Origin: Alicycliphilus denitrificans K601 | GTDB taxonomy: Bacteria > Pseudomonadota > Gammaproteobacteria > Burkholderiales > Burkholderiaceae_C | Length of the DNA: 64,000 bases | Reading direction: 5' to 3' | Assembly: GCF_000204645.1 (NCBI RefSeq) | Contig: NC_015422.1 | Location: 4,913,001-4,977,000, forward strand | Shown: positions 1 to 64,000 of the stretch, piece after piece | Position numbering within the stretch: position 1 is the stretch's first letter | Layout of the letters: the number at the start of each line of letters is the position of its first letter | Notes under the pieces: model-generated | Told to the model about the DNA's origin: nothing | Seen by the model: the letters and a program-made list of their open reading frames with translations, nothing else | Database searches by the model: none | Position numbers and translations under genes: made by a program

Positions 1-2
1 CG

Positions 3-593
3 ACGGAGGCGCTGTTCCGCCTGCTGGACCCGCTGGCCGTGGAGCATGAGCAACTGGGGCAGGTACGGCACGCCGTGGGCAACCGCACCACCTACACGGC
101 GCCGTCCAACATGTATCAGAGCCAGGACGGCACCTACTTCTCGATGGTCGCTTCCTCGCAGGCGATCTTCGTGCGCCTGTGCCAGGCGCTGGGCCGGCCC
201 GAGTGGCTCGCGGATCCGCGCTTTTGCACCGCGACGCTGCGCATCGTCCACCTGGACGCGCTCGACAACGGTATCGCCGAGTGGTTCCGCCAGCGGCCGT
301 TCGCGGACATCGCGGCGCTGCTGGAGCAGTACGAAATTCCCTTCAGCAAGGTCTACGACATCCGCGACATCGCGGCCGACCCGCACTTCCAGGCGCGCGG
401 CGCCATCATCCGCCTGCCCGATCCGGAGTACGGCAGCCTGCCTGCCCCCTGCATCGTGCCGCGCGTTCCCGGGCGCGACATGCCCACGCCGCGCACCGGC
501 CCGGCAGTCGGTGAGCACAACGCGCAGGTGTATGCGCAGTTCGGGCTCTCCGATGCCGACCTGGCCGATCTGCGCGCCGAAGGCGTGATCTGA
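3..593 (+). CDS. CaiB/BaiF (family III) CoA-transferase, C-terminal part
   Basis: This is the C-terminal ~196 residues of a family III CoA-transferase. The reading frame is open to the left edge of the window, so the N-terminus lies outside it. Its first residues (TEALFRLLDPLAVEHEQ) align with the middle of the complete paralogue at 5057-6292 (TEALLRLLDPLAVEYEQ). The two stay similar to the end, sharing TAPSNMY, IPFSKVY and LPAPC.VPRV. Family III enzymes move CoA between carboxylic acids through an aspartyl intermediate, and that N-terminal Asp is not visible here. The next gene starts 17 bases downstream on the same strand, suggesting an operon with the reductase. The substrate cannot be told. 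Confidence 0.9.
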   Translation, partial: TEALFRLLDPLAVEHEQLGQVRHAVGNRTTYTAPSNMYQSQDGTYFSMVASSQAIFVRLCQALGRPEWLADPRFCTATLRIVHLDALDNGIAEWFRQRPFADIAALLEQYEIPFSKVYDIRDIAADPHFQARGAIIRLPDPEYGSLPAPCIVPRVPGRDMPTPRTGPAVGEHNAQVYAQFGLSDADLADLRAEGVI

Positions 594-610
594 CCGCGAG
601 GAGTCCACCC

Positions 611-1612
611 ATGAACGCCCCCTTCCACGCCCTCGTCGTGCGCCAGCAGGACGGACAGGCGCACGCGGCCCTGGAGACCCTCACGGCTGGCCAGCTGTCT
701 CCCGGCGAGGTCACGCTGCGCACCCGCTATGCGGGCATGAACTACAAGGATTGCCTGTCCCTGCTGGGCAAGGCCCGCATCATCTCCAGCTATCCGCGAA
801 TACCGGGCATCGAGGCGGTAGGCGAGGTCATCGCCTCCGAAGACGCGGCCTTCAGCCCCGGTGATGCCGTGCTGGTGCACGGTTTCCAGACCGGGATCGA
901 CTTCGACGGCGGACTCTCCGAAGTCATGCGCGTGCCCGCGCGCCACCTCCAGCGCGTGCCCGAAGGGCTGACGCCGCGGCAGGCCGCCATCATCGGCGTG
1001 CCCGGCTTCACGGCCGCGATGGCGCTGGAGCGCTTCGAAGCCTGGGGCCTCCAGCCCGGGGACGGCCCGATCGCAGTCACCGGCGCGGGCGGCGCCGTGG
1101 GGCGCCTGGCCATCCACATCCTGTCGCGCGCCGGCTACCGCGTGGCCGCTCTCACGCGCGACCTGGCGCAAACGGACGCGCTGCGCGCGCTGGGAGCATC
1201 CGATGTGCTCGATGCTTGCCTCGCGCTCGCGCCCCCGCGCCCGCTGGAAAAGGCGCGGTTCGCCGCCGCCATCGACAACGTGGGCGGCAGCACGCTCGCC
1301 TGGCTGCTGCGCTCCATGCAGGACGGCGGGCTGGTGGCCTCGGTGGGCAACGCGGCCGGCAATACGTTCGACGGCAGCGTGCTGCCCTTCATCATGCGCA
1401 GGGTGCACCTGTTCGGCATAGTCGCCAACGCCACGTGGGAAGAGCGGCTGCGCCTGTGGCACAAGCTCGCGCAGGACTGGGCGCCCGACTTCGCCGCGCT
1501 CGCACCCGATGTGCATGAGATCAGGCTGGGCGATGTCCTGGCGCATGCGCAGCGCCAGCTGGCCGGCGCCACCAGCGGCCGGACGCTCGTGGCGTTCGGA
1601 GAGGCGGCATGA
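611..1612 (+). CDS. acuI: Acrylyl-CoA reductase-like MDR-family oxidoreductase (YhdH/AcuI type)
   Basis: A 333-residue medium-chain dehydrogenase/reductase of the zinc-free quinone-oxidoreductase type. The N-terminal GroES-like domain has YAGMNYKDCLSLLG and PRIPGIEAVGEV. The nucleotide-binding fold follows with VTGAGGAVGRLAIHIL near residues 157-172, and the C-terminus VHLFGI is typical of the YhdH/AcuI subgroup. AcuI reduces acrylyl-CoA to propionyl-CoA with NADPH; other members reduce related enoyl-CoA or quinone substrates. An SD-like gaggag precedes the ATG. Its stop overlaps the ATG of the racemase remnant (ATGA), showing that an intact CoA-ester gene once followed in the same operon. 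Family is secure, substrate inferred. Confidence 0.82.
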   Translation: MNAPFHALVVRQQDGQAHAALETLTAGQLSPGEVTLRTRYAGMNYKDCLSLLGKARIISSYPRIPGIEAVGEVIASEDAAFSPGDAVLVHGFQTGIDFDGGLSEVMRVPARHLQRVPEGLTPRQAAIIGVPGFTAAMALERFEAWGLQPGDGPIAVTGAGGAVGRLAIHILSRAGYRVAALTRDLAQTDALRALGASDVLDACLALAPPRPLEKARFAAAIDNVGGSTLAWLLRSMQDGGLVASVGNAAGNTFDGSVLPFIMRRVHLFGIVANATWEERLRLWHKLAQDWAPDFAALAPDVHEIRLGDVLAHAQRQLAGATSGRTLVAFGEAA

Positions 1613-1824
1613 GCGCACCCCTGGCCAGCGTGCGCGTGCTGGAGCGCGGCAAGACCGAACGCACTGGTGCCAGGTGTTCGAGGGCACCGAAGCCTGCGTG
1701 TCTCCCATGCCGTCGCTCGGCGCGCTGGCGGCCCACCCTCCATCTGCGCGCGCTGGGCAGCCTGGTCGAGCGAGAGGGCATCCTGCATCCCGCGCCCCGA
1801 TTCATGCAGGCCCGCTCTGCCTGA
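1609..1824 (+). pseudogene. Remnant of an alpha-methylacyl-CoA racemase (CaiB/BaiF family)
   Basis: A decayed gene of about 216 bases where a family member would need about 1.1 kb. It opens with a good CoA-transferase/racemase start (MSAPLASVRVLE), translationally coupled to the stop of the previous gene, then jumps straight to C-terminal sequence. In frame 3, about 1663-1740 reads HWCQVFEGTEACVSPMPSLG, resembling the racemase C-terminal motif WC..LEGTDAC..PVLSL. The tail VEREGILHPAPRF returns to frame 1. The simplest explanation is one large internal deletion plus at least two frameshifts. No functional product is expected. Family assignment rests on motif recall and was not checked by alignment. 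Confidence 0.72.
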
Positions 1825-1841
1825 AACGCACGCGTGCCACT

Positions 1842-3074
1842 TCAGTAGTTTTCCAGCGACTCGAACTTCAGACAGGGATGCCGTTCCAGCGTACGCACGC
1901 GGCGGATGGCGTCACGGCCGATGACGGTCTTGTGCACTTCGCTGGAGCCCTCGCCGATCTGGTTGAGCTTGGCGTCGCGAAAGAATCGCTCCAGCGGAAA
2001 GTCTTGCAGGTAGCCGCGCCCTCCCGTGAGCTGCAGCGCGTCCGTCACGACCTTCATGCCCAGGTCGGTAGCCTGCAGCTTTGCCATGGAGGCGAAGATG
2101 CCCGCGTCAGGGTCGCCGCTGTCGTATTTCTCGGCTGCCAGATGCACCAGCGCGCGGGCGGCTTCGAGCTGGGTGACCATGTCGGCCACCATCCACTGCG
2201 CGCCCTGGTGCTCGCCCAGCGATTTGCCGAAGAGCTTGCGATCGACCATGTAGGCCGCCGCGATTTCCACGGCTCCGATGGCGCGCCCCAGCGCCATCGA
2301 AGCATGGCCCATGCGCGCGCGGATCAGCGCGTCCTGCGCAAGGTCGAAGCCGTCGCCCTCCGCGCCCAGGCGGTCGGAAACCTGGGCCCGCACGTCCTTG
2401 AATTGCAGCGACGAGATCGGCACGCCCGCCCAGCCCAGCTTGCCCACTTCGGGGCTGATGGCAAAGCCCGCCGCATCGCGCGGCACCAGCACGGCGATGA
2501 AGCAGGACGGGTCGTGCGCCGCGCGCCCCACGACCATGAACCAGTCGGCGGTGGTGCCGCGCGTGATGAATTTCTTGCGGCCGTTGATGACGTAATCGTC
2601 TCCCTCACGACGGATCGTGGTGGACAGGCCCCGCACGTCCGATCCCGCGCCAGGCTCGGTCAGCGCAAAGGCGGCCTGGATGTCGCCCCGGCACAGGGCG
2701 GGCAGGAGCCGCGCCTTGTTGTCATCCGACGCGCCCGCGACGATGGCGCGGCAGGACAGGTCCGCTCCGGTGACGAGCGAGGCCGACGCACTGCAGACCC
2801 GGCCCAGCTCTTCGATGATGCGGATGCGCAGCACCTGCCGCGCATCGGTGCCGCCGTATTCGCGCGGAAAGGCGGTGCCGATCACACCCTCCCTGGCGAG
2901 CAGGCGGAAGTTGTCCCAGGCGAAGACGTCCCTCTGCGCGACCTCGGCGGCGCGGGGGCCGAGTGCATCCCTAGCCAGGCGGCGCACGTTGGCCACCATG
3001 GCCTGTTCGTCCACATTCAGCCTGGACAGGAAGTGATCGCCGAAGAGACGGCCGGCGCAGGCATTTGCTGTCAT
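1842..3074 (-). CDS. Acyl-CoA dehydrogenase
   Basis: A 410-residue flavin-dependent acyl-CoA dehydrogenase, which would introduce an alpha-beta double bond into an acyl-CoA. The FAD/substrate signature ALTEPGAGSD is followed by INGRKKFIT. The C-terminal domain has QLTGGRGYLQDFPLER and the catalytic-base region IGEGSSEVHK, where the Glu of GEG matches the E of the usual YEGT motif. The ATG at 3074 was chosen because ggagac lies just upstream and an earlier start would run into the Bug gene. It begins 14 bases after the stop of that gene, so the two probably form one transcript under the IclR regulator. Substrate unknown; a branched or short dicarboxylic chain would fit the neighbourhood. Confidence 0.92.
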   Translation of the reverse strand: MTANACAGRLFGDHFLSRLNVDEQAMVANVRRLARDALGPRAAEVAQRDVFAWDNFRLLAREGVIGTAFPREYGGTDARQVLRIRIIEELGRVCSASASLVTGADLSCRAIVAGASDDNKARLLPALCRGDIQAAFALTEPGAGSDVRGLSTTIRREGDDYVINGRKKFITRGTTADWFMVVGRAAHDPSCFIAVLVPRDAAGFAISPEVGKLGWAGVPISSLQFKDVRAQVSDRLGAEGDGFDLAQDALIRARMGHASMALGRAIGAVEIAAAYMVDRKLFGKSLGEHQGAQWMVADMVTQLEAARALVHLAAEKYDSGDPDAGIFASMAKLQATDLGMKVVTDALQLTGGRGYLQDFPLERFFRDAKLNQIGEGSSEVHKTVIGRDAIRRVRTLERHPCLKFESLENY

Positions 3075-3087
3075 CTCATGTCTCCCT

Positions 3088-4074
3088 TCAGTTGGGCGTG
3101 ATGCCGGCCTGCTGGACAACGCGCGTCCAGGTTTCCACTTCGCTGGCAACGAAACGGTCGAAATCCGTCCCCTTCATCGGTTGGCCCTCGATGGCCAGAT
3201 CGCGGAACTTGGCCTTCACGTCGGGTAGCGCCAGCACCGCGGCGACGTCCTGCGACAACTGGTTCAGCACCGGCTGCGGCGTCTTGCCCGGGGCCAGCAG
3301 CCCCAGCCAGGTGGCGACCTCGTAGCCGGGGAGCTTCGCCGCTTCGGCCACGGTGGGCACGTCCGGCAGCGCCTGCGCGCGCTGCAGGGTCGTGACGGCC
3401 AGCGGACGCAGCTTGCCCGACTGGATCTGCGGCAGCGCCAGCGAGGTGGACATGGGCATCATGTCCACGCGGCCCGCCAACAGGTCGGTGAAGGCCTCGG
3501 GCTGCCCCTTGTAGGGCACGTGGGTCAGCGGCACGCGCGCGGTTTGCACCAGCAGCTCGCCCGCCAGGAAGGACGAGGTGCCGATGCCCGAGCTGGCATA
3601 CGTCTGCGGCGACTTGCCGCCCTTGGTGAGCGCCAGGAATTCCGGCAGTGTCTTGGCGGGCACTTGCGGTGGCACCACGATCACGTTGGGAATGGCGCCG
3701 AAGCAGGCGATGCCCTTGAAGTCGCGCACGGGATCCCAACCGATCGACTTCTGGAACAGCCGCGCGACGGCGAAGGAGGGCGACGCCATCAGCAGCGTGT
3801 AGCCATCGGCTGCCGATTTGGCGACGTATTCCGTACCGATGTTGCCTCCCGCGCCGGGCCGGTTCTCCACGATCACAGGCTGGCCGTATTTGCCCGACAG
3901 CTTGTCGCCCACGACCCGTGCCAGCGCGTCCACCACGCCGCCCGCGGGGTAGGGAACGATGATCCGGATGGGCCGGCTGGGAAAGGCGTCGCTGGCATGG
4001 GCCGTGCCGAGGCCGAATGCAGCCAGGGCGGCGCACAAGGCCATCGTGAAGCGCCTGCGGCGGTGCTGTGTCAT
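3088..4074 (-). CDS. Bug/TctC-family periplasmic solute-binding receptor
   Basis: A 328-residue extracytoplasmic receptor of the Bug family, the binding component of tripartite tricarboxylate transporters. It has a signal peptide (RRRRFTMALCAALAAFGLGTAHA), the start motif FPSRPIRIIVPYPAGG, then ENRPGAGGNIGTEYVAKS, HVPYKGQPEAFTDLLAGRVD and DVPTVAEA, all in the family order. The start at 4074 has an aggaga site upstream; the longer frame to 4152 has no support. No TctA/TctB membrane genes are near, as is usual for the many orphan Bug genes of Burkholderiales. It sits between the IclR regulator and the acyl-CoA dehydrogenase, suggesting that it binds the acid degraded here. Confidence 0.93.
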   Translation of the reverse strand: MTQHRRRRFTMALCAALAAFGLGTAHASDAFPSRPIRIIVPYPAGGVVDALARVVGDKLSGKYGQPVIVENRPGAGGNIGTEYVAKSAADGYTLLMASPSFAVARLFQKSIGWDPVRDFKGIACFGAIPNVIVVPPQVPAKTLPEFLALTKGGKSPQTYASSGIGTSSFLAGELLVQTARVPLTHVPYKGQPEAFTDLLAGRVDMMPMSTSLALPQIQSGKLRPLAVTTLQRAQALPDVPTVAEAAKLPGYEVATWLGLLAPGKTPQPVLNQLSQDVAAVLALPDVKAKFRDLAIEGQPMKGTDFDRFVASEVETWTRVVQQAGITPN

Positions 4075-4111
4075 GGGTTGTCTCCTGTCGTTGATGGGTG
4101 GCGAATGGAAT

Positions 4112-4993
4112 TCAGAGCAGCCCTTGCGCTGCCTCCAGATGGCGTACGGCATCCTTGAGCAGGGGCACCACCTTCTTGGGCAGGTACTCCGCCGCGTTGC
4201 GGTGCGCGTACAGCGTGCAATTCATGGCCAGCGCGGGCTCGCCGCTGCGCTGCGCGATCGGCACGGCGATGGCGTGGACCTCCTTGCGCCAATAGCCCGG
4301 GCCGTGACAGTAGCCGTGCTTTTCCCAGCGCTTGCGGTCTTCTTCCAGCGCACTCGCATACTTGGCGAAAGTCTCGCCGTCCTGCACGCGCAGGAAGTTC
4401 AGCAGCGCCATGCGCTCCTGCCTCGGTGTCGCAAAGATCAGCGCGCGCCCGATGGCGCTCGCCACCATCGGATAGGTGGCACCGATGTCCGGCATGTGCG
4501 CGTTGTCGTCGTGGGGCCGGATCGAATCGATATAGACGACGTTGGAACGGTCGCGCATGCCCAGGTTCACGGTGCAGCCCGACCGCTGCGCCAGCTCCAC
4601 CATCAAGGGCCGGGCCAGTTGGCGCACCGGCATGCTCGCCAGCAGCGGATGGCCCAGCGACAGCACGCCCGCAGTCAACCGGAACTTCTGCGACACGGCC
4701 TCCCGCTCCAGCAAGCCCAGCAGACTCAGCGTGTAGGTCAGCCGGGACACGGTAGCCTTGGGCAGGCCGGTGATGTCGGACAGCTCGCGGTTGCCCAGCA
4801 GCGCGCTTTGCGCCGAGAACGCCCGCAGCACCTGCACGCCGCGCGCCAGGTTCATCGCGAACTGGCGGTCGGTGCTGAGGTCGTGCGGATCGACGGATCC
4901 AGGCAAATGGATGGAGGCCACGGCGTGTTGGAATAAACGGGGTTGGCCGACATGTTCATGGCCGCCGCACATCGGCGTCAATGAATCCGGCAA
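4112..4993 (-). CDS. IclR-family transcriptional regulator
   Basis: A 293-residue regulator with an N-terminal winged helix (RGVQVLRAF, NRELSDITGLPKATVSRLTYTL) and a C-terminal effector domain (GCTVNLGMRDRSNVVYID, ATYPMVASAIGRAL, VHAIAVPIAQRSG). IclR proteins bind a small acid or CoA-related ligand and often control divergent catabolic genes. The start is uncertain: ATGs at 4993, 4972 and 4855 are possible. The conserved DRQF preceding the helix-turn-helix argues against 4855. It is divergent from the CoA-transferase at 5057 and upstream of, and co-directional with, the Bug and acyl-CoA dehydrogenase genes, so it probably controls both sets. Confidence 0.9.
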   Translation of the reverse strand: MPDSLTPMCGGHEHVGQPRLFQHAVASIHLPGSVDPHDLSTDRQFAMNLARGVQVLRAFSAQSALLGNRELSDITGLPKATVSRLTYTLSLLGLLEREAVSQKFRLTAGVLSLGHPLLASMPVRQLARPLMVELAQRSGCTVNLGMRDRSNVVYIDSIRPHDDNAHMPDIGATYPMVASAIGRALIFATPRQERMALLNFLRVQDGETFAKYASALEEDRKRWEKHGYCHGPGYWRKEVHAIAVPIAQRSGEPALAMNCTLYAHRNAAEYLPKKVVPLLKDAVRHLEAAQGLL

Positions 4994-5056
4994 GGCCGTT
5001 TTGCACAGCGGAACACCGCTTTCGCACGCCGCCCGGACGCATCAGACTGCGGCGGC

Positions 5057-6292
5057 ATGCAACACACCGCCGAGCCGCACATGACCTCACCCTCCTCATC
5101 CAATGGCGCCTTGCACGGGGTGCGCATCCTCGACATGGCGACGGTGCTGGCGGCCCCCGTCGGCGCCACCCTGTGCGCGGACCATGGCGCCGAGGTGGTC
5201 AAGCTCGAACTGCCGGACGGCAGCGACGCGCTGCGCGCCCTGCAACCCGTGAAGGATGGCGTGCCGCTGTGGTGGAAGGTCGCCAACCGGGGCAAGCGCG
5301 GTATCACGCTGGACGTGCGCCAGCCCGAAGGGCGCGACGTGTTCCTCCGGCTCATCGCGCGGTTCGACGTGCTGGTCGAGAATTTCCGCACTGGCACGCT
5401 GGATCGCTGGGGCCTGGACCTGGCGGCCCTGCGGCGCGCTAACCCGCGGCTGATCGTGGTCCGCCTGACCGGCTTCGGCCAGACCGGGCCCTATGCCACG
5501 CGCCCCGGCTTCGCCCGCATCTTCGAGGCCATGAGCGGCTTCACCAACCTGACGGGTGAAAAAGACGGCACGCCGCTGCACAGCAACTACCCCGTGGGCG
5601 ACTACGTGGCCGGGCTGTTCTGCGCCTTTTCCATCGCGATGGAAGTCGCACGCCTGCGCGCAGACCCAGACATGTCGGGTACCGAGGTCGACTTGTCGGC
5701 GACGGAAGCGCTGCTGCGCCTGCTCGACCCGCTGGCCGTCGAGTACGAGCAGATGGGCACCATCCGCGGGCCCGCGGGGAACCAGGCCAGCTACACCGCA
5801 CCCTCGAACATGTACCGCAGCCGCGACGGCATCCACTTCTCGCTGGTGGCCTCCTCCAACCCCATTTTCAAGCGGCTGTGCGAGATCGTCGGACAACCCG
5901 CAATGGCCGCCGACCCGCGCTTCAGCACCAATCCGCAGCGGGTGAAACACGTGGATGAACTGGAGGAGGTGCTGGTCGCCTGGTTCCAGGCGCACGACTT
6001 CGAGGAGCTGGCGCGCCATTTGGAGCGGGGCGGCATCCCCTTCAGCAAGGTCTACACGGTGCAGGACATCCTGCGAGACCCGCACCTGAAGGCCCGCAAC
6101 GCCATCGTGCACCTGGAGGATGCCGAGTGCGGCCCCCTGCCCGCGCCCTGCGTCGTCCCGCGCGTGACCGGGTACCCGCTACCCGTGCCGCCGATCGGGC
6201 CAGCGCCGGGCGAGCACAACGAAGCGGTATTCACGCAAGCTGGATTGACGGCCAACGATATCCAGCGCCTGCGGGCACGAAAAATCATCTAG
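5057..6292 (+). CDS. CaiB/BaiF (family III) CoA-transferase
   Basis: A complete family III CoA-transferase of 411 residues (403 if the second ATG at 5081 is used, giving MTSPSSSNGALHGVRILDMA). The N-terminus carries GVRILDMATVLAAPVGATLCADHGAEVVKLE. Further on are NRGKRGITLDVRQPEGRD, ENFRTGTLDRWGLD and LTGFGQTGPYATRPGFA, the usual family blocks. It is clearly paralogous to the partial gene at the left edge. A divergent IclR gene lies upstream. The 3-prime end overlaps the end of the convergent LysR gene by about three bases. It probably activates a carboxylic acid by CoA transfer; donor and acceptor cannot be read from sequence. Confidence 0.93.
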   Translation: MQHTAEPHMTSPSSSNGALHGVRILDMATVLAAPVGATLCADHGAEVVKLELPDGSDALRALQPVKDGVPLWWKVANRGKRGITLDVRQPEGRDVFLRLIARFDVLVENFRTGTLDRWGLDLAALRRANPRLIVVRLTGFGQTGPYATRPGFARIFEAMSGFTNLTGEKDGTPLHSNYPVGDYVAGLFCAFSIAMEVARLRADPDMSGTEVDLSATEALLRLLDPLAVEYEQMGTIRGPAGNQASYTAPSNMYRSRDGIHFSLVASSNPIFKRLCEIVGQPAMAADPRFSTNPQRVKHVDELEEVLVAWFQAHDFEELARHLERGGIPFSKVYTVQDILRDPHLKARNAIVHLEDAECGPLPAPCVVPRVTGYPLPVPPIGPAPGEHNEAVFTQAGLTANDIQRLRARKII

Positions 6293-7272
6293 CCAATTGC
6301 AATTGCGCCGCGCGCATGCGCCACGAGGCAGCCGATGAAGTCGCGCAGCGTGGCCGCGACATGCTCGCGGTTCCACATCACGGTGATCGGGCCGAAGCGG
6401 ATGCTCGACTCGATTCTGATCTTGCGAAACATGCCGATGGAGGCCTGGTAGTCGGCCATCGACTCCGAGCACACGCCCACGTAGTCGCCTTTGTGCAGCA
6501 GGGCCTGCATCATCGCCAGCGACGCCGTCTCGGCCCGGGGCACGAGCCAGGACGCCCCCTGCTCGATCAGGAAGGCGTCCATCTGCATGCGCGTGAGCGT
6601 GCCGCCGGGTGGCATTACCCATTGTTCATGGAGCACGTCGCGGAAGCTGAGCGCGTCGCTGTGCGCCCAGTGCTTGCTGCCCTGGCCGACGACGATGGCC
6701 ACGCGGTCCTCGAACAGCACCTCGTGCTCCAGCCCCGGCTGGTGGGCGCGCGCGTCCAGCACGCCGATGACGGCGTCAAGCGCGCGCGTTTCCAGCCCCT
6801 TGAGCAGGTTGTCGAACGGCCCGTCGTGGATGGAGACGGCCACGTCCGCGTGCGTGCGCTGGAAGGCGCTCACCGCCTCGGGCAGCCCGCCCGCGATGCC
6901 GGCCCAGACGCTGCCCACATTCAGGCGCGGCACGCGCCCCTGGGCCACGGCCTGCATTTCGCGGCCGGTGCGCGAGATGTCGCCCAGCACGTTGACCGCC
7001 AGCCGCTTGAGCAAGTGCCCCGCGGGCGTGAGCTGCACCTTGCGTCCGCGCACCACCAGCGGCGTGCCGGCCACGCTCTCCAGCTCGGCCAGCCAGTGCG
7101 ACATGGCCGACTGCGTCATGTGCAGGCGCTCGGCCGCGCGCGTGAGCGTGCCCGCCTCGTCCAGCACCAGGAACGACTCCAGGTGCCGCACCTTGAGCCG
7201 GCGCGCCCAGGAGGCGCCGTCGCCAATCATGAACAAATCCTCATGCAGCCATTGTGCCTTTTCACTAGGCAT
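6289..7272 (-). CDS. LysR-family transcriptional regulator
   Basis: A 327-residue LysR regulator. The winged helix-turn-helix is at about residues 27-85 (KVRHLESFLVLDEAGTLTRAAERLHMTQSAMSHWLAELE) and is followed by a periplasmic-binding-like effector domain from about 95. It is divergent from the Bug/gamma-glutamyltransferase pair, with only about 65 bases between the two starts, the classic LysR layout for control of the neighbouring operon. A conserved N-terminal start at 7272 fits; no strong Shine-Dalgarno sequence is seen. The gene end overlaps the convergent CoA-transferase stop. Confidence 0.92.
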   Translation of the reverse strand: MPSEKAQWLHEDLFMIGDGASWARRLKVRHLESFLVLDEAGTLTRAAERLHMTQSAMSHWLAELESVAGTPLVVRGRKVQLTPAGHLLKRLAVNVLGDISRTGREMQAVAQGRVPRLNVGSVWAGIAGGLPEAVSAFQRTHADVAVSIHDGPFDNLLKGLETRALDAVIGVLDARAHQPGLEHEVLFEDRVAIVVGQGSKHWAHSDALSFRDVLHEQWVMPPGGTLTRMQMDAFLIEQGASWLVPRAETASLAMMQALLHKGDYVGVCSESMADYQASIGMFRKIRIESSIRFGPITVMWNREHVAATLRDFIGCLVAHARGAIAIG

Positions 7273-7336
7273 ACGGAGGGTGCTTCACCACAATGCGCCG
7301 ATCGTTTTTTCCGCCATGCCACCGAAGGGATCGCCC

Positions 7337-8323
7337 ATGCCAGCCACGTTCAAGAACCTCTCCAAGCTCCTCGCGGGCGCCGCGCTGGCGGCCGCCGCCA
7401 CGACCGCCGCGTGGGCGCAGGGCAGCTACCCCGGCCGCCCGATCCGCTTGGTGGTCTCGCAGGCGCCCGGCGGCAGCAGCGACACCATCGCGCGCCTGTG
7501 GGCCGAGCATGCGGGCAAGGCCATCGGCGGCACCATCGTGGTGGAGAACAAGCCGGGCGGCGGCGGCATCATCGCCGCGCAGAGCGTGCTGAACCAGCCG
7601 GCCGATGGCTACACGCTGCTGTACGGCAGCGTGTCGCTGATGGTGCTCAACCAGTTCACCTACAAGCCTCTGCCCTACTCGCCCGAGAAGGATTTCACGG
7701 GCGTGGCCATGCTCACCACGGTGCCCTTCGTGCTCTCGACCAACCCGGCCACGGGCATCAAGACGCTCAAGGAGCTGACCGAGCGCGCCAAGGCCGCGCC
7801 GGGCAAGCTGAACTTCGCGTCTGCAGGCCTGGGCAATTCCACGCACCTGGCGGTGGAGCTGCTGTCCAAGGCGCTGGGCATCTCGATGACGCACATCCCC
7901 TACAAGGGCGAGGCCGACGGCATCATGGCCACCATCGGCGGACAGGTGGAGGTGATGGCGCCCGTCTACGGCACGGCGCTGCCGCACATCAAGAACGGCA
8001 AGCTCAACGCGCTGGCCGTGCTCGCGCCCCAGCGCACGCCCGAGCTGCCCGACGTGCCCACGGCGAGCGAGCTGGGCGTGAAGGGCTTCGACAACATGGG
8101 CTGGAGCGGCATCGTGGCGCGCGCGGGCACGCCGGCGGCCATCATCGAGAAACTCAACAAGGCCACCGAGGCCTTCCACAAGAGCCCCGAGGTGCAGGCC
8201 AAGCTGCAGAGCATGGGCGTGCTGCCCGTCTCGGGTCCGGCGTCGCTGGTCATGGAGACCACGGTGCGCGACGCCAAGGCCTGGGGCCCGGCGCTGGACG
8301 CGCTGAACCTGAGCGCCAAGTGA
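7337..8323 (+). CDS. Bug/TctC-family periplasmic solute-binding receptor
   Basis: A 328-residue Bug receptor with an Ala-rich signal peptide ending in AWAQ. The mature start GSYPGRPIRLVVSQAPGG is followed by ENKPGGGGIIAAQSV, GYTLLYG, HIPYKGEADGIMATIGGQVE and ELPDVPTASELG. The ATG at 7337 was preferred to 7316 because gaaggga lies 6-7 bases before it. It sits 11 bases upstream of the gamma-glutamyltransferase gene, so the two are an operon opposite a LysR gene. No TctA/TctB permease genes are present. The ligand may be the compound processed by the adjacent enzyme, but this is inference. Confidence 0.93.
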   Translation: MPATFKNLSKLLAGAALAAAATTAAWAQGSYPGRPIRLVVSQAPGGSSDTIARLWAEHAGKAIGGTIVVENKPGGGGIIAAQSVLNQPADGYTLLYGSVSLMVLNQFTYKPLPYSPEKDFTGVAMLTTVPFVLSTNPATGIKTLKELTERAKAAPGKLNFASAGLGNSTHLAVELLSKALGISMTHIPYKGEADGIMATIGGQVEVMAPVYGTALPHIKNGKLNALAVLAPQRTPELPDVPTASELGVKGFDNMGWSGIVARAGTPAAIIEKLNKATEAFHKSPEVQAKLQSMGVLPVSGPASLVMETTVRDAKAWGPALDALNLSAK

Positions 8324-8334
8324 GGCACGGCGCC

Positions 8335-9954
8335 ATGAAGAAGCAAGCCATGGTGGTCTGCCCGCAGCCCGAGGCGGCCGAGTCGGGCATAGACATCCTG
8401 CGCGCGGGCGGCAACGCGGTGGACGCCGCCGTGGCCACCGCGCTCGCGCAGACGGTGGTGGACCCGCTGATGTGCGGCATCGCGGGCTTCGGCACCGCGG
8501 CCGTGTACCTGCCCGGCGCGGGCGTGCACGAATACTTCGACTTCCACTCACCCGCGCCGCTGGCCGCGCGCGAGGACATGTGGGAAGACCTGCTCGAAGG
8601 CGAGACGCAAGACGGCTTCGGCTTCATCCTCAAGGGCCGCGTGAACGACATCGGCCCGCAGTCCATCGCCACGCCCGCCACGCTCAAGGGGCTGGAGGCC
8701 ATGCACCAGGCCCACGGCCGCCTGCCGTGGAGGCAGGTGGTGGAGCCCGCGATCCGCTGGGCGCAGGACGGCTTCTTCGTGCGCCCCGGCATGCACGCGT
8801 TCTGGATCGACGAGCCCACCTCGGGCCGCGTGGGCAACCTGGAGCGCCTGCAGTACAGCGAAGAGGGCCGCGCGCTCTACTGCCGGCCCGACGGCCGCCC
8901 CAAGCCCATCGGCGCGCCGCTGCGCAACGAGGGCATGGCGCGCGTGCTGCGCCGGATTGCCGACGAGGGTTCGCACCCCTTCTACCAGGGCGACCTGGCG
9001 CGCGAGATGGTGGCGCACCTGCAGTCGCTCGGCGCGCTGATCACGCTCGAAGACCTGGCGCGCTACGAGGTGCAAAGGAACGCCCCCCTCGTGGGCAGCT
9101 ACCGCGACCGCACGGTGACCACCAACCAGCCCCCGGGCGGCGGCGCGATGCTGCTGGAGATGCTCAACATCCTCGAGAACTTCGACCTGGGCGCGATGGA
9201 GCACAACAGCCCCGAGTACCTGCGCACCGTGTGCGAGGCGATGAAGAAGGCCACGTCGGACAAGGACCGCCACATCGGCGATCCGCGGTTCTTCGACGTG
9301 CCGCTCGACCAGTTGCTCTCCAAGGACATGGCCCGCGAGGCCGCCGCGCAGATCCGCGCGGGCCGGCGCTTCAGCGTGGAGCGCGTGAACCCCGGCGCGC
9401 CGGTGCCGCGCGACACCACGCACCTCTGCGTGGTCGATGGCGACGGCAACTGCGTCTCTATGACCCATTCGCTCGCCATGCCCTCGGGCGTGATCACGCC
9501 GGGCATGGGCTTTATCTACAACGGCTGCATGGGCGTGTTCGACCCGCGCCCGGGCCGCGCGGGCAGCATCCGGCCGGGCAAGAGCCGCTTCACCTCGTCG
9601 TGCCCCACCCTCACGTTCAAGGACGGCAGGCTCGACGTGGTGCTCGGCGCGCCCGGCGGCACGCAGATCGCCATGGGCGTGCTGCAGGTGCTGCTCAACG
9701 TGATCGACCACGGCATGCAGATGCAGGCTGCCGTGAGCGCGCCGCGCTTCTCGTCCACCAGCAACGCCATCGACGTGTGCAACCGCATCCCGCGCCACAC
9801 CGCGCGCGCGCTGGAGGCCCAGGGCTACCAGGTCAACCGCAACCCCTACAACTACACCATCGCCTGGGTGCACGGCGTGCAGGCGCTGCCCGATGGGCTG
9901 CACGGCGGCGCCGACCCGGGGCGCGACGGGGTGGCCCACGGGCTCATGCTCTGA
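8335..9954 (+). CDS. Gamma-glutamyltransferase family protein (Ntn hydrolase)
   Basis: A 539-residue member of the gamma-glutamyltransferase/acylase superfamily, made as a precursor that self-cleaves at a Thr. The predicted nucleophile is Thr361 in DTTHLCVVDGDGN, followed by SMTHSLAMPSGVITPGMGF. The N-terminal subunit has the typical ILRAGGNAVDAAVA, and the small subunit has LGAPGGTQIAMGVLQVLLNVID. There is no signal peptide: the protein starts MKKQAMVVCPQPEAAESG, unlike periplasmic Ggt. The C-terminus is complete. Family members hydrolyse gamma-glutamyl compounds or other amides; pairing with a Bug receptor suggests a role on an imported compound rather than glutathione recycling. The frame is open far upstream, but the start at 8335 is clear. 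Confidence 0.88.
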   Translation: MKKQAMVVCPQPEAAESGIDILRAGGNAVDAAVATALAQTVVDPLMCGIAGFGTAAVYLPGAGVHEYFDFHSPAPLAAREDMWEDLLEGETQDGFGFILKGRVNDIGPQSIATPATLKGLEAMHQAHGRLPWRQVVEPAIRWAQDGFFVRPGMHAFWIDEPTSGRVGNLERLQYSEEGRALYCRPDGRPKPIGAPLRNEGMARVLRRIADEGSHPFYQGDLAREMVAHLQSLGALITLEDLARYEVQRNAPLVGSYRDRTVTTNQPPGGGAMLLEMLNILENFDLGAMEHNSPEYLRTVCEAMKKATSDKDRHIGDPRFFDVPLDQLLSKDMAREAAAQIRAGRRFSVERVNPGAPVPRDTTHLCVVDGDGNCVSMTHSLAMPSGVITPGMGFIYNGCMGVFDPRPGRAGSIRPGKSRFTSSCPTLTFKDGRLDVVLGAPGGTQIAMGVLQVLLNVIDHGMQMQAAVSAPRFSSTSNAIDVCNRIPRHTARALEAQGYQVNRNPYNYTIAWVHGVQALPDGLHGGADPGRDGVAHGLML

Positions 9955-9969
9955 CCTGGCCACGCGCCA

Positions 9970-10647
9970 TCAGGGCGCCGTCAGGTCGTCCTTCAGCAGC
10001 ACCGGCACCCGCCCGATGGAGCGCACGCCGTCCAGCAGGCCGGCTTCGTGCCCGGCGCCGGCGCGGAAGCGGCGCAGGAGCACGAAGCCCCTGGGGCGCA
10101 GCCGCAGGCGGTGGAAATCGGGGCCGTCGCCGTCGGTGTCGATCTCCCAGCCGTCGATGGCCGCCCACGGCACGAAGTACTGGCCCGCGGCGTCAGCCAC
10201 GCGCAGGCTGTCGATCACCTCGGCGATGCCGCCCTCGCCGTTCAGGTGGAGCAGGGCGCTGCGCGACGCCAGCACGCCGTCGGCGCGCAGCTCGATCCAG
10301 TGGCGCGGGCCGGCGTAGCGCAGCGGCGGCGCCACGGGCGGCGCGCCTTCGGGCGGTACCAAGCGGCCATGCCGCCACTCATCCACCACGTCTGGCGGCA
10401 CCCGGCGCAGGCCGGCGCGGTGCAGGCGCCGCAGCGCCAGCAGCCCGCACAGCGGCAGCAGCGCGAAATACAGGCCCAAGACCAGGCCCCGCTCCTCCAC
10501 CTTGCCGTGCAGCGCGAAGCCGACGAAGGGGCTGAAGACGATCAGCATCCAGCACAGCATCAGCCAGCCGACCTTGCGCCGTGCGCCCGGCGGCAGGGGC
10601 GTGCGGTGGTAGACGGGGTGCGGCGGCGGCATGTGTCTCGCGTGCAT
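9970..10647 (-). CDS. Uncharacterised two-helix membrane protein
   Basis: I do not recognise this 225-residue protein. Two hydrophobic helices lie close together near residues 25-45 (VGWLMLCWMLIVFSPFVGFAL) and 55-75 (GLVLGLYFALLPLCGLLAL). They are followed by a long soluble, Arg-rich domain with RYAGPRHWIELRADGVLA and YFVPWAAIDGWEIDTDGDG. This looks like a PH-like or DUF domain that reads a bilayer-proximal signal, but that is only an impression. The start could be 10647 or 10632 (MPPPHP); neither has a strong ribosome site. It is convergent with the gamma-glutamyltransferase gene, and the repeat at 10698-10749 lies between it and the flavoprotein gene on the same strand. Confidence 0.6.
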   Translation of the reverse strand: MHARHMPPPHPVYHRTPLPPGARRKVGWLMLCWMLIVFSPFVGFALHGKVEERGLVLGLYFALLPLCGLLALRRLHRAGLRRVPPDVVDEWRHGRLVPPEGAPPVAPPLRYAGPRHWIELRADGVLASRSALLHLNGEGGIAEVIDSLRVADAAGQYFVPWAAIDGWEIDTDGDGPDFHRLRLRPRGFVLLRRFRAGAGHEAGLLDGVRSIGRVPVLLKDDLTAP

Positions 10648-10697
10648 GGGGGAGCTGCCCCGATTCTGCCTCCTGCCCGCGCGCCGGCATTCGCTCT

Positions 10698-10749
10698 TTA
10701 TTCGATAGCTGGAAACGCCTGTCCGTAAAGGGCTGAAGGCCGATTTGGC
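10698..10749 (+). repeat. Dispersed palindromic repeat, copy 1 (diverged)
   Basis: A diverged copy of the family consensus (left arm ATAGCTGCCAGCGCTT, right arm AAGCGCTGGAGGCCGATTT). Here the arms read ATAGCTGGAAACGCCT and AAAGGGCTGAAGGCCGATTT, so pairing is weaker but both flanking blocks are intact. It lies in the 137-base gap between two minus-strand genes, a gap that otherwise shows nothing I can identify. Confidence 0.7.
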
Positions 10750-10784
10750 TCCATCACTCCTCGACCGCATCGTGCATGGCCGCG

Positions 10785-12452
10785 CTACCCCGCCGCCGCC
10801 AGCCCCGCCGCATGCCCGCGCGTGAAGGCTTCCTCGAACACCGAGTAGCCCGACCAGTCGGCGTGCGCGAACAGCAGGCGCGCGGTGCCGGGCGTGGGCG
10901 GCAGCGGCACACGCTCTCCATTCGATAGCTGCCAGCGCTTTCCTGGCGGGCACTGGAGGCCGATTTTGCTTAAAAACCCCAGCGTGCCCGGCACGGGGAT
11001 GGACATGGCGTGCCCGTAGCGCGTGACCTGCATGCGCGTGGCGCGCCCGACCAAGTCGGGGTGGGGCACGGCGAGCGCGGCGAGGATGGCGTCGCGCCAG
11101 TGTGTCCAGGGCCGCTCGGCGAGTTGCGCGCGGCCATCGGGCAGGTCGCCCAGAGCCTGGTAGTAGCTCAGCACGGTGGGCCCGGCGAGCAACGCGCCGG
11201 GGTCGAGCCGCTGGTGGCCCGCATCCACGTAGCCCAGGCCGCCTGGCACGGGGTCTGAATAGAGCACGTTGTCCCACGCGGGCGCGGCGCCCTCGCGGTC
11301 GGCCAGGGGCACGCCGATGCGGAGGTTGGCGACCAGCCAGGGCGCCCACTGCAGGCGGCGTGCGGCCTCTTGCACGAAGGCGGGCGCGGGCTGCACCACG
11401 CGCGCGGCGACGAACGCGGGCAGCGCGACGATGCAGCGATCGGCCTGCCAGCGCTCGATGCGGCCGCTGGCGTGGTCGAGCGCATCGACTTCCACGCCAT
11501 GGCGCGTCTCGGCGATGCGCAGCACACCGGTGCCGCAGCGCACCTGGCCCGCGCCCAGCGCGGCCAGGCGCCGCGCGAGCCAGCCGTTGCCCTCGGGCCA
11601 GGTGAGCACGCCTTCGCGCTCGGCGCCCTCGTCGTCGCCGGGCGCGTGGAAGCCGTGGCGGCTCGCGAAGTAGTGGATGCCCGCCCAGGCACAGACGCGC
11701 GCGCTGCCGGCGCCGTAGTCGTCGCGGCAGCAGTAGTCCAGGTACCAGCGCAGGTAGGCGTCATCGAGCCCCTCGCGCGCCAGCCAATCATCCAAAGTAA
11801 TAGCATCCAGCGCTTGATGAATGGGCGCTGGAGGCCGATTTGGCATCCATGCCTTGAGCGCGGGCATGGTGAACGGCGCGACGCGCGCGAGTTCATCAAC
11901 ACGCCTGGAGAAACGCCGATACTGCGCCAACGTGGACTCGCCCACGCCCTGCACGGGCAGCAGCCCTTCCTGCCAGTGGCCGTGCAGGAACAAGCGCTCC
12001 TGCGGGCTGTGGCACAGGTGGCGCCCATCATCCCCCCCGTACTGCCAGCGGCCGGCCACTCGGCGGCGCAGGCCCAGTTCTTCGAGCAGGTCCTGCACTT
12101 CGCCCGCATGATCGCCGGGCACGGGCAGGTAGTGCGCGCCCAGCGGGCAGGCGATGCCGCCCACGCTGCCCGCGCGGCTGTTGCCGCCGGGCTCGTCCTC
12201 CAGCTCCAGCAGCACGCCATCGTGAACGCCCGCGAGCCGCAGCGCGCGCGCCGCGGCCAGCCCGGCGATGCCGCCGCCCGCGATCACCACGCGGGTGCGG
12301 TGCGTCACGGCGGGCGCGGCGCCTTCGAGCCGGTCGCGCAGCGCATGGCCGCGGTCCATGGCGATGCCGGTGAAGCCGCCTTCGAGCCCGGGCGTCTGCG
12401 GCGCGCAGCCCGCCAGCGCGAGGGGCGCGGCCAGGAAGGTGCGGCGGTCCAT
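10785..12452 (-). CDS. Tat-type FAD/NAD(P)-dependent oxidoreductase (amine-oxidase-like flavoprotein)
   Basis: A 555-residue flavoprotein. The N-terminus MDRRTFLAAPLALAGC has a twin-arginine motif and a lipobox-like LAGC, suggesting folded Tat export and perhaps lipid anchoring. The dinucleotide-binding motif VVIAGGGIAGLAAARAL starts near residue 54 and is followed by an acidic ELEDEPGGNSR. The C-terminal part has LLFAHADWSGYSVFEEAFTRGHAAGLAAA, the FAD-closing segment of amine-oxidase-like proteins. Its ATG overlaps the stop of the spermidine-synthase-like gene (ATGA), so the pair is coupled. Two copies of the dispersed repeat lie in frame, encoding LSKIGLQCPPGKRWQLSNGE and PIHQALDAI-containing stretches. 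Oxidation of a polyamine-derived product is a plausible but unproven role. Confidence 0.85.
   Translation of the reverse strand: MDRRTFLAAPLALAGCAPQTPGLEGGFTGIAMDRGHALRDRLEGAAPAVTHRTRVVIAGGGIAGLAAARALRLAGVHDGVLLELEDEPGGNSRAGSVGGIACPLGAHYLPVPGDHAGEVQDLLEELGLRRRVAGRWQYGGDDGRHLCHSPQERLFLHGHWQEGLLPVQGVGESTLAQYRRFSRRVDELARVAPFTMPALKAWMPNRPPAPIHQALDAITLDDWLAREGLDDAYLRWYLDYCCRDDYGAGSARVCAWAGIHYFASRHGFHAPGDDEGAEREGVLTWPEGNGWLARRLAALGAGQVRCGTGVLRIAETRHGVEVDALDHASGRIERWQADRCIVALPAFVAARVVQPAPAFVQEAARRLQWAPWLVANLRIGVPLADREGAAPAWDNVLYSDPVPGGLGYVDAGHQRLDPGALLAGPTVLSYYQALGDLPDGRAQLAERPWTHWRDAILAALAVPHPDLVGRATRMQVTRYGHAMSIPVPGTLGFLSKIGLQCPPGKRWQLSNGERVPLPPTPGTARLLFAHADWSGYSVFEEAFTRGHAAGLAAAG
10918..10971 (+). 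repeat. Dispersed palindromic repeat, copy 2, inside the flavoprotein gene
   Basis: Reads ATAGCTGCCAGCGCTT, then a short spacer, then GCACTGGAGGCCGATTTTG. It is a good match to the family, in an open frame of the minus-strand flavoprotein near its C-terminus, where it encodes about 18 residues (KIGLQCPPGKRWQLSNGE) without a stop or frameshift. Confidence 0.85.
11795..11845 (+). repeat. Dispersed palindromic repeat, copy 3, inside the flavoprotein gene
   Basis: Reads AATAGCATCCAGCGCTTGA, spacer, GGGCGCTGGAGGCCGATTT. It is the second copy in the same coding sequence, also read through in frame, encoding PNRPPAPIHQALDAIT in the middle of the protein. Confidence 0.82.
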
Positions 12453-14005
12453 CAGTGCGCCACCACCGCGCCCCATTCCTGCTCGTAGGTGTGCACCAGC
12501 ACCTGGTTGGACAGGCGGTTCACCTCGGCGGGCACGCGCGCCATGTCCAGCGGAAAGTCGAGCAGCAGCGGCAGCGACTTCAGGTCCAGAAAGCGCAGCC
12601 CCCCGGGCAGGGCGGCGGGCAGGCGCCAGGGCCGGCGGCTGGCGATGACGAAACCCCACTCGCCGAAACTGGGCACGTGGGCATGGTAGGGCGTGGCCGC
12701 CAGGCCCACGGACTCGATGGTCGCCACCACCGTCCAGAAGCTCTTGCGCGCCACCAGCGGCGAGGTGGTCTGCACCACGGCGTAGCCGCTGGCCGCCAGG
12801 CGCTGGTCCAGCAGCGCGTAGAAGCTGTTGGTGTAGAGCTTGCCGATGGCGAAGTTGGTGGGGTCGGGAAAGTCGACCACGATCACGTCGTAGCTGCCCT
12901 CGTCCTGCTGCAGCCACTGGAAGGCATCGGTGTTCACGACGCGCACCTTGGGGTTGGCGAGCGCGCCGCCGTTCAGGCGCCGCAGCGCGGGGTCCTGGGT
13001 GAACAGGCGCGTCATGGCCGGGTCCAGCTCCACCAGCGTGACCGATTCGACCGAGGGGTACTTGAGAATCTCGCGTACCGCCATGCCGTCGCCGCCGCCG
13101 AGCACCGCCACGCGCCGGGGCGCGCCGTGCGCGGCCATGGCGGGGTGGACGAGCGCCTCGTGGTAGCGGTATTCGTCGCGCTCGGCGAACTGCAGGTTGC
13201 CGTTGAGGTACAGGCGGTGCCCCTGCCGCCCGTTGGTGACCACGATGCGCTGGTAGGGCGACGCGGCGCTGATCACGATGCGGTCCTGGTAGAACTTGTC
13301 CTCCGCGAAACGCGTGATGTGCTCGGCCCCCAGCAGCCCCGCGAGCAGCGCGCCCACCACCGCCGCGCAGGCCACGGCATGCGCGCGAAAGCGCCGCAGC
13401 TCACGGCGGAACAGCCACAGCGCCCACACGGCCACGGCCGCGTTCATGAAGCCGAACAAGAGGCCCGTGCGGACCAGCCCGAGCTGCGGCACGAGCAGCA
13501 GCGGAAACGCGAGCGACACCGCCAGCGCACCGAGGTAGTCGAAGGTGAGCACCTGCGACACCAGGTCCTTGAGCCGCACGTTGCGCTTCAAGATGCGCAT
13601 GACCAGCGGGATCTCCAGGCCGACGAGCGTGCCCACGAGCAGCACCATGCCGTACAGCAGCACGCGGAACGCCCCCGGCGCGTAGGCGTTCGCGAGGAAC
13701 AGCACGGCCGGCAGCGCCCCGCCGACGAGGGCCACGAGTAGCTCAATGCGCAGGAAATGCGCGGGCAGCTGCCGCTCGAAGTAGCGCGACAGCCACGATC
13801 CCACGCCCATGGCGAACAGGTAGGTGCCGATGACGGTGGAGAACTGCAGCACCGAGTCGCCCAGCACGTACGATGCGAGCGCGCCCGCCGCGAGTTCGTA
13901 GAGCAGCCCGCAGGCGGCGATGACGAAGACGCTGGCGAGCAGGGCGATGTCGGTGGGGCGCGGGGCAGGCGGGGCGGCGCCCGCCGCTTCGGGTGCGGCG
14001 CTCAT
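12452..14005 (-). CDS. Membrane-anchored spermidine/spermine-synthase-like protein
   Basis: A 517-residue protein with about six or seven N-terminal transmembrane helices (residues ~20-230, e.g. IALLASVFVIAACGLLYELAAGALA and VLLYGMVLLVGTLVGLEIP) and a C-terminal SpeE-like domain. The domain has LYLNGNLQFAERDEYRYHEALVHP, the AdoMet-type motif VLGGGDGMAVREIL near residue 303, VELDP and VVDFPDPTN. Aminopropyltransferases move an aminopropyl group from decarboxylated AdoMet to putrescine; the substrate of membrane-bound forms is not certain. ATG 14005 is chosen because the longer frame overlaps DUF350. It follows the DUF350 gene by 13 bases and is coupled to the flavoprotein, consistent with one operon from the SPFH gene downwards. 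Confidence 0.88.
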   Translation of the reverse strand: MSAAPEAAGAAPPAPRPTDIALLASVFVIAACGLLYELAAGALASYVLGDSVLQFSTVIGTYLFAMGVGSWLSRYFERQLPAHFLRIELLVALVGGALPAVLFLANAYAPGAFRVLLYGMVLLVGTLVGLEIPLVMRILKRNVRLKDLVSQVLTFDYLGALAVSLAFPLLLVPQLGLVRTGLLFGFMNAAVAVWALWLFRRELRRFRAHAVACAAVVGALLAGLLGAEHITRFAEDKFYQDRIVISAASPYQRIVVTNGRQGHRLYLNGNLQFAERDEYRYHEALVHPAMAAHGAPRRVAVLGGGDGMAVREILKYPSVESVTLVELDPAMTRLFTQDPALRRLNGGALANPKVRVVNTDAFQWLQQDEGSYDVIVVDFPDPTNFAIGKLYTNSFYALLDQRLAASGYAVVQTTSPLVARKSFWTVVATIESVGLAATPYHAHVPSFGEWGFVIASRRPWRLPAALPGGLRFLDLKSLPLLLDFPLDMARVPAEVNRLSNQVLVHTYEQEWGAVVAH

Positions 14006-14018
14006 GCGCGCGGGCCGG

Positions 14019-14240
14019 TCAATGGATCGCCGCCGCCACGATGATGCTGATGCCCAGGCACATGGCTGCCACCACCAGTGCCAGCGCACGGTTCTGCTTC
14101 TCGACTATCTCGGCCCACAGGTCGTAAGGCGTGATCTTGTCGACGATGAGAAAGCACAGCCAGAAGACGACAACGCCGATCAGCGCGTAGAGGATGGACC
14201 CGAGGAAAGCCGCGGGCCGGAGCCATTCGATTCCCATCAT
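14019..14240 (-). CDS. DUF350-family small membrane protein (YjfL-like)
   Basis: A 73-residue protein made almost entirely of two transmembrane helices: FLGSILYALIGVVVFWLCFLIVDKITPYDLW and ALALVVAAMCLGISIIVAAAI. The KITPYDLW...KQNRALA loop is typical of DUF350, the family that includes YjfL. A strong aaggag lies 7-8 bases before the ATG. Genes of this family are often found next to DUF4178, SPFH/Band-7 and spermidine-synthase-like genes, as here; the biochemical role is unknown. It lies between DUF4178 upstream and the spermidine-synthase-like gene downstream on the same strand. Confidence 0.85.
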   Translation of the reverse strand: MMGIEWLRPAAFLGSILYALIGVVVFWLCFLIVDKITPYDLWAEIVEKQNRALALVVAAMCLGISIIVAAAIH

Positions 14241-14276
14241 GGCGTTTGCTCCTTGTGAAGGTGGTTCTTGGTCATG

Positions 14277-15761
14277 TCACTTGTGCCCGCCGCCCGAGGT
14301 GTAGCCGCCGAACGAGCCGCCCGAGCTGCGGTAGCCGCCGCCCGACGAGCCCGCGCAGTTGCTCATGAGCACCAGCAGGACCAGCAGCACGACGGCGGCG
14401 AGTATCAGCGTGCTGCAGCCTATGCCCGGGTTGCCGGCCACGGGGCCCGCGTCCTGGCGGCGGAACAGGGCGGCCTTGTCGCCGAGGCGGAAGGCCTGGG
14501 CGACGGCGCTGCTGTCGATGCGCTCGCCGTGCGACCAGGTGACCTCGCCGCGCGACTGCTCGCGCGAGAGGAGGCCCCTACCGCCGGTGGCGGCGAAGTC
14601 GGCGTTGCTGGTCTTCTGGCCGCGTTCGACGGGCCAGTAGAACTCGCCGAGCACGTAGTCGGTTTCGGCCGTGTAGGTGGACGCGAGGCGGTACTGCGTA
14701 CCCAGGTAGCTCGCGGTCTGCGCGCCGTTCTTGTACTGGGGCGCGCCGGTGGCGGGGCGCACCAGGCTCCAGCCGTCGCTCGCGTCCACGAGGAAAACGA
14801 AGCCGCGCCGGGCGTTGTAGAGCAGGTATTCGTCCCAGCCGAATTCCTCGTCGTCGCCCGGCTCGCGCCCCATGCGGTGCTGGAAGCCCACGGCCTGCCA
14901 CGACGCGCCCTCGAACTGGCCCACACTCCCCAACGGGATCAGCGGCGCGACCGGCTCGTGCTGCACGGCGTGGCGCAGCTCGCCGCCCACGCCGGCGCTC
15001 AGGTCTATGAGGCTGTTGCACGCGGGACAGGTGCAACTCTTGGTGGTGGCCAGCTGCACCTGCACGGGCGCGCCGCAGTGGGGGCAGTTGAACTGGCGGC
15101 CCTTCTCCTCCCTGGCCGATTCGTCCTTCAGGCCCTGCATCTGCAGGTCTTCCAGGCGCACGGCGCGGCCGCGCTGTACCTGGGGCGGGCTGCTCCCGTA
15201 GTCGATGGCGAGCACCTCGCCGTCGCCGCTGCGCAGCTCGACCACCTGGAAGGGCTGGCCCGGCGGCGGCAGCCGGGGCAGCTCGCCTTCGGCCGCGACG
15301 AGCTGCGCGCGCAGGTTGGCCGCCACGCTGAAGGGCTTGCCGTCCACGGCCGTGGTAGCGCCCACGCGCAGCCGCGCGGCGTCCGGCGGCTCGCGGCCCA
15401 GCGCGGCAGGGCGCATGAAGACGTAGGCGCCGTTGTCCTCGCTCAGCGTGGCGGTGCTGCCGTCCTGCAGCCAGGCGATCCACTCGGTCCAGCCGCCCTC
15501 GTCGCCCTTGTATTGCAGGCGGCCGATGAGGGTGAAGGGCTGGCCTTCGAACCTGCCGCTGGCCATGAGCCGCAGCGGGCTGTGGTCGTCGAAGACCTCC
15601 GCCATCCTGCCCGCGCGCCGCAGCACCTCGCCGCTGCGCACCACGGTGCTGTGGCAGTAGGAGCAGACGGCGTGGGTGGACTGCGCGCTCCTGAACTCGA
15701 CGGGTGCGCCGCAGCCGGGGCAGGGCGCGCGGTAGTGGCGCTGGGTGCCGCTTTCGGCCAT
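14277..15761 (-). CDS. DUF4178 protein with two zinc ribbons and a C-terminal membrane anchor
   Basis: A 494-residue protein. An N-terminal zinc ribbon uses Cys14, Cys17, Cys33 and Cys36 (CPGCGAP...CSYC). A DUF4178-like beta domain follows (FTLIGRLQYKGDEGGWTEWIAWLQDG). A second zinc ribbon (CPHCGAP...CPAC, about residues 225-250) and a second DUF4178 copy (WQAVGFQHRMG...WDEYLLYNARRGFVFLVDASDGW) come next. One transmembrane helix lies near 450-470 (STLILAAVVLLVLLVLMSNC), and the tail is Gly/Ser-rich (SSGGGYRSSGGS). The domain repeat suggests a bivalent scaffold at the membrane. It sits between the SPFH-SHOCT and DUF350 genes. Function unknown. Confidence 0.85.
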   Translation of the reverse strand: MAESGTQRHYRAPCPGCGAPVEFRSAQSTHAVCSYCHSTVVRSGEVLRRAGRMAEVFDDHSPLRLMASGRFEGQPFTLIGRLQYKGDEGGWTEWIAWLQDGSTATLSEDNGAYVFMRPAALGREPPDAARLRVGATTAVDGKPFSVAANLRAQLVAAEGELPRLPPPGQPFQVVELRSGDGEVLAIDYGSSPPQVQRGRAVRLEDLQMQGLKDESAREEKGRQFNCPHCGAPVQVQLATTKSCTCPACNSLIDLSAGVGGELRHAVQHEPVAPLIPLGSVGQFEGASWQAVGFQHRMGREPGDDEEFGWDEYLLYNARRGFVFLVDASDGWSLVRPATGAPQYKNGAQTASYLGTQYRLASTYTAETDYVLGEFYWPVERGQKTSNADFAATGGRGLLSREQSRGEVTWSHGERIDSSAVAQAFRLGDKAALFRRQDAGPVAGNPGIGCSTLILAAVVLLVLLVLMSNCAGSSGGGYRSSGGSFGGYTSGGGHK

Positions 15762-15775
15762 TGGATGTTTTGGGT

Positions 15776-15822
15776 GTTTTTGGCCTCCAGCGCTTATCCC
15801 TCAAACGCTGGCAGCTACGAAA
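15776..15822 (-). repeat. Dispersed palindromic repeat, copy 4
   Basis: On the minus strand it reads from TAGCTGCCAGCGTTTGA to AAGCGCTGGAGGCCAAAAA. It fills most of the 68-base space between the SPFH-SHOCT gene and the DUF4178 gene, so any transcript linking the two must pass through the hairpin. Confidence 0.85.
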
Positions 15823-15829
15823 ACGATAG

Positions 15830-16867
15830 TCAGACGAGTTTCTTGAGCAGCTCGGTCTTCTTGGCGTCGAACTCTTCCTGCGTGAGGATGCCCTTGGCCT
15901 TGAGGTCGGCCAGCTTCTCCAGCGTGGCCATCACCTCCTCGGGCCTCACGCCCACGGCGGCTGCGGCGGGCGCCGCCTGCGCGCCGCCGCCCTGCAGGCC
16001 CTGCTGCAGGTTCTGCGCCAGCACCTGGCCCAGCGCCACGCCGGCGCCCAGGCCCATGGCGTCGCCCGCCACGCCGCCACCTTGGGCCCCGCCTTCGGCG
16101 AACTTCGGGATGGCCTGCGCCGTCTGGTACTGCATGAAGCGGCCCATGTCGCCCCCGACCATGCCCATGCCGATCTTCTGGTCGAGCACCTTCTGCAGTT
16201 CCTCGGGCAGCGAGACGTTCTGCACCGTGATGGTTTCGAGCTTCAGGCCGATGCGGGCGAACGCGGGCGCGAGCTCCCTGGCGAGCGCGTCGGCGAACAT
16301 GGCCTGGTTGGCCGCCAGGTCCAGGAAAGGCACGCCGCTGGCCGCGATGGCGTTGCTGATGTTCTGCAGCACCAGGCCGCGCAGCTGGCCGTCCAGGTCA
16401 GCGGCCGGGTACGCGTCGCGCGTGCCCGAGATCTCGGTGTGGAACAGCTTGGGATCGGCCACGCGGTAGGCGTAGTTGCCGAAGGCGCGCAGGCGCACGG
16501 CGCCGAAGTCCTTGTCGCGGATGGCGATGGGCTGGGGCGTGCCCCACTTCTGGTCCACCTGCTGGCGCGTGCTGAAGAAATACACGTCGCTCTTGAACGG
16601 GGACTCGAACAGCTTGTCCCAGTGCTTCAGGTAGGTCAGCACGGGCAGCGTCTGCGTGGTGAGCCTGTAGGTGCCGGGGCCAAACACGTCGGCCGCCTGG
16701 CCCTCGTTGACGAACACGGCCATCTGCGACTCGCGCACCACCAGCGTGGCGCCGTTCTGGATCTCCATGTCCCGCATCGGAAAGCGCCAGGCCAGCGTGC
16801 CGTCGCCCTCTTCCGTCCACTGGATGATGTCGATGAACTGCTTCTTGATGAAGTCCATGAGGGCCAT
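15830..16867 (-). CDS. SPFH (Band 7) domain protein with C-terminal SHOCT domain
   Basis: A 345-residue cytoplasmic SPFH protein of the YdjI/virion-core-like type. It starts MALMDFIKKQFIDIIQW, followed by VVRESQMAVFVNEGQAADVFGPGTYRL and FGNYAYRVADPKLF, the SPFH core. A Gly/Gln-rich linker near 270-310 (QNLQQGLQGGG) leads to a SHOCT-type helical hairpin at the end (EEVMATLEKLADLKAKGILTQEEFDAKKTELLKKL). No transmembrane segment is visible. The ATG at 16867 has gggag upstream; the longer frame to 16978 lacks support. It is the first gene of the minus-strand membrane cluster. SPFH proteins organise membrane microdomains or stress assemblies; the exact role here is inferred. Confidence 0.88.
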   Translation of the reverse strand: MALMDFIKKQFIDIIQWTEEGDGTLAWRFPMRDMEIQNGATLVVRESQMAVFVNEGQAADVFGPGTYRLTTQTLPVLTYLKHWDKLFESPFKSDVYFFSTRQQVDQKWGTPQPIAIRDKDFGAVRLRAFGNYAYRVADPKLFHTEISGTRDAYPAADLDGQLRGLVLQNISNAIAASGVPFLDLAANQAMFADALARELAPAFARIGLKLETITVQNVSLPEELQKVLDQKIGMGMVGGDMGRFMQYQTAQAIPKFAEGGAQGGGVAGDAMGLGAGVALGQVLAQNLQQGLQGGGAQAAPAAAAVGVRPEEVMATLEKLADLKAKGILTQEEFDAKKTELLKKLV

Positions 16868-16989
16868 ACGCGTGCTCCCGTCGGGCGGAAAAGGTGGAGG
16901 GAAAAGGGAAGCAGCCATCATAGCGAGCGGCGGCATGCGCGGGCGCCCTGCCGCTATCGCGGAGGTAGGAACGATCAATTGGAGAATTT

Positions 16990-17010
16990 AAATGAGAATA
17001 AATATCATTT
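16990..17010 (+). promoter_or_regulatory. Fur-box-like inverted repeat
   Basis: An AT-rich imperfect palindrome, AAATGAGAAT followed by AAATATCATTT, 26 bases before the DUF2061 start. It resembles the proteobacterial Fur consensus (GATAATGATAATCATTATC) and the betaproteobacterial form with AATGAGAAT half-sites. In this GC-rich window such a stretch is conspicuous. Iron control of the DUF2061 gene is therefore likely, but it is a prediction. Confidence 0.5.
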
Positions 17011-17035
17011 AATGAGCCTATCCGAGGAGCCCGCC

Positions 17036-17344
17036 ATGTCCCGCATCCGCACCGTCGCCCGCCACAACCTGCCCGCGCTGATGAAGACCGGCAGCTACTA
17101 CGTGATCCACGTCTGCGTGGCCGCCCTGGTGGCCTACGCCGTCACGGGCAACCTGATCGCCTCGCTCACGCTGAGCCTGCTGGAGCCCACGGTTCAGGCC
17201 GTGGCGTTCTTCTTCCACGAGAAGGCGTGGGAGCGCGCGCTGCGCAAGCGCGGGGCCGCCGCCGCTCAGGCACACACGTCGAGCAAGGAGCCAGCCATCT
17301 CGTCGGCCGTGCGCAGCACCAGCAGGCTGGCCTTGAAGGCGTAA
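17036..17344 (+). CDS. DUF2061-family membrane protein
   Basis: A 102-residue protein with the DUF2061 core: ALMKTGSYYVIHVCVAALVAYAVTGNLIASLTLSLLEPTVQAVAFFFHEKAWERAL. It has two hydrophobic segments joined by a short loop and the conserved FHEKAW. A clear gaggag lies 7 bases before the ATG. The Fur-box-like site upstream suggests iron-responsive expression. The last ~26 codons run antisense to the end of the convergent flagellar-rod-like gene and have no family similarity. They may be a recent extension after loss of an earlier stop. Function of the family is unknown. Confidence 0.82.
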   Translation: MSRIRTVARHNLPALMKTGSYYVIHVCVAALVAYAVTGNLIASLTLSLLEPTVQAVAFFFHEKAWERALRKRGAAAAQAHTSSKEPAISSAVRSTSRLALKA

Positions 17345-17589
17345 GTGGCCGCCATCTGCTCCACGGCCTCGGCCTCCAGGGCGACGCCGGGCTGCCCGAA
17401 CCGCCCCGTCCGCGCCTGCACGCCGCCCTGGGCGGGCGCGGCCTGTTGGTCCACCGCCTGGCGCGCGAAGCCCGGCGTGCCCAGGTTGGCGACGTTGTGG
17501 GCGCTGCTGTCCAGCCGCAGCTGCGCGGCCTGGAGGCCGGATCGGGCGATGGAGGCGAGCGGGGTCATGGTGCCCATGGTATCGGCCAT
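17266..17589 (-). CDS. Orphan flagellar basal-body-rod-like protein
   Basis: A 107-residue protein carrying only the two ends of a flagellar rod protein. The N-terminal rod motif is LASIARSGLQAAQLRLDSSAHNVANLGTPGFARQ, and the C-terminal helix AEAVEQMAATYAFKASLLVLRTADEMAGSLLDV is FlgC-like. True FlgB/FlgC are longer (about 130-150 residues) and lie in fla operons; no other flagellar gene is near. The start may be 17589 or one of the inner Met codons (MGTM). It overlaps the DUF2061 gene antisense by 79 bases. It may be an accessory rod-like protein or a relic. Confidence 0.75.
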   Translation of the reverse strand: MADTMGTMTPLASIARSGLQAAQLRLDSSAHNVANLGTPGFARQAVDQQAAPAQGGVQARTGRFGQPGVALEAEAVEQMAATYAFKASLLVLRTADEMAGSLLDVCA

Positions 17590-17617
17590 TCACGCCGGCA
17601 CTTGAGCGGCGCTTTGT

Positions 17618-17668
17618 TTTCGATAGCTGTCAGCGCTTGACTGGCAAGCGCTAAAGCCCGTTTTGATG
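17618..17668 (+). repeat. Dispersed palindromic repeat, copy 5, overlapping a LysR stop codon
   Basis: Reads ATAGCTGTCAGCGCTTGAC, then GGCAAGCGCTAAAGCCCGTTTTG. Its right part encodes the last residues (QNGL) and the TAG stop of the minus-strand LysR gene, so the C-terminus of that protein was set by the repeat. Confidence 0.85.
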
Positions 17669-18595
17669 CGCATCCAGCAGGCAGCGCCCGAACAGCTGCG
17701 CCGCGCGGCTGGGCTCGGGCGAGCGGCGCGCCAGGCTCACGAAGCGGCAGTCGTAGCGGAACAGGTCGGGCCGCACGGCGCGCATGCGGCCCTGGCGCTC
17801 GAAGCCCTCGGCATAGTGGTCGGGCAGGAAGCCCAGGAAGCGGCCCGACAGCACCAGCGTGGCGATGGACTCCTGGTCGAACCCCGTGGCGCTGCGCGTC
17901 AGGCGCGCCTCGTGGCTCAGCTCCATGTTGGGCGAGTGGTAGCCCAGGCCCGCGAAGGGGTAGGCGCGCACGGCGTCCCAGTCCAGCGCGTCGTGGGGCG
18001 CATCGAACAGCGCATGGCCCGCGCCGCAGTACAGCAGCATGGCCTCGCCGAACAGGTCGGTGTAGACCAGGCTCTGCGAGCTGCGGTGCGCGGGGATGAT
18101 GCCCGCCTGGTAGCTGCCGTCGATCACCCCGCGCTCGATGGCGTTGATGCTGGCCACGTGCAGCTGCAACTGCACGTCCGGCGCTTGCGCGGTGAAGGCG
18201 GCGATCGCCTGGTGGATACGCGCGGCCGGGTTGCTGGCGGTCTTATCGAACACCGCCACGGCCAGCTGCCCGCCCATGCGCGCGTGGATGTCGTCGATGC
18301 TGCCCAGGAACCCCCGCACCGAGGCCAACAGGCGCAGCGTCTCCTCGTACACGCGCTGCCCCTCGGGCGTGAGCGCGAAGCCCGCGCGCCCGCGCCGGCA
18401 CAGCGTGAGGCCCAGGCGCGTCTCCAGGTCCTTCACATGGCGGCTCACGGTGCTGGTGCCGATGTTCAGTTCCAGCTCGGCCGCGGCCATGCCGCCGCAC
18501 TCGACCACGGCCTTGAAGACCTGCAGCAGGCGCAGGTCCATGTCGGAGAGCTGGCCCAGCACGGCGCGCTGGCGGGGGGCGGTTTTTACTTGCAT
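17651..18595 (-). CDS. LysR-family regulator, probably of the bauA-mmsA operon
   Basis: A 314-residue LysR regulator. The helix-turn-helix is in LSDMDLRLLQVFKAVVECGGMAAAELELNIGTSTVSRHVKDLETRLGLTLCRRGRAGFALTPEG and is followed by the effector domain. ATG 18595 (MQVKTAPRQ) is preferred over the longer frame to 18802, which would run into the aminotransferase gene. It is divergent from bauA, with 91 bases between the starts, the standard LysR arrangement, so it probably activates the beta-alanine genes. The last four residues and stop lie in a dispersed repeat. Confidence 0.92.
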   Translation of the reverse strand: MQVKTAPRQRAVLGQLSDMDLRLLQVFKAVVECGGMAAAELELNIGTSTVSRHVKDLETRLGLTLCRRGRAGFALTPEGQRVYEETLRLLASVRGFLGSIDDIHARMGGQLAVAVFDKTASNPAARIHQAIAAFTAQAPDVQLQLHVASINAIERGVIDGSYQAGIIPAHRSSQSLVYTDLFGEAMLLYCGAGHALFDAPHDALDWDAVRAYPFAGLGYHSPNMELSHEARLTRSATGFDQESIATLVLSGRFLGFLPDHYAEGFERQGRMRAVRPDLFRYDCRFVSLARRSPEPSRAAQLFGRCLLDAHQNGL

Positions 18596-18686
18596 GAACT
18601 GGCAAGTGAACGTGGATATTTGTTGCTTCAAGAGATTATGGCCGCTGCCAACAATCGCGCATTCCCTCTTGCTCAAGGAGACCGCC

Positions 18687-20042
18687 ATGTCCTTCGCCGT
18701 GATCGACGAAACCACCACCGCCCCGCGCATGGATGCCGCCTGGCTCGACGCGCACTGGATGCCGTTCACCGGCAACCGCGACTTCAAGGCCAGGCCGCGC
18801 ATGATCGTGGGCGCCCAGGGCGCCTATTACACCGACGCCGACGGCCGCAAGATCTTCGACGGCCTCTCGGGCCTGTGGTGCTCGGGCCTGGGCCATGGCC
18901 GCAAGGACGTGGCCGATGCGATCGGCAAGGCCGCCGCCACGCTCGACTACTCGCCCGCGTTCCAGTTCGGCCATCCGGCGTCGTTCGAGCTGGCCAACCG
19001 CATCAAGGACCTGACGCCTGCGGGGCTGGACTACGTGTTCTTCACCGCCTCGGGCTCCGAGGCCGCCGACACTGCGCTCAAGATGGCCCGCGCCTACTGG
19101 CGCGCCAAGGGCCAGGCGGGCAAGACGCGCCTGATCGGCCGCGAGAAGGGCTACCACGGCGTGAACTTCGGCGGCATCTCGGTCGGCGGCATGGTGGGCA
19201 ACCGCAAGACCTTCGGCCAGGGCGTGGAGGCCGACCACCTGCCCCACACGCAGCCGCCCGTGGGCTCATTCCACAAGGGCATGCCCGACATCGACGGCCG
19301 GGCGCTGGCCGACAAGCTGCTCGACCTGATCGCGCTGCACGACGCGAGCAACATCGCCGCCGTGATCGTGGAGCCGTTCTCGGGCTCGGCCGGCGTGGTG
19401 ATTCCCCCGAAGGGCTACCTGGAGCGCCTGCGCGAGATCTGCACGCAGAACGGCATCCTGCTGGTCTTCGACGAGGTGATCACGGGCTTCGGCCGCTGCG
19501 GCGGCTGGACGGGCGCCGAGGTGTTCGGCGTGACGCCCGACATCATGACCTTCGCCAAGCAGGTGACCAACGGCGCCCAACCGCTGGGCGGCGTGGTGGC
19601 GAGCAAGGAGATCTACGACACCTTCATGACCACGGGCGGCCCGGGCTACATGCTCGAATTCCCGCACGGCTACACCTACTCGGCCCACCCCGTGGCCTGC
19701 GCGGCGGGCAACGTGGTGCTGGACATCCTGCAGAAGGAGGACATGCCCGCGCGCGTGAAGGCGCTCGCGCCGTTCTTCGAGAAGGCGGTGCACGGCCTCA
19801 AGGGCGCGAAGCACGTGGCCGACATCCGCAACTACGGCCTGGCCGCGGGCTTCACCATCGCACCGCTGCCGGACGAGCCCGCCAGGCGCCCGTACGAGAT
19901 CGCCATGAAGTGCTGGGACAAGGGCTTCTACGTGCGCTACGGCGGCGACACGATCCAGCTCGCGCCGCCCTTCGTCAGCACCGAGGCGGAAATCGAACGC
20001 CTCGTGAGCGCCCTGGGCGACGCGCTCGCCGAGACAGCCTGA
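18687..20042 (+). CDS. bauA: Omega-amino acid (beta-alanine):pyruvate transaminase
   Basis: A 451-residue class III PLP aminotransferase. Visible blocks are SGLWCSGLGHGRKDV, FFTASGSEAADTALKMAR, EKGYHGVNFGGISVGGM and IVEPFSGSAGV. Asp262 in FDEVITGFGR pairs with the PLP ring nitrogen, and Lys291 in TFAKQVTNGAQPLGG would form the Schiff base. The HWMPFTGNRDFKA start is typical of beta-alanine:pyruvate transaminases, which give malonate semialdehyde. An aaggag site precedes the ATG. It is followed by mmsA, with a repeat in the 69-base gap, making a two-step route from beta-alanine to acetyl-CoA. A LysR gene is divergent upstream. Other omega-amino acids could be substrates. Confidence 0.9.
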   Translation: MSFAVIDETTTAPRMDAAWLDAHWMPFTGNRDFKARPRMIVGAQGAYYTDADGRKIFDGLSGLWCSGLGHGRKDVADAIGKAAATLDYSPAFQFGHPASFELANRIKDLTPAGLDYVFFTASGSEAADTALKMARAYWRAKGQAGKTRLIGREKGYHGVNFGGISVGGMVGNRKTFGQGVEADHLPHTQPPVGSFHKGMPDIDGRALADKLLDLIALHDASNIAAVIVEPFSGSAGVVIPPKGYLERLREICTQNGILLVFDEVITGFGRCGGWTGAEVFGVTPDIMTFAKQVTNGAQPLGGVVASKEIYDTFMTTGGPGYMLEFPHGYTYSAHPVACAAGNVVLDILQKEDMPARVKALAPFFEKAVHGLKGAKHVADIRNYGLAAGFTIAPLPDEPARRPYEIAMKCWDKGFYVRYGGDTIQLAPPFVSTEAEIERLVSALGDALAETA

Positions 20043-20049
20043 CAATCAT

Positions 20050-20105
20050 TTTTTGATAGCTGCTGACGCTTGCTGGGCAAGCGCCAGGGGCGTCTTTTGC
20101 TTGAA
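20050..20105 (+). repeat. Dispersed palindromic repeat, copy 6, between bauA and mmsA
   Basis: Reads ATAGCTGCTGACGCTTGCTG, then GGCAAGCGCCAGGGGCGTCTTTTG. It occupies nearly all of the 69-base gap between two co-directional genes and ends a few bases before the mmsA ATG, so it lies where a ribosome-binding site would be expected. Confidence 0.85.
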
Positions 20106-20111
20106 ATCACC

Positions 20112-21629
20112 ATGCACAACGACAAGTCCGTCACCTCCACCATCGGCCACCTGATAGACGGCCAGCTCGTCACCCGCGCCGAACGCACCCAGCCCGTGTT
20201 CAACCCCGCCACGGGCCAGTCCACCACCAGCGTGGCGCTGGCCGGCAAGGCCACCGTGCAGGACGCCATCGCCTCCGCCGAGCGTGCCTTCCCCGCCTGG
20301 CGCAACACGCCGCCGCTCAAGCGCGCGCGGGTCCTGTCCAAACTCAAGGTGCTGCTCGAGGAGAACGCCGACCAGATCGCCGCCATGATCACGGCCGAGC
20401 ACGGCAAGGTGCTCTCCGACGCGCACGGCGAGCTGCAGCGCGGCATCGAGAACGTGGAGTACGCCAGCTACGCGCCCGAGCTGCTCAAGGGCGAGCACAG
20501 CCGCAACGTGGGCCCCGGCATCGACTCGTGGTCCGAGTTCCAGGCGCTGGGCGTGACGGCGGGCATCACGCCGTTCAACTTCCCCGCCATGGTGCCGCTG
20601 TGGATGTGGCCCATGGCCGTGGCCTGCGGCAATACCTTCGTCCTGAAGCCCAGCGAGCGCGATCCGGGCAGCACCCTGTTCATCGCCCAGCTGGCGCTGG
20701 AGGCGGGTCTGCCGCCCGGCGTGCTCAACGTGGTCAATGGCGACAAGGAGGCGGTGGATGCGCTGCTGCAGGATCCGCGCGTGAAGGCCGTGAGCTTCGT
20801 GGGCTCCACGCCGATCGCCGAGTACATCTATGCCGAGGGCTGCCGGCACGGCAAGCGCGTGCAGGCCCTGGGCGGCGCGAAGAACCATGCCATCGTCATG
20901 CCCGACGCCGACATCGGCAATGCGGTGAGCGCCATGATGGGCGCGGCCTACGGCAGCTGCGGCGAGCGCTGCATGGCCGTGCCGCTGATCGTCTGCGTGG
21001 GCGACGAGGTGGCCGGGAAGATGATCGCGGGCCTCTCGGCCGCCATCGGCGACATGAAGGTCGGCCCCGGCACCGACGAGGGCAACGACATGGGCCCGCT
21101 GGTGACGCGGCAGCATTTCGAGAAGGTCCGAGGCTATGTGGATGCCGGCGTGGCCGAGGGAGCGACGCTGCTGGTCGATGGCCGCGGCCTGGAGGTGCCG
21201 GGCCACGAGGACGGCTATTTCCTCGGCCCCTGCCTGTTCGACCATGTGAAGCCGGGCATGAAGATCTACCAGGAGGAGATCTTCGGCCCCGTGCTGGGCA
21301 TCGTGCGCGTGAAGACGCTGCAGGAGGGCATGGACCTGATCAACGCCCACGAGTACGGCAACGGCACCTGCATCTTCACGCGCGATGGCGAGGCCGCGCG
21401 CTATTTCTCAGACCACATCCAGGTGGGCATGGTGGGCGTGAACGTGCCGCTGCCCGTGCCGGTGGCGTACCACTCGTTCGGCGGCTGGAAGCGCAGCCTG
21501 TTCGGCGATCTGCATGCCTACGGGCCCGATGCCGTGCGCTTCTACACCAAGCGCAAGACCATCACCCAGCGCTGGCCCGGCGCGGGCGTGCGCGAGGGGG
21601 CGGTGTTCAGCTTCCCCAGCAGCCGCTGA
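20112..21629 (+). CDS. mmsA: CoA-acylating (methyl)malonate-semialdehyde dehydrogenase
   Basis: A 505-residue aldehyde dehydrogenase of the MmsA type: IGHLIDGQLV, GITPFNFPAMVPLWMWPMA, KPSERDPGS, GGAKNHAIVMPDAD, the catalytic Cys in GSCGERCMA, EEIFGPVLGIVRV and SFGGWKRSLFGDLHAYG. MmsA converts methylmalonate or malonate semialdehyde, CoA and NAD to propionyl- or acetyl-CoA with loss of CO2. With bauA upstream the malonate semialdehyde reaction is likely here. ATG 20112 is chosen; a longer frame from a TTG at 20070 lies inside the repeat. No clear Shine-Dalgarno is visible because the repeat abuts the start. Confidence 0.93.
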   Translation: MHNDKSVTSTIGHLIDGQLVTRAERTQPVFNPATGQSTTSVALAGKATVQDAIASAERAFPAWRNTPPLKRARVLSKLKVLLEENADQIAAMITAEHGKVLSDAHGELQRGIENVEYASYAPELLKGEHSRNVGPGIDSWSEFQALGVTAGITPFNFPAMVPLWMWPMAVACGNTFVLKPSERDPGSTLFIAQLALEAGLPPGVLNVVNGDKEAVDALLQDPRVKAVSFVGSTPIAEYIYAEGCRHGKRVQALGGAKNHAIVMPDADIGNAVSAMMGAAYGSCGERCMAVPLIVCVGDEVAGKMIAGLSAAIGDMKVGPGTDEGNDMGPLVTRQHFEKVRGYVDAGVAEGATLLVDGRGLEVPGHEDGYFLGPCLFDHVKPGMKIYQEEIFGPVLGIVRVKTLQEGMDLINAHEYGNGTCIFTRDGEAARYFSDHIQVGMVGVNVPLPVPVAYHSFGGWKRSLFGDLHAYGPDAVRFYTKRKTITQRWPGAGVREGAVFSFPSSR

Positions 21630-21720
21630 GCGGGCGGTAGTGACACCTGCGCCGCACGGGCCCTGCGGCGCACGGCCATCCGGTTGATGTTACGATTGAT
21701 AACAAATCAACCGCCTGCCG

Positions 21721-22854
21721 ATGAAACTGACCCCCGAGCCCTCCTCCCACCGGGAAGGTGTGCACTGGACGGTGCGCATGAACCGGCGCAACCGCAGCGC
21801 GTTCTACGTTCTGCTGTTCCTGGCAATGGGCTCGCACCTGCTGGCCACCGGTGCCCCGGCGTGGGCTTGGGCCGCGCTGGTCTTGCACTACCTCATCTAC
21901 CCCCAGCTGGCCTACTGGCGCGCGTGCCGTTCGTCCGACCAGCGGCGCGCGGAGATGCACAACATGGACGCCGACATCGTCCTGGCCGGCATCTGGTTGG
22001 GCGCGCTCGGCTTTCCGCTGTGGATCACCTTCATCATGTGTGCGTCCGGCTGCATCAACATGGTGGTGTTCCATGGCGCGCGCGGGGGCGTGCGCCTCGT
22101 CGTGTCGATGGCGGCGGGCATCGCGCTCGCGGCCATCACAGCCCTGCCGTCGTGGCACCCCGATACGGACTTGCGCACTTCCCTGCTCTGCATGCTCGCG
22201 CTGGGGCTGTACCTCTTCGCGTTCGCGCGCGACGGCTACGACCGCGCCATGGCACAGTACCAGGTGCATGCGCAGCTGCGCGGACAGTTCGACGAGATCC
22301 GCTCCCTGCAGGCGCAGCTGCGGGAGCAGGCGCTGCGCGACCCGCTCACGGGCCTGTTCAACCGGCGCCAGCTCGACGCAGCGCTGGCGCCCGCGCTGCG
22401 GCGCTGCCGCGAGCAGGGCACGCCCCTATCGGTGCTGCTGATCGACATCGACCACTTCAAGCGCATCAACGACGCCCACGGCCACGCCGCGGGCGACATG
22501 GTGCTGCAGGCGCTCGCCCGGCTGCTGCTGCGCCATGCGCGCCCGCAGGATCTGGCGTGCCGCCTCGGCGGCGAAGAGTTCCTGCTGGTGCTGGACGACA
22601 TGCCGGTGGCCGCGGCCATCGAACGGGCGCAGGAACTGCGCCAGGCATTCGAGGCCCTGCGGGTGCGCTCCGAAGGCGAGGAACTCGCCGCCACGCTGTC
22701 GTGCGGCGTGGCGGCTTTCCCCCAGCACGCGGACCAGCCCCAGGCCCTGCTTGCCTGTGCCGACCAGGCCCTCTACACAGCCAAGGAGCAGGGCCGCAAC
22801 CGCGTCGTGATGTGGGCAGCCCAGGCAGCGGAAGGCACCACGGCCGCGGCCTGA
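21721..22854 (+). CDS. Membrane diguanylate cyclase (MASE2-like sensor plus GGDEF)
   Basis: A 377-residue protein. About five or six N-terminal helices (residues 25-170, MNRRNRSAFYVLLFLAMGSHL...IYPQLAYWRACRS...) resemble the MASE2 sensor region. A short coiled linker (LRGQFDEIRSLQAQLREQAL) leads to a GGDEF domain: DPLTGLFNRRQLD, LLIDIDHFKRINDAHGHAAGD and the active-site GGEEF at residues 283-287. An inhibitory site RPQD lies five residues before it, so both catalysis and product inhibition should work. It makes cyclic di-GMP from two GTP. It stands alone between mmsA and the FadR-type gene, with a 91-base AT-richer upstream gap. Confidence 0.9.
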   Translation: MKLTPEPSSHREGVHWTVRMNRRNRSAFYVLLFLAMGSHLLATGAPAWAWAALVLHYLIYPQLAYWRACRSSDQRRAEMHNMDADIVLAGIWLGALGFPLWITFIMCASGCINMVVFHGARGGVRLVVSMAAGIALAAITALPSWHPDTDLRTSLLCMLALGLYLFAFARDGYDRAMAQYQVHAQLRGQFDEIRSLQAQLREQALRDPLTGLFNRRQLDAALAPALRRCREQGTPLSVLLIDIDHFKRINDAHGHAAGDMVLQALARLLLRHARPQDLACRLGGEEFLLVLDDMPVAAAIERAQELRQAFEALRVRSEGEELAATLSCGVAAFPQHADQPQALLACADQALYTAKEQGRNRVVMWAAQAAEGTTAAA

Positions 22855-22866
22855 GCCAACGCCGGC

Positions 22867-23706
22867 TCATGGAGCGCCGACGGCGAGCTTGCGCGGGCGC
22901 CTGGCGGCGGCGGGCGCCACGCGCGGACGCCGCAGCGTGTCCGCGTCGAGGATCAGGCGGCCCTGGATGCGGCCCTTCATGCGCTTGACGCTGCTGGCCG
23001 CGTCCTGCATGTGGCGCTGCATCAGCACGCGCACGCCCTCGGCGTCGCGCGCGCGCGCGGACCGCACGATCTCGCGGTGGAACTGCGCGTTGGCCTCTCC
23101 GAAGCGCCGGTGTTCGGTCTGCGGCGTGCGGTTGCCGAACACGATGAGCTGGCGGATCATCTCGTTGATCAGCTCGCACGTGAAGCGCAGGAACGGGTTG
23201 GGATTGGCGGCGGCGAGGATGTCGTGGAAGTTCACGTCCTCGCGCCGCTGCGTGAGCAGGTCTTCCTGGCTCTGCGTGGGGTCGCAGCAGCTGATGCTGT
23301 GCTCCAGCGCCTCGAAGTCGGCCTCGGTCAGGTGCGGCACCGCCCCGGCGGCCAGCTCGGGTTCGAGCATCTGGCGCACGGTGTAGATGTCGTCGATCGT
23401 CACCTCCTGGAAGAACAGGTAGTTCTGCATGAACTGCAGCGTGCGGTCGAGCGGCACCTCGGCAATGGTGCCGCCGCCCGAAGGGCCCGTGGAGATGGTG
23501 ACAAGGCCCTGCACCTCCAGCGCCTTGAGCGCCTCGCGGATCGTGCCCTTGCTGACCTGGAACTGCGCCTGCAGCTCGCTCTCGCGCGGCAGGCGGTCGC
23601 CGGGGCTCAGGTTCTTCTCCGTGATCAGCCGCTTGATCTCCTGCGCCACCAGGTCGGAACGCTTGAGCTGCCGGATCGCCAGCGTGGCGGAATTTTTGCT
23701 TGTCAT
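22867..23706 (-). CDS. FadR/GntR-family regulator (FCD domain)
   Basis: A 279-residue GntR regulator. The winged helix is at about residues 15-80 (LVAQEIKRLITEKNLSPGDRLPRESELQAQFQVSKGTIREALKALEVQGLV). The all-helical FCD effector domain follows (FQEVTIDDIYTVRQMLEPELA, DVNFHDILAAANPNPFL, QFHREIVRSA). FCD proteins usually bind metal plus a small organic acid and repress neighbouring genes. It is divergent from the ABC transporter operon, with a perfect AT-rich palindrome in the shared 221-base region, so it probably controls that operon. The basic C-terminal tail (RRPRVAPAAARRPRK) is variable. Confidence 0.92.
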   Translation of the reverse strand: MTSKNSATLAIRQLKRSDLVAQEIKRLITEKNLSPGDRLPRESELQAQFQVSKGTIREALKALEVQGLVTISTGPSGGGTIAEVPLDRTLQFMQNYLFFQEVTIDDIYTVRQMLEPELAAGAVPHLTEADFEALEHSISCCDPTQSQEDLLTQRREDVNFHDILAAANPNPFLRFTCELINEMIRQLIVFGNRTPQTEHRRFGEANAQFHREIVRSARARDAEGVRVLMQRHMQDAASSVKRMKGRIQGRLILDADTLRRPRVAPAAARRPRKLAVGAP

Positions 23707-23795
23707 GGTGATGATTCTCCCCGGGAACCCAGCCGCAGTATGAGGCGACGAGAGTCTGCGGGAACGCTAGGGTTTGCACTCGTCATATTCATTCG

Positions 23796-23811
23796 ATTTA
23801 TCACTATAAAT
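23796..23811. promoter_or_regulatory. Possible operator/promoter palindrome (ATTTAT-CACT-ATAAAT)
   Basis: A perfect inverted repeat with 6-base arms around CACT, in the divergent region between the FadR-type regulator and the ABC transporter operon. It overlaps a TATAAA that could be a -10 box for the transporter side. In a genome this GC-rich such a site stands out, and it is a natural candidate for the binding site of the adjacent regulator. The spacing to a -35 box is unclear. Confidence 0.4.
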
Positions 23812-23927
23812 AGGAACAGAGGGGCATGCCCGTGCCGCGCCGAATAACCGCGTGCGCGACGACGTCACATGCTCCCGGGCCCGCCCCGGGCCATCCATCC
23901 CTGTGTTCCACCCACCGGAGTTCTTCC

Positions 23928-25133
23928 ATGCAACGTCGCCATCTCCTGCAACTTTCCGCGCTCGGCGCGCTGCCCTCCTCCCTGGGCCTGGTCTCCAGCG
24001 CCTGGGCGCAGTCCAAGGACGCGATCCAGTTCGGCTGCCCGGTGCCCATGTCGGGCCCGTTCGCCGCCAACGGCAAGTTCGCCGACCTGGGCATGAAGCT
24101 GGCCCTGGAGCAGTACGGCAAGGCCCTGGGCCGGCCGCTGGCCTACACGCTGCTGGACACCGAGGGCAAGCCCGCCACCGCCGTGCGCAAGGTGCAGGAG
24201 GCGGCCCAGCAGCAGGGCGCGCGCTTCTTCGCGGGCGGCATCCTTTCGTCCGAGGCGCTGGCCATGGGCAAGGAGGCCGAGAAGGTCGGCGGCATCTTCA
24301 TCACCACCGCGGGCGCCGACGAGATCACGGGCAAGGACTGCAACAGCGCCACCTTCCGCTGGTCGGTGCCCACCTTCGGCGCCATCGAACAAACCGTGCG
24401 CCCGCTGATCGACGCGATGCCGAAAGCCAAGCGCTGGTACACGATCACGCCGCAGTATGTGTTCGGCGACGGCCTGCTGTCGGCCGCCAAGAACATCTTT
24501 AAGGAAAAGGGCGTCGAGCACGTGGGCAACAGCTACCACTCGCTGACCGAGAAGGAGTTCAGCGGCTACCTGACCAACGCCGTGGCCGCCAAGCCCGACG
24601 TGCTGCTGCTGCTGAACTTCGGCGCGCAGTCGTCGGACACGCTGCGCCAGGCGATCAGCTTCGGCATGCACAAGAACATGACCATCCTGATCGCCTGGGC
24701 CTCGGGGCTGGAACAGTTCGAGTCGCTCGGCGCCGACCTGTGCGACGGCGTGTACTTCGGCGCGCAGTACTGGCACACGGTGGACGCGCCCCTGAACCTG
24801 GACCTGGTCAAGCGCTGCCAGGACAAGTTCAAGTCCAACCCCAACTACAGCCTGGCGGGCTCCTACATCTGCACCAAGCTGCTCATCGACGCCATCGTCA
24901 AGGCCGGCTCCGTGGACCAGAAGGCAGTGATCGCCGCGCTCGACGGCATGAAGTACCAAGGCCTGACGGGCGCGGAAGAGGTGCGCAAGGCCGACCACCA
25001 GGTGCTCAAGAACTACTACCTGCTCAAGGGCAAGGCCAAGGCCAAGATGAAGAACAAGGACGACTACGTGGACGTGATCAGCTCCGGCAAGTCCTTCCTG
25101 CCGCCCGAGCAGACCGGCTGCAAGCTGGCCTGA
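23928..25133 (+). CDS. Branched-chain amino acid/amide-type ABC transporter, substrate-binding protein
   Basis: A 401-residue periplasmic binding protein of the Leu/Ile/Val (HAAT) family. It starts MQRRHLLQLSALGALPSSLGLVSSAWAQ, a signal peptide (RRHLLQL is Tat-like). Then come FGCPVPMSGPFAANGKFADLGMKLALEQY, LLDTEGKPATAVRKVQEA and AGGILSSEALAMGKEAEKVGG. A ggag lies before the ATG. It is the first gene of a seven-gene operon with two permeases, two ATPases, a carbamoylase-type amidase and an M81 protein. The enzymes suggest an amide, ureido or carbamoyl compound as ligand rather than a plain branched-chain amino acid. Confidence 0.92.
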   Translation: MQRRHLLQLSALGALPSSLGLVSSAWAQSKDAIQFGCPVPMSGPFAANGKFADLGMKLALEQYGKALGRPLAYTLLDTEGKPATAVRKVQEAAQQQGARFFAGGILSSEALAMGKEAEKVGGIFITTAGADEITGKDCNSATFRWSVPTFGAIEQTVRPLIDAMPKAKRWYTITPQYVFGDGLLSAAKNIFKEKGVEHVGNSYHSLTEKEFSGYLTNAVAAKPDVLLLLNFGAQSSDTLRQAISFGMHKNMTILIAWASGLEQFESLGADLCDGVYFGAQYWHTVDAPLNLDLVKRCQDKFKSNPNYSLAGSYICTKLLIDAIVKAGSVDQKAVIAALDGMKYQGLTGAEEVRKADHQVLKNYYLLKGKAKAKMKNKDDYVDVISSGKSFLPPEQTGCKLA

Positions 25134-25167
25134 CCCCCTGCCGCCCAGAGCGTCCCGGAACCGCCGT

Positions 25168-26028
25168 ATGAGCATCTACCTGCTGCAGACCATCAACGGA
25201 ATCGGCATAGGCATGCTGTACTTCCTGCTGGCCGTGGGCCTGTCCATCGTGTTCGGCCTGCTGCGCTTCGTGAACTTCGCCCACGGCGCGTTCTACCTGA
25301 TGGGCGCGTACTTCTGCTACCAGCTGACGCGCTGGGGCTGGAGCTTCTGGTGGGCGCTGCTCATCGCCCCCCTGGCCGTGGGGGCGATCGGCTGGCTGAC
25401 CGAGAAGCTGCTGCTGCGCCATGTCTACGCCAAGCCGCACGAATTCCACATCCTGGTCACCGTGGGCCTGGCGCTCGTGGTACAGGAGCTCGTGATCCTG
25501 CAGTGGGGGCCGCTGGGCGACAGCGTGGCCACGCCCGACCTGCTGCAGGGCGTGGTGATGTGGGGCGGCTTCGTCTACCCCAAGTACCGGCTGTTCGTGA
25601 TCGGCTTCACGGCCGTGCTGGCGGTGCTGCTGTGGTGGGTGCTCGAAGGCACGCGCCTGGGCAGCGCGGTGCGCGCCGGCAGCGAATCGACCGAGATGGT
25701 GTCGCTGCTGGGCCTGAACGTGTTCGGCATCTTCAGCCTGGTGTTCGCGCTGGGCGCGGCCACGGCGGCGCTGGCCGGGGTGCTGGCCGCGCCCATCCGC
25801 GGCGCCGAGCCCTTCATGGGCATCGAGGCGCTGGGCGTGGCCTTCGTCATCGTCGTCGTGGGCGGGCTGGGCAGCTTCAGCGGCGCACTCGTCGGCGGCA
25901 TTCTCATCGGCGTGGTGCAAAGCGTGATGAGCACGCTGTGGCCCGAGGGCGCGCGCATCATGATCTACGTGGCCATGGCCGCCGTGCTGCTGCTGCGCCC
26001 CCATGGCCTGCTGGGCCGCAAAGGATGA
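25168..26028 (+). CDS. LivH-type ABC transporter permease
   Basis: A 286-residue inner-membrane permease with about eight helices. Family marks are INGIGIGMLYFLLAVGLSIVFGLLRFVNFAHGAFYLMGAY near the start, RAGSESTEMVSLLGLNVFGIFSLVFALGAATAALAGVLAAPI and VVVGGLGSFSGALVGGILIGVVQS. It follows the binding protein by 34 bases and its stop overlaps the first possible start of the LivM-type gene. It should form the channel with the LivM-type partner, driven by the two ATPases downstream. Confidence 0.93.
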   Translation: MSIYLLQTINGIGIGMLYFLLAVGLSIVFGLLRFVNFAHGAFYLMGAYFCYQLTRWGWSFWWALLIAPLAVGAIGWLTEKLLLRHVYAKPHEFHILVTVGLALVVQELVILQWGPLGDSVATPDLLQGVVMWGGFVYPKYRLFVIGFTAVLAVLLWWVLEGTRLGSAVRAGSESTEMVSLLGLNVFGIFSLVFALGAATAALAGVLAAPIRGAEPFMGIEALGVAFVIVVVGGLGSFSGALVGGILIGVVQSVMSTLWPEGARIMIYVAMAAVLLLRPHGLLGRKG

Positions 26029-26033
26029 CCGCC

Positions 26034-27029
26034 ATGAGCAGACATTCCCACCTTCTTCTCGCGCTGGCCATCGTGGTCGCCATGCCGCTGTTCATGCACT
26101 CGGGCTCGCTCGCGAGCGAGGTGCTGATCTACGCCCTGGCCGCCATGGGCTGCAACCTGCTGCTGGGCTACACGGGGCTGCTGTCGTTCGGCCAGGGCAT
26201 CTTCTTCGGCCTGGGCAGCTACACCATCGCGCTGCTGCTCACGCGCTGGCCCCTGCCCATGCCCCTGGCGCTGCTGGCGGCCATCACCATGGGGGCCGCG
26301 GGCGCGGCCGTGGTGGGCTGGATCGCGATCCGCCAGCGCGGCACCTATTTCGTGATGCTCACGCTGGCGTTCGCACAGATGTTCTACTTCATCGCCTATT
26401 CGCTGCCCGGCCTCACGGGCGGCGACAACGGCCTGCTGGACATCCCGCGCCCGTCGCTCGCCGTCGCCGGCCACACGCTGTGGCCGCTGGCCTCGCCCTG
26501 GCAGTACTACGGCTTCGTCGCCGCGCTGTTCCTGGTGGCGTTCTGGCTGCTGCGGCGCGTGTGCGACTCGGTGTTCGGCCGCACGCTGCTGGCCGTGCGC
26601 GACAACGAGGAGCGCGCCGCCGCCGTGGGCTACGACCTGCGCCTGCTGAAGCTGCAGGCCTTCGTGATCTCCGGCGCCGTCACGGGCCTGGCCGGAGCGC
26701 TGCACGCCATGATGACCGGCATCGCGCCCCTGTCCAACGCCGAATACCACACGAGCGAGATGATCATCGTGATGACGGTGATCGGCGGCACCGGCAATCT
26801 GCTGGCCTCGGTGCTGGGTGCGGCGTTCTACGTGCTGCTGGGCGACTGGCTCTCCACGCTGTGGCCGCGCTGGCTGCTGCTGCTCGGCGTGGTCCTCATG
26901 GTGGTCAGCCTGGGCCTGCAGCGCGGCCTGTGGGGCCTGGGCGAGAGCCTGTGGATGCTCGCGCGCCGCAAGCGGCCCGCGCCGCCCGCGCCCGCCGCCG
27001 CACCCAGCGCCAACGGAGGTCAGGCATGA
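26034..27029 (+). CDS. LivM-type ABC transporter permease
   Basis: A 331-residue permease with about nine helices. The signature stretches are LIYALAAMGCNLLLGYTGLLSFGQGIFFGLGSYTIALL, RQRGTYFVMLTLAFAQMFYFI, TGGDNGLLDIPRP and VRDNEERAAAVGYDLRLLKLQAFVISGAVTGLAGALHA. Two starts are possible: 26025, overlapping the LivH stop as ATGA, or 26034, with aaagga about 8 bases upstream. I chose 26034. Its stop overlaps the start of the next ATPase gene (ATGA), so translation is coupled. Confidence 0.92.
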   Translation: MSRHSHLLLALAIVVAMPLFMHSGSLASEVLIYALAAMGCNLLLGYTGLLSFGQGIFFGLGSYTIALLLTRWPLPMPLALLAAITMGAAGAAVVGWIAIRQRGTYFVMLTLAFAQMFYFIAYSLPGLTGGDNGLLDIPRPSLAVAGHTLWPLASPWQYYGFVAALFLVAFWLLRRVCDSVFGRTLLAVRDNEERAAAVGYDLRLLKLQAFVISGAVTGLAGALHAMMTGIAPLSNAEYHTSEMIIVMTVIGGTGNLLASVLGAAFYVLLGDWLSTLWPRWLLLLGVVLMVVSLGLQRGLWGLGESLWMLARRKRPAPPAPAAAPSANGGQA

Positions 27030-27804
27030 GCGCTCCCACCGCATCCCCGGTCCTGCTCGAAGCGCAGGGCGTCGCCAAGCATTACGGCAAGTTCGTCGCC
27101 CTGGGCGGCGTGGACCTGAAGGTGCGCGCCAACACCGTGCACTCGGTCATCGGCCCCAACGGCGCGGGCAAGACCACGCTGTTTCACATGCTCACGGGCA
27201 CCAAGGGCGTGAGCGGCGGGCGCATCCTGTTCGACGGTCACGACGTGACGCGCGAGCCCGACCACCGGCGCGTGCGCCGCGGCATGGCACGCTCGTTTCA
27301 GGTCACCAGCCTGTTCCTAACCCTGCCCGTGCGCGAGAACCTGCGCCTGGCCGCCCAGGGCGTGGCGCCGGGGGCGGCGCTGAACTGCTGGAGCCCGCCC
27401 GTGGGCAGGCGCTCGTGCGCCGACACGGTGGCCAGCGTGCTCGCGCGCGTGGGGCTGGAGCGCCATGCCGGCACGCCCGCAGGCAACCTCTCGCACGGCC
27501 AGCAGCGCCGGCTGGAGGTTGGCATGGCGCTGGCCGCGCGCCCGAAGGCCATCTTCCTGGACGAGCCGACATCGGGCATGGGCATCGACGACCTGGACGA
27601 CATGAAGCGGCTGATCCAGGGCCTCAAGGACGAGCACACCGTGGTGCTCATCGAACACAACATGGGCATCGTCATGGACATCTCCGACACCATCACTGTG
27701 ATGCAGCAGGGCCGCGTGCTGGCCGAGGGCCTGCCGCACGAGATCCGCGCCGACGAACGCGTGCGCAGCGCCTACCTGGGCAACATGATCACCGGAGGCA
27801 AGGC

Positions 27805-27808
<4 letters not shown>
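27026..27808 (+). CDS. LivG-type ABC transporter ATPase
   Basis: A 260-residue ATPase with Walker A GPNGAGKTTLFHMLTG, the LivG-specific RGMARSFQVTSLFLTLPVRENL, signature LSHGQQRRLEVGMALA, Walker B AIFLDEPTSGMG and H-loop VVLIEHNMGIVMDISDTITVM. The signature reads LSHGQ, common in this subfamily. Both ends overlap neighbours by ATGA, so it is translated in step with the permease and the second ATPase. Confidence 0.94.
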
Positions 27809-28581
<773 letters not shown>

Positions 28582-28594
28582 CAAGGGGACTCTC

Positions 28595-29851
28595 ATGGAC
28601 ATGCAATCTTCACCCATCGCCGCGCTGCGCATCGACGGCGCGCGCCTGTGGCAATCGCTCATGGATCTGGCGCGCATCGGCGGCACGCCCAAGGGCGGCG
28701 TGTGCCGCATCGCGCTCACCGAGCTCGACCGCCAGGGCCGCGACCTGTTCGTGCAATGGGCACGCGAGGCCGGCTGCAGCATCCGCGTGGACGCCATCGG
28801 CAACATCTTCGCGCGCCGCGCCGGCACCGACGACAGCCTGCCGCCGGTGATGACCGGCAGCCATATCGACACCCAGCCCACGGGCGGCAAGTTCGACGGC
28901 AACTACGGCGTGCTCGCGGGCCTGGAGGTGGTGCGCACGCTCAACGCCGCGGGCATCCACACGCGCGCGCCCATCGAAGTGGCCGTGTGGACGAACGAAG
29001 AGGGCTCGCGCTTCGTGCCCGTGATGATGGGCTCGGGCGTGTTCGCCGGCGCCTTCACGCTGGAGCACGCGCTGGCGCAGCGCGACGCGCAGGGTGTGAG
29101 CGTGGGCGAGGCGCTCGCAGCCATCGGCTACGCGGGCGAAAGCGGCCCCGCGCACGCCGTGGGCGCGTACTTCGAGGCGCACATCGAGCAGGGCCCGGTG
29201 CTGGAGAAGCATCAGCGCGTGATAGGCGTGGTGCAGGCCGCGCTGGGCCAGCGCTGGTACGACGTGACCGTGCAGGGCATGGAGGCGCACGCGGGCCCCA
29301 CGCCCATGGAGCTGCGGCGCGACGCGCTGCTGGCCGCGAGCCGCATCGTGGCCGAGGTCAACCGCATCGCCGTAGAGCGCATGCCGCACGCGCGCGGCAC
29401 CGTGGGCTCGCTCGAAGTGTTCCCCAACTCGCGCAACGTGATCCCCGGCCGCGTGAAGTTCAGCGTGGACCTGCGCGCGCCCGACGACGCCCAGCTGCAG
29501 GACATGGACGCCGCGCTGCGCGCCGCCTGCGCGCGCATCGCCGCCGAATGCCAGGTGCAGGCCGAGGTGGAGCAGGTGGTGTACTTCCCGCCGCAGCCCT
29601 TCACGCCGCACCTGGTGCAGGCCGTGCGCGCCAGCGCCGCCGAACTGGGCTACAGCAGCATGGACGCCGTCAGCGGCGCGGGCCACGACGCCGTGTACGT
29701 GGCGCGCGTGGCGCCGGCCGCGATGATCTTCGTGCCCTGCGCCGACGGCATCAGCCACAACGAGATCGAGGATGCCGAGCCCGCCCACCTGGAGGCCGGC
29801 TGCAACGTGCTGCTGCGCGCCATGCTCGCGCAGGCGGAGATCGCCGCATGA
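28595..29851 (+). CDS. Zn-dependent hydantoinase/carbamoylase-family amidase (M20-type)
   Basis: A 418-residue enzyme of the N-carbamoyl-L-amino acid hydrolase/allantoate amidohydrolase/beta-ureidopropionase family. Predicted metal ligands and catalytic residues are His90 (GSHIDTQPTGGKFDG), Asp101, Glu135/136 (TNEEGSRF), the His of YFEAHIEQGPVLE and the His of GAGHDAVYVARV. The dimerisation domain has VQGMEAHAGPTPMELRRDAL. Such enzymes release ammonia and CO2 from N-carbamoyl or ureido groups. It is in the transporter operon, so the imported compound is probably a carbamoyl or ureido molecule. The stop overlaps the M81 gene start (ATGA). Confidence 0.9.
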   Translation: MDMQSSPIAALRIDGARLWQSLMDLARIGGTPKGGVCRIALTELDRQGRDLFVQWAREAGCSIRVDAIGNIFARRAGTDDSLPPVMTGSHIDTQPTGGKFDGNYGVLAGLEVVRTLNAAGIHTRAPIEVAVWTNEEGSRFVPVMMGSGVFAGAFTLEHALAQRDAQGVSVGEALAAIGYAGESGPAHAVGAYFEAHIEQGPVLEKHQRVIGVVQAALGQRWYDVTVQGMEAHAGPTPMELRRDALLAASRIVAEVNRIAVERMPHARGTVGSLEVFPNSRNVIPGRVKFSVDLRAPDDAQLQDMDAALRAACARIAAECQVQAEVEQVVYFPPQPFTPHLVQAVRASAAELGYSSMDAVSGAGHDAVYVARVAPAAMIFVPCADGISHNEIEDAEPAHLEAGCNVLLRAMLAQAEIAA

Positions 29852-31314
29852 AGATCCTGATCGCGCGCCTCAACCACGAGACCAACACCTTCTCGCCCGT
29901 GCCCACGCCCATCGAGGCGTTCTCGCCCACCTATGGCGAGGAGGCCTACCGCGCCAACAAGGGCATGCGCACCGCCATGGCCGCCTTCATCGAGCTCGCC
30001 GAAGGCATGGGCGCCACGCTGGTCACGCCCGTGTCGGCCATGGCCAACCCCAGCGGCCCGGTGCACGCCGCAGCCTACGACGAACTCACGCGCCGCATCG
30101 CCGATGCCGCGCCGGGCTGCGACGCCATCCTGCTCGACCTGCACGGCGCCATGGTGGCCGAGCACACCTGCGACGGCGAGGGCGACCTGCTCGCGCGCGT
30201 GCGCGCCGCCGCGCCCGGCGTGCCCGTGGGCGTGGCGCTGGACCTGCACGGCAACGTCACCGGGAAGATGGTGCAAAACGCCGACGTGATGGTGGGCTTC
30301 AAGACTTACCCGCACATCGACATGTACGAGACCGGCGAGCACGCGGGCCGCCTGCTGCTGCAGATGCTGCGCGGCGAGGCGCGCTTTCGCGTGTGCTGGC
30401 ACCGCCTGCCGCTCATGAGCCACACGCTGCGCAGCACCACGCTCGAAGGCCCCATGCGCGACGCCGTCGAGAACGCGCGCGCGCTGGAGCACTCGGGCAT
30501 ACCCGCCGTGTCGGTGTTCGGCGGCTTCTCGCTGGCCGATATCGAGGCGCCGTGCATGAGCGTGGTCGCCACCTGCCGCATCGAGGATGCCCCGGCCACC
30601 CAGGCCGCCGTGGACGGCCTCGCCCGGCAGATCTGGGAGCGGCGCGCCGAATACGTGTACCGCAGCGAGCCGCTGGCCGATTCGCTGCGCCGTGCCCGAA
30701 GCCTGGCCGAGGGCGCCACCAAGCCCGTGCTGCTGCTCGACCATGGCGACAACTGCATGTCGGGCGGCACCTGCGACACCATGGACGTGCTGCAGGCCGC
30801 GCTCGAACTGGGGCTCACGGGCATCGCCGTGGGGCCGCTGTGCGACCCCGAGGCCGTGGGCCGGCTGATCGCGGCGGGCAAAGGCGCCGAGGTCGAGATC
30901 GACCTGGGCAACAAGGTGCCGCTCACCAGCATCGGCCTGGCCAAGCAGCCGCTGCGCCTGCGCGGCACGGTGCGCGCGGTGAGCGACGGCGGCTACACCG
31001 TCACGGGCCCGATCTACACCGGCCAGCGCTGCCACATGGGCCGCACGGTGTGCCTCGACACGGGCGCCGCGCAGATCGTGGTGACCGAGCAGACGCACGA
31101 GCCCTGGGACCTGGGGGTGTTCCATTGCGTCGGGCTGGACCCCACGCGCTTTCGCTTCCTGCTGCTCAAGTCGCGCATGTACTGCCGGCCGGTGTTCGTG
31201 CCGCTGTCCGCCGGGCTGGTCGAATGCGACAGCCCCGGGGCCACGACCTCGGACTACGCGCGCTTTCCGTTCACCCGGGTGCGCAGGCCGGTCTTCCCGC
31301 TCGACGCGCTCTGA
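29848..31314 (+). CDS. M81-family (MlrC-like) metallopeptidase
   Basis: A 488-residue protein of the M81 family, whose name comes from microcystin degradation protein MlrC. Family marks are IARLNHETNTFSPVPT, ILLDLHGAMVAEHTCDGEGDLLARVR, VALDLHGNVTGKMVQNADVMVGFKTYPHIDMYETG and LLDHGDNCMSGGTCDTM. The His/Asp-rich DLHG and YPHIDM motifs are likely metal ligands. M81 genes are common beside ABC or Bug transport systems in Burkholderiales, where they probably open amide or cyclic compounds; the true substrate is unknown. It is the last gene of the operon, coupled to the amidase gene by ATGA. Confidence 0.88.
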   Translation: MKILIARLNHETNTFSPVPTPIEAFSPTYGEEAYRANKGMRTAMAAFIELAEGMGATLVTPVSAMANPSGPVHAAAYDELTRRIADAAPGCDAILLDLHGAMVAEHTCDGEGDLLARVRAAAPGVPVGVALDLHGNVTGKMVQNADVMVGFKTYPHIDMYETGEHAGRLLLQMLRGEARFRVCWHRLPLMSHTLRSTTLEGPMRDAVENARALEHSGIPAVSVFGGFSLADIEAPCMSVVATCRIEDAPATQAAVDGLARQIWERRAEYVYRSEPLADSLRRARSLAEGATKPVLLLDHGDNCMSGGTCDTMDVLQAALELGLTGIAVGPLCDPEAVGRLIAAGKGAEVEIDLGNKVPLTSIGLAKQPLRLRGTVRAVSDGGYTVTGPIYTGQRCHMGRTVCLDTGAAQIVVTEQTHEPWDLGVFHCVGLDPTRFRFLLLKSRMYCRPVFVPLSAGLVECDSPGATTSDYARFPFTRVRRPVFPLDAL

Positions 31315-31360
31315 CGCCTTCCGATTGGACGCGGCCGGATCACAACTGCTTCACCCGCGT

Positions 31361-31387
31361 TTGTCCCCGAGGCGACGGGCCTACAAT
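31361..31387 (+). promoter_or_regulatory. Possible maeB promoter
   Basis: TTGTCC at 31361-31366 and TACAAT at 31382-31387 resemble sigma-70 boxes with a 15-base spacer, slightly short. They lie in the 147-base gap before maeB, about 75 bases upstream of its start. A downstream GC-rich run (GCCGGCGGC) could form a weak hairpin in the leader. Confidence 0.35.
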
Positions 31388-31461
31388 CGGCTCCCCCTAA
31401 TGCCGGCGGCATGCCCATGCGGCAATGCGGCCGCCGCCCCTGCCTTTGCTGGAGACGCTTG

Positions 31462-33771
<2,310 letters not shown>

Positions 33772-33799
33772 CCCCCCAAAGGCCCGTATTAACCCTCGT

Positions 33800-33838
33800 G
33801 CTCCTGCCCATTTTTTGGGCAGGAGCTTGCCTTTTTGC
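33800..33838 (+). terminator. Rho-independent terminator after maeB
   Basis: A perfect 10-bp stem, GCTCCTGCCC paired with GGGCAGGAGC (33800-33826), around an ATTTTTT loop, followed by TTGCCTTTTT. It lies 28 bases after the maeB stop and should isolate maeB from the RNase operon. Confidence 0.85.
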
Positions 33839-33851
33839 GGCCTTTTTGTCA

Positions 33852-33886
33852 CACTACCGGGTCGAAATTTCGGGTTAACCCGTAGT
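33852..33886. promoter_or_regulatory. Nested palindromes before the RNase gene
   Basis: Two perfect palindromes share two bases: CGAAATTTCG (33863-33872) and CGGGTTAACCCG (33871-33882). Around them ACTACCGGGT is answered by ACCCGTAGT, one base short of a full outer arm. The block ends about 19 bases before the RNase start, where a promoter or operator is expected. No regulator gene is adjacent, so the binding protein is unknown. Confidence 0.4.
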
Positions 33887-33904
33887 TTCTGAAAGGTGTA
33901 GTGG

Positions 33905-34309
33905 ATGTTGAAGGCCGTCGCCATCCCGGCGTACAAGGCATTTGTGGCGTGTGCTCTGGGTGCCGCGGTCGTACTTGCGCCGGCTGGCGCGTCCGCGCGG
34001 CAGGCTTCCGAGGCTGCGGCCATCCCTCCCATCGCGCTGGCCGACCTGCCCCCCCAGGGGCGCGCCACCTACGCGCTGATTCGTGAGGGTGGACCGTTTC
34101 CCTACGACAAGGACGGCTCGGTCTTCGGCAATCGTGAACGGCTGTTGCCCGCGAAAAAGCGCGGCTACTACCGTGAATACACCGTGCGCACCCCTGGCGT
34201 GAGGAGCCGGGGCGCACGGCGGATCGTATGCGGCGGAGCCCCGCGCACGCCCGATGCCTGCTACTACACCAGCGATCATTACAGTAGTTTTCGAGAGATC
34301 ACGCAATGA
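33905..34309 (+). CDS. Secreted guanyl-specific ribonuclease (RNase Sa/N1/T1-like)
   Basis: A 134-residue protein with a signal peptide (residues ~1-32, AFVACALGAAVVLAPAGASA) and a compact RNase domain. It matches the Streptomyces RNase Sa pattern: DLPPQGRATYALIREGGPFPYDKDGSVFGNRE, GYYREYTVRTPG, RSRGARRIVCGG and YYTSDHYSSFREI. The catalytic set by comparison is Glu91, Arg102 with Arg105/106, and His125. Such enzymes cut RNA after G and are toxic if retained in the cytoplasm. Its stop overlaps the start of a barstar-like inhibitor (ATGA), giving a classic RNase-inhibitor pair. Two Cys (109, 119) could form a disulfide after export. Confidence 0.88.
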   Translation: MLKAVAIPAYKAFVACALGAAVVLAPAGASARQASEAAAIPPIALADLPPQGRATYALIREGGPFPYDKDGSVFGNRERLLPAKKRGYYREYTVRTPGVRSRGARRIVCGGAPRTPDACYYTSDHYSSFREITQ

Positions 34310-34875
34310 ACCCGGTAGCGCCCGACAGGGCTGATTTCATGGCGGCAGAGCTGGATGGATCGCGCCATGCGTTTTTTCATTCGCAGGACCGCTCCCACGG
34401 CCTTGCGGATATGTCGATTCGTGCACCTCTAAGAGAAAGAGCAACGGAGATGGAAACGCCACTTCGTAAAGACCAGGAAACGCTGCTGCGCGGAGTGCGC
34501 CCCAACATCGTGCAGTCGATCCGCGCGTTCCGCGTGCACGACCTGCAGGAGACGGCGCGCGTGCTGGGCCACCATTTCCTGTACGCCAACCTGGCGCACG
34601 CCCAGTCCAAGCAGGACATCCTGGAACTCATCGCCACGCAGTTCACCTTCCCGGCGCATTTCGGCAAGAACTTCGACGCGCTGTACGACTGCATGACCGA
34701 CCCGCTGCACAAGTCGGGCCCGCAGCCGGGCTTCATCGTGGTGCTGGAGCAGATTCCCACCACGGCCAAGTTCGACAAGGAAGCGCGCGAACAGTTGCTG
34801 GACATCTTCCGCGACGCCGCCGACTACTGGAGCGACCGCAAGATCCCGTTCCGGTGCTTCTATTCTTTTCTGTAG
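34306..34875 (+). CDS. Barstar-like ribonuclease inhibitor with N-terminal extension
   Basis: A 189-residue protein. Its last ~100 residues match barstar: HFLYANLAHAQSKQDILELIATQFTFPAHFGKNFDALYDCMTD and a hydrophobic FIVVLEQIP strand, ending YWSDRKIPFRCFYSF. Barstar itself is about 90 residues, so the first ~80 are extra. Internal Met codons at residues 36 and 49 (METPLRKDQ) might be the true start, the latter with an adjacent cggag. Starting at 34306 couples it to the RNase gene (ATGA), ensuring inhibitor whenever the RNase is made. It should hold any unexported RNase inactive in the cytoplasm. Confidence 0.86.
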   Translation: MNPVAPDRADFMAAELDGSRHAFFHSQDRSHGLADMSIRAPLRERATEMETPLRKDQETLLRGVRPNIVQSIRAFRVHDLQETARVLGHHFLYANLAHAQSKQDILELIATQFTFPAHFGKNFDALYDCMTDPLHKSGPQPGFIVVLEQIPTTAKFDKEAREQLLDIFRDAADYWSDRKIPFRCFYSFL

Positions 34876-35104
34876 CCCGTTCTGCAACCGCCGGCCAGGC
34901 GGAACGGGCCGTTGAAGCGCACCCCGGTGCCGCTTCTCAGGCCATAGAGATAGAGATCGACGCCTCGGGCGAGAAAATGCCCACGGACAAGCTCGTGGAC
35001 GTGTCGCCCCTGGCGCTGCGCATGAGCAGCCCGTTCAACGCGGGCTACTGGCTCGCCGCGGCATGAAATAGACACACCCCTGTGGCGCTGCGCGCCTTCG
35101 TGCG
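34876..35104. other. Gap with an unassigned small open frame
   Basis: This 229-base stretch between the barstar-like gene (plus) and ksgA (minus) shows no gene I can defend. A plus-strand frame to 35066 ends IDASGEKMPTDKLVDVSPLALRMSSPFNAGYWLAAA, which looks protein-like but has no start with a ribosome site. It may be the tail of a lost gene. No hairpin with a T-run is apparent. Confidence 0.35.
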
Positions 35105-35872
35105 TTACGCCGGCGCCAGTTCCTGCGCCAGGGCCACGTAATGCGCCACGGGCACCTCCTCGGCGCGGCGCTGGGTGTCGAAGCCTCCCGCGTAGCCGTG
35201 TCCCTCCAGCCACCGGCCCAGGGTGTGGCGCAGCAGCTTGCGGCGCTGGCTGAAGGCCACCTGCACCAGTTCCGACAATAGCGCCTCGTCCACGGCCGCG
35301 GGCCGGGCGTGGGGCAGCATGCGCACCACGGCGCTGTCCACGCGCGGCGGCGGGTCGAAGCTTCCGGGGGGCACGAACAGCACATCCTCCATGGCGTAGC
35401 GCCACTGCAGCATCACCGACAGGCGGCCATAGGCGGCCGTGGCGGGGGCCGCCACCATGCGGTCTATGACCTCCTTCTGCAGCATGAAGTGCTGGTCCTC
35501 TATGATCTGCACGTGCGCCATCAGGTGGAACAGGATGGGCGTGGAGATGTTGTAGGGCAGGTTGCCTACCACTCTGATTTTAGGAGCTGCAAGCGTTTGT
35601 GCCACCTGCGTGAAATCGACTTTCAGCACATCGGATTCGATGACGTCGAGCTGGCCGTGCTGGCGCAGGCGCGCGGCCAGGTCGCGATCGAGCTCGATCA
35701 CGGTGAGCCGGCCCAGGCGCTCGACCAGGGGCTGGGTCAGCGCGGCCAAGCCGGGGCCGATCTCCACCATATGCTGGCCGGGACGCGGCGCGATGGCACG
35801 CACGATGGCGTCGATGATGCCGGGGTCGCTCAGGAAATGCTGGCCGAAGCGCTTGCGCGGGATGTGCTTCAT
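35105..35872 (-). CDS. ksgA: 16S rRNA (adenine1518/1519-N6) dimethyltransferase
   Basis: A 255-residue KsgA/RsmA. Motifs in order are [21 protein letters not shown], the AdoMet loop [27 protein letters not shown], the catalytic [17 protein letters not shown] and [26 protein letters not shown]. It dimethylates two adjacent adenines near the 3-prime end of 16S rRNA late in small-subunit assembly. Its ATG overlaps the surA stop (ATGA), giving the order lptD-surA-ksgA without the pdxA found between them in enterics. Confidence 0.97.
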
Positions 35873-37284
35873 TGCGGCGCTTCGCGGTATTCCACGTAGG
35901 CGCGGGCGCGCGCCTCCTGGATCCAGGTGGTGAAGGCCTCGTCGAGCTTTTTCTCGCGCACGGCGTCGCGCACCATGTCGCGCTGCTCGCGCTGCGTCAG
36001 CTTCGCCTCGCGGCGTTCGAGCAGCTGGATCAGGTGCACGCCGAAGCGCGACACCACGGGCTGGCTGATCTCGCCGGGCCGAAGCGCGTTGAGCGCCTCC
36101 TGGAATTCGGGCACGTAGCGCCCGGGCCCGGCCCAGCCCAGGTCGCCGCCGTCCTTGGCACTGCCGTCCTGCGAATACTCGCGTGCCAGCGTGGCGAAGT
36201 CGGCTTGGCCGCGCAGCACGCGCTGGCGCAGGTCTTCCAGGCGCTCGGCCGCCTGGCGTTCCGACAGCCCGGAGCCCACGCGCAGCAGGATGTGGCGCGC
36301 GTGGCTTTGCACGGCCATCGTGGGCACGCCGCCCTGGCTCCTGTCCACCACCTTCAGGATGTGGAAGCCCGCGGGCGAGCGCAGCGGGCCGACGATGCTG
36401 CCCACCGCCGCCTGCTGCACTGCGGTCACGAACAGCTCGGGATAGCGGTCGAGCGGGCGCAGGCCCAGCAGGCCGCCGCCGGAGCCCTCGGGCACGTCGG
36501 AATACTCCTGCACCAGCACGCCGAAGTCCCCGCCGGCGCGCAGCTTGTCCAGCACCTCCTGGGCGCGGGCCGCGCGCCTGGCGACCTCTTCGGGGCTGGC
36601 GCCCTCGGGCACCTTGACGAGGATGTGGCCCAGGTTGATCTCCATCTTGCCGGGGCCGGCGGTCTTCTGCTGGTCCTGCAGGTACTGGTCCACCTCCAGG
36701 TCGCTCACGCGCACGCGCGACTCCACGTCGCGCTCGCGCACGCGCAGGGCCAGCAGCTGGTTGCGCAGTTCCTCGCGGAAGCGCTCCTTGCTGATGCCGT
36801 CTGCCGCCAGGCGCCGGTGCATCTCGTCCACGCTCACGTCGTTCTGCCGGGCCACGTTCTGCTCGGCCTGGTTGACGGCGTAGTCGTCCACCTTGATTCC
36901 GCCTTCCTTGGCGAGCTGGACCTGGATCTTCTCCAGAATCAGGCGTTCGAGCACTTCCTTGACCAGCACTTCGTGCGGCGGCATGGCCGCGCCCTGGCCG
37001 CTCAGCTGCTGCGCCACGCGCTCGGCGCGCTGGCGCACCTCGTTGTTGGTGATGGGCTCGGAGTTGACCACCGCCACGATGTAGTCGGCCTGGCGCACCG
37101 CGGGGCTGGTCGCGCCGGCCGGCGGCAGCAGGGTCGCCGTGGAAGAGGGCAGGCGCTGCAGCCCGGCGGAGCCCGAGGGCCGCAGCCCCTGGGCCTGGGC
37201 GGCGGGCGCCAGCACGGCCGCGGCGGTCAGGCAGGCCAGGGCCAGGGTCGAAGCTCGGTGGTTCATGGCGTGGAGGAAATTCAT
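35869..37284 (-). CDS. surA: Periplasmic chaperone/peptidyl-prolyl isomerase SurA
   Basis: A 471-residue SurA with a signal peptide ending PAAQAQ. The N-terminal chaperone domain has [63 protein letters not shown] and [23 protein letters not shown]. Two parvulin domains follow ([13 protein letters not shown]...; [23 protein letters not shown]...). It escorts outer-membrane beta-barrels, including LptD, encoded just upstream. The start may be 37284 or 37266 ([10 protein letters not shown]); neither has a good ribosome site. It is coupled to ksgA. Confidence 0.95.
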
Positions 37285-37317
37285 GGGGTAGCAAGGCTGC
37301 CGGGCGGACGCAGCATG

Positions 37318-39762
37318 TCAATCGTATTGGGAGAAACGGCTGGGGATGGCCACGTCCTCGCGCAGGAGCTTGTAGCGCGGCACGTATTGCCTCAGGATGG
37401 CCAGCGGGTTGGCCCCGAGCGACAGGCGCGAGAAGCCGACGAACTCGATCTGGAACATGAGCCGGGTGCTGGCCGTGATCTGGCTGCTCTGCAGGCGCTC
37501 GAGCACCACGCGGCCGATCCAGCAGCAGCTCTCGTACTCCAGGCCGACCACGGTGTCTACGAGCTTGCGGTCCTGCAGGCTGTAGTTGAGCCGGCCCACG
37601 CTGTACCAGCGGCCCGCGCGCTCCTTGCCGCCCCGGTCGCCGCCCCACAGGTCGCTGAGGGGCCATTGCCAGCCCACGTCGACCTGCTCGCTGGGCACGG
37701 TGATCAGGTCGGTCACCTTCTGCATGCGGTAGGCCGCGCTCACCGTGCGGTAGCTGCCGGGCGAGTAGTGCACCCCCACCGTGGTGCGCAGCGAGCGTCC
37801 GGTCTTGGGGTTGTACTGCACCGTGGAGTCCAGGCCCCACTGCGGCGTCCAGTTGATGCTCGCGCCCAGCAGCACGTCCGACAGCCGCTCGCTGGCCGGC
37901 GTGCCGCCCGGCAGGGTCACCTTCTGGTCGGCGAAGCGCAGGCGCTGCGCCACACCCAGGCGCGCGGCCTCGGCGCCCGTCTCGGGGTGGATCAGGCGCG
38001 TGGTCACGCCCAGCGTGAGCAGGTTGTTGTCCGCGATCCGGTCGTTGCCGCCGAAGGCGTTCTCGGTATAGATGGAGGCGAAGTTGAAGTCGTTGGCCGC
38101 CGTGTCGTACACCGGCAGCATGCTCTGGTCGCGGTACGGTGTGTAGGTGTAGAAGGCGCGCGGCTCCAGCGTCTGCAGGTAGTCGCCGCCGAAGAAGCGC
38201 GCGTCGCGCTCGAACACCAGGCCGCTGTCCAGGCTGAAGGTGGGCAGCGTGCGGCTGGCCGTGCGTTGGCCGTTGGAGAGCGACTCGTCGAATTCGTACT
38301 GCGTGGCATGCAGCTGCAGGCGCGGCGTGATGAAGCCCGACGGCGCGAGGAAGGGCCGGCTGATCTGCGCCACGGCGTAGCTGCGCCGGCCGTTGGGCTG
38401 CGCGTAGTACCTGCGGTCCGCCTCGAAGCTCGTGTAATCCGCCTCCACCGTCGCGTCCAGGCCGCCGCCGAGCTGCGCGGGCGCGTAGCGCCAGTGCAGC
38501 TGGGGCATGCGGTCGTAGGGCGGGGTGATGGGCGCGGTCACGTCCTGCAGCGTCTGCCACTTGAGGGTGCGCAGGCTCAGCTGGTGCTCGCCGCGCGCCC
38601 AGTTCAGCGACGCCTCGCCCGGCAGCAGGCGCTGGGTGAGCTGGTTGCCGCCCATGCCCATGCCGGCCAGGCCGCTGGTGCGCGGCGAGAAGTCGCGCCA
38701 GTAGTCGTCGTCGCTCACGCGCCGCACGTTCAGGTTCAGCCCCACGTCGCCCGCGGGCGTGCCGAGCGTGGCGCGGTGGCGCACGCCATAGGCCCAGCGG
38801 TCGCGCTCGCGCAACTGGTCGCGGGGCAGGTAGCTGGCGTTGAGCTCTCCGCTGTAGCGCGGTTCGAGGTAGCGAAATTCGCCCGCCAGCCCCACGCCGC
38901 GCCGGCTCATGACCAGGGGGGTGATGGTGGCGTCGCGGTTGGGCGCGATGTTCCAGTAATAGGGCTGGATGTATTCCACGCCGCTCACGCTGTCCAGGCC
39001 GATGGTGGGCGGCAGCAGGCCGGACTTGCGCCGCTCCGACAGCGGAAAGCTGATGTTCCCCATGGGCAGCACGGGCACGCCCTTGAACTCCAGCACGCCG
39101 TCCTCGGCCGTGCCCACGTCCTCCGCGCGGTCCAGGCGGATGGTCTTGGCGTGGATGATCCAGTCGGGCTTCCAGCTGGCCTCGTCGGTGCGCTCGCAGG
39201 TGGTGTAGGTAGCGTTGTGCACCACCGAGCGGTCGCGGTCCACGAAGTCCACGCGCGTGGCCTCGCCATGGGCCGCGGTCTCCAGGAAGCGGTAGCGCGC
39301 GTCGCTGAAGAAACCGCTGAAGGCGTCCACGCGCAAGTCCAGCAGCGTGCCGTCGTAGAGGTTGCCGGCGCGGTTGATGTGCACGTGGCCGCGCGCCTTG
39401 GCGCGATCGTCGGCCACGTCGTACTCCATCTCGTCGGCATGGATCACGGTGTCGCCGCGGCGCAGCTCGGCGTTGCCCTCGACCGTGGCCCGGATGTCGG
39501 GCTGGCCCGTGACGCGGTCGCCGCGCACGAACACGGGCAGCTGCGAGCGCACGTCGTCGGGCAGGGTCTCCTGCAGCCGCGGGCTGGAACGCAGCGCGGG
39601 CGGCGCCTCGGCCTGCTCCGAGGCACTCCCGCCCGCCTGGGCCAGCGCGGCCAGCGGCACGCCGCACAGCATCAGGGCTGCCAGGCGCGCCAGTGGTGCG
39701 CGGCGCGCTGGCGGGGCGGACATGGTGGCGGGCAGGGCGTGGGGCAAGAGGGAACGATCCAT
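37318..39762 (-). CDS. lptD: LPS-assembly outer-membrane protein LptD
   Basis: An 814-residue LptD. After a signal peptide ([22 protein letters not shown]) comes the periplasmic OstA-like domain ([42 protein letters not shown]), then [25 protein letters not shown] and a long beta-barrel ending [28 protein letters not shown]. Cysteines in YTTCER and in YESCCWIG are positioned for the N-to-C domain disulfides known in LptD. With LptE it inserts LPS into the outer leaflet. ATG 39762 is preferred; 39855 would overlap amgK. It is the first gene of the lptD-surA-ksgA operon. Confidence 0.96.
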
Positions 39763-39792
39763 GGATTGCGCGGGTCGGCGTTGCGCCGCGGG

Positions 39793-39825
39793 CCACCCGG
39801 CCGGGTGGGACCGGGTTTGTAGAAT
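39793..39825 (+). promoter_or_regulatory. Divergent lptD/amgK control region with a perfect 16-bp palindrome
   Basis: CCACCCGGCCGGGTGG (39793-39808) is a perfect palindrome in the 73-base space between lptD and amgK. TAGAAT at 39820-39825 could be a -10 box for amgK, leaving almost no 5-prime leader before its ATG at 39836. No matching -35 box is clear. Chance palindromes are not rare at this GC content, so confidence is low. Confidence 0.35.
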
Positions 39826-39835
39826 TGGATTATCC

Positions 39836-40951
39836 ATGAGCCACCCCTCCCCCATCTCCCCGGCCGCCGTACCCGGCGACGCCCGCGCCGTGCATTGGAA
39901 CGACCCCGCCCGCCAGGCCGCCTTCGAGGCCTGGCTCGCCCCGCTGGCGGCCGCGCAGGGCCTGCTGCCGGCCAGCCTGCGCCCGGCGTCGGCGGATGCG
40001 AGCTTCCGGCGCTACCTGCGCCTGGACGCGCAGGACGGCGCCAGCCGCATCATCATGGATGCGCCGCCCGACAAGGAGGACTGCCGCCCCTTCGTCCACG
40101 TGCAGGGCCTGATGCGGGCCGCGGGCCTGCCCGTGCCACAGATCCACGCCTGGGACGAGGCCCACGGCTTCATGCTGCTGTCCGACCTGGGCGCGCAAAC
40201 GGCCATAGAGCGCCTGGACCCGGCCAACCCCCAGGCCGCCCACGCCTGGTACCTGCAGGCCGTGGACCTGCTCATCGACTGGCAGCGCGCCAGCCGCCCC
40301 GGCGTGCTGCCGGCCTACGACGACGCTCTGCTGCGCCGCGAGCTGCTGCTGTTTCCCGACTGGTACGTCGCGCGCCACCGCCAGGCCACGCTGACCGACG
40401 CCCAGCAGGCCACTCTGGCCAAGGCGTTCGACGCCATCGTGGCGCAGAACCTGGCCGCGCCGCGCGTGTTCGTGCATCGCGACTTCATGATGCGCAACCT
40501 CATGGTCGGCGAAGGCGGGCGCCTGGGCGTGCTCGACTTCCAGGACGCGGTGCACGGCCCCGTGACCTACGACATCGCCAGCCTGATGCGCGACGCCTTC
40601 ATCAGCTGGGAAGAGGATTTCGTCATCGACATTACCGTGCGTTACTGGGAGAAGGCCCGGCGCGCGGGCATCCTCGGCGCTGCGAGCGAGAGCGGCTGGG
40701 GCGCGGATTTCGGCGACTTCTACCGCGCCGTGGACTGGATGGCGCTGCAGCGCCACCTGAAGGTGGCCGGCATCTTCGCGCGGCTGACGCTGCGCGACGG
40801 CAAGCCCAAGTACCTGCAGGACGCGCCGCGCTTCATCGCCTACATCCGCCAGACAGCCGGGCGCTACCGCGAGCTCTCGCCGCTGCTGCGGCTGGTGGAC
40901 GAGATCGAAGGCACGCAGGCCGCCATGGGCTACGCCTTCGGGCGCGTCTAG
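39836..40951 (+). CDS. amgK: AmgK-like cell-wall-recycling sugar kinase (aminoglycoside phosphotransferase fold)
   Basis: A 371-residue kinase of the aminoglycoside phosphotransferase fold. Key motifs are SADASFRRYLRL, the catalytic loop VFVHRDFMMRNLMV and metal site VLDFQDAVHGPVTYDIASLMRD. The location divergent from lptD and the PPDKEDCRPFVHVQGLM block fit AmgK, which phosphorylates N-acetylmuramic acid/N-acetylglucosamine at C1 in peptidoglycan recycling. In many relatives the uridylyltransferase gene murU follows directly. Here a dispersed repeat and rsmE follow instead. The start has almost no leader before a possible -10 box. Confidence 0.85.
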   Translation: MSHPSPISPAAVPGDARAVHWNDPARQAAFEAWLAPLAAAQGLLPASLRPASADASFRRYLRLDAQDGASRIIMDAPPDKEDCRPFVHVQGLMRAAGLPVPQIHAWDEAHGFMLLSDLGAQTAIERLDPANPQAAHAWYLQAVDLLIDWQRASRPGVLPAYDDALLRRELLLFPDWYVARHRQATLTDAQQATLAKAFDAIVAQNLAAPRVFVHRDFMMRNLMVGEGGRLGVLDFQDAVHGPVTYDIASLMRDAFISWEEDFVIDITVRYWEKARRAGILGAASESGWGADFGDFYRAVDWMALQRHLKVAGIFARLTLRDGKPKYLQDAPRFIAYIRQTAGRYRELSPLLRLVDEIEGTQAAMGYAFGRV

Positions 40952-40962
40952 TTCTACAAGAG

Positions 40963-41012
40963 AAATCGGCCTCCAGCGCTTGCTGGTCAAGCACTGGCAG
41001 CTACTTTTTTTG
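40963..41012 (-). repeat. Dispersed palindromic repeat, copy 7, between amgK and rsmE
   Basis: On the plus strand: ATCGGCCTCCAGCGCTTGCT, then TCAAGCACTGGCAGCTACTTTTTTT. The hairpin followed by seven T could act as a terminator for amgK. Its end is only 6-7 bases from the rsmE start, so it replaces the usual ribosome-site region. Confidence 0.85.
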
Positions 41013-41018
41013 ATGCAC

Positions 41019-41732
41019 ATGCCACGTTTTCACTGCCCCCTGTCCCTGGCCGCCGGCGCGCGCATCGCGCTGCCGCCCACGGCCGCGCGCCACGTGCAGG
41101 TGCTGCGCCTGCAGCCGGGCGACGCGCTCACGCTGTTCAACGGCGAGGGCGGCGAATGGACCGCCACCGTGGCGCGCATGGGCCGCAGCGACGTGGAGGT
41201 GGAGGTGGGCGCCCACGCGCCCGTGGAGCGCGAGGCCGCGCGCGCCGTGCACCTCGTCGTGGGCATGCCCGCCAACGAGCGCATGGACTGGCTCGTGGAA
41301 AAGGCCACCGAGCTGGGGGCCGCCAGCATCCAGCCGATTGCCGCGGCGCGCAGCGTGCTCAAGCTTGCGGGCGAGCGCGCCGCCAAGCGCCAGCAGCACT
41401 GGCAGGCCATCGCCGTGGCCGCGTGCGAGCAGTGCGGACGCAACCGCGTGCCGCCGGTCGCCGCGCCGCTGCTGCTCTCCGACTGGCTGCGCCAGAGCGC
41501 CCCCGAAGGCGCGCGCCTGGTGCTCTCCCTGCGCGACGGCGCGCGGGCGCTGCGCGAGGCCGCAGGCGGCGCGGGCGCCGTCTGGGTGCTGCACGGCCCC
41601 GAGGGCGGCCTCACGGCGCAGGAGGAAGACGCCGCGCTCGCCCAAGGCTTCGAGCCCGCGAGCCTGGGCGCGCGCGTGCTGCGGGCCGAGACGGCATCCG
41701 TCGCCGCGCTGGCCGTGCTGGGGCTGGCCTGA
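41019..41732 (+). CDS. rsmE: 16S rRNA (uracil1498-N3)-methyltransferase
   Basis: A 237-residue RsmE, a knotted SPOUT methyltransferase. It begins MPRFHCP and shows LPPTAARHVQVLRLQPGDALTLFNGEGGEW (PUA-like domain). Next are VVGMPANERMDWLVEKATELGAASIQPIAAARSV, WQAIAVAACEQCGRNRVP, WVLHGPEGGLTAQE and the knot end LGARVLRAETASVAALAVL. It methylates U1498 of 16S rRNA. A start two codons earlier (41013) is possible. No Shine-Dalgarno is visible since a repeat abuts the start. Its stop overlaps the next gene start (TGATG), coupling rsmE to the condensin-like operon. Confidence 0.95.
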   Translation: MPRFHCPLSLAAGARIALPPTAARHVQVLRLQPGDALTLFNGEGGEWTATVARMGRSDVEVEVGAHAPVEREAARAVHLVVGMPANERMDWLVEKATELGAASIQPIAAARSVLKLAGERAAKRQQHWQAIAVAACEQCGRNRVPPVAAPLLLSDWLRQSAPEGARLVLSLRDGARALREAAGGAGAVWVLHGPEGGLTAQEEDAALAQGFEPASLGARVLRAETASVAALAVLGLA

Positions 41733-43066
41733 TGCACGTGGAGATGATGGACGAAGGCGCCGAACTCGGCGCGCTGGCCGACTTTTTCCGCGACGGCGCC
41801 CAGTTCGGCGACGCCGCCGCCGACGCGCCGCTGCTCGGGCGCCTTGCGCGCCAGCAGGCGCTCACGCAGGCATTGAGCGGCCTGTTCCACGGCCCCGCCG
41901 CGCTCGTGCAGCTGCGCGTGTGGGTGTTTCTGCAGCTTGCCTCGCAGGGCGACGCGCAGTGGCCGCGCGAGCGCATCGACGAGCTGTTCCACGCGCTGCG
42001 CCCCGAGGCGCTGGAGACCGTGCTCAAGCGCCTGCGCGACGTGGAACTGCTCGCCTGGGACGAAACCCAGCGCGCCTACGCCCTGCCCCCGCTGGCCCAG
42101 CGCGTGGCCGCGCTGCTCGCGCCGCTGGCCGCCGAGCAGCCGGGTGACGACGAAGACGGCGGCGAGCTGGCCGCGCTGCTCGGCCAGGTGGTCGGAGCCA
42201 ACCAGCTCGGCAGCCTGGACGCAGGCCAGGTGCAGATGCTGCACGCCCAGCTCGCGCGGCTGCACGGCGAGTTCGCCGACGCGATCGCCAGCGGCTCCGA
42301 ATTCCGCCTGCGCGAGGCGCGCAAGCGCTACGACCGCGCGGCCCTGCTCATCGACCGCGCGTCGGAAGCCATCAGCGCCATCATCGGCAACGCGCAAGGC
42401 CACGTCCTGCTGGAGCGCGCCGCGCGCGGCCTGGGCCAGGCCCAGTCGCGCCTGCTGGCCATGGCCAGCCAGTTCAACCGCGCGCTGCAGCAGGTGGACC
42501 GCCAGCGCGTGACGCTGGGCACCACCGGCATCACCAGCACCGACGTGAAGCGCTGGCTGCAGGCCGCGCCGCAGCTGCACGCGCTGCTGCAGGGTGCCCT
42601 CGCCCGCCCCACGCAGCTCGCCACGATCGCGCCGCACGAACTGCTGGACGTGGCCGAGGCCGAGTTCGAGCGCGACCGCCCCGCGCAGCCCCAGGCCGAA
42701 GACCTGCCCGCGGCCCAGGCCGCGCCCACCGGCACCCTGGCCGCCGTGGCGCTGCCGCGCGAGCTCGACGACCTGAACCGCCTGTTCGAGGCCTGGGCGG
42801 CCGGGCCCGGCGATGAGGCGCGCACCGTGGCCCAGGCGCTGCTCGGCCCCCGCCCCGCCGCCACGCGCTACGCCCAGCTGGCCTACAAGGCCCAGCTCAT
42901 GCCGCTGCTCGGCGACCCGCAGGCGGCCGTGCTGCCCGGCGCCACCGGCCAGCTCGCGCGCCAGCCCTGGCGCGTGCAGTGGCAGCCCGAGGCCGAGCGC
43001 CTGGACCACGACCAGGTGGAACTGCTCACGCTGGGAGTGCTGATGAAGGAAGAAACGAATGGATGA
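41732..43066 (+). CDS. Kleisin-like subunit of an SMC/condensin-type operon (MksF/JetA-like)
   Basis: A 444-residue mostly helical protein that I do not recognise by name. It has an N-terminal winged-helix-like stretch (ALVQLRVWVFLQLASQ...ELFHALRPEALETVLKRLRDVELLAWDETQRAYAL). A long coiled-coil middle follows (LRLHGEFADAI...LREARKRYDRAALLIDRASEAISAIIGN...LLERAARGLGQAQSRLLAMASQFNRALQQVDRQ). A variable linker leads to a C-terminal domain ending LTLGVLMKEE. This pattern and its place before a small winged-helix gene and an SMC ATPase fit the kleisin of MksBEF/MukBEF/Wadjet-type complexes. It overlaps rsmE by one base and the next gene by eight. Assignment is by architecture and gene order. Confidence 0.6.
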   Translation: MHVEMMDEGAELGALADFFRDGAQFGDAAADAPLLGRLARQQALTQALSGLFHGPAALVQLRVWVFLQLASQGDAQWPRERIDELFHALRPEALETVLKRLRDVELLAWDETQRAYALPPLAQRVAALLAPLAAEQPGDDEDGGELAALLGQVVGANQLGSLDAGQVQMLHAQLARLHGEFADAIASGSEFRLREARKRYDRAALLIDRASEAISAIIGNAQGHVLLERAARGLGQAQSRLLAMASQFNRALQQVDRQRVTLGTTGITSTDVKRWLQAAPQLHALLQGALARPTQLATIAPHELLDVAEAEFERDRPAQPQAEDLPAAQAAPTGTLAAVALPRELDDLNRLFEAWAAGPGDEARTVAQALLGPRPAATRYAQLAYKAQLMPLLGDPQAAVLPGATGQLARQPWRVQWQPEAERLDHDQVELLTLGVLMKEETNG

Positions 43067-43763
43067 CGCCGCCCTGCTGATCGCCGAACTGCTCACGCGC
43101 CGCTGGCTGCCGCGCAGCCACCGCCTGGTCAAGCGCGCGCTGGTCGACGCCGAGCTGTTCGCGCAGGTCGAGCAGCGCCTGGCCCAGAGCGGCCTGCGCT
43201 GGATGGACAGCATCTACGCCGACCACGTGAGCGTGGCCCTGCTGCCCGCCGCCGCCGCCACCGTGCTCGGCGAGGCGGGCGCCAACGCCAACAACAACCT
43301 CGACCTGCCGCGCGACGCGCAGGCGCTGCTCGTGGTGCTGTGGGCGCTGATCGTGCTGCCCAAGCGCGAGCGCCAGACCAGCCGCACCCTGGATGCCGAC
43401 GCGGGCCAGGACGACCTCTTCCCCGGCGCCAAGCCTTTGCCCTCGGCGCGCAGCGCAAGCCCCGTGCTCTCGTACAAGGCGCTGCTGGAGGACTACGGCC
43501 CGCAGCTCGGCAAGAAGCTGCGGCTGGACGCCAACCTCAAGCTGCTGGAGCGCCACGGCTTCATCCTGCGCCGCCAGGACGAGATCGCCGAGGGGCCGCT
43601 GCTGGACGTGCTGCTGGACTACGACGTGCTCGCCCCGCGCATCCTCGACGGCGCGCTGGCCGACGTGCTGGCGCGCGAGCGGGCGGTGGAAGAAGAATCC
43701 GAATCAAATCAAGCTCCAGCGCCCTCCAGTCAAGCGCTGGCAGCTATTAATACAGAAGCATAA
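43059..43763 (+). CDS. Small winged-helix (MksE/KITE-like) subunit of the condensin-type operon
   Basis: A 234-residue protein. It starts MDDAALLIAELLTRRWLPRSHRLVKRALVD and has two predicted helix-rich parts, including ALLVVLWALIVLPKRE and LSYKALLEDYGPQLGKKLRLDANLKLLERHGFILRRQDEIAEGPLLDVLLDYD. The second looks like a winged helix and fits the MksE/JetB type of KITE subunit that binds the kleisin. A gaagga site precedes the ATG. The last ~22 residues (SNQAPAPSSQALAAINTEA) are encoded by a dispersed repeat and are probably not part of the ancestral protein. The next gene starts with GTG immediately after its stop. Confidence 0.58.
   Translation: MDDAALLIAELLTRRWLPRSHRLVKRALVDAELFAQVEQRLAQSGLRWMDSIYADHVSVALLPAAAATVLGEAGANANNNLDLPRDAQALLVVLWALIVLPKRERQTSRTLDADAGQDDLFPGAKPLPSARSASPVLSYKALLEDYGPQLGKKLRLDANLKLLERHGFILRRQDEIAEGPLLDVLLDYDVLAPRILDGALADVLARERAVEEESESNQAPAPSSQALAAINTEA
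43703..43752 (-). repeat. Dispersed palindromic repeat, copy 8, forming a protein C-terminus
   Basis: On the plus strand: AATCAAGCTCCAGCGCCCTC, then CAAGCGCTGGCAGCTATTAAT. It lies in frame at the end of the small condensin subunit and 12 bases before the GTG start of the SMC gene, so it both extends one protein and occupies the translation-start region of the next. Confidence 0.82.
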
Positions 43764-46601
43764 GTGTTTCACCTGCAAACCCTAGAACTCGTCCACTGGG
43801 ACTACTGCCAGCGCGTCTCGCTGCCGCTGGACGCCTCCATCATCACCATCGCCGGGCCGAACGGCTCGGGCAAGACCACGCTGCTGGACGCCATGCGCAC
43901 GCTGCTGGGCCTGCGCTGCTCGGCCCCGCGCGACTACCGCACCTACGCGCGCCACGCGGGCGCGCAGACCGCGTGGCTGCGCGCCGTGGTGGACAACCGG
44001 CCGCAGGGGCGGCAAAGCTCCAGCCGGCCGTTCGCGCGCCGGCTGCTCTACAGCGACCAGGTCACGCTGGCCTGCCGCATCGACAGGAACGGCGGCGACT
44101 GGCAGCGCCGCTACTGCCTGCTGGAGGGCGACGCATCCATCGAGCGGCTGGTGGACACGCCCGAGAAAGACCTGGGCTTCATGGGCGTGGAAGCCTGGGG
44201 CCGCATGCTGGCCGCCGCCGGCCTGTCGCCGGCCATCGCGCGCGTGCTCTCGCTGGAGCAGGGGCAGACCGACCGGCTGTGCGAATTCAGCCCGCGCGAG
44301 CTGCTGCGCCTTGTCTTCGACGTGTTCGGCGACCAGCAGGTGCTGGACGCCTACGACCAGGCGCGCGAGCACCAGCAGCAATTGGCGCGCGAGATGGCGC
44401 AGGCCGAGCGCGAGCTGGACCACAGCCGCGCACAGCTTTCCGAACTGCACAACCGCGTGACCAGCTACAAGACATGGCAGCTCAGGCTGGCCGAGCGCGA
44501 ACGCCTGGCCGCCGAGGTGCTGCCCGTGCTCGCCTGGTGGGGCGAGCGCGAGCAGCTCGCCAGGCAATCGCGCGAGCTGCGCCGCCAGAAGGCCCAGCAC
44601 CGCGCGGCCCTGGCCGAGCAGGCGGTGCAGAACAAGCGCCTGCTGCACCTGCTGCAAGAGAGCGCCCGCGCCCAGCAGCAGGCCGAGCAGCTGCGCGGCG
44701 AGCGCGACCAGGCGCGCGGCCAGCTGGACGCGGCCACGCGCCACGAGGCGCCGCTGGAGCAGCTGGCCAAGCGCGAGCAGGAACTGCTGGCCCTGGTGGA
44801 CAAGGGCAGCAATGCGGACGACCTGCAGGCCCACCTGGCGCAGCTGCAGGGCCAGGAAGCCGCGCTGCAGGACGAGCGGGGCCAGCTCACCCAGCGCCGC
44901 AAGCTGGCCGCCGCGCAGCTCGCCGCGCTGGAAGGCCAGAGCCTGCCGCCGCTGCCGCCCGAGGTGCAGCGCTTTCGCAAGACCCTGGCCAGCCAGGGCA
45001 TAGGCCACCGCTTCGTCGCCGAAGTCGTCGAGGTGGTGGAAGAGCGCTGGCGCGCCGCCATCGAGGGCGTGCTGCGCGGCCACCGCTGGGTGGTGGTGCT
45101 GGACAAGAGCCAGGATCTGGCCGAGGCCTGGGAGGTCGGCGAGCGCGAGCGCTACCGCCACTACATCGTCGAGCCGGGCAGCGTGGCCCTGAAGGGCGAG
45201 CCGGGTACGCTGCTGGAGCATGTGAAATTCACCGCCCCCGTGCCGCGCTGGCTGGTGCAGCAGCTGCAGAACCTGCGCTGCGTGGCCGACCCGCGCGAGG
45301 GCAAGCGCCTGGGCGGCACCTGGATCACGCCGCAGGCCTACATGCACGATGGGCGCGGCGCGCGCTCCATGTGGGTGGAGGCGCACGAGCACCAGTTCGG
45401 CGCCGCGGCCGTGCACGCACGCCGCAGCGCCGCCGAGCGCGAGCTGGCGCGCATCGACGCGCAGCTCGCGCCCGTGCTCGACGAGCTGATGGCGCTCAAG
45501 CGCCAGATCGCCGACACGAAGAACGCCCTGGCCGGCCACAGCGCCGCCGAGGAGCTGGTGCGGCGCAGCGAGGAATTCGCCCAGGCACGCGGCGACCTGC
45601 CGGCCGCCCGCCAGGCGCGCATCGCCGCCGCCCAGCTATGGCAGAAGCTGGAGCAGGAAAGCACGCGCGCCCACGACCGCCACCGCGCCTTTGCCGACGA
45701 GCACAAGCGCCTGGAAGGACACCTGCAGCGCGCCCGCGGCGACAGCGAGCGCGCCGCGCAAGACTGGAGCGCACGCCGGCGCCAGCACGCCGGTGCCGTG
45801 GCGCGCAGCCAGCAGCAGCGCGCGCAGTTCCCGGCCCGCTGGATCGCGCCCGGCGCCATCGCCGCGCTGGTCGGCGAATACATGAACGACACCCAGGCCC
45901 GCCTGCGCCTGCACGCCGTGGAGCAAGAGCTGGAGCAGGGCAGCTGGGAGCAGGACGCCACCGTGGAGGAACGCCACCGCCGCATGGACGTGACGGTGCG
46001 CGAGCAGGCCGCGAGCCTCTCGGACCACCAGGTCAAGAACGCCCAGGCCGCGACCGCCGTGCTGAACGCGCGCGAGAGCTACATCGAGGTGCTGCGCAGC
46101 ACCGTGCGCCGCTACCGCAAGAACATCCAGGAGCTGGGCCAGCTCGCGGGCGTGGAGGTGGCGGCCGACCTGCCGCTGCTGGAGAACGACGACACCGTGC
46201 TGGCCCAGGCCGGCCTGAAGGTGCACTTCGCGTTCGACGGCAAGGGCAGCATCGGGCTGAACGACGGCGAGGCATCGGGCGGGCAGCAGGTCATCAAGTC
46301 GCTGATCCTGCTGGTGGGCCTGCTCAAGGACGAGGAAAGCGGCTCGGGCGGGTTCGTCTTCATCGACGAGCCGTTCGCGCACCTGGACGTGCGCAACATC
46401 CAGCTCGTCGGCCACTTCCTGCGCAGCACGCGCGCGCAGTACGTGCTGACCACGCCCATCACGCACAACCTGGAGGTGTTCGAGCCCGCCGAGATCACCC
46501 TGGTGACGAGCAAGAAGCCGCGCGACGCACGCTGGGCGCCGCCGATCGCGGTGGCCAAGCGGCGCGGCGCGCCGGAGCTCAGGCCCATGATGGCCGCCTG
46601 A
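43764..46601 (+). CDS. SMC-like ATPase of a condensin-type (MksB/JetC-like) complex
   Basis: A 945-residue SMC-type ATPase. Walker A is GPNGSGKTT at residues 31-39. Two long coiled-coil regions (~200-400 and ~560-790, rich in Arg, Gln, Glu and Ala) flank a hinge-like globular part near 420-540 (QGIGHRFVAEVVEVVEERWRAAIEGVLRGHRWVVVLDKS). The signature is GEASGGQQ at 835-842, and Walker B is FVFIDEPFAHLD from 864. The start is GTG directly after the stop of the previous gene, so it depends on coupled translation. Such ATPases extrude DNA loops in chromosome organisation or, with a nuclease partner (Wadjet), in plasmid defence. No nuclease gene follows: a repeat and a convergent peptidase gene come next. 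Confidence 0.82.
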   Translation: MFHLQTLELVHWDYCQRVSLPLDASIITIAGPNGSGKTTLLDAMRTLLGLRCSAPRDYRTYARHAGAQTAWLRAVVDNRPQGRQSSSRPFARRLLYSDQVTLACRIDRNGGDWQRRYCLLEGDASIERLVDTPEKDLGFMGVEAWGRMLAAAGLSPAIARVLSLEQGQTDRLCEFSPRELLRLVFDVFGDQQVLDAYDQAREHQQQLAREMAQAERELDHSRAQLSELHNRVTSYKTWQLRLAERERLAAEVLPVLAWWGEREQLARQSRELRRQKAQHRAALAEQAVQNKRLLHLLQESARAQQQAEQLRGERDQARGQLDAATRHEAPLEQLAKREQELLALVDKGSNADDLQAHLAQLQGQEAALQDERGQLTQRRKLAAAQLAALEGQSLPPLPPEVQRFRKTLASQGIGHRFVAEVVEVVEERWRAAIEGVLRGHRWVVVLDKSQDLAEAWEVGERERYRHYIVEPGSVALKGEPGTLLEHVKFTAPVPRWLVQQLQNLRCVADPREGKRLGGTWITPQAYMHDGRGARSMWVEAHEHQFGAAAVHARRSAAERELARIDAQLAPVLDELMALKRQIADTKNALAGHSAAEELVRRSEEFAQARGDLPAARQARIAAAQLWQKLEQESTRAHDRHRAFADEHKRLEGHLQRARGDSERAAQDWSARRRQHAGAVARSQQQRAQFPARWIAPGAIAALVGEYMNDTQARLRLHAVEQELEQGSWEQDATVEERHRRMDVTVREQAASLSDHQVKNAQAATAVLNARESYIEVLRSTVRRYRKNIQELGQLAGVEVAADLPLLENDDTVLAQAGLKVHFAFDGKGSIGLNDGEASGGQQVIKSLILLVGLLKDEESGSGGFVFIDEPFAHLDVRNIQLVGHFLRSTRAQYVLTTPITHNLEVFEPAEITLVTSKKPRDARWAPPIAVAKRRGAPELRPMMAA

Positions 46602-46622
46602 GCCTGGGTTCTTTGCGCTCCC

Positions 46623-46673
46623 CAAAAAAGAGCTGCCAGCGCTTTAACAGCAAGCGCTGGAGGCCAAAAACCT
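46623..46673 (+). repeat. Dispersed palindromic repeat, copy 9, between convergent genes
   Basis: Reads AGCTGCCAGCGCTTTAAC, then GCAAGCGCTGGAGGCCAAAAA. On the minus strand the 9-bp stem is followed by CAGCTCTTTTTTGG, so it should work as a terminator for the M20 peptidase gene, whose stop lies one base away. Confidence 0.88.
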
Positions 46674-48137
46674 TCAAACCGGCATCGCGGCGATCACCTG
46701 GGCCACGGCCGCGGTGAGACGCTTGGCGTAGGGCACGTGCAGGAATTCGTTGGGACCGTGGGCGTTGCTCTTGGGGCCGAGCACGCCGCAGACCATCATC
46801 TGCGCGCTGGGGAAGCCCTGGCTCAGCATGTTCATGAGCGGGATGGTGCCGCCCTGGCCGATGTAGCCGCAGGGCGCGCCGAAGTGCGCCTGGCTGGCTG
46901 CGTCCAGGGCCTGGGCGAACCAGGGGTCGATGGCCGGGGCGTTCCAGCCGCTGGCGGCGTGGTCGGGCGCGAAGGTCACGCGCGCCTGGTAGGGCGCGTT
47001 GTCCTCCAGCAGGGCCTTGAGCTCCTGCGCGCTGGCGACGGCGTCCACCAGCGGCGGCAGGCGCAGGCTGAGCTTGAAGGCGGTGTAGGGGCGCAGCACG
47101 TTGCCCGCGTCCTTCAGGGCCGGGAAGCCCTCGGCGCCGGTGACGGACAGCGTGGGTTCCCAGGTGCGCCTGAGCAGCGCCTGCACCGGGTCGGTGGTGG
47201 TGGGCAGGGCGAACACCGTGCTGCCGCCGCAGTCATGGTGCGCCCAGGGGAAGCGCTTGTAGACCTCCTCGCCCAGGATGGCGGCGGTGGCCTTTGCCTG
47301 CGCGAGGCGGTCGGCGGGCACCTCGCAGTGGAAGCTGGCGGGCAGCAGGCGCCCGGTGGCCGAGTCCTCCAGCCGGTCGAGCACCTGGCGCATGATGCGG
47401 AACGACGAGGGCACGAGGCCCGAGGAGTCGCCCGAGTGCACGCCCTCGGTGAGGATCTCGACCTTGAGCGTGCCGCTGGCCATGCCGCGCAGGCTGGTGG
47501 TGAGCCAGAGCTGGTCGTAGTTGCCCGCGCCCGAGTCCAGGCAGATGACCAGGCCCACGTCGCCCAGACGTTCGCGCAGCGCGTCGATGTAGGGCAGCAG
47601 GTCGGCCGAGCCGCTTTCCTCGCAGGTCTCGACCAGGCCCACGATGCGCGGGTGCGCCACGCCCTGGCGCTTCAGTTCCTGCACGGCGGCGATGCTGGCG
47701 TAGACGGCATAGCCGTCGTCCGCGCCGCCGCGGCCGTAGAGTTTGCCGTCCTCATACTTGGGCGTCCACGGGCCCAGGTCGGCGCGCCAGCCCTCGAACT
47801 CGGGCTGCTTGTCCAGGTGGCCGTACATCAGGACGGTCTGCGCCAATTGCGGCTGCGTGGCCGCCACCTCGAAGAACAGCACGGGCGTGCGGCCGGGCAG
47901 GCGCACGATCTCGAGCGTGAGGCCCGCGACCTTCTGCGCCTCGACCCACTGCGCGGCGTTGCGCACCACCGTCTCGATGTGGCCCAGCTCGCGCCAGTCG
48001 GGCGCGAAGCCGGGCGACTTGGCGGGAATGCGGATGTAGTCGGTGAGCTGCTGCAGTATGTCTTCGTCCCACGCGCGGCTCACGCGGTCGAGCGCGAGCG
48101 CGGCGTCCAGGGCGGCGGAGGGCAGGCGTGCGGTCAT
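46674..48137 (-). CDS. M20-family metallopeptidase (dipeptidase-like)
   Basis: A 487-residue zinc peptidase of the M20 family, CNDP-like. Metal and catalytic motifs are VLMYGHLDKQPEFEGW (His and Asp), YGRGGADDGYAVYAS, ETCEESGSADLL (general base and ligand Glu), LDSGAGNYDQLWLTTSLRG and the C-terminal HGPNEFLHV. The inner dimerisation domain has EILTEGVHSGDSSGLVPSSFRIMRQVLDRLED. Probably cytoplasmic, cleaving dipeptides. The ATG at 48137 is chosen over a longer frame to 48257. It stands alone, followed by a repeat-based terminator and convergent with the SMC gene. Confidence 0.93.
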   Translation of the reverse strand: MTARLPSAALDAALALDRVSRAWDEDILQQLTDYIRIPAKSPGFAPDWRELGHIETVVRNAAQWVEAQKVAGLTLEIVRLPGRTPVLFFEVAATQPQLAQTVLMYGHLDKQPEFEGWRADLGPWTPKYEDGKLYGRGGADDGYAVYASIAAVQELKRQGVAHPRIVGLVETCEESGSADLLPYIDALRERLGDVGLVICLDSGAGNYDQLWLTTSLRGMASGTLKVEILTEGVHSGDSSGLVPSSFRIMRQVLDRLEDSATGRLLPASFHCEVPADRLAQAKATAAILGEEVYKRFPWAHHDCGGSTVFALPTTTDPVQALLRRTWEPTLSVTGAEGFPALKDAGNVLRPYTAFKLSLRLPPLVDAVASAQELKALLEDNAPYQARVTFAPDHAASGWNAPAIDPWFAQALDAASQAHFGAPCGYIGQGGTIPLMNMLSQGFPSAQMMVCGVLGPKSNAHGPNEFLHVPYAKRLTAAVAQVIAAMPV

Positions 48138-48210
48138 GGCGAATCCTCTGGCGGTGCGCAAAACGCGCAGGATACGCCAAGGCCCGCGCCCCTTCGCGGC
48201 GCGCGGTTCC

Positions 48211-49398
48211 TCACGCGGGTGCGGCCCGGGTCCGCGGCGGCTCCTGCGCCAGCGCAACGCATTCGACGCGGTTGCGCCCCGCCGCCTTGGCCGCGTAGAG
48301 CGCCTGGTCGGCCGCGTGGATCAACCGGTCCCAGGTGTCGCCGCTCCCCAGGCGCGCGCCGCACACGCCTATGCTCACCGTCACCGGGATCACGCGGCCC
48401 CCGTATTCGCACGGCGTCTGCTCCACGGCCTCGCGCAGCGTTTTGGCCAACCCGGCCGCGCCGCGCGCGGGCGTGCCGGGCAGCAGCACCATGAACTCCT
48501 CGCCGCCGTAGCGCCCCACCAGGTCCTGGGCGCGCAGCCGCGCACGCAGAATGGCGGCCACGTGGCACAGCACCTGGTCGCCGGCGCGGTGGCCGTGGCC
48601 GTCGTTGACGGACTTGAAGTGGTCCACGTCCAGCATCAGCAGCGCATAGGGTTCGCCCGAGCGCACGGCGTGCGCCACGTCGCGGTCGAGCGCCTGGACC
48701 AGCGCACGGCGGTTGGCCACGCCCGTGAGCTCGTCGTGCGTGGCGAAGTACCGGTTGTCCGCGTCGGCGCGGTCCTTGGTCATGAGGATGAAGCCCAGCG
48801 ACGCGAGAATCACGACGACGAATACCGCCATGAAGGTGAAGGACTGCAGGGGGCCGCCGCGCATCAACCCGTCGAGCGGCATGGCGTGGGCGGCGGCCAG
48901 CACCCCGCGCACCCCGAGCAGCACGACCTCCAGCCCCAGGCTGAGGGTGAGCAGCAGCACGCCGCGCCCCCGCGCGGGCGGCTGCGGCCGCCACAGCGCC
49001 CACAGCACCATGCCGATCTGCAGCGGCAGAACCACGCCCGTGACCATGATCCGGGCGCGGTAGTCGTCGACGAACACGGCGAACAGCGCCCCCATCGCCA
49101 GCACCGGCAGCAGCATGCGCTGCCAGGGCAGCGCGCGCCCCTGGAACTGGCACACGGCCGCCAGCGCCAGCGCGAACGTGCCGGACAGCAGCGTGTTGGA
49201 CAGCACGATGCTGGCCCAGTCGGGCGCCGTGCCGCGCAGCACGTACAGCATGTAGGTGGCCGTGTGCAGCAGCAGGCCCAGCGCCCACAATTGGCTTCCC
49301 TCGCGCCGCTGCGACCGCACGGCCGCGAAAGAGCCCGCCATGGTGAGCGACGACGCGGCGGTCATCAGCAGCATGGTGGGCACGTCGAGGGGCAGCAT
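48211..49398 (-). CDS. Membrane diguanylate cyclase (GGDEF)
   Basis: A 395-residue protein with about six N-terminal transmembrane helices (PTMLLMTAASSLTMAGSFAAV, LWALGLLLHTATYMLYVL, IVLSNTLLSGTFALALAAV and others, to residue ~215). A linker and GGDEF domain follow: DELTGVANRRALVQAL, LLMLDVDHFKSVNDGHGHRAGDQVL and the active-site GGEEF at about residues 298-302. An inhibitory RAQD lies five residues earlier. It should make cyclic di-GMP and be product-inhibited. The N-terminal region differs from the other cyclase in this window, so it senses something else. ATG 49398 is preferred to 49536. Confidence 0.9.
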   Translation of the reverse strand: MLPLDVPTMLLMTAASSLTMAGSFAAVRSQRREGSQLWALGLLLHTATYMLYVLRGTAPDWASIVLSNTLLSGTFALALAAVCQFQGRALPWQRMLLPVLAMGALFAVFVDDYRARIMVTGVVLPLQIGMVLWALWRPQPPARGRGVLLLTLSLGLEVVLLGVRGVLAAAHAMPLDGLMRGGPLQSFTFMAVFVVVILASLGFILMTKDRADADNRYFATHDELTGVANRRALVQALDRDVAHAVRSGEPYALLMLDVDHFKSVNDGHGHRAGDQVLCHVAAILRARLRAQDLVGRYGGEEFMVLLPGTPARGAAGLAKTLREAVEQTPCEYGGRVIPVTVSIGVCGARLGSGDTWDRLIHAADQALYAAKAAGRNRVECVALAQEPPRTRAAPA

Positions 49399-49548
49399 GG
49401 CGCGGAGAAAAACGGGTGGTGTGGGCGGGAAGCCTGCGGGCAACGCGTGCCGCAGCGATCCACGCCTGCGGCAGGCCGTCGCTGTCGAGGGCAACCTGTA
49501 ATTGTTACATTTTTCGCCGCCGACGCGCGAGCCCATGCACCGGTCAGC

Positions 49549-49596
49549 ATTTTGAACCTCCAGCGCTTTATGGGAAAGCGCTGGTAGCTATTTTTT
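49549..49596 (-). repeat. Dispersed palindromic repeat, copy 10, downstream of metW
   Basis: On the plus strand: GAACCTCCAGCGCTTTATG, then GAAAGCGCTGGTAGCTATTTTTT. It lies in the 209-base gap between the cyclase start and the metW stop. The rest of that gap shows no gene; part of it must hold the cyclase promoter. Confidence 0.87.
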
Positions 49597-49607
49597 ACAT
49601 AGCATCA

Positions 49608-50192
49608 TCAATCGTGCTCGAAATGAAACACGGCCGTGCCGGCCAGTGCATTGGGCAGGAAGCGCACCTCGCGCCCGTCCTGCAGGCCGAAGGCGTCGAG
49701 GATGCGCAGCTTGTTCTTGCCGGCCAGCACCTCGAAATCCTTATACGTGCCCACGCGGATGTTGGGCGTGTCGTACCACTGGTAGGGCAGGCGCCGCGTG
49801 ACCGGCATGCGCCCGCGCAGCACCGACAGGCGGTTGGGCCAGTGCGCGAAGTTGGGGAAGGCGACGATGCCGCTCTTGCCCACGCGCGCGGTCTCGCGCA
49901 GCATGGTCTCGGCGTTGCGCAGGTGCTGCAGGGTGTCGATCTGCAGCACCACGTCGAAGCTGTTGTCGCTGAACATGGCCAGCCCCTCGTCGAGGTTGAG
50001 CTGGATCACGTTCACGCCGCGGCGCACGCAGGCGAGCACGTTGGCGTCGGCGATCTCGATGCCGTAGCCGGTGCAGCCGCGCGTGCGCTGCAGCAGGTCG
50101 AGCAGCGCGCCGTCGCCGCAGCCCAGGTCGAGCACGCGCGCGCCCTGGGGCACGAGGCGGGCGATGGCTTGCATGGTGGCGTGGTCGCTCAT
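49608..50192 (-). CDS. metW: Methionine biosynthesis protein MetW
   Basis: A 194-residue MetW, a class I methyltransferase fold: [94 protein letters not shown] and [10 protein letters not shown]. MetW is always found with MetX in proteobacteria and is needed for, or boosts, acyltransfer to homoserine. Its ATG overlaps the metX stop (ATGA), so the two are translated together and share the SAM-II-like control upstream of metX. Confidence 0.96.
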
Positions 50193-51319
50193 GGCTGCTG
50201 CTCCTGGGCGATGTTGTCGAAATAAGAGCGCACCACGCCCATGTAGCGGACGTCGTCGAGCAGGAAGGCGTCGTGCCCGTGGGGCGCGTCGATCTCGGCG
50301 TAGCTCACGTCGCGGCGGTTCTCCAGCAGCGCGTGGACGATCTCGCGGCTGCGCCGGGGCGAAAAGCGCCAGTCGGTCGTGAAGCTCACGAGCAAAAACC
50401 TGGCCCGCGCCACGGCCAGCGCCTGGGCCAGGCTGCCGCCGTAGCGCAGCGCGGGGTCGAAGTAGTCGAGCGCGCGCGTGATGAGCAGGTAGGTGTTGGC
50501 GTCGAAGTACTCGCTGAACTTGTCGCCCTGGTAGCGCAGGTAGCTCTCGATCTGGAACTCGATGTCCTGCGTGCTGTATTTCAGGTCGATGCCTTCCCGT
50601 AGCTGCCGGCCGAACTTCTCGTTCATCACGTCGTCGGAGAGGTACGTGATGTGACCGATCATGCGCGCGATGCGCAGGCCGCGCTTGGGGATGGTGCCGT
50701 GGCGGTAGAAATGCCCGCCGTGGAAGTCCGGGTCGGTCACGATGGCGCGGCGCGCCACCTCGTTGAAGGCGATGTTCTCGGCCGTGAGGTTGGGGGCGCT
50801 GGCCACCACCACGGCGTGGCGCATGCGCTCAGGGTACTGCAGCGTCCAGCTCAATGCCTGCATGCCCCCCAGGCTGCCGCCCATCACGGCCGCGAGCTGC
50901 CCGACGCCCAGCCGGTCGAGCAGCCGCGCCTGGGCGTTCACCCAGTCCTCCACCGTGACCACGGGGAAGTCCGCGCCGTAGACCTCGCCCGTGTCCGGGT
51001 TGGCGTGCATGGGGCCCGTGGAGCCGAAGCACGAGCCCAGGTTGTTGACGCCGATGACGAAGAAGCGGTTGGTATCGACGGGCTTGCCCGGGCCGATCAT
51101 GTTGTCCCACCAGCCCTCGCTCCTGGGCTGGCCCTCGTAGACGCCCGCGACGTGGTGCGAAGCGTTGAGCGCGTGGCACACGAGCACGGCGTTCGTGCCC
51201 TCGGCATTGAGCCGGCCGTAGGTCTCGTAGGCAAGGGTGTAGTCGCGGATCGAGGCGCCCGACGAAAGGGGCAGTGCCTCGGCGAAATGCATGGATTGCG
51301 GTGTGGCGATGAACGACAT
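50189..51319 (-). CDS. metX: Homoserine O-acyltransferase MetX
   Basis: A 376-residue alpha/beta hydrolase-fold acyltransferase. Key parts are [64 protein letters not shown], the nucleophile elbow [19 protein letters not shown]-like downstream blocks and the C-terminal [15 protein letters not shown] with the catalytic His. It acylates homoserine (acetyl or succinyl; proteobacterial MetX can use either) in methionine synthesis. The ATG is only two bases after the T-run of an intrinsic terminator, itself preceded by a SAM-II-like aptamer, so expression is probably shut down by AdoMet. Confidence 0.95.
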
Positions 51320-51325
51320 GAAAAA

Positions 51326-51356
51326 AACCCGGCTTCGCTAGAAACGAGGCCGGGTC
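51326..51356 (-). terminator. Attenuator hairpin directly before metX
   Basis: On the minus strand: CCCGGCCTCG paired with CGAAGCCGGG (one mismatch) followed by seven T and C, then the metX ATG. It is a textbook intrinsic terminator ending two bases before the start codon. In that position it only makes sense as a switchable attenuator for metX, or as an end for the UPF0016 transcript that metX must escape. Confidence 0.85.
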
Positions 51357-51389
51357 CGGTGCGTGCGAGTGCAGGCGTGTCGATCGGTC

Positions 51390-51442
51390 ACGTCTTTAGC
51401 AGGATTTGTAAAGCGCCCGCAAGCGGTGCAAATCGGCGCGTC
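51390..51442 (-). promoter_or_regulatory. SAM-II-like riboswitch aptamer of metX
   Basis: Read on the minus strand, GCGCC, GATTTGCACCGCTTGC, GGGCGC, TTTACAAATCCTGCTAAAG. This follows the SAM-II plan: a first stem (GCGCC/GGGCGC), a loop beginning GATTT and rich in CCG..TTGC, and a 3-prime segment with AAAT...GCTAAA that forms the pseudoknot. It lies about 35 bases before an attenuator hairpin and upstream of metX, the gene type that SAM-II controls. Identification is by comparison with the known SAM-II sequence from memory; a covariance search was not run. Confidence 0.7.
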
Positions 51443-51451
51443 TGCCGGGCA

Positions 51452-52030
51452 TTATGCCAAAGGCGTCGCCTGCGGCGCAAACAGCGCCAGCAGCCCCAGC
51501 ACCAGGAAGATCAGCGCCGAGACCAGGTGCACCACCCGGATGGGCACCTTCTTGACCAAGCGGTCGCCCAGCCAGACCACGGGCGCGTTGGCCAGCATCA
51601 TGCCCAGCGTGGTGCCGGCCACCACCCACAGGTAGGCGCTGTACTGCGCGGCCAGCATCACGGTGGCGACCTGGGTCTTGTCGCCCATCTCGGCCAGGAA
51701 GAAAGCCAGCACCGTGGTGCCGAACACCCCAAGGCGCGGGCCCGCGCCCGTGCCATCGTCGTCGAGCCTGTCGGGGATCAGCATCCACACGGCCATGGCG
51801 ATGAAGGACAGCCCCAGCACCCAGCGCAGTACCTGCGGCCCCAGCACCGTGGTCACCCACGTGCCCACGGCGCCCGCGAGCGCATGATTGGCCAGGGTCG
51901 CCACGAAAATGCCCAGCACGATGGGCCAGGGCCTGCGAAAGCGCGCGGCAAGCACCAGCGACAGCAGCTGGGTCTTGTCGCCCATTTCAGCGAGGGTGAC
52001 GATGGCGGTAGAAACGAGAAAGGCTTCCAT
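51452..52030 (-). CDS. UPF0016/GDT1-family Mn2+ exporter (MntX/TMEM165-like)
   Basis: A 192-residue inner-membrane protein with six helices in two pseudo-repeats, each marked by EMGDKTQ (TLAEMGDKTQLLSLVLAARFRRPWPIVLGI and FLAEMGDKTQVATVMLAAQYSAYLW). These Glu/Asp residues are the cation-binding sites of the UPF0016 family, whose bacterial members export manganese. The ATG at 52030 (MEAFLVSTAIV) is chosen; a 12-residue longer frame starts at 52066. A yybP-ykoY Mn2+ riboswitch precedes it, which strongly supports a manganese role. Confidence 0.93.
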   Translation of the reverse strand: MEAFLVSTAIVTLAEMGDKTQLLSLVLAARFRRPWPIVLGIFVATLANHALAGAVGTWVTTVLGPQVLRWVLGLSFIAMAVWMLIPDRLDDDGTGAGPRLGVFGTTVLAFFLAEMGDKTQVATVMLAAQYSAYLWVVAGTTLGMMLANAPVVWLGDRLVKKVPIRVVHLVSALIFLVLGLLALFAPQATPLA

Positions 52031-52117
52031 AGTGGGGGTCGTAATAGGATTTCCGGCCGGAAGCATTCATTCGGACAGCATTGACCACGCCCCGACTCCG
52101 GCCTGTTGGATCGGTGC

Positions 52118-52245
52118 GCGATCAATGGTCTCGCCCAGCCCGCCGTTGCAGCGGGCCTCATGCACCATGGCGCCCGCAGGCCCCAAGTCTGTTGATGCAT
52201 GCCTCCAGCCGCGCTCGTCGCGCGGCGGCAGGCTACTCCCCATGG
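52118..52245 (-). promoter_or_regulatory. yybP-ykoY-type manganese riboswitch
   Basis: On the minus strand the segment starts GGGGAGTAGCC (52231-52241). It continues through a GC-rich hairpin (CCGCGCG...CGCGCGG-like), then GCATCAACAGACTTGGGG, a second long hairpin, and ends GGGCGAGACCATTGA (to about 52121). GGGGAGTAGC and ATCAACANACTTG are the two conserved loops that bind Mn2+ in this class. It precedes a UPF0016 exporter, its most common target in betaproteobacteria. CATTGA at the 3-prime end can pair with TCAATG further on (about 52078), a possible expression-platform switch. Confidence 0.85.
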
Positions 52246-52253
52246 ACGGGGCG

Positions 52254-52259
52254 CATTGT
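52254..52259 (-). promoter_or_regulatory. Possible -10 box of the Mn2+ riboswitch transcript
   Basis: TACAAT on the minus strand, 13 bases before GGGGAGTAGCC. The transcript would then start almost at the riboswitch 5-prime end, as expected. A clear -35 box was not found. Confidence 0.45.
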
Positions 52260-52365
52260 ATCCGCAGCCACGCTTGCCCCCGCCCAGGCGCCGGAGTGCC
52301 AGTAGTTACCCTGAGAAGTGTTGCAGGCGCGCACTCGCAGCCCTTTTTGGGCTGCGGGGATGCTT

Positions 52366-52371
52366 GATAAT
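52366..52371 (+). promoter_or_regulatory. Possible promoter and long leader of the first RRM gene
   Basis: GATAAT, preceded by an 8-bp hairpin (CGCAGCCC...GGGCTGCG, 52336-52356), would give a leader of about 125 bases before the ATG at 52502. Within that leader TTTCTG-CCTTG-CAGAAA (52381-52397) forms a small hairpin. Long structured leaders are usual for cold-shock-type RRM genes. The 471-base space between the UPF0016 start and this gene is otherwise filled by the Mn2+ riboswitch. Confidence 0.35.
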
Positions 52372-52501
52372 GGGCGCGCCTTTCTGCCTTGCAGAAATGC
52401 AGGCTGCGGTGTTTGGTCGGTTTCGCGTCTTTGAAGTCGTCACAGGTTTGTTGATTGCGTCAGGCTCCATCGCATTTCATGTTTCTTCTAGGAGTCCGAT
52501 C

Positions 52502-52852
52502 ATGGGCAACAAACTTTATGTGGGCAACCTGCCCTATTCCTTCCGCGACCAAGATCTGGAGCAGACCTTCAGCCAATACGGCTCCGTGCAGAGCGCCAAG
52601 GTCATGATGGAGCGCGACACCGGCCGCTCCAAGGGCTTTGGCTTCGTCGAAATGGGCAGCGATGCCGAGGCCCAGGCCGCCATCCAGGGCGCCCACGGCC
52701 AGAACTACGGCGGCCGCGACCTGGTGGTCAACGAAGCCCGCCCCATGGAACCCCGCCCGCCGCGCAGCGGCGGTGGCTTTGGTGGTGGTGGCGGCTACGG
52801 TGGTGGCCGCAGCGGCGGCGGTGGCTACGGCGGTGGCCGTTCCAACTACTGA
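52502..52852 (+). CDS. Glycine-rich RRM RNA-binding protein, copy 1
   Basis: A 116-residue protein with one RRM: RNP2 KLYVGNLPYS and RNP1 SKGFGFVEM, with the usual spacing. An RP-rich linker (ARPMEPRPPRSGG) leads to a Gly/Tyr/Arg tail (GGGGGYGGGRSGGGGYGGGRS). It resembles cyanobacterial and beta/gammaproteobacterial cold-inducible RNA-binding proteins, which bind single-stranded RNA. An aggag lies 9 bases before the ATG. A paralogue follows at 53088. A strong terminator comes straight after. Confidence 0.93.
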   Translation: MGNKLYVGNLPYSFRDQDLEQTFSQYGSVQSAKVMMERDTGRSKGFGFVEMGSDAEAQAAIQGAHGQNYGGRDLVVNEARPMEPRPPRSGGGFGGGGGYGGGRSGGGGYGGGRSNY

Positions 52853-52863
52853 TTTCGATCATG

Positions 52864-52888
52864 AAGGGGCCACAAGGCCCCTTTTTTT
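52864..52888 (+). terminator. Terminator after the first RRM gene
   Basis: AAGGGGCC paired with GGCCCCTT around ACAA, followed by a T-run. It lies 11 bases after the stop codon, so the second RRM gene must have its own promoter. Confidence 0.9.
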
Positions 52889-52922
52889 GCGACCGCCAAG
52901 CCACAAGATCACGGAAAACCCC

Positions 52923-52953
52923 TTGCATTTTCGCCAAGGTTCTAACGCATAAT
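52923..52953 (+). promoter_or_regulatory. Possible promoter of the second RRM gene
   Basis: TTGCAT (52923-52928) and CATAAT (52948-52953), spacer 19, follow the terminator of the first RRM gene. A leader of about 130 bases would result. The two leaders share little except the ribosome site (aggagtcc). Confidence 0.35.
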
Positions 52954-53087
52954 GTTCCGGCGATGGGGGTTGCCCCGTCGGTGTTGCGGTGATCCATCAG
53001 TTTTCGCGCATAGGGCGTCTTAGTGATTAACTGGCTGCGGGTTCGGGACTCCGTCGCTCAATTCAATTGTTTTTCAGGAGTCCCTTG

Positions 53088-53522
53088 ATGGGCAACAAGC
53101 TGTACGTCGGCAATCTGCCGTACTCGGTGCGCGACCAAGATCTGGAACAAGCGTTCGGCCAGTTCGGCGTGGTGACCAGCGCCAAGGTCATGATGGAGCG
53201 CGACACCGGTCGCTCCAAAGGCTTCGGCTTCGTCGAAATGGGCAGCGATGCCGACGCCCAGGCCGCCATCAACGGCATGAACGGCCAGTCCCTGGGCGGC
53301 CGCAGCATCGTCGTGAACGAGGCGCGCCCCATGGAACCCCGTCCTCCGCGCAGCGGCGGTGGCGGTTTTGGCGGCGGTGGCGGCTATGGCGGCGGCCGCA
53401 ACACCGGTGGCGGCGGCGGCCGCGGCGAAGGCGGTTTCCGCAGCCCCTATGGCTCAGGCCCGCGCGGCGGCGGTGGCGGGGGCCGTGGCGGCTACGGCGG
53501 CGACCGCAACGGCGGCTACTGA
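53088..53522 (+). CDS. Glycine-rich RRM RNA-binding protein, copy 2
   Basis: A 144-residue paralogue of the gene at 52502. The RRM is nearly identical (KLYVGNLPYS, SKGFGFVEMGSDA, NEARPMEPRPPRSGGG). The Gly-rich tail is longer and includes Arg-Gly-Gly stretches (GGGGRGEGGFRS, GPRGGGGGG). This is a tandem duplication with tail divergence. caggag lies 8 bases before the ATG at 53088. The pair may serve different temperatures or targets. Confidence 0.93.
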   Translation: MGNKLYVGNLPYSVRDQDLEQAFGQFGVVTSAKVMMERDTGRSKGFGFVEMGSDADAQAAINGMNGQSLGGRSIVVNEARPMEPRPPRSGGGGFGGGGGYGGGRNTGGGGGRGEGGFRSPYGSGPRGGGGGGRGGYGGDRNGGY

Positions 53523-53560
53523 TACGCAAGGGGTGCGCGGCACCCTACAGCCCACGCGCA

Positions 53561-53587
53561 AAGGCTCCTTCGGGAGCCTTTTGTTTT
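53561..53587 (+). terminator. Terminator after the second RRM gene
   Basis: AAGGCTCC paired with GGAGCCTT around a stable TTCG tetraloop, followed by TTGTTTT. It separates the RRM gene from the convergent SDR gene. Confidence 0.9.
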
Positions 53588-53608
53588 GCCTGCAATTTGC
53601 TGCAGGGA

Positions 53609-54403
53609 TCAGGACGCGCGGCCCTGCCCCTGCCGGTGTTTGCGCGGGCGCCCCTGCAGCAGGCGGTCGAACCACGCATTGGGCAGCAGCCGCAGCAGCT
53701 TGGCCACCACGCCCATCGGCCAGGGGATCACGCGGTAGCTCGCGCCGGACTCGATCACCCGGAAGGCCTTGTCGGCGAAGGCCTCGGGGCGCATCAGAAA
53801 GGGCATGGCGTAGCGGTTTTCCCGCGTCAGCGGCGTATCCACGTAGCCTGGGCAGATCGTGACCACCCGCACGCCGCTGGAGCGCAGTTCGCCGCGCAGG
53901 CTCTCGCAATAGCTGATGACCGCCGCCTTGCTCGCGCAGTAGGCGCCATGCCCGGGCAGGCCGCGTATGCCCGCCACGCTGGCCACGCCCACCAGCCGTC
54001 CGCTGCCGCGCCGCGCCATGGCGGCGACGAAGGGGTGGAAGGTGGCCGCCATGCCCAGATTGTTCGTGGCGAAGACGCGGGCCATGGTGTCGATGTCGGC
54101 GCGCTGGGCGGTGTCCACGCCCACACTGATGCCTGCATTGGCGATAACCACGTCCGGCAGCCCCTGGCGCTCCATGCATGCCTGGCCTGCGGCGATGATG
54201 CTGTCGGGTTGGGAAACATCCGCGCCATATATTTCATAGCTGCCGGCGCCCATTCCACGGGCCTCAGTCCATGATTTCATCTCTGAATCGCGGCGCGCCG
54301 CCAGCGCCAGCCGCCAACCCGCGCGGTGGTAGCGCTCGGCCAGCGCCTGGCCTATGCCGCTGGAGGCACCGGTGATGAAGACCAGGGGGCGGGGGTCGTG
54401 CAT
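53609..54403 (-). CDS. Short-chain dehydrogenase/reductase (SDR)
   Basis: A 264-residue classical SDR. The cofactor motif is VFITGASSGIGQALAERYHRAG, followed by VIANAGISVG, the active-site Ser in GVASVAGIRG and the YxxxK in GHGAYCASKAAVISY. NADP preference is likely from the ARR after the second strand. A degenerate repeat copy lies in frame near residues 42-58, encoding part of the EMKSWTEARGMGAGSYEIYG stretch, which is unusual for the family. It follows lptC on the same strand with a 10-base gap. A link to LPS synthesis is possible but unproven. Confidence 0.9.
   Translation of the reverse strand: MHDPRPLVFITGASSGIGQALAERYHRAGWRLALAARRDSEMKSWTEARGMGAGSYEIYGADVSQPDSIIAAGQACMERQGLPDVVIANAGISVGVDTAQRADIDTMARVFATNNLGMAATFHPFVAAMARRGSGRLVGVASVAGIRGLPGHGAYCASKAAVISYCESLRGELRSSGVRVVTICPGYVDTPLTRENRYAMPFLMRPEAFADKAFRVIESGASYRVIPWPMGVVAKLLRLLPNAWFDRLLQGRPRKHRQGQGRAS
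54229..54276 (+). repeat. Degenerate dispersed repeat, copy 11, inside the SDR gene
   Basis: TTTCATAGCTGCCGGCGCCC, then GGGCCTCAGTCC. The left flank (ATAGCTGCC) is clear; the right arm is eroded. It lies in the coding sequence in frame. Identification is tentative. Confidence 0.4.
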
Positions 54404-54413
54404 GGCCCGTGCC

Positions 54414-55055
54414 CTACCGCACCGGCTTGGCGGCGGGGCGGGCCGGCGTCGCCGGCAGCAGCGTGCCGCGCACGCGCCCGCGCAGGTTCAGGATCTGGTC
54501 CAGGTTGTCGTAGTCGAGGCCGTCGGCGGTGAATATGTCCACGCCACGCTTGAGCGTGACGGGCTGGTTGGTGCGCACGCGCTCCTCGTTCGTCCAGGCG
54601 TGCAGGAACTCGCTGCGCAATTCCAGCCGCGGCAGCGGCGCCTGCCCGGCACGCTCCAGGGGCTCGCGCACGACGATGGCGTTGCCGAAGAGCTGCACCT
54701 CGCTGCCGTCGGCATTGCTGAGCGCGCGGTTGGCGCTGGCCGTGGTGACGCGCCCGTCGACGCTCACGGAACGCAGGCGCGCCTGGTCGATCTCCAGCGT
54801 GTCGGTGTCGGCGTAGTGGCGCGCCAGCGTGCCCCGTATCTCGCTTTGCAGCCTGCCCGTGGCGTCGAAGTTCCTCACCGCGAAGTCGCGCATGAAGTAG
54901 TCGGGCTCGTGGCGCACGGGGCGCTCCTGCGCGGGCTGCGGCGGCTGGGGAGCATTGCGCACCAGCCACCAGGTGCCCAGCGCCAGCAGCCCCATGAGCA
55001 GCACGGGCAGGTAGATGGACAGGCGCTCCCACGCCCGGCGCAGGCGCACCATCAT
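54414..55055 (-). CDS. lptC: LPS export protein LptC
   Basis: A 213-residue bitopic protein with one N-terminal helix (LSIYLPVLLMGLLALGTWWLV) and a periplasmic beta-jellyroll: DYFMRDFAVRNFDATGRLQSEIRGTLARHYADTDTLEIDQARLR and DGLDYDNLDQILNLRGRVRGTLLP. It receives LPS from LptB2FG and hands it to LptA. Its ATG overlaps the kdsC stop (ATGA). The usual lptA-lptB genes do not follow; an SDR gene does. Confidence 0.93.
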   Translation of the reverse strand: MMVRLRRAWERLSIYLPVLLMGLLALGTWWLVRNAPQPPQPAQERPVRHEPDYFMRDFAVRNFDATGRLQSEIRGTLARHYADTDTLEIDQARLRSVSVDGRVTTASANRALSNADGSEVQLFGNAIVVREPLERAGQAPLPRLELRSEFLHAWTNEERVRTNQPVTLKRGVDIFTADGLDYDNLDQILNLRGRVRGTLLPATPARPAAKPVR

Positions 55056-55624
55056 GCGGCGTGGGCGGCCAGCAGGCTGGCATAGCGGCCGCTGGCGATG
55101 AGCAACAGGTCGCAGAATTCGCGGGCCGCGCCCGCACCGGCCGCCGCAGCGGTGACGTGGTGGGCGACGGCCCGCACCTCGGCGTGGGCCTGCGCAGGCG
55201 CGCAGGCGAAGGCCACGCGCCGCAGCACGGCCAGGTCCGGCCAGTCGTCGCCCATGGCGGCGGCCCGCGGCCAGGCCAGGCCCAGCTCGGCCAGGATGGC
55301 CTCGGCCGCGGGGCGCTTGTCCTCGGTGCCGAAGCGCGCGTGCACCACGCCCAGGGCCTTCAGGCGCAGGCGCAGCGCGGGCGAGTCGCGCCCCGTGATG
55401 ACGGCGGGCGTGATGCCCGCCTGCTGCAGCAGCTTGATGCCGTGGCCGTCCAAGGTGTTGAAGCGCTTGAGCGTCTCGCCGTTCTCCGAGAAATACAGCC
55501 CACCGTCGGTCAGCACGCCGTCCACGTCGAAGAAGGCCACGCGCACGTCCTGCGCGCGCAGCAGCAGCGCGGGGTCGAACTGCAATGCGGGCAGCAGCGG
55601 GGGCGATTCGGTGCGCGCGTCCAT
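55052..55624 (-). CDS. kdsC: 3-deoxy-D-manno-octulosonate 8-phosphate phosphatase (KdsC)
   Basis: A 190-residue HAD phosphatase of the small C0 type: VRVAFFDVDGVLTDGGLYFSENGETLKRFNTLDGHGIKLLQQAGI, TGRDSPALRLRLKALGV and AMGDDWPDLAVLRRVAFACAPAQAHAEV. The aspartates of FFDVDG are the nucleophile and acid/base. It removes phosphate from KDO-8-P in the inner-core LPS pathway. It is coupled to kdsD upstream (one-base overlap) and lptC downstream. Confidence 0.95.
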   Translation of the reverse strand: MDARTESPPLLPALQFDPALLLRAQDVRVAFFDVDGVLTDGGLYFSENGETLKRFNTLDGHGIKLLQQAGITPAVITGRDSPALRLRLKALGVVHARFGTEDKRPAAEAILAELGLAWPRAAAMGDDWPDLAVLRRVAFACAPAQAHAEVRAVAHHVTAAAAGAGAAREFCDLLLIASGRYASLLAAHAA

Positions 55625-56625
55625 CAGATCACCTTGGCGCGCATCAGGTCGCCGATATGCACCACGCCCACCAGCACGCCCTGGGCGTCCGTGACCAGCA
55701 CGCTGGTGATGGAGTGACGCTCCATGGCCTGGGCGGCATCGGCCGCCAGGGCGTCGGCCGCGATCGTGCGTGGGCTCGCGTGCATGACGTCCTGGGCGCG
55801 CATGCCACGCAGGTCCGCGCCGGCCTCTATGCGCCGGCGCAGGTCGCCGTCGGTGAAGATGCCGACCGGGCAGCCCGCCTCGTCCACCACGGCCGACGCG
55901 CCCACGCCCTTGGCGCTCATCTCGCGCATCAGTGTGCTGAAGTCGGCCTGCGGCGGCACGCGCGGCACCTGCCCGCCCGTGCGCATGACGTCGCGCACGT
56001 GGGTCAGCAGCCGGCGGCCCAGGGCGCCGCCAGGGTGCGAGCGCGCGAAGTCCTCGGGGCGAAAGCCCCGCGCATCCAGCAGGGCCACGGCCAGTGCGTC
56101 GCCCATGGCCAGCTGCACGGTGGTGCTGGTGGTGGGCGCTAGGTTGAGTGGGCAGGCCTCGCGCTCCACGCTGCAGTCGAGCACCAGGTCGGCATGCCGC
56201 GCCAGCGTGGACTGCAGCCCGCCCGTCATGGCGATGAGCGGCACGCCCTGGCGCTTGAGCATGGGCAGCAGCACGGTGATCTCGCTGCTCTCGCCGCTGT
56301 TGGAGATGGCCAGCACCAGGTCGCCGCCGGCGACCATGCCCAGGTCGCCGTGGCTGGCCTCGGCCGGGTGCACGAAGAAGGACGGCGTGCCGGTGGAGGC
56401 CAGCGTGGCGGCGATCTTGCGCCCCACGTGGCCGCTCTTGCCCATGCCCATGACGATCACGCGCCCCGAGGTGGCCAGCACGCGCTGCACGGCCTGCACG
56501 AAGACGGCGCCCAGCCGCCCCCCCGTGCCCTGCAGGGCGGCCGCCTCGATGTCGAAGGTCTCCCTGCCCAGGCGCAGGGCCTGCTCGGCGTTGAAGGACG
56601 GAAAGGCGGCAGTGGCGGTGGGCAT
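55624..56625 (-). CDS. kdsD: D-arabinose-5-phosphate isomerase (KdsD)
   Basis: A 333-residue protein with an SIS domain (VIVMGMGKSGHVGRKIAATLASTGTPSFFVHPAEASHGDLGMV, ISNSGESSEITVLLPMLKRQGVPLIAMTG) and two CBS domains (MRTGGQVPRVPP..., LRGMRAQDVMHASPRTIAADALAADAAQAMERHSITSVLVTD). It makes arabinose-5-phosphate from ribulose-5-phosphate, the first step of KDO synthesis. It heads the kdsD-kdsC-lptC operon and is divergent from the KefB/C-type antiporter gene, 48 bases away. Confidence 0.95.
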   Translation of the reverse strand: MPTATAAFPSFNAEQALRLGRETFDIEAAALQGTGGRLGAVFVQAVQRVLATSGRVIVMGMGKSGHVGRKIAATLASTGTPSFFVHPAEASHGDLGMVAGGDLVLAISNSGESSEITVLLPMLKRQGVPLIAMTGGLQSTLARHADLVLDCSVEREACPLNLAPTTSTTVQLAMGDALAVALLDARGFRPEDFARSHPGGALGRRLLTHVRDVMRTGGQVPRVPPQADFSTLMREMSAKGVGASAVVDEAGCPVGIFTDGDLRRRIEAGADLRGMRAQDVMHASPRTIAADALAADAAQAMERHSITSVLVTDAQGVLVGVVHIGDLMRAKVI

Positions 56626-56673
56626 GGACGGATTCTATCGGCCGGCCCTGTGCCGGCTCGGCTAGGATCGGGC

Positions 56674-58659
56674 ATGTCCTCGCTCGCCCTCACGCTGCTG
56701 TATCTGCTGGCCGCAGTGCTGGGCGTGGTGGCATGCCGCAGCCTGCGGCTGCCGCCCATGATGGGCTATCTGGCCGCAGGCATCCTCATCGGCCCGCATG
56801 CGCTGGCGCTCACGCAGAACTCCGAGGGCGTGCGCCACCTGGGGGAGTTCGGCGTGGTGTTCCTCATGTTCACCATAGGGCTGGAATTCAGCCTGCCCAA
56901 GCTGCGCGCCATGCGCCGCCACGTGTTCGGGCTGGGGCTGCTGCAGGTGCTCGCATCCATGCTGGCGTTCATGGCCTGCCTGCTGCTGCTCGCGCGGCTG
57001 GCCGGCGGCGTGTGGGACATGGGCTGGCAGACGGCGCTGGCGCTCTCCGGCACCCTCGCCATGAGCAGCACGGCCATCGTGGTCAAGCTCGTGTCCGAGC
57101 GCGGCGAGCTCGAGAGCGAGCACGGCCGGCGCGTGCTGGGCATCCTGCTTTTCCAGGATCTGGCCGTGGTCCCCATGCTGGTGCTGGTGCCCGCCCTGGG
57201 CTCCTCTCCCGAACGCCTGCTGCTGGCCCTGGGCCTGGCGCTGCTCAAGGCCTCGATGCTCGTGGGCGTGCTGCTCGTGGGCGGCCAGCGCGTGATGCGC
57301 TGGTGGCTCACGCTGGTGGCACGCAGAAAGAGCGACGAGCTGTTCATGCTCAACCTGCTGCTGGTCACGCTGGGCCTGGCCTGGCTCACCGAGCTGGCCG
57401 GGCTGTCGCTGGCGCTGGGCGCCTTCATCGCGGGCGTGCTGGTGTCGGAGACGGAGTACCGCCACCAGGTGGGCACCGACATCCGCCCCTTCCACGACGT
57501 GCTGCTGGGCCTGTTTTTCATCACCGTGGGCATGATGCTCGACTGGCACATCCTGCTGGAGCGCTGGGCCCTGGTGCTGGCGCTGCTGGCCGCGCCGCTG
57601 CTCATCAAGACCGCCATCATCGTGGCGCTGGCGCGGGGCCTGGGGGCCACCACGGGCGTGGCGCTGCGCACGGCGCTGTACGTGGCGCAGGCGGGCGAGT
57701 TCGGCTTCGTGCTGCTGTCGCTGATGCAGGAGCACGCCCTGATGCAGCCCGCGCTCATGAACCCGGTGCTCGCGGCCATGGTGCTGTCGATGCTGGCCAC
57801 GCCCTTCCTGATCCAGTACAGCAACCGCATCGTCATGAAGCTCGTGGCCAGCGACTGGCTGCAGCAGTCACTGAACGTGACCACCATCGCGCGGCAGGCC
57901 ATCAATGCCAGCGGCCACGTGCTGATCTGCGGCTACGGGCGCTGCGGCCAGAACCTCGCGCGCATGCTGGAAAGCGAGGGCATCCCCTACATGGCGCTGG
58001 ACCTCGACCCCGACCGCGTGCGCCAGGCCGCCGCGGCGGGCAACTCGGTGGTCTTCGGCGACGCCACGCGGCTGCAGGCGCTCAAGGCCGCGGGCCTGGC
58101 GCGCGCCGCCGCCGTGGCCGTGACCTACCTGGACACGCCCGCCGCCCTCAAGGTGCTGGCCCACGCGCGCACGCATGCGCCCCATGTGCCCGTGGTGGTG
58201 CGCACGCAGGACGATTCGCAGCTGGACAGGCTGCAGGCCGCCGGAGCCACCGAGGTCGTGCCCGAGGCCATCGAAGGCTCGCTGATGCTGGCCAGCCACG
58301 CCCTGGCCCTGGTGGGCGTGCCCATGCGGCGCGTGCTGCGCCTGGTGCAGGACCAGCGCGAGGCCCGCTACGGCCTGCTGCGCGGCTACTTCCACGGTGC
58401 CGACGACGACACGCCCACCGAAAGGGACCAGGAGCGCCTGTACTCCATCACCCTGCCCCCGGGCGCCGCGGCCGTGGGCGCGCAGCTGGCGCACCTTCCC
58501 CTGCACGCCATCGGCGCACACCTGGTCAACGTGCGCCGGACCAGCGGCCGCATGTCCACGCCCGACGACGCCATGCCGCTGGCCGAGGGAGACACCCTGG
58601 TCCTCTCCGGCCACCCCACGGCCCTGAGCCTGGCAGAAGAGAAACTGCTGCGCGGCTGA
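56674..58659 (+). CDS. KefB/KefC-type monovalent cation:proton antiporter (CPA2)
   Basis: A 661-residue antiporter. Twelve or thirteen helices (residues 1-400) include [57 protein letters not shown] and [16 protein letters not shown] cytoplasmic TrkA-N domain follows ([37 protein letters not shown]), then a TrkA-C domain near the end ([13 protein letters not shown]). Kef-type proteins export K+ under electrophile stress, gated by glutathione adducts. No ancillary KefF/KefG gene is adjacent. An aggat site precedes the ATG. Confidence 0.93.
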
Positions 58660-58696
58660 TTACACTGTCCGCCGGCCCCTCTCGCCCCCACCGCCC

Positions 58697-59251
58697 ATGC
58701 ACAGCCTCAGCGTCACCGACTACCTGCGCCAGCACATCCGCACCGTGCCCGACTGGCCGGCCCCCGGCGTGCAGTTCCGCGACATCACCCCCCTGCTGCA
58801 GGACCCCAAGGTCTTCCGCGTCATGATCGACGCGTTCGTGCACCGCTACATGGACCGCGCCATGCGCCCCGACGTGGTGGCAGGGCTGGACGCGCGCGGC
58901 TTCATCCTCGGGGCCGTGGTGGCCTACGAACTCAACGTCGGCTTCGTGCCGATCCGCAAGAAGGGCAAGCTGCCCTTCACCACGGTCGAGGAAACCTACG
59001 AGCTGGAGTACGGCAGCGCCACCGTGGAGCTGCATGCCGACGCCGTGAAGCCCGGCGACCGCGTGCTGCTGATCGACGACCTGATCGCCACCGGCGGCAC
59101 GATGATGGCGGGCAAGAAGCTGCTGGAAAAACTGGGCACCACCGTGATGGAAGGCGCCGCCATCGTCGACCTGCCCGAACTCGGCGGCTCGGCGCGCCTG
59201 CGCGCGAGCGGGTTGCCGCTCTACACCCTGGTGGATTTCAGCGGCCGCTGA
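58697..59251 (+). CDS. apt: Adenine phosphoribosyltransferase
   Basis: A 184-residue Apt: [62 protein letters not shown], the PRPP-binding loop [23 protein letters not shown] and [13 protein letters not shown]. It salvages adenine to AMP with PRPP. The gene stands alone, 37 bases after the antiporter gene. Confidence 0.97.
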
Positions 59252-59297
59252 CGCGTACGGGTTTGCAATCAGTCAGAGAACAAGGCGCGAAGCCGTA

Positions 59298-60185
59298 TCA
59301 ACGCAGGTCGCCGTACTGCGTGGAGCTCAGGTCGGACGAGGGCGCGTCCTGGGTGGGCATCACGGTGTCCTCGAACCCCGTGGAGCCGGTGCTCTTGGGC
59401 AGCAGGGGGCCGCTGCGCGTAGCCGTGCCCGGTTCCGCCGCGGGCGCCGGCGCGCGCGCCGCGGCGGCATGCACCAGCGCCTGCTTGAAGGCCGCAACCT
59501 CGTCCGCCTCGATGGGCTCGAACCCCGTGGCGGCGCGCGGCGGCGCGACGGGCGCGATCGGCGGCACCAGGGGGGCCGGGCGCGAGGCCGGCGGCACGCC
59601 ATGCTGGCGCGCAGCAGCCGGCCGGGGAGGCGAGAGGGTGGGCGAGGCCTGCGCCGCGGGCGCGGTGAACTCCGGCACCCTGCTGGCCTGGGGCCGCGCC
59701 GCGGAAGCGGCCGGGCCCATGGACACGCCCACCATGATCTGGTCGTTGATGCGCCAATAGACGGCCGGCACGACGATGCCGAAGCGCGACTTGGCGGACT
59801 GGGTGATCAGCGCCTCGATCTCGCCCAGGCGCACCATGTCGCTGCTGTATTCCTGCGCCAGATCCATCATCACCAGGAACTGGGCACCGCGCTGGTCCAG
59901 TGAAAGCACCTTGAACTTGTAGCCCGCCGACAACACTCCGGCGCGCACCATCGCGTCGCGCACCGTCGTGTACAGCAGCTCGCGCCGCTCCGCGCGCTCG
60001 TTCTTGCGCGCCGCGGCCGGATCCTGGGATGCGGAGGGCTCCAGCAAGGGCTTGCCATTGCCATTGCGGCCCGGCGCTGCGGACCCCGCGCCGTTCGCGG
60101 CCAGCGGTGCAGGCATCGTATGCGCCTGGCGCTGGCGCGGTGCCTGGGGCTTGGATTTGCGGGTGAACCAGCTGAACAAGGACAT
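59298..60185 (-). CDS. Uncharacterised protein with a Pro/Ala-rich C-terminal half
   Basis: I do not recognise this 295-residue protein. The N-terminus MSLFSWFTRKSKPQAPRQRQ is short and basic. A compact conserved-looking domain (~60-150) reads NERAERRELLYTTVRDAMVRAGVLSAGYKFKVLSLDQRGAQFLVMMDLAQEYSSD and SAKSRFGIVVPAVYWRIND. The rest is low-complexity Pro/Ala. No membrane helix or known catalytic motif is seen. ATG 60185 is supported by gaagg upstream; an overlong frame runs to 60443. It follows the cyclic-nucleotide-binding-like gene on the same strand. Confidence 0.65.
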   Translation of the reverse strand: MSLFSWFTRKSKPQAPRQRQAHTMPAPLAANGAGSAAPGRNGNGKPLLEPSASQDPAAARKNERAERRELLYTTVRDAMVRAGVLSAGYKFKVLSLDQRGAQFLVMMDLAQEYSSDMVRLGEIEALITQSAKSRFGIVVPAVYWRINDQIMVGVSMGPAASAARPQASRVPEFTAPAAQASPTLSPPRPAAARQHGVPPASRPAPLVPPIAPVAPPRAATGFEPIEADEVAAFKQALVHAAAARAPAPAAEPGTATRSGPLLPKSTGSTGFEDTVMPTQDAPSSDLSSTQYGDLR

Positions 60186-60307
60186 GCCATGCCTTCGCAA
60201 AGAAGCGCTAAAAATGTCAGCAAGTGTACAGCGCGGTTCATGGTTTGGCATGCCGCCAACCGGCCAGGACGCCGCCACGGGGGCGCCTGGCCCTCCCGCC
60301 ACCCGGC

Positions 60308-60793
60308 TCAGGTTGCGGCCACGCGACGGCGGCGGTTGGCCAGGCGCTTGGCGAGCACCGCGCCGACGGCCATGGCCAGTTGCAGCGCCACGACCGGCTG
60401 CCGGTTGGCGAGTTCGGAAAAACGCAGCGCCGTCAGGCTCCACAGCTTGCTCGGGGCGCTGGCCTGCACCGTCGCGCTGCGCGGGCGGTGCGAGAAAAAC
60501 GCCCCCTCGCCCACCACCGAGCCGGCGCCCACGATGGCCAAGCGCAGCCGCTGGTTCTCATTCTCCGAATGCACGCTCAGGCTGCCGCTCTCCACCAGGT
60601 ACAGGGTGCGGTCGTTCGTGCCCTGCGCAAACAGCACCTGGCCGGCCGGCAGATTCACGGGCTGCAGGTAGGACGACAGCAGGCCCCATTGCTCGCGGCT
60701 GAGCACATTGTTCATGCCGTCGTCCGCGGTGGTCTGGCTGATGGCCTCGATCAGGCCCGTCAGATCGACCCTGGGGAAGGGAGTGGTGTTCAT
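60308..60793 (-). CDS. Cyclic-nucleotide-binding-domain protein without a DNA-binding domain
   Basis: A 161-residue protein consisting of one cNMP-binding fold: EQWGLLSSYLQPVNLPAGQVLFAQGTNDRTLYLVESGSLSVHSE and LAIVGAGSVVGEGAFFSHRPRSATVQASAPSKLWSLTALRFSELA. The phosphate-cassette region reads VVGEGAFFSHRPRSATV, whose GE and R match binding proteins. There is no C-terminal Crp helix-turn-helix; it ends in a basic AKRLANRRRRVAAT. It may act as a stand-alone sensor. ATG 60793 is preferred to 60823. Confidence 0.82.
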   Translation of the reverse strand: MNTTPFPRVDLTGLIEAISQTTADDGMNNVLSREQWGLLSSYLQPVNLPAGQVLFAQGTNDRTLYLVESGSLSVHSENENQRLRLAIVGAGSVVGEGAFFSHRPRSATVQASAPSKLWSLTALRFSELANRQPVVALQLAMAVGAVLAKRLANRRRRVAAT

Positions 60794-60875
60794 CGGGCGC
60801 GAACGGTAGCGTGCGCACCGCATCCATACAAGCGGCCATTACCATTGTTTACACATGCATTGCCTTGTCGCTACC

Positions 60876-62273
60876 TCATTTTCCGATGCAGAAGCTGGAG
60901 AAGATGACACCCAGCAGATCGTCGGAGGTGAATTCGCCCGTGATGGCGTTGAGGGCGTTCTGCGCCAGGCGTAGTTCCTCGGCCAGCAGGTCCAGCGCCG
61001 GCCCCGTGCTTTCGAGCTGCGCGGCGGCCTCCATGAGGTGCGCGTCCACGGCGCGCAGGGCCTCGATGTGGCGCGCGCGGGCGATGTACACGCCCTCGGC
61101 TGCGGACTGCCAGCCCGCGACCCGCAGCAGTTCCCGCCGCAGGGCGTCGAGCCCCTGGCCGGTGCGCGCCGACAGTTGCACCGCCGCCCGGCCCGCCGTG
61201 GCGGCCGGTGCCGGGCGGGCAGCGGCGTCGGTCTTGTTCCAGACGTCGATGACCGGCACGCTTTCAGACAGTTTCTGGACCAGGGTGCTTGCTATGAGCG
61301 CGTCGGCAGCTATGTATTCGGGAGCATCCAGGCGCGTGAGGTCGTGCAGGAACAGCACGGCATCGGCCTGGGTGATCTCGTCCCAGGCGCGCGCGATGCC
61401 GATGCGCTCGACCTCGTCGGCGCTTTCGCGCAGGCCAGCCGTGTCGATGATGTGCAGCGGAACGCCCTCGATCTGTATGGTCTGCTGAACCTTGTCGCGC
61501 GTGGTGCCCGCGATGGGGGTGACGATGGCCAGCTCCGCCCCGGCGAGCGCATTGAGCAGCGAGCTCTTGCCCGCGTTCGGCTGGCCCGCGATGACCACCT
61601 TGATGCCTTCGCGCAGCAGCGCGCCCTGGCTGGCGCGCTGCATCACGGCGGCCAGCGTCTGCTGCAGGTTCGATAGCTGCCCGCGCGCGTCTGCCTTGCG
61701 CAGGAAGTCGATTTCCTCCTCTGGGAAGTCGAGCGTGGCCTCGACCAGCATGCGCAGGTGCACGAGCGCGTCGCGCAGGCCGTGGATCTCCTGCGAGAAC
61801 GCGCCCGACAGCGACCGGCCCGCGCTGCGCGCCGCGGCCTCGGTGCTGGCGTCTATCAGGTCGGCGATGGCCTCGGCCTGGGCCAGGTCGAGCTTGTCGT
61901 TGAGGAAGGCGCGCTCGGTGAATTCGCCCGGCTCGGCCAGGCGCAGGCGCGGCAGCACGGCTTGCGCCGCCTCCAGGCAGCGCGCCAGCAACAGCTGCAG
62001 CACCACGGGGCCACCGTGGGCCTGCAGCTCCAGCACGTCCTCGCCCGTGTAGCTGTGCGGCGCGGGGAAGAACAGCGCCAAGCCCTGGTCGATGGACCGG
62101 CCCGCGGCATCGGGAAAGGGCAGGTAATGCGCCTGGCGGGGCTGCAGCGATCTCCCGAGCAGGCCCTGCACGAAGGGCGCGAGCCCCCGGCCCGACACGC
62201 GCACGATGCCCACGGCCCCGCGCCCGGGGGCGGTGGCGATGGCAGCGATGGGGTCCTGGTGGCGGGCGAGCAT
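60876..62273 (-). CDS. mnmE: tRNA modification GTPase MnmE
   Basis: A 465-residue MnmE/TrmE. The N-terminal folate-binding domain has [22 protein letters not shown] and [19 protein letters not shown]. The helical domain bears the G domain: G1 [15 protein letters not shown]2 PIAGTTRD, G3 DTAGLRES, G4 NKTD. The C-terminal motif FSSFCIGK holds the conserved Cys. With MnmG it modifies the wobble uridine of several tRNAs. A degenerate repeat copy may lie in frame in the G domain near [19 protein letters not shown]. Confidence 0.96.
61280..61320 (-). repeat. Degenerate dispersed repeat, copy 12, inside mnmE
   Basis: On the minus strand: ACATAGCTGCCGACGCGCTC, then ATAGCAAGCACCCTGG. The flank ATAGCTGCC and part of the right arm survive. 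It coincides with a stretch of MnmE that looks longer and less conserved than usual. Tentative. Confidence 0.35.
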
Positions 62274-62350
62274 GGGCGGGGCTTTCAGCAGGGCAGTGAT
62301 CCGAGCGCCGCATTATTGACGCTGGCGCACCCCGCGCCACCCGCCTGGAC

Positions 62351-63238
62351 TCACATGGCGGGCTTGTCGCTTTGCGCCGTGAGGTTGTCCTTGAGCTCCT
62401 GGCTCATGGGCAGGCCGATCACCTGGCCCTTGGGCGGGATCGGCGACATGAACCACTTGGTGTAGAGCTTCTCGAACTCGCCCGACTTCATCATGCCACC
62501 GATCACGCCGTTGACCAGCTTCTGGAACTGCGGATCGTCCTTGCGCATCATGCAGGCGTAGGGCTCGACCTGCAGCGCATCGCCCACCACGTCCCAGTCG
62601 GCGGGGTTGCGCGCGTTGTTCTTCAGGCCGAACAGCAGGATGTCGTCCATGGCGAACGCCTCGGCGCGGCCGGCGTCCACGAGCAGCATGGAGTCGTCAT
62701 GGTCCTTGCCGAGCACGATGTCGAAGTCCAGGTTGTTGTCCTTGCTGTACTTGCGTATCACCTGGGCGTTGGTCGTGCCCGTGGTGCTGGACACCTTCTT
62801 CCTCGCCAGGTCGGCCCAGTTCTTGATGCCGGAATTCTTCTTCACGAGCAGGCGCGTGCCGGTATAGAAGTAGTTGATGGCGAACTGCACGTCCTTGCCG
62901 CGCACCGCATTGTTGGTGGTCGATCCGCACTCGATGTCGATGGTGCCGTTCTGCAGCAGCGGGATGCGGTTCTGCGAGGTCACGGCCTGCATGTCCACCT
63001 TCAGGCCCGGCTTGTTCAGCTGCTTCTTCACGGCATCGACGATGGCGTTGGTGATCTCCACCGAGAATCCCACCGGGCCGCCCGAGCCCGCGAGGTAGCT
63101 GAACGGCACCGAGGATTCGCGGTAGGCCACGGTGATCTTGCCCGTGTCGGCGATCTTCTTGAGGGTGTCGGCCTGGGCGGCGGTGCCGGCCAGGGCGCAG
63201 GCGGCCAGCGCTGCGGCCAGGATGGTGGTGGGTTTCAT
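62351..63238 (-). CDS. Glutamate/aspartate-type ABC transporter substrate-binding protein (GltI-like)
   Basis: A 295-residue periplasmic binding protein of the polar amino acid family. It has a signal peptide (ILAAALAACALAGTAAQA), then TLKKIADTGKITVAYRESSVPFSYLAGSGGPVGFSVEI, AVTSQNRIPLLQNGTIDIECGSTTNNAVRGKDVQFAINYFYTGTRLLVKK, SSTTGTTNAQVIRKY and DAGRAEAFAMDDILLFGL. These match GltI-type glutamate/aspartate receptors. No permease or ATPase gene is adjacent on its strand (mnmE follows), so it is an orphan or works with a transporter elsewhere. Divergent from the dadA-like gene. Confidence 0.92.
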   Translation of the reverse strand: MKPTTILAAALAACALAGTAAQADTLKKIADTGKITVAYRESSVPFSYLAGSGGPVGFSVEITNAIVDAVKKQLNKPGLKVDMQAVTSQNRIPLLQNGTIDIECGSTTNNAVRGKDVQFAINYFYTGTRLLVKKNSGIKNWADLARKKVSSTTGTTNAQVIRKYSKDNNLDFDIVLGKDHDDSMLLVDAGRAEAFAMDDILLFGLKNNARNPADWDVVGDALQVEPYACMMRKDDPQFQKLVNGVIGGMMKSGEFEKLYTKWFMSPIPPKGQVIGLPMSQELKDNLTAQSDKPAM

Positions 63239-63353
63239 GGCGTCTCCTTTGCTTTATCGAAGTCGTGGTTGCGGTTGCCACGCAAGTCACGACGGTACTG
63301 TAGAAAGCCCGCGCCCGCTTGAACAATGCCTTTCGTGGCAGGGGGTATGTGCA

Positions 63354-63405
63354 AAAGTTATGCGCCGCCGCTGCGGGCCTTGCGCCACGGCCCGCGCATA
63401 ACTTT
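63354..63405. repeat. Large two-part inverted repeat in a divergent promoter region
   Basis: AAAGTTATGC (63354-63363) is matched exactly by GCATAACTTT (63396-63405). Inside it GCGGGCC (63373-63379) is matched by GGCCCGC (63389-63395). The outer and inner arms are contiguous on the right but separated by nine bases on the left. It lies in the 254-base space between the GltI-like and dadA-like genes, which otherwise shows no gene. It could be an operator, a terminator-like hairpin or a cruciform. Confidence 0.75.
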
Positions 63406-63492
63406 CCGTCATGCCCCGCGCCTGCATTGGCATTATTCAATCGCCGGCGCGCGCCCTACATTGGGGCGATCCGCAATCTGCCGAATTTTTCA

Positions 63493-64000
63493 ATGCATGT
63501 ATGTGTTATGGGCGCGGGCATCGTGGGCCTGGCGACGGCCTACGAGCTCCAGCGCCAGGGAATGCAGGTCACCGTGGTCGACCAGGCCCGGCCCGGCGCG
63601 GGCGCCAGCGGGGGCAATGGCGCCCAGCTGAGCTACAGCTATGTGCAGCCCCTGGCCGACTCCGGCATCTGGGCGCAGCTGCCCAAGCTGCTGCTGTCGC
63701 CCGATTCGCCGCTCAAGCTGCGCCCGCGGTGGGACCCGCACCAGTGGCGCTGGGGGCTGGATTTCCTGCGCGCCTGCAACCGCCGCGCCTCCGAGCGCGG
63801 CACGGCCACGCTGCTGGCCCTGGCCGCGCGCAGCCGCCAGGGCTTCGAGCGCATGCTGGCCGCCGAGCGGCTGGAGTGCGACTTCTCGCGCACGGGCAAG
63901 CTGGTGCTGTATGCGACCCAGGCCTCGCTCGACGACGCGCGGCGCCAGCTGGAGCTGCAGCGCGCCTGGGGCTGCGAGCAGGAAGCCGTCACACCCGCGC
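63493..64000 (+). CDS. dadA: D-amino acid dehydrogenase-like flavoprotein, N-terminal part
   Basis: The first 169 residues of a DAAO/DadA-family FAD enzyme; the gene runs off the right edge. The dinucleotide-binding motif is at the very start (MHVCVMGAGIVGLATAYELQRQG), then VVDQARPGAGASGGNGAQLSYSYVQPLADSG, which is typical of DadA (GGNGAQLSYSY). The region PLKLRPRWDPHQWRWGLDFLRACNRR also fits. DadA oxidises D-amino acids to keto acids at the membrane. The divergent GltI-like receptor could supply amino acids. The start at 63493 is the only one before the FAD motif. Confidence 0.9.
   Translation, partial: MHVCVMGAGIVGLATAYELQRQGMQVTVVDQARPGAGASGGNGAQLSYSYVQPLADSGIWAQLPKLLLSPDSPLKLRPRWDPHQWRWGLDFLRACNRRASERGTATLLALAARSRQGFERMLAAERLECDFSRTGKLVLYATQASLDDARRQLELQRAWGCEQEAVTPA

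What the first reader, a model, noticed from the sequence alone, without database searches (positions are those of the whole stretch)
10698..61320. One dispersed palindromic repeat family occurs at least ten times in 64 kb
The same 45-55 bp element (flank ATAGCTG, stem CCAGCGCTT/AAGCGCTGG, flank GGCC[G/A]ATTT) is found at 10698, 10918, 11795, 15776, 17618, 20050, 40963, 43703, 46623 and 49549, with weaker copies at 54229 and 61280. Both orientations occur. Conserved flanks outside the stem, and spacers of varying sequence, suggest a mobile REP/MITE-like element rather than simple terminators. No transposase lies in the window, so a RAYT-type or other enzyme elsewhere would have to move it. Whether the family has been described I cannot tell.
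Basis: seen in the sequence. Interest (0 to 1): 0.78.

Follow-up and report, generated by a model that had tools for sequence, protein, structure and literature searches.

The report
Orphan REP-like hairpin repeat, Comamonadaceae
A short hairpin-forming DNA repeat is scattered through this bacterium and its relatives, mostly at the ends of genes, and is built like the known REP elements, but no enzyme that would spread it was found to go with it.

Summary
A covariance model built from the ten strong copies finds those ten and no others in the window; the two 'weaker copies' are not recovered. The window's genome has the size of Alicycliphilus denitrificans K601T and 150 scored copies, the scorer's cap. 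The family is patchy: 54 of 250 genomes of its GTDB family.

The unit is about 62 bp with sharp edges and REP-type anatomy: CT, then ATAG (not GTAG), a 10-bp hairpin with a conserved G·A mismatch below it, then CT. It sits at gene 3' ends, with none of 73 home copies between divergent genes; some are read in frame inside proteins.

No cognate enzyme was found: the home Y1 transposase has unrelated 26-bp terminal repeats, and 18 such loci in element-rich genomes show no enrichment of the element. Seven of eight readable window sites are shared with relatives; one is lacking in five relatives, and one relatives' site is lacking in the window.

Unexpected: loops occur in both orientations (23 reverse-complement pairs, 3.2 expected), suggesting spacer inversion. 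I call it an orphan REP-like family.

The parts
10697..10755 (+). element copy, intergenic, degenerate hairpin
   Evidence: R1 57.3 bits; no orthologous junction recovered
10917..10975 (+). element copy inside ORF 10785-12452 (-); opposite strand reads FLSKIGLQCPPGKRWQLSNGE
   Evidence: R1 68.5 bits; recognised at the same place in 3 of 5 relatives; peptide region
11792..11850 (+). element copy inside the same ORF; opposite strand reads AWMPNRPPAPIHQALDAITLDD
   Evidence: R1 60.9 bits; match at the same place in 5 of 5 relatives at 6-10 mismatches, the one in G002 called on the other strand
15768..15826 (-). element copy between two co-directional genes, beside the upstream stop codon
   Evidence: R1 57 bits; present in 5 of 6 relatives, below cut-off in the sixth
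17615..17673 (+). element copy, not found in any of five relatives
   Evidence: R1 62.1 bits; junctions of 58-77 bp in G015, G004, G005, longer and rearranged in G003, G002
20048..20106 (+). element copy filling the gap between an aminotransferase (ends 20042) and an aldehyde dehydrogenase (starts 20112)
   Evidence: R1 58.9 bits; present in 3 of 3 relatives; Pfam
40954..41012 (-). element copy between two co-directional genes; loop apparently inverted relative to relatives
   Evidence: R1 62.4 bits; present in 3 of 4 relatives; loops
43697..43755 (-). element copy overlapping the last codons of gene 43059-43763
   Evidence: R1 62 bits; present in 2 of 2 relatives, one at 10 mismatches
46621..46679 (+). 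element copy between convergent genes
   Evidence: R1 59.5 bits; junction rearranged in relatives
49548..49599 (-). element copy just after the metW-like gene (49608-50192, -)
   Evidence: R1 50.2 bits; present in G015, absent in G003, G004, G005; Pfam MetW
25134..25167 (.). junction without the element in the window; G015, G003, G004 and G002 have it here (82-83 bp junctions), G005 does not
10785..12452 (-). FAD-dependent amine-oxidase-like gene carrying two element copies in frame
   Evidence: PF01593 3.4e-18; gene; homologues

Best explanation
It is a REP-like, non-autonomous palindromic element of Comamonadaceae whose spreading enzyme is missing or unrecognised. SHOWN: a ~62-bp unit with sharp ends; CT at -11, ATAG tetranucleotide, a 10-bp stem with a 5-nt loop and a conserved G·A mismatch near the foot, CT at +44; both orientations; 150 or more copies; placement at gene 3' ends; some copies read in frame inside proteins; most readable window sites shared across species, some differing. 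INFERRED: copies were made by a single-strand (HUH/Y1) transposase of the TnpAREP type that folds one strand, recognises tag plus hairpin and cuts at the flanking CTs. Insertions persisted where they did no harm, that is after stop codons, in tolerant linkers and in gene-less integron cassettes. The family is now mostly inherited. Resident hairpins are then altered by replication template switching, which inverts the loop.
For: Sharp unit over 73 copies. CT at -11 in 71% of 72 home and 82% of 182 other copies, at +44 in 58% and 49%, background 5%; ATAG in 54 and GTAG in 6 of 72. TnpAREP is reported to cut single-stranded REP at a CT 5' or 3' of the hairpin, with GTAG, stem irregularities and strand specificity (PMC8266576, passages). 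G·U exceeds A·C on the element strand (74:24 in 72 home copies, 182:73 in 254), and the bias does not differ significantly between sense and antisense copies (Fisher p=1.0 home, 0.35 all), as expected for recognition of one DNA strand. Patchy: 54 of 250 family genomes; 0 of 16 genomes of other families; exact core in 103 stretches of GTDB genomes, the 80 listed titles all Comamonadaceae genera or metagenome bins with broader names. Presence/absence between species at 17615 and 25133-25167. Placement matches known REPs, which lie downstream of genes, between unidirectional or convergent ORFs, and sometimes inside genes (PMC3733652, passages).
Against: No enzyme goes with the element: home Y1 gene; 18 Y1 loci in element-rich genomes with 3 matches at <=9 mismatches in 81 kb, no more than chance; of 30 NF047646 loci returned (of 162 genomes with a match) none at <=9 mismatches, but only three of those come from element-rich genomes, and one of the three (L279, G093) has a degenerate element-like match at 10 mismatches about 300 bp from the gene. 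The tag is ATAG, not GTAG. No clean target-site duplication or insertion in progress was seen; most readable sites are old. At 25133-25167 the window's junction is about 49 bp shorter and also differs in sequence, so it reads as loss with change rather than a clean empty site. The missing 57 bp in one integron cassette keeps the sequence corresponding to the left edge, so it reads as deletion as easily as insertion. Three genomes rich in the element lack any NF047646 match at E<=1e-12.
Confidence: 0.6

Rival explanations
1. It is kept for a job in mRNA: a gene-end hairpin that stabilises transcripts, causes pausing or termination, or separates genes of an operon.
For: Hugs stop codons: 36 of 48 co-directional copies have an edge within -16..+12 of the upstream stop, and 15 of 19 with >=40 bp of residual spacing lie nearer the stop than the next start (p=0.019); 0 of 68 divergent against 8 of 54 window junctions (p=0.001). 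Arms stay paired in 93.4% of cells, with 12 double-changed cells against 4.3 shuffled. In pairs 7-13 the G·U:A·C ratio leans with gene direction (36:17 sense, 24:25 antisense, p=0.07). 5 of 10 window copies overlap a terminator-like call, and region 39000-51500 has 12 such calls against 4.1 shuffled (region 9500-21500 has 4 against 4.4). Orthologous copies keep paired arms while the loop changes.
Against: Home co-directional copies lie equally in both orientations (24:24), so the mRNA carries either strand; the overall wobble bias follows the element strand; 2 of the 5 terminator-like calls point against both neighbours; 8 of 182 copies in other genomes are called divergent; most sampled genera lack it (37 of 141 have a match).
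Confidence: 0.2
2. It is a MITE of some other transposon (DDE or serine enzyme), not of a Y1 enzyme.
For: Abundant, small, dispersed, no coding capacity of its own; no Y1 enzyme is seen to go with it.
Against: The two ends of the unit are not inverted repeats of each other (logo) and no target-site duplication was seen; the conserved CT pair, tag and mismatch fit single-strand transposition better. No search for other transposase classes was made.
Confidence: 0.1
3. The Y1 protein present in many of these genomes (TIR-flanked TIRYT, NF047646-like) moves the element in trans.
For: 30 of 33 genomes with >=11 scored copies have an NF047646 match against 132 of 217 others (p=0.0006); in G015 a copy lies about 75 bp before this gene, and in G093 a degenerate one about 300 bp from it.
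Against: Its own ends are unrelated 26-bp TIRs; Y1 genes occur in genomes without the element; the association is not corrected for kinship; three element-rich genomes lack a match; the G015 copy simply follows the stop codon of the preceding gene.
Confidence: 0.1

Closest known systems
GTAG-tagged REPs of RAYT/TnpAREP (PMC3733652, PMC8266576, PMC2817692; passages seen)
   Same: Tetranucleotide at the hairpin foot, imperfect palindrome with conserved mismatch, CT on both sides, high copy number, placement downstream of genes, intragenic copies, G·T pairing in stems
   Different: Tag is ATAG in 54 of 72 home copies (GTAG in 6); no RAYT seen flanked by it; the high-scoring RAYT loci whose repeats I looked at (L256, L257, L259, L262) carry other repeats (CGTAGGTTGGCGGTGAGC..., GTAGGTCGGGTTAGC...)
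CGTC-tagged REPs (PMC3733652, passages)
   Same: REP-like hairpins without a dedicated transposase; 8-9 bp stems and 4-5 nt loops; intragenic units
   Different: No CGTC tag
Rickettsia palindromic elements, RPE (PMC10969869 and PMC3733652, passages)
   Same: Palindromic element read in frame inside unrelated proteins
   Different: The passages give RPEs of about 150 bp with 44 in genes of R. conorii; here only 5 of 73 home copies are called intragenic, one of them the weak 61674 match
Beta-proteobacterial repeat element, BRE (PMC3110155, section 14 read)
   Same: Dispersed repeat in Betaproteobacteria including Comamonadaceae
   Different: 75-91 bp in Bordetella, sometimes tandem, at most 29 copies; its sequence is not in the section read, so identity could not be tested
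TIRYT/TIRtron (PMC3733652, passages)
   Same: Present in the same genome
   Different: Its 26-bp TIR TTAATTGGGGTCGGATTCCAATTAAA is unrelated to the element

Membership tests
REP in the broad sense | Short palindrome, abundant, mostly extragenic, downstream of genes | tested here: met
   >=150 copies; 48 co-directional, 20 convergent, 0 divergent, 5 intragenic of 73
GTAG REP (TnpAREP substrate) | GTAG at the foot of the hairpin | tested here: not met
   ATAG 54, AGAG 7, GTAG 6 of 72 home copies; ATAG 141, GTAG 17 of 182 others
GTAG REP (TnpAREP substrate) | CT dinucleotide 5' and 3' of the hairpin | tested here: met
   71-82% at -11, 49-58% at +44, background 5%
GTAG REP (TnpAREP substrate) | Conserved irregularity in the stem | tested here: met
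   G6·A32 in 190 of 254 copies
GTAG REP (TnpAREP substrate) | Cognate RAYT gene flanked by the repeat | tested here: not met
   Home Y1 gene; 18 Y1 loci in element-rich genomes at chance level, one adjacency in G015 behind the preceding gene's stop; a true REPtron in an unsampled genome is not excluded
GTAG REP (TnpAREP substrate) | Single strand bound and cut by the enzyme | not testable with these tools
   needs biochemistry
CGTC REP | CGTC tag | tested here: not met
   logo and tetranucleotide counts
Intrinsic terminator | GC-rich hairpin followed by a T run in the direction of the gene | tested here: not met
   5 of 10 window copies called terminator-like, 2 of the 5 antisense to both genes
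BRE (Bordetella) | Sequence match to BRE | not testable with these tools
   sequence absent from the section read
Integron attC | R''/R' cores GTTRRRY and RYYYAAC around the palindrome (recalled) | tested here: not met
   attC-like sites lie beside the element in L239 but are a separate repeat
Rfam families | Score above gathering threshold | tested here: not met
   0 matches in the window

The most novel reading that the evidence does not exclude
The hairpin is kept in shape but its loop is turned round in place again and again by replication template switching, so that across the population loop orientation is largely uncoupled from the asymmetric flanks. A REP-like family would then be a natural recorder of template-switch events, and part of the 'compensatory' pairing in REPs generally could come from mutation rather than from selection on RNA. 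Support: reverse-complement loop pairs are as common as identical pairs (23 vs 22 in 72 home copies; 233 vs 243 in 254), against 3.2 and 22.9 in column shuffles, with 0 reversed and 0-1 complement pairs; at two orthologous sites the loop appears inverted between species. Limits: orientation is not equal (TGG:CCA 36:16 home, 98:64 all), repair of the 6/32 mismatch shows no excess (30 vs 28 shuffled), and the eight G003/G006 pairs that can be scored show no inversion.
Probability: 0.35. Interest if true: 0.66.

Novelty: new member of a known kind. Interest (0 to 1): 0.45.

Why it matters
If right, Comamonadaceae carry a REP-like family that I could not find named in nine literature searches (listed in Tried and rejected), with a changed tag and no recognisable enzyme. 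That makes a test case for how such families outlive their transposase. The loop-inversion signal, if it holds in other REP families, would make template switching at resident hairpins countable from genome sequence alone, and would weaken the habit of reading paired changes in REP stems as proof of RNA function. Practically, the element explains some in-frame inserts and many gene-end hairpins in these genomes.

Tried and rejected
RAYT link: looked for in the home genome, in relatives and in 250 family genomes; no gene goes with the element. Limit: the 30 loci returned are the best-scoring ones, and only three (G020, G141, G093) come from element-rich genomes. Simple terminators: weak. Rfam: none. 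BRE: could not be compared by sequence. attC identity: rejected, since attC-like sites are present as separate repeats. Whole-element insertion in the integron cassette: not decided, since the gap keeps the left edge. Repair of the G·A mismatch as further proof of template switching: no excess. Strain-level empty sites: G003 and G006 are 97-100% identical over the loci matched, but I only matched copies against copies. Of 20 places fetched from each, nine pair up and so carry the element in both by construction; the other 11 of each were not looked up in the other genome, so this pair says nothing about recent movement. A 'clean' empty site at 17615: the short junctions in G015, G004 and G005 lack the element, but their flanks match only partly, and G015 has a copy some 350 bp away where the window has none. 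Literature: nine searches of an open-access library only; no supplements.

Gene calls are my own codon-usage caller trained on the window, not a standard annotation; starts are less certain than stops, and codon bias of other genomes was not modelled. The printed junction list was cut in the middle. Home copies were scored from 59 fetched contexts plus the window, chosen from the top of the 150 listed, so weaker copies are under-represented; of 76 places at <=10 mismatches, three at exactly 10 were dropped (73 kept; reversed-sequence control 3 and 1), and 72 at <=8 entered the pair and loop counts. Alignment A3 (77 rows) includes five second or partial hits on copies already counted and is fitted to the model's structure; only the double-changed cells clearly exceed the shuffles, while pairs changed on both sides (4 against 3.0) and further pair types do not.

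Full report
WHAT WAS CHECKED. A covariance model built from them (R1) returns exactly these ten in the window at E<=1e-6. The bare hairpin pattern with up to three mismatches gives 16 matches (8 places on both strands) against 0.79 expected. No Rfam family matches.

WHERE IT LIES. The assembly has 5,070,751 bases with a chromosome of 4,995,263, the sizes printed for Alicycliphilus denitrificans K601T (PMC3692508, passages). R1 scores 150 places in it, the cap of the scorer, so the true number may be higher. In a sample of 250 genomes of the GTDB family, 54 have a match at E<=1e-10, in 37 of 141 genera (at most 22 places were scored per genome, with stricter filters). An exact core pattern occurs in 103 stretches of the whole GTDB genome collection; 80 are listed, and their titles are Acidovorax, Paracidovorax, Paenacidovorax, Simplicispira, Diaphorobacter, Giesbergeria, Ottowia, Comamonas, Ramlibacter, or metagenome bins named no further than Burkholderiaceae, Burkholderiales or Pseudomonadota/Proteobacteria. 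The window's own or very near records may be left out of that list.

ANATOMY. I fetched 59 contexts of further home copies. Over 73 copies the conserved unit runs from about -12 to +50 relative to the T of TAGCTG and falls to background on both sides. Reading the element strand: CT at -11; an A/T-rich stretch; the tetranucleotide ATAG at 0-3 (54 of 72; GTAG 6); arms CCAGCGCTTG and CAAGCGCTGG around a 5-nt loop; a conserved G6·A32 mismatch (190 of 254 copies); three more pairs at the foot; GGCC; [G/A]ATTT; and CT at +44. CT at -11 is present in 71% of 72 home and 82% of 182 other copies, CT at +44 in 58% and 49%, background 5%. The published substrate of TnpAREP is described with the same parts: a GTAG tag, an irregular hairpin, strand-specific binding of single-stranded REP and cleavage at a CT 5' or 3' of it (PMC8266576, passages). 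This is a resemblance of anatomy; membership fails on the tag and on the missing enzyme.

PLACEMENT. With my own gene caller, 48 of 73 home copies lie between co-directional genes, 20 between convergent genes, 5 inside genes and none between divergent genes; divergent junctions make 8 of 54 in the window (0 of 68 against 8 of 54, p=0.001). In other genomes the caller gives 112 co-directional, 39 convergent, 20 inside, 8 divergent and 3 at an edge, of 182. Among home co-directional copies, element sense and antisense are 24:24. Edges hug the upstream stop codon in 36 of 48, and 15 of 19 with room to spare lie nearer the stop than the next start (p=0.019). The same placement is reported for GTAG and CGTC REPs (PMC3733652, passages), so it is not peculiar to this family.

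INSIDE GENES. Window copies 10917 and 11792 lie in an FAD-dependent amine-oxidase-like gene (PF01593) and are read on the opposite strand as FLSKIGLQCPPGKRWQLSNGE and AWMPNRPPAPIHQALDAITLDD. In 34 homologues taken from the 120 listed, the corresponding stretches align without a gap, mostly similar, with a few strongly changed (for example P0012 at the C-terminal one). These are therefore old insertions or old coding sequence; homologues from outside the family were not examined, so the direction is inferred. Similar in-frame copies lie in a DnaE-like, a PurK-like and a kinase-like reading frame of fetched loci (these gene names are my reading of the translations, not a search). In PurK and DnaE the element-coded part replaces a stretch that, as I recall these families, is of similar length, so a plain insertion is not shown there.

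OLD OR MOVING. Orthologous junctions from G015 (whose fetched contig has the length of Diaphorobacter nitroreducens RJVL01000002.1), G002, G003, G004, G005 and G009 were read for the ten sites, counting matches at <=10 mismatches. One site (10697) gave no ortholog and one (46618) is rearranged. Of the other eight, 10917 is recognised in 3 of 5, 11792 in 5 of 5, 15775 in 5 of 6, 20048 in 3 of 3, 40962 in 3 of 4, 43704 in 2 of 2, 49548 in 1 of 4 and 17615 in 0 of 5. At 17615 three relatives have a junction of 58-77 bp where the window has the element between CACTTGA and ATGCGCATC; G005 reads GCACTTGAATGCGCC there; G003 and G002 have longer, rearranged junctions. Conversely, at window 25133-25167 the home junction is 34 bp without the element, while G015, G003, G004 and G002 have it in junctions of 82-83 bp and G005 does not; loss in the home lineage is the simplest reading. 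G015 also has a copy at the junction matching window 17238-17266, where the window has none. The family is therefore mostly inherited, with gain or loss between species. Two genomes 97-100% identical over nine matched loci (G003, G006) share those nine copies, but only because copies were matched to copies; the other 11 of 20 in each were not looked up. In a G003 integron array, eight copies sit in gene-less cassettes in one orientation, and one closely similar cassette lacks a 57-bp segment covering the hairpin. The gap leaves the left edge in place, so it may be a deletion.

THE ENZYME. The home genome has one Y1 transposase, scoring just over the REP-associated tyrosine transposase cut-off (80.2 against 80 bits). 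It is flanked by a 26-bp inverted repeat, 96% complementary, unrelated to the element, which is the arrangement called TIRYT in PMC3733652 (passages). Scans of 20 Y1 loci from relatives found no match with fewer than 9 mismatches. Of 12 further Y1 stretches of about 5-8 kb, four hold a match at <=9 mismatches, one beside the gene (G015, where it follows the preceding gene's stop) and three some 1.4-2.4 kb away. Taking the 18 Y1 loci from element-rich genomes together (81 kb), 3 matches at <=9 mismatches are found, against 2.4 expected from one copy per 34 kb: no enrichment. In 250 family genomes, 162 have an NF047646 match at E<=1e-12 and 73 are over its cut-off. Of the 30 loci returned none holds the element at <=9 mismatches and two match at 10, one of which (L279, G093) looks like a degenerate copy about 300 bp from the gene. 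Only three of the 30 come from element-rich genomes. High-scoring RAYTs inspected here carry their own repeats of other sequence. Eleven genomes in the listing have a match above 130 bits; two of them are rich in the element and nine have none. NF047646 is commoner in element-rich genomes (30 of 33 against 132 of 217, p=0.0006, not corrected for kinship), but three element-rich genomes lack it.

WHICH STRAND. If the hairpin served in mRNA, wobble pairs should be favoured on whichever strand the gene transcribes. On the element strand G·U exceeds A·C both in copies sense to the gene (30:11 home, 71:26 all) and antisense (25:10 home, 65:33 all); the difference is not significant (p=1.0 and 0.35). 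Restricting to pairs 7-13 leaves 36:17 against 24:25 (p=0.07), so some mRNA effect is not excluded. Copies are not independent, and a GG sub-family (positions 23-24) carries much of the excess.

THE LOOP. Across 72 home copies the 7-nt loops form 22 identical pairs and 23 reverse-complement pairs, but 0 reversed and 0 complement pairs; 200 column shuffles give 3.2 reverse-complement pairs on average (maximum 11). In 254 copies the numbers are 243, 233, 0 and 1, with 22.9 expected (maximum 38). Loops thus occur in both orientations relative to the asymmetric flanks. At 40962 the home loop GACCAGC resembles the reverse complement of G015 GGTGGAC (5 of 7) rather than the direct form (2 of 7), and at 20048 home GCTGGGC and G003 ACCAGAT share CTGG/CCAG in opposite orientation (short strings, read by eye, others of the five sites are undecided). 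Template switching between arms of inverted repeats is reported to invert spacers and even out arms (PMC8604942, start of abstract in the listings; PMC8794818, passages). Pair changes fit weakly: 12 double-changed cells against 4.3 shuffled, while the numbers of such pairs and of pair types are not exceptional, and there is no excess repair of the 6/32 mismatch. Orientation is biased (TGG:CCA 36:16 home, 98:64 all), so equilibrium is not reached or not neutral. Two founder sub-families with opposite loops would explain the pair counts too, but not the orthologous sites.

WHAT IT IS. I file it as a new REP-like family in the broad sense, not as a GTAG REP. Works like: a TnpAREP substrate (inferred from anatomy). 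Is a member of: palindromic extragenic repeats. I found no description of it in nine searches of an open-access library. The two REP surveys opened have no hit for the Comamonadaceae names I tried in the main text (PMC12306157; PMC3733652). Subscription papers and supplements were not searched.

Noticed in passing
L239 (G003:C1:3764500-3777000), 1908-8534: Integron cassette array with about eleven attC-like 60-nt repeats; ORFs score as OXA-46-like class D beta-lactamase (3011-3811), AAC(6')-Ib (6263-6817) and AadA (1908-2780). Eight element copies lie in gene-less cassettes of the array. Described only.
   Followed up: partly
L021 2433-3302 (home C1:849 kb): Y1 transposase with a 26-bp inverted repeat at both ends (TIRYT type), upstream of what looks like gltB (my reading, not searched); similar TIR-like motifs flank the Y1 gene in several relatives.
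   Followed up: partly
L256, L257, L259: High-scoring RAYT genes in this family with their own GTAG-type repeats (CGTAGGTTGGCGGTGAGC..., GTAGGTCGGGTTAGCGCAGC...), different from the element.
   Followed up: partly
   Followed up: no
window 52473-53358: Two 300-nt direct repeats, 81% identical, 586 bp apart, with glycine-rich low-complexity ends.
   Followed up: no
   Followed up: no
L249 4742: Element copy in G002 with cassette-like flank GCGCAGCGCTGCAAAAAC, like the L239 cassettes, about 2.3 kb from a Y1 gene.
   Followed up: no
G003 and G006: Two genomes held as different species are 97-100% identical over the nine matched loci.
   Followed up: no
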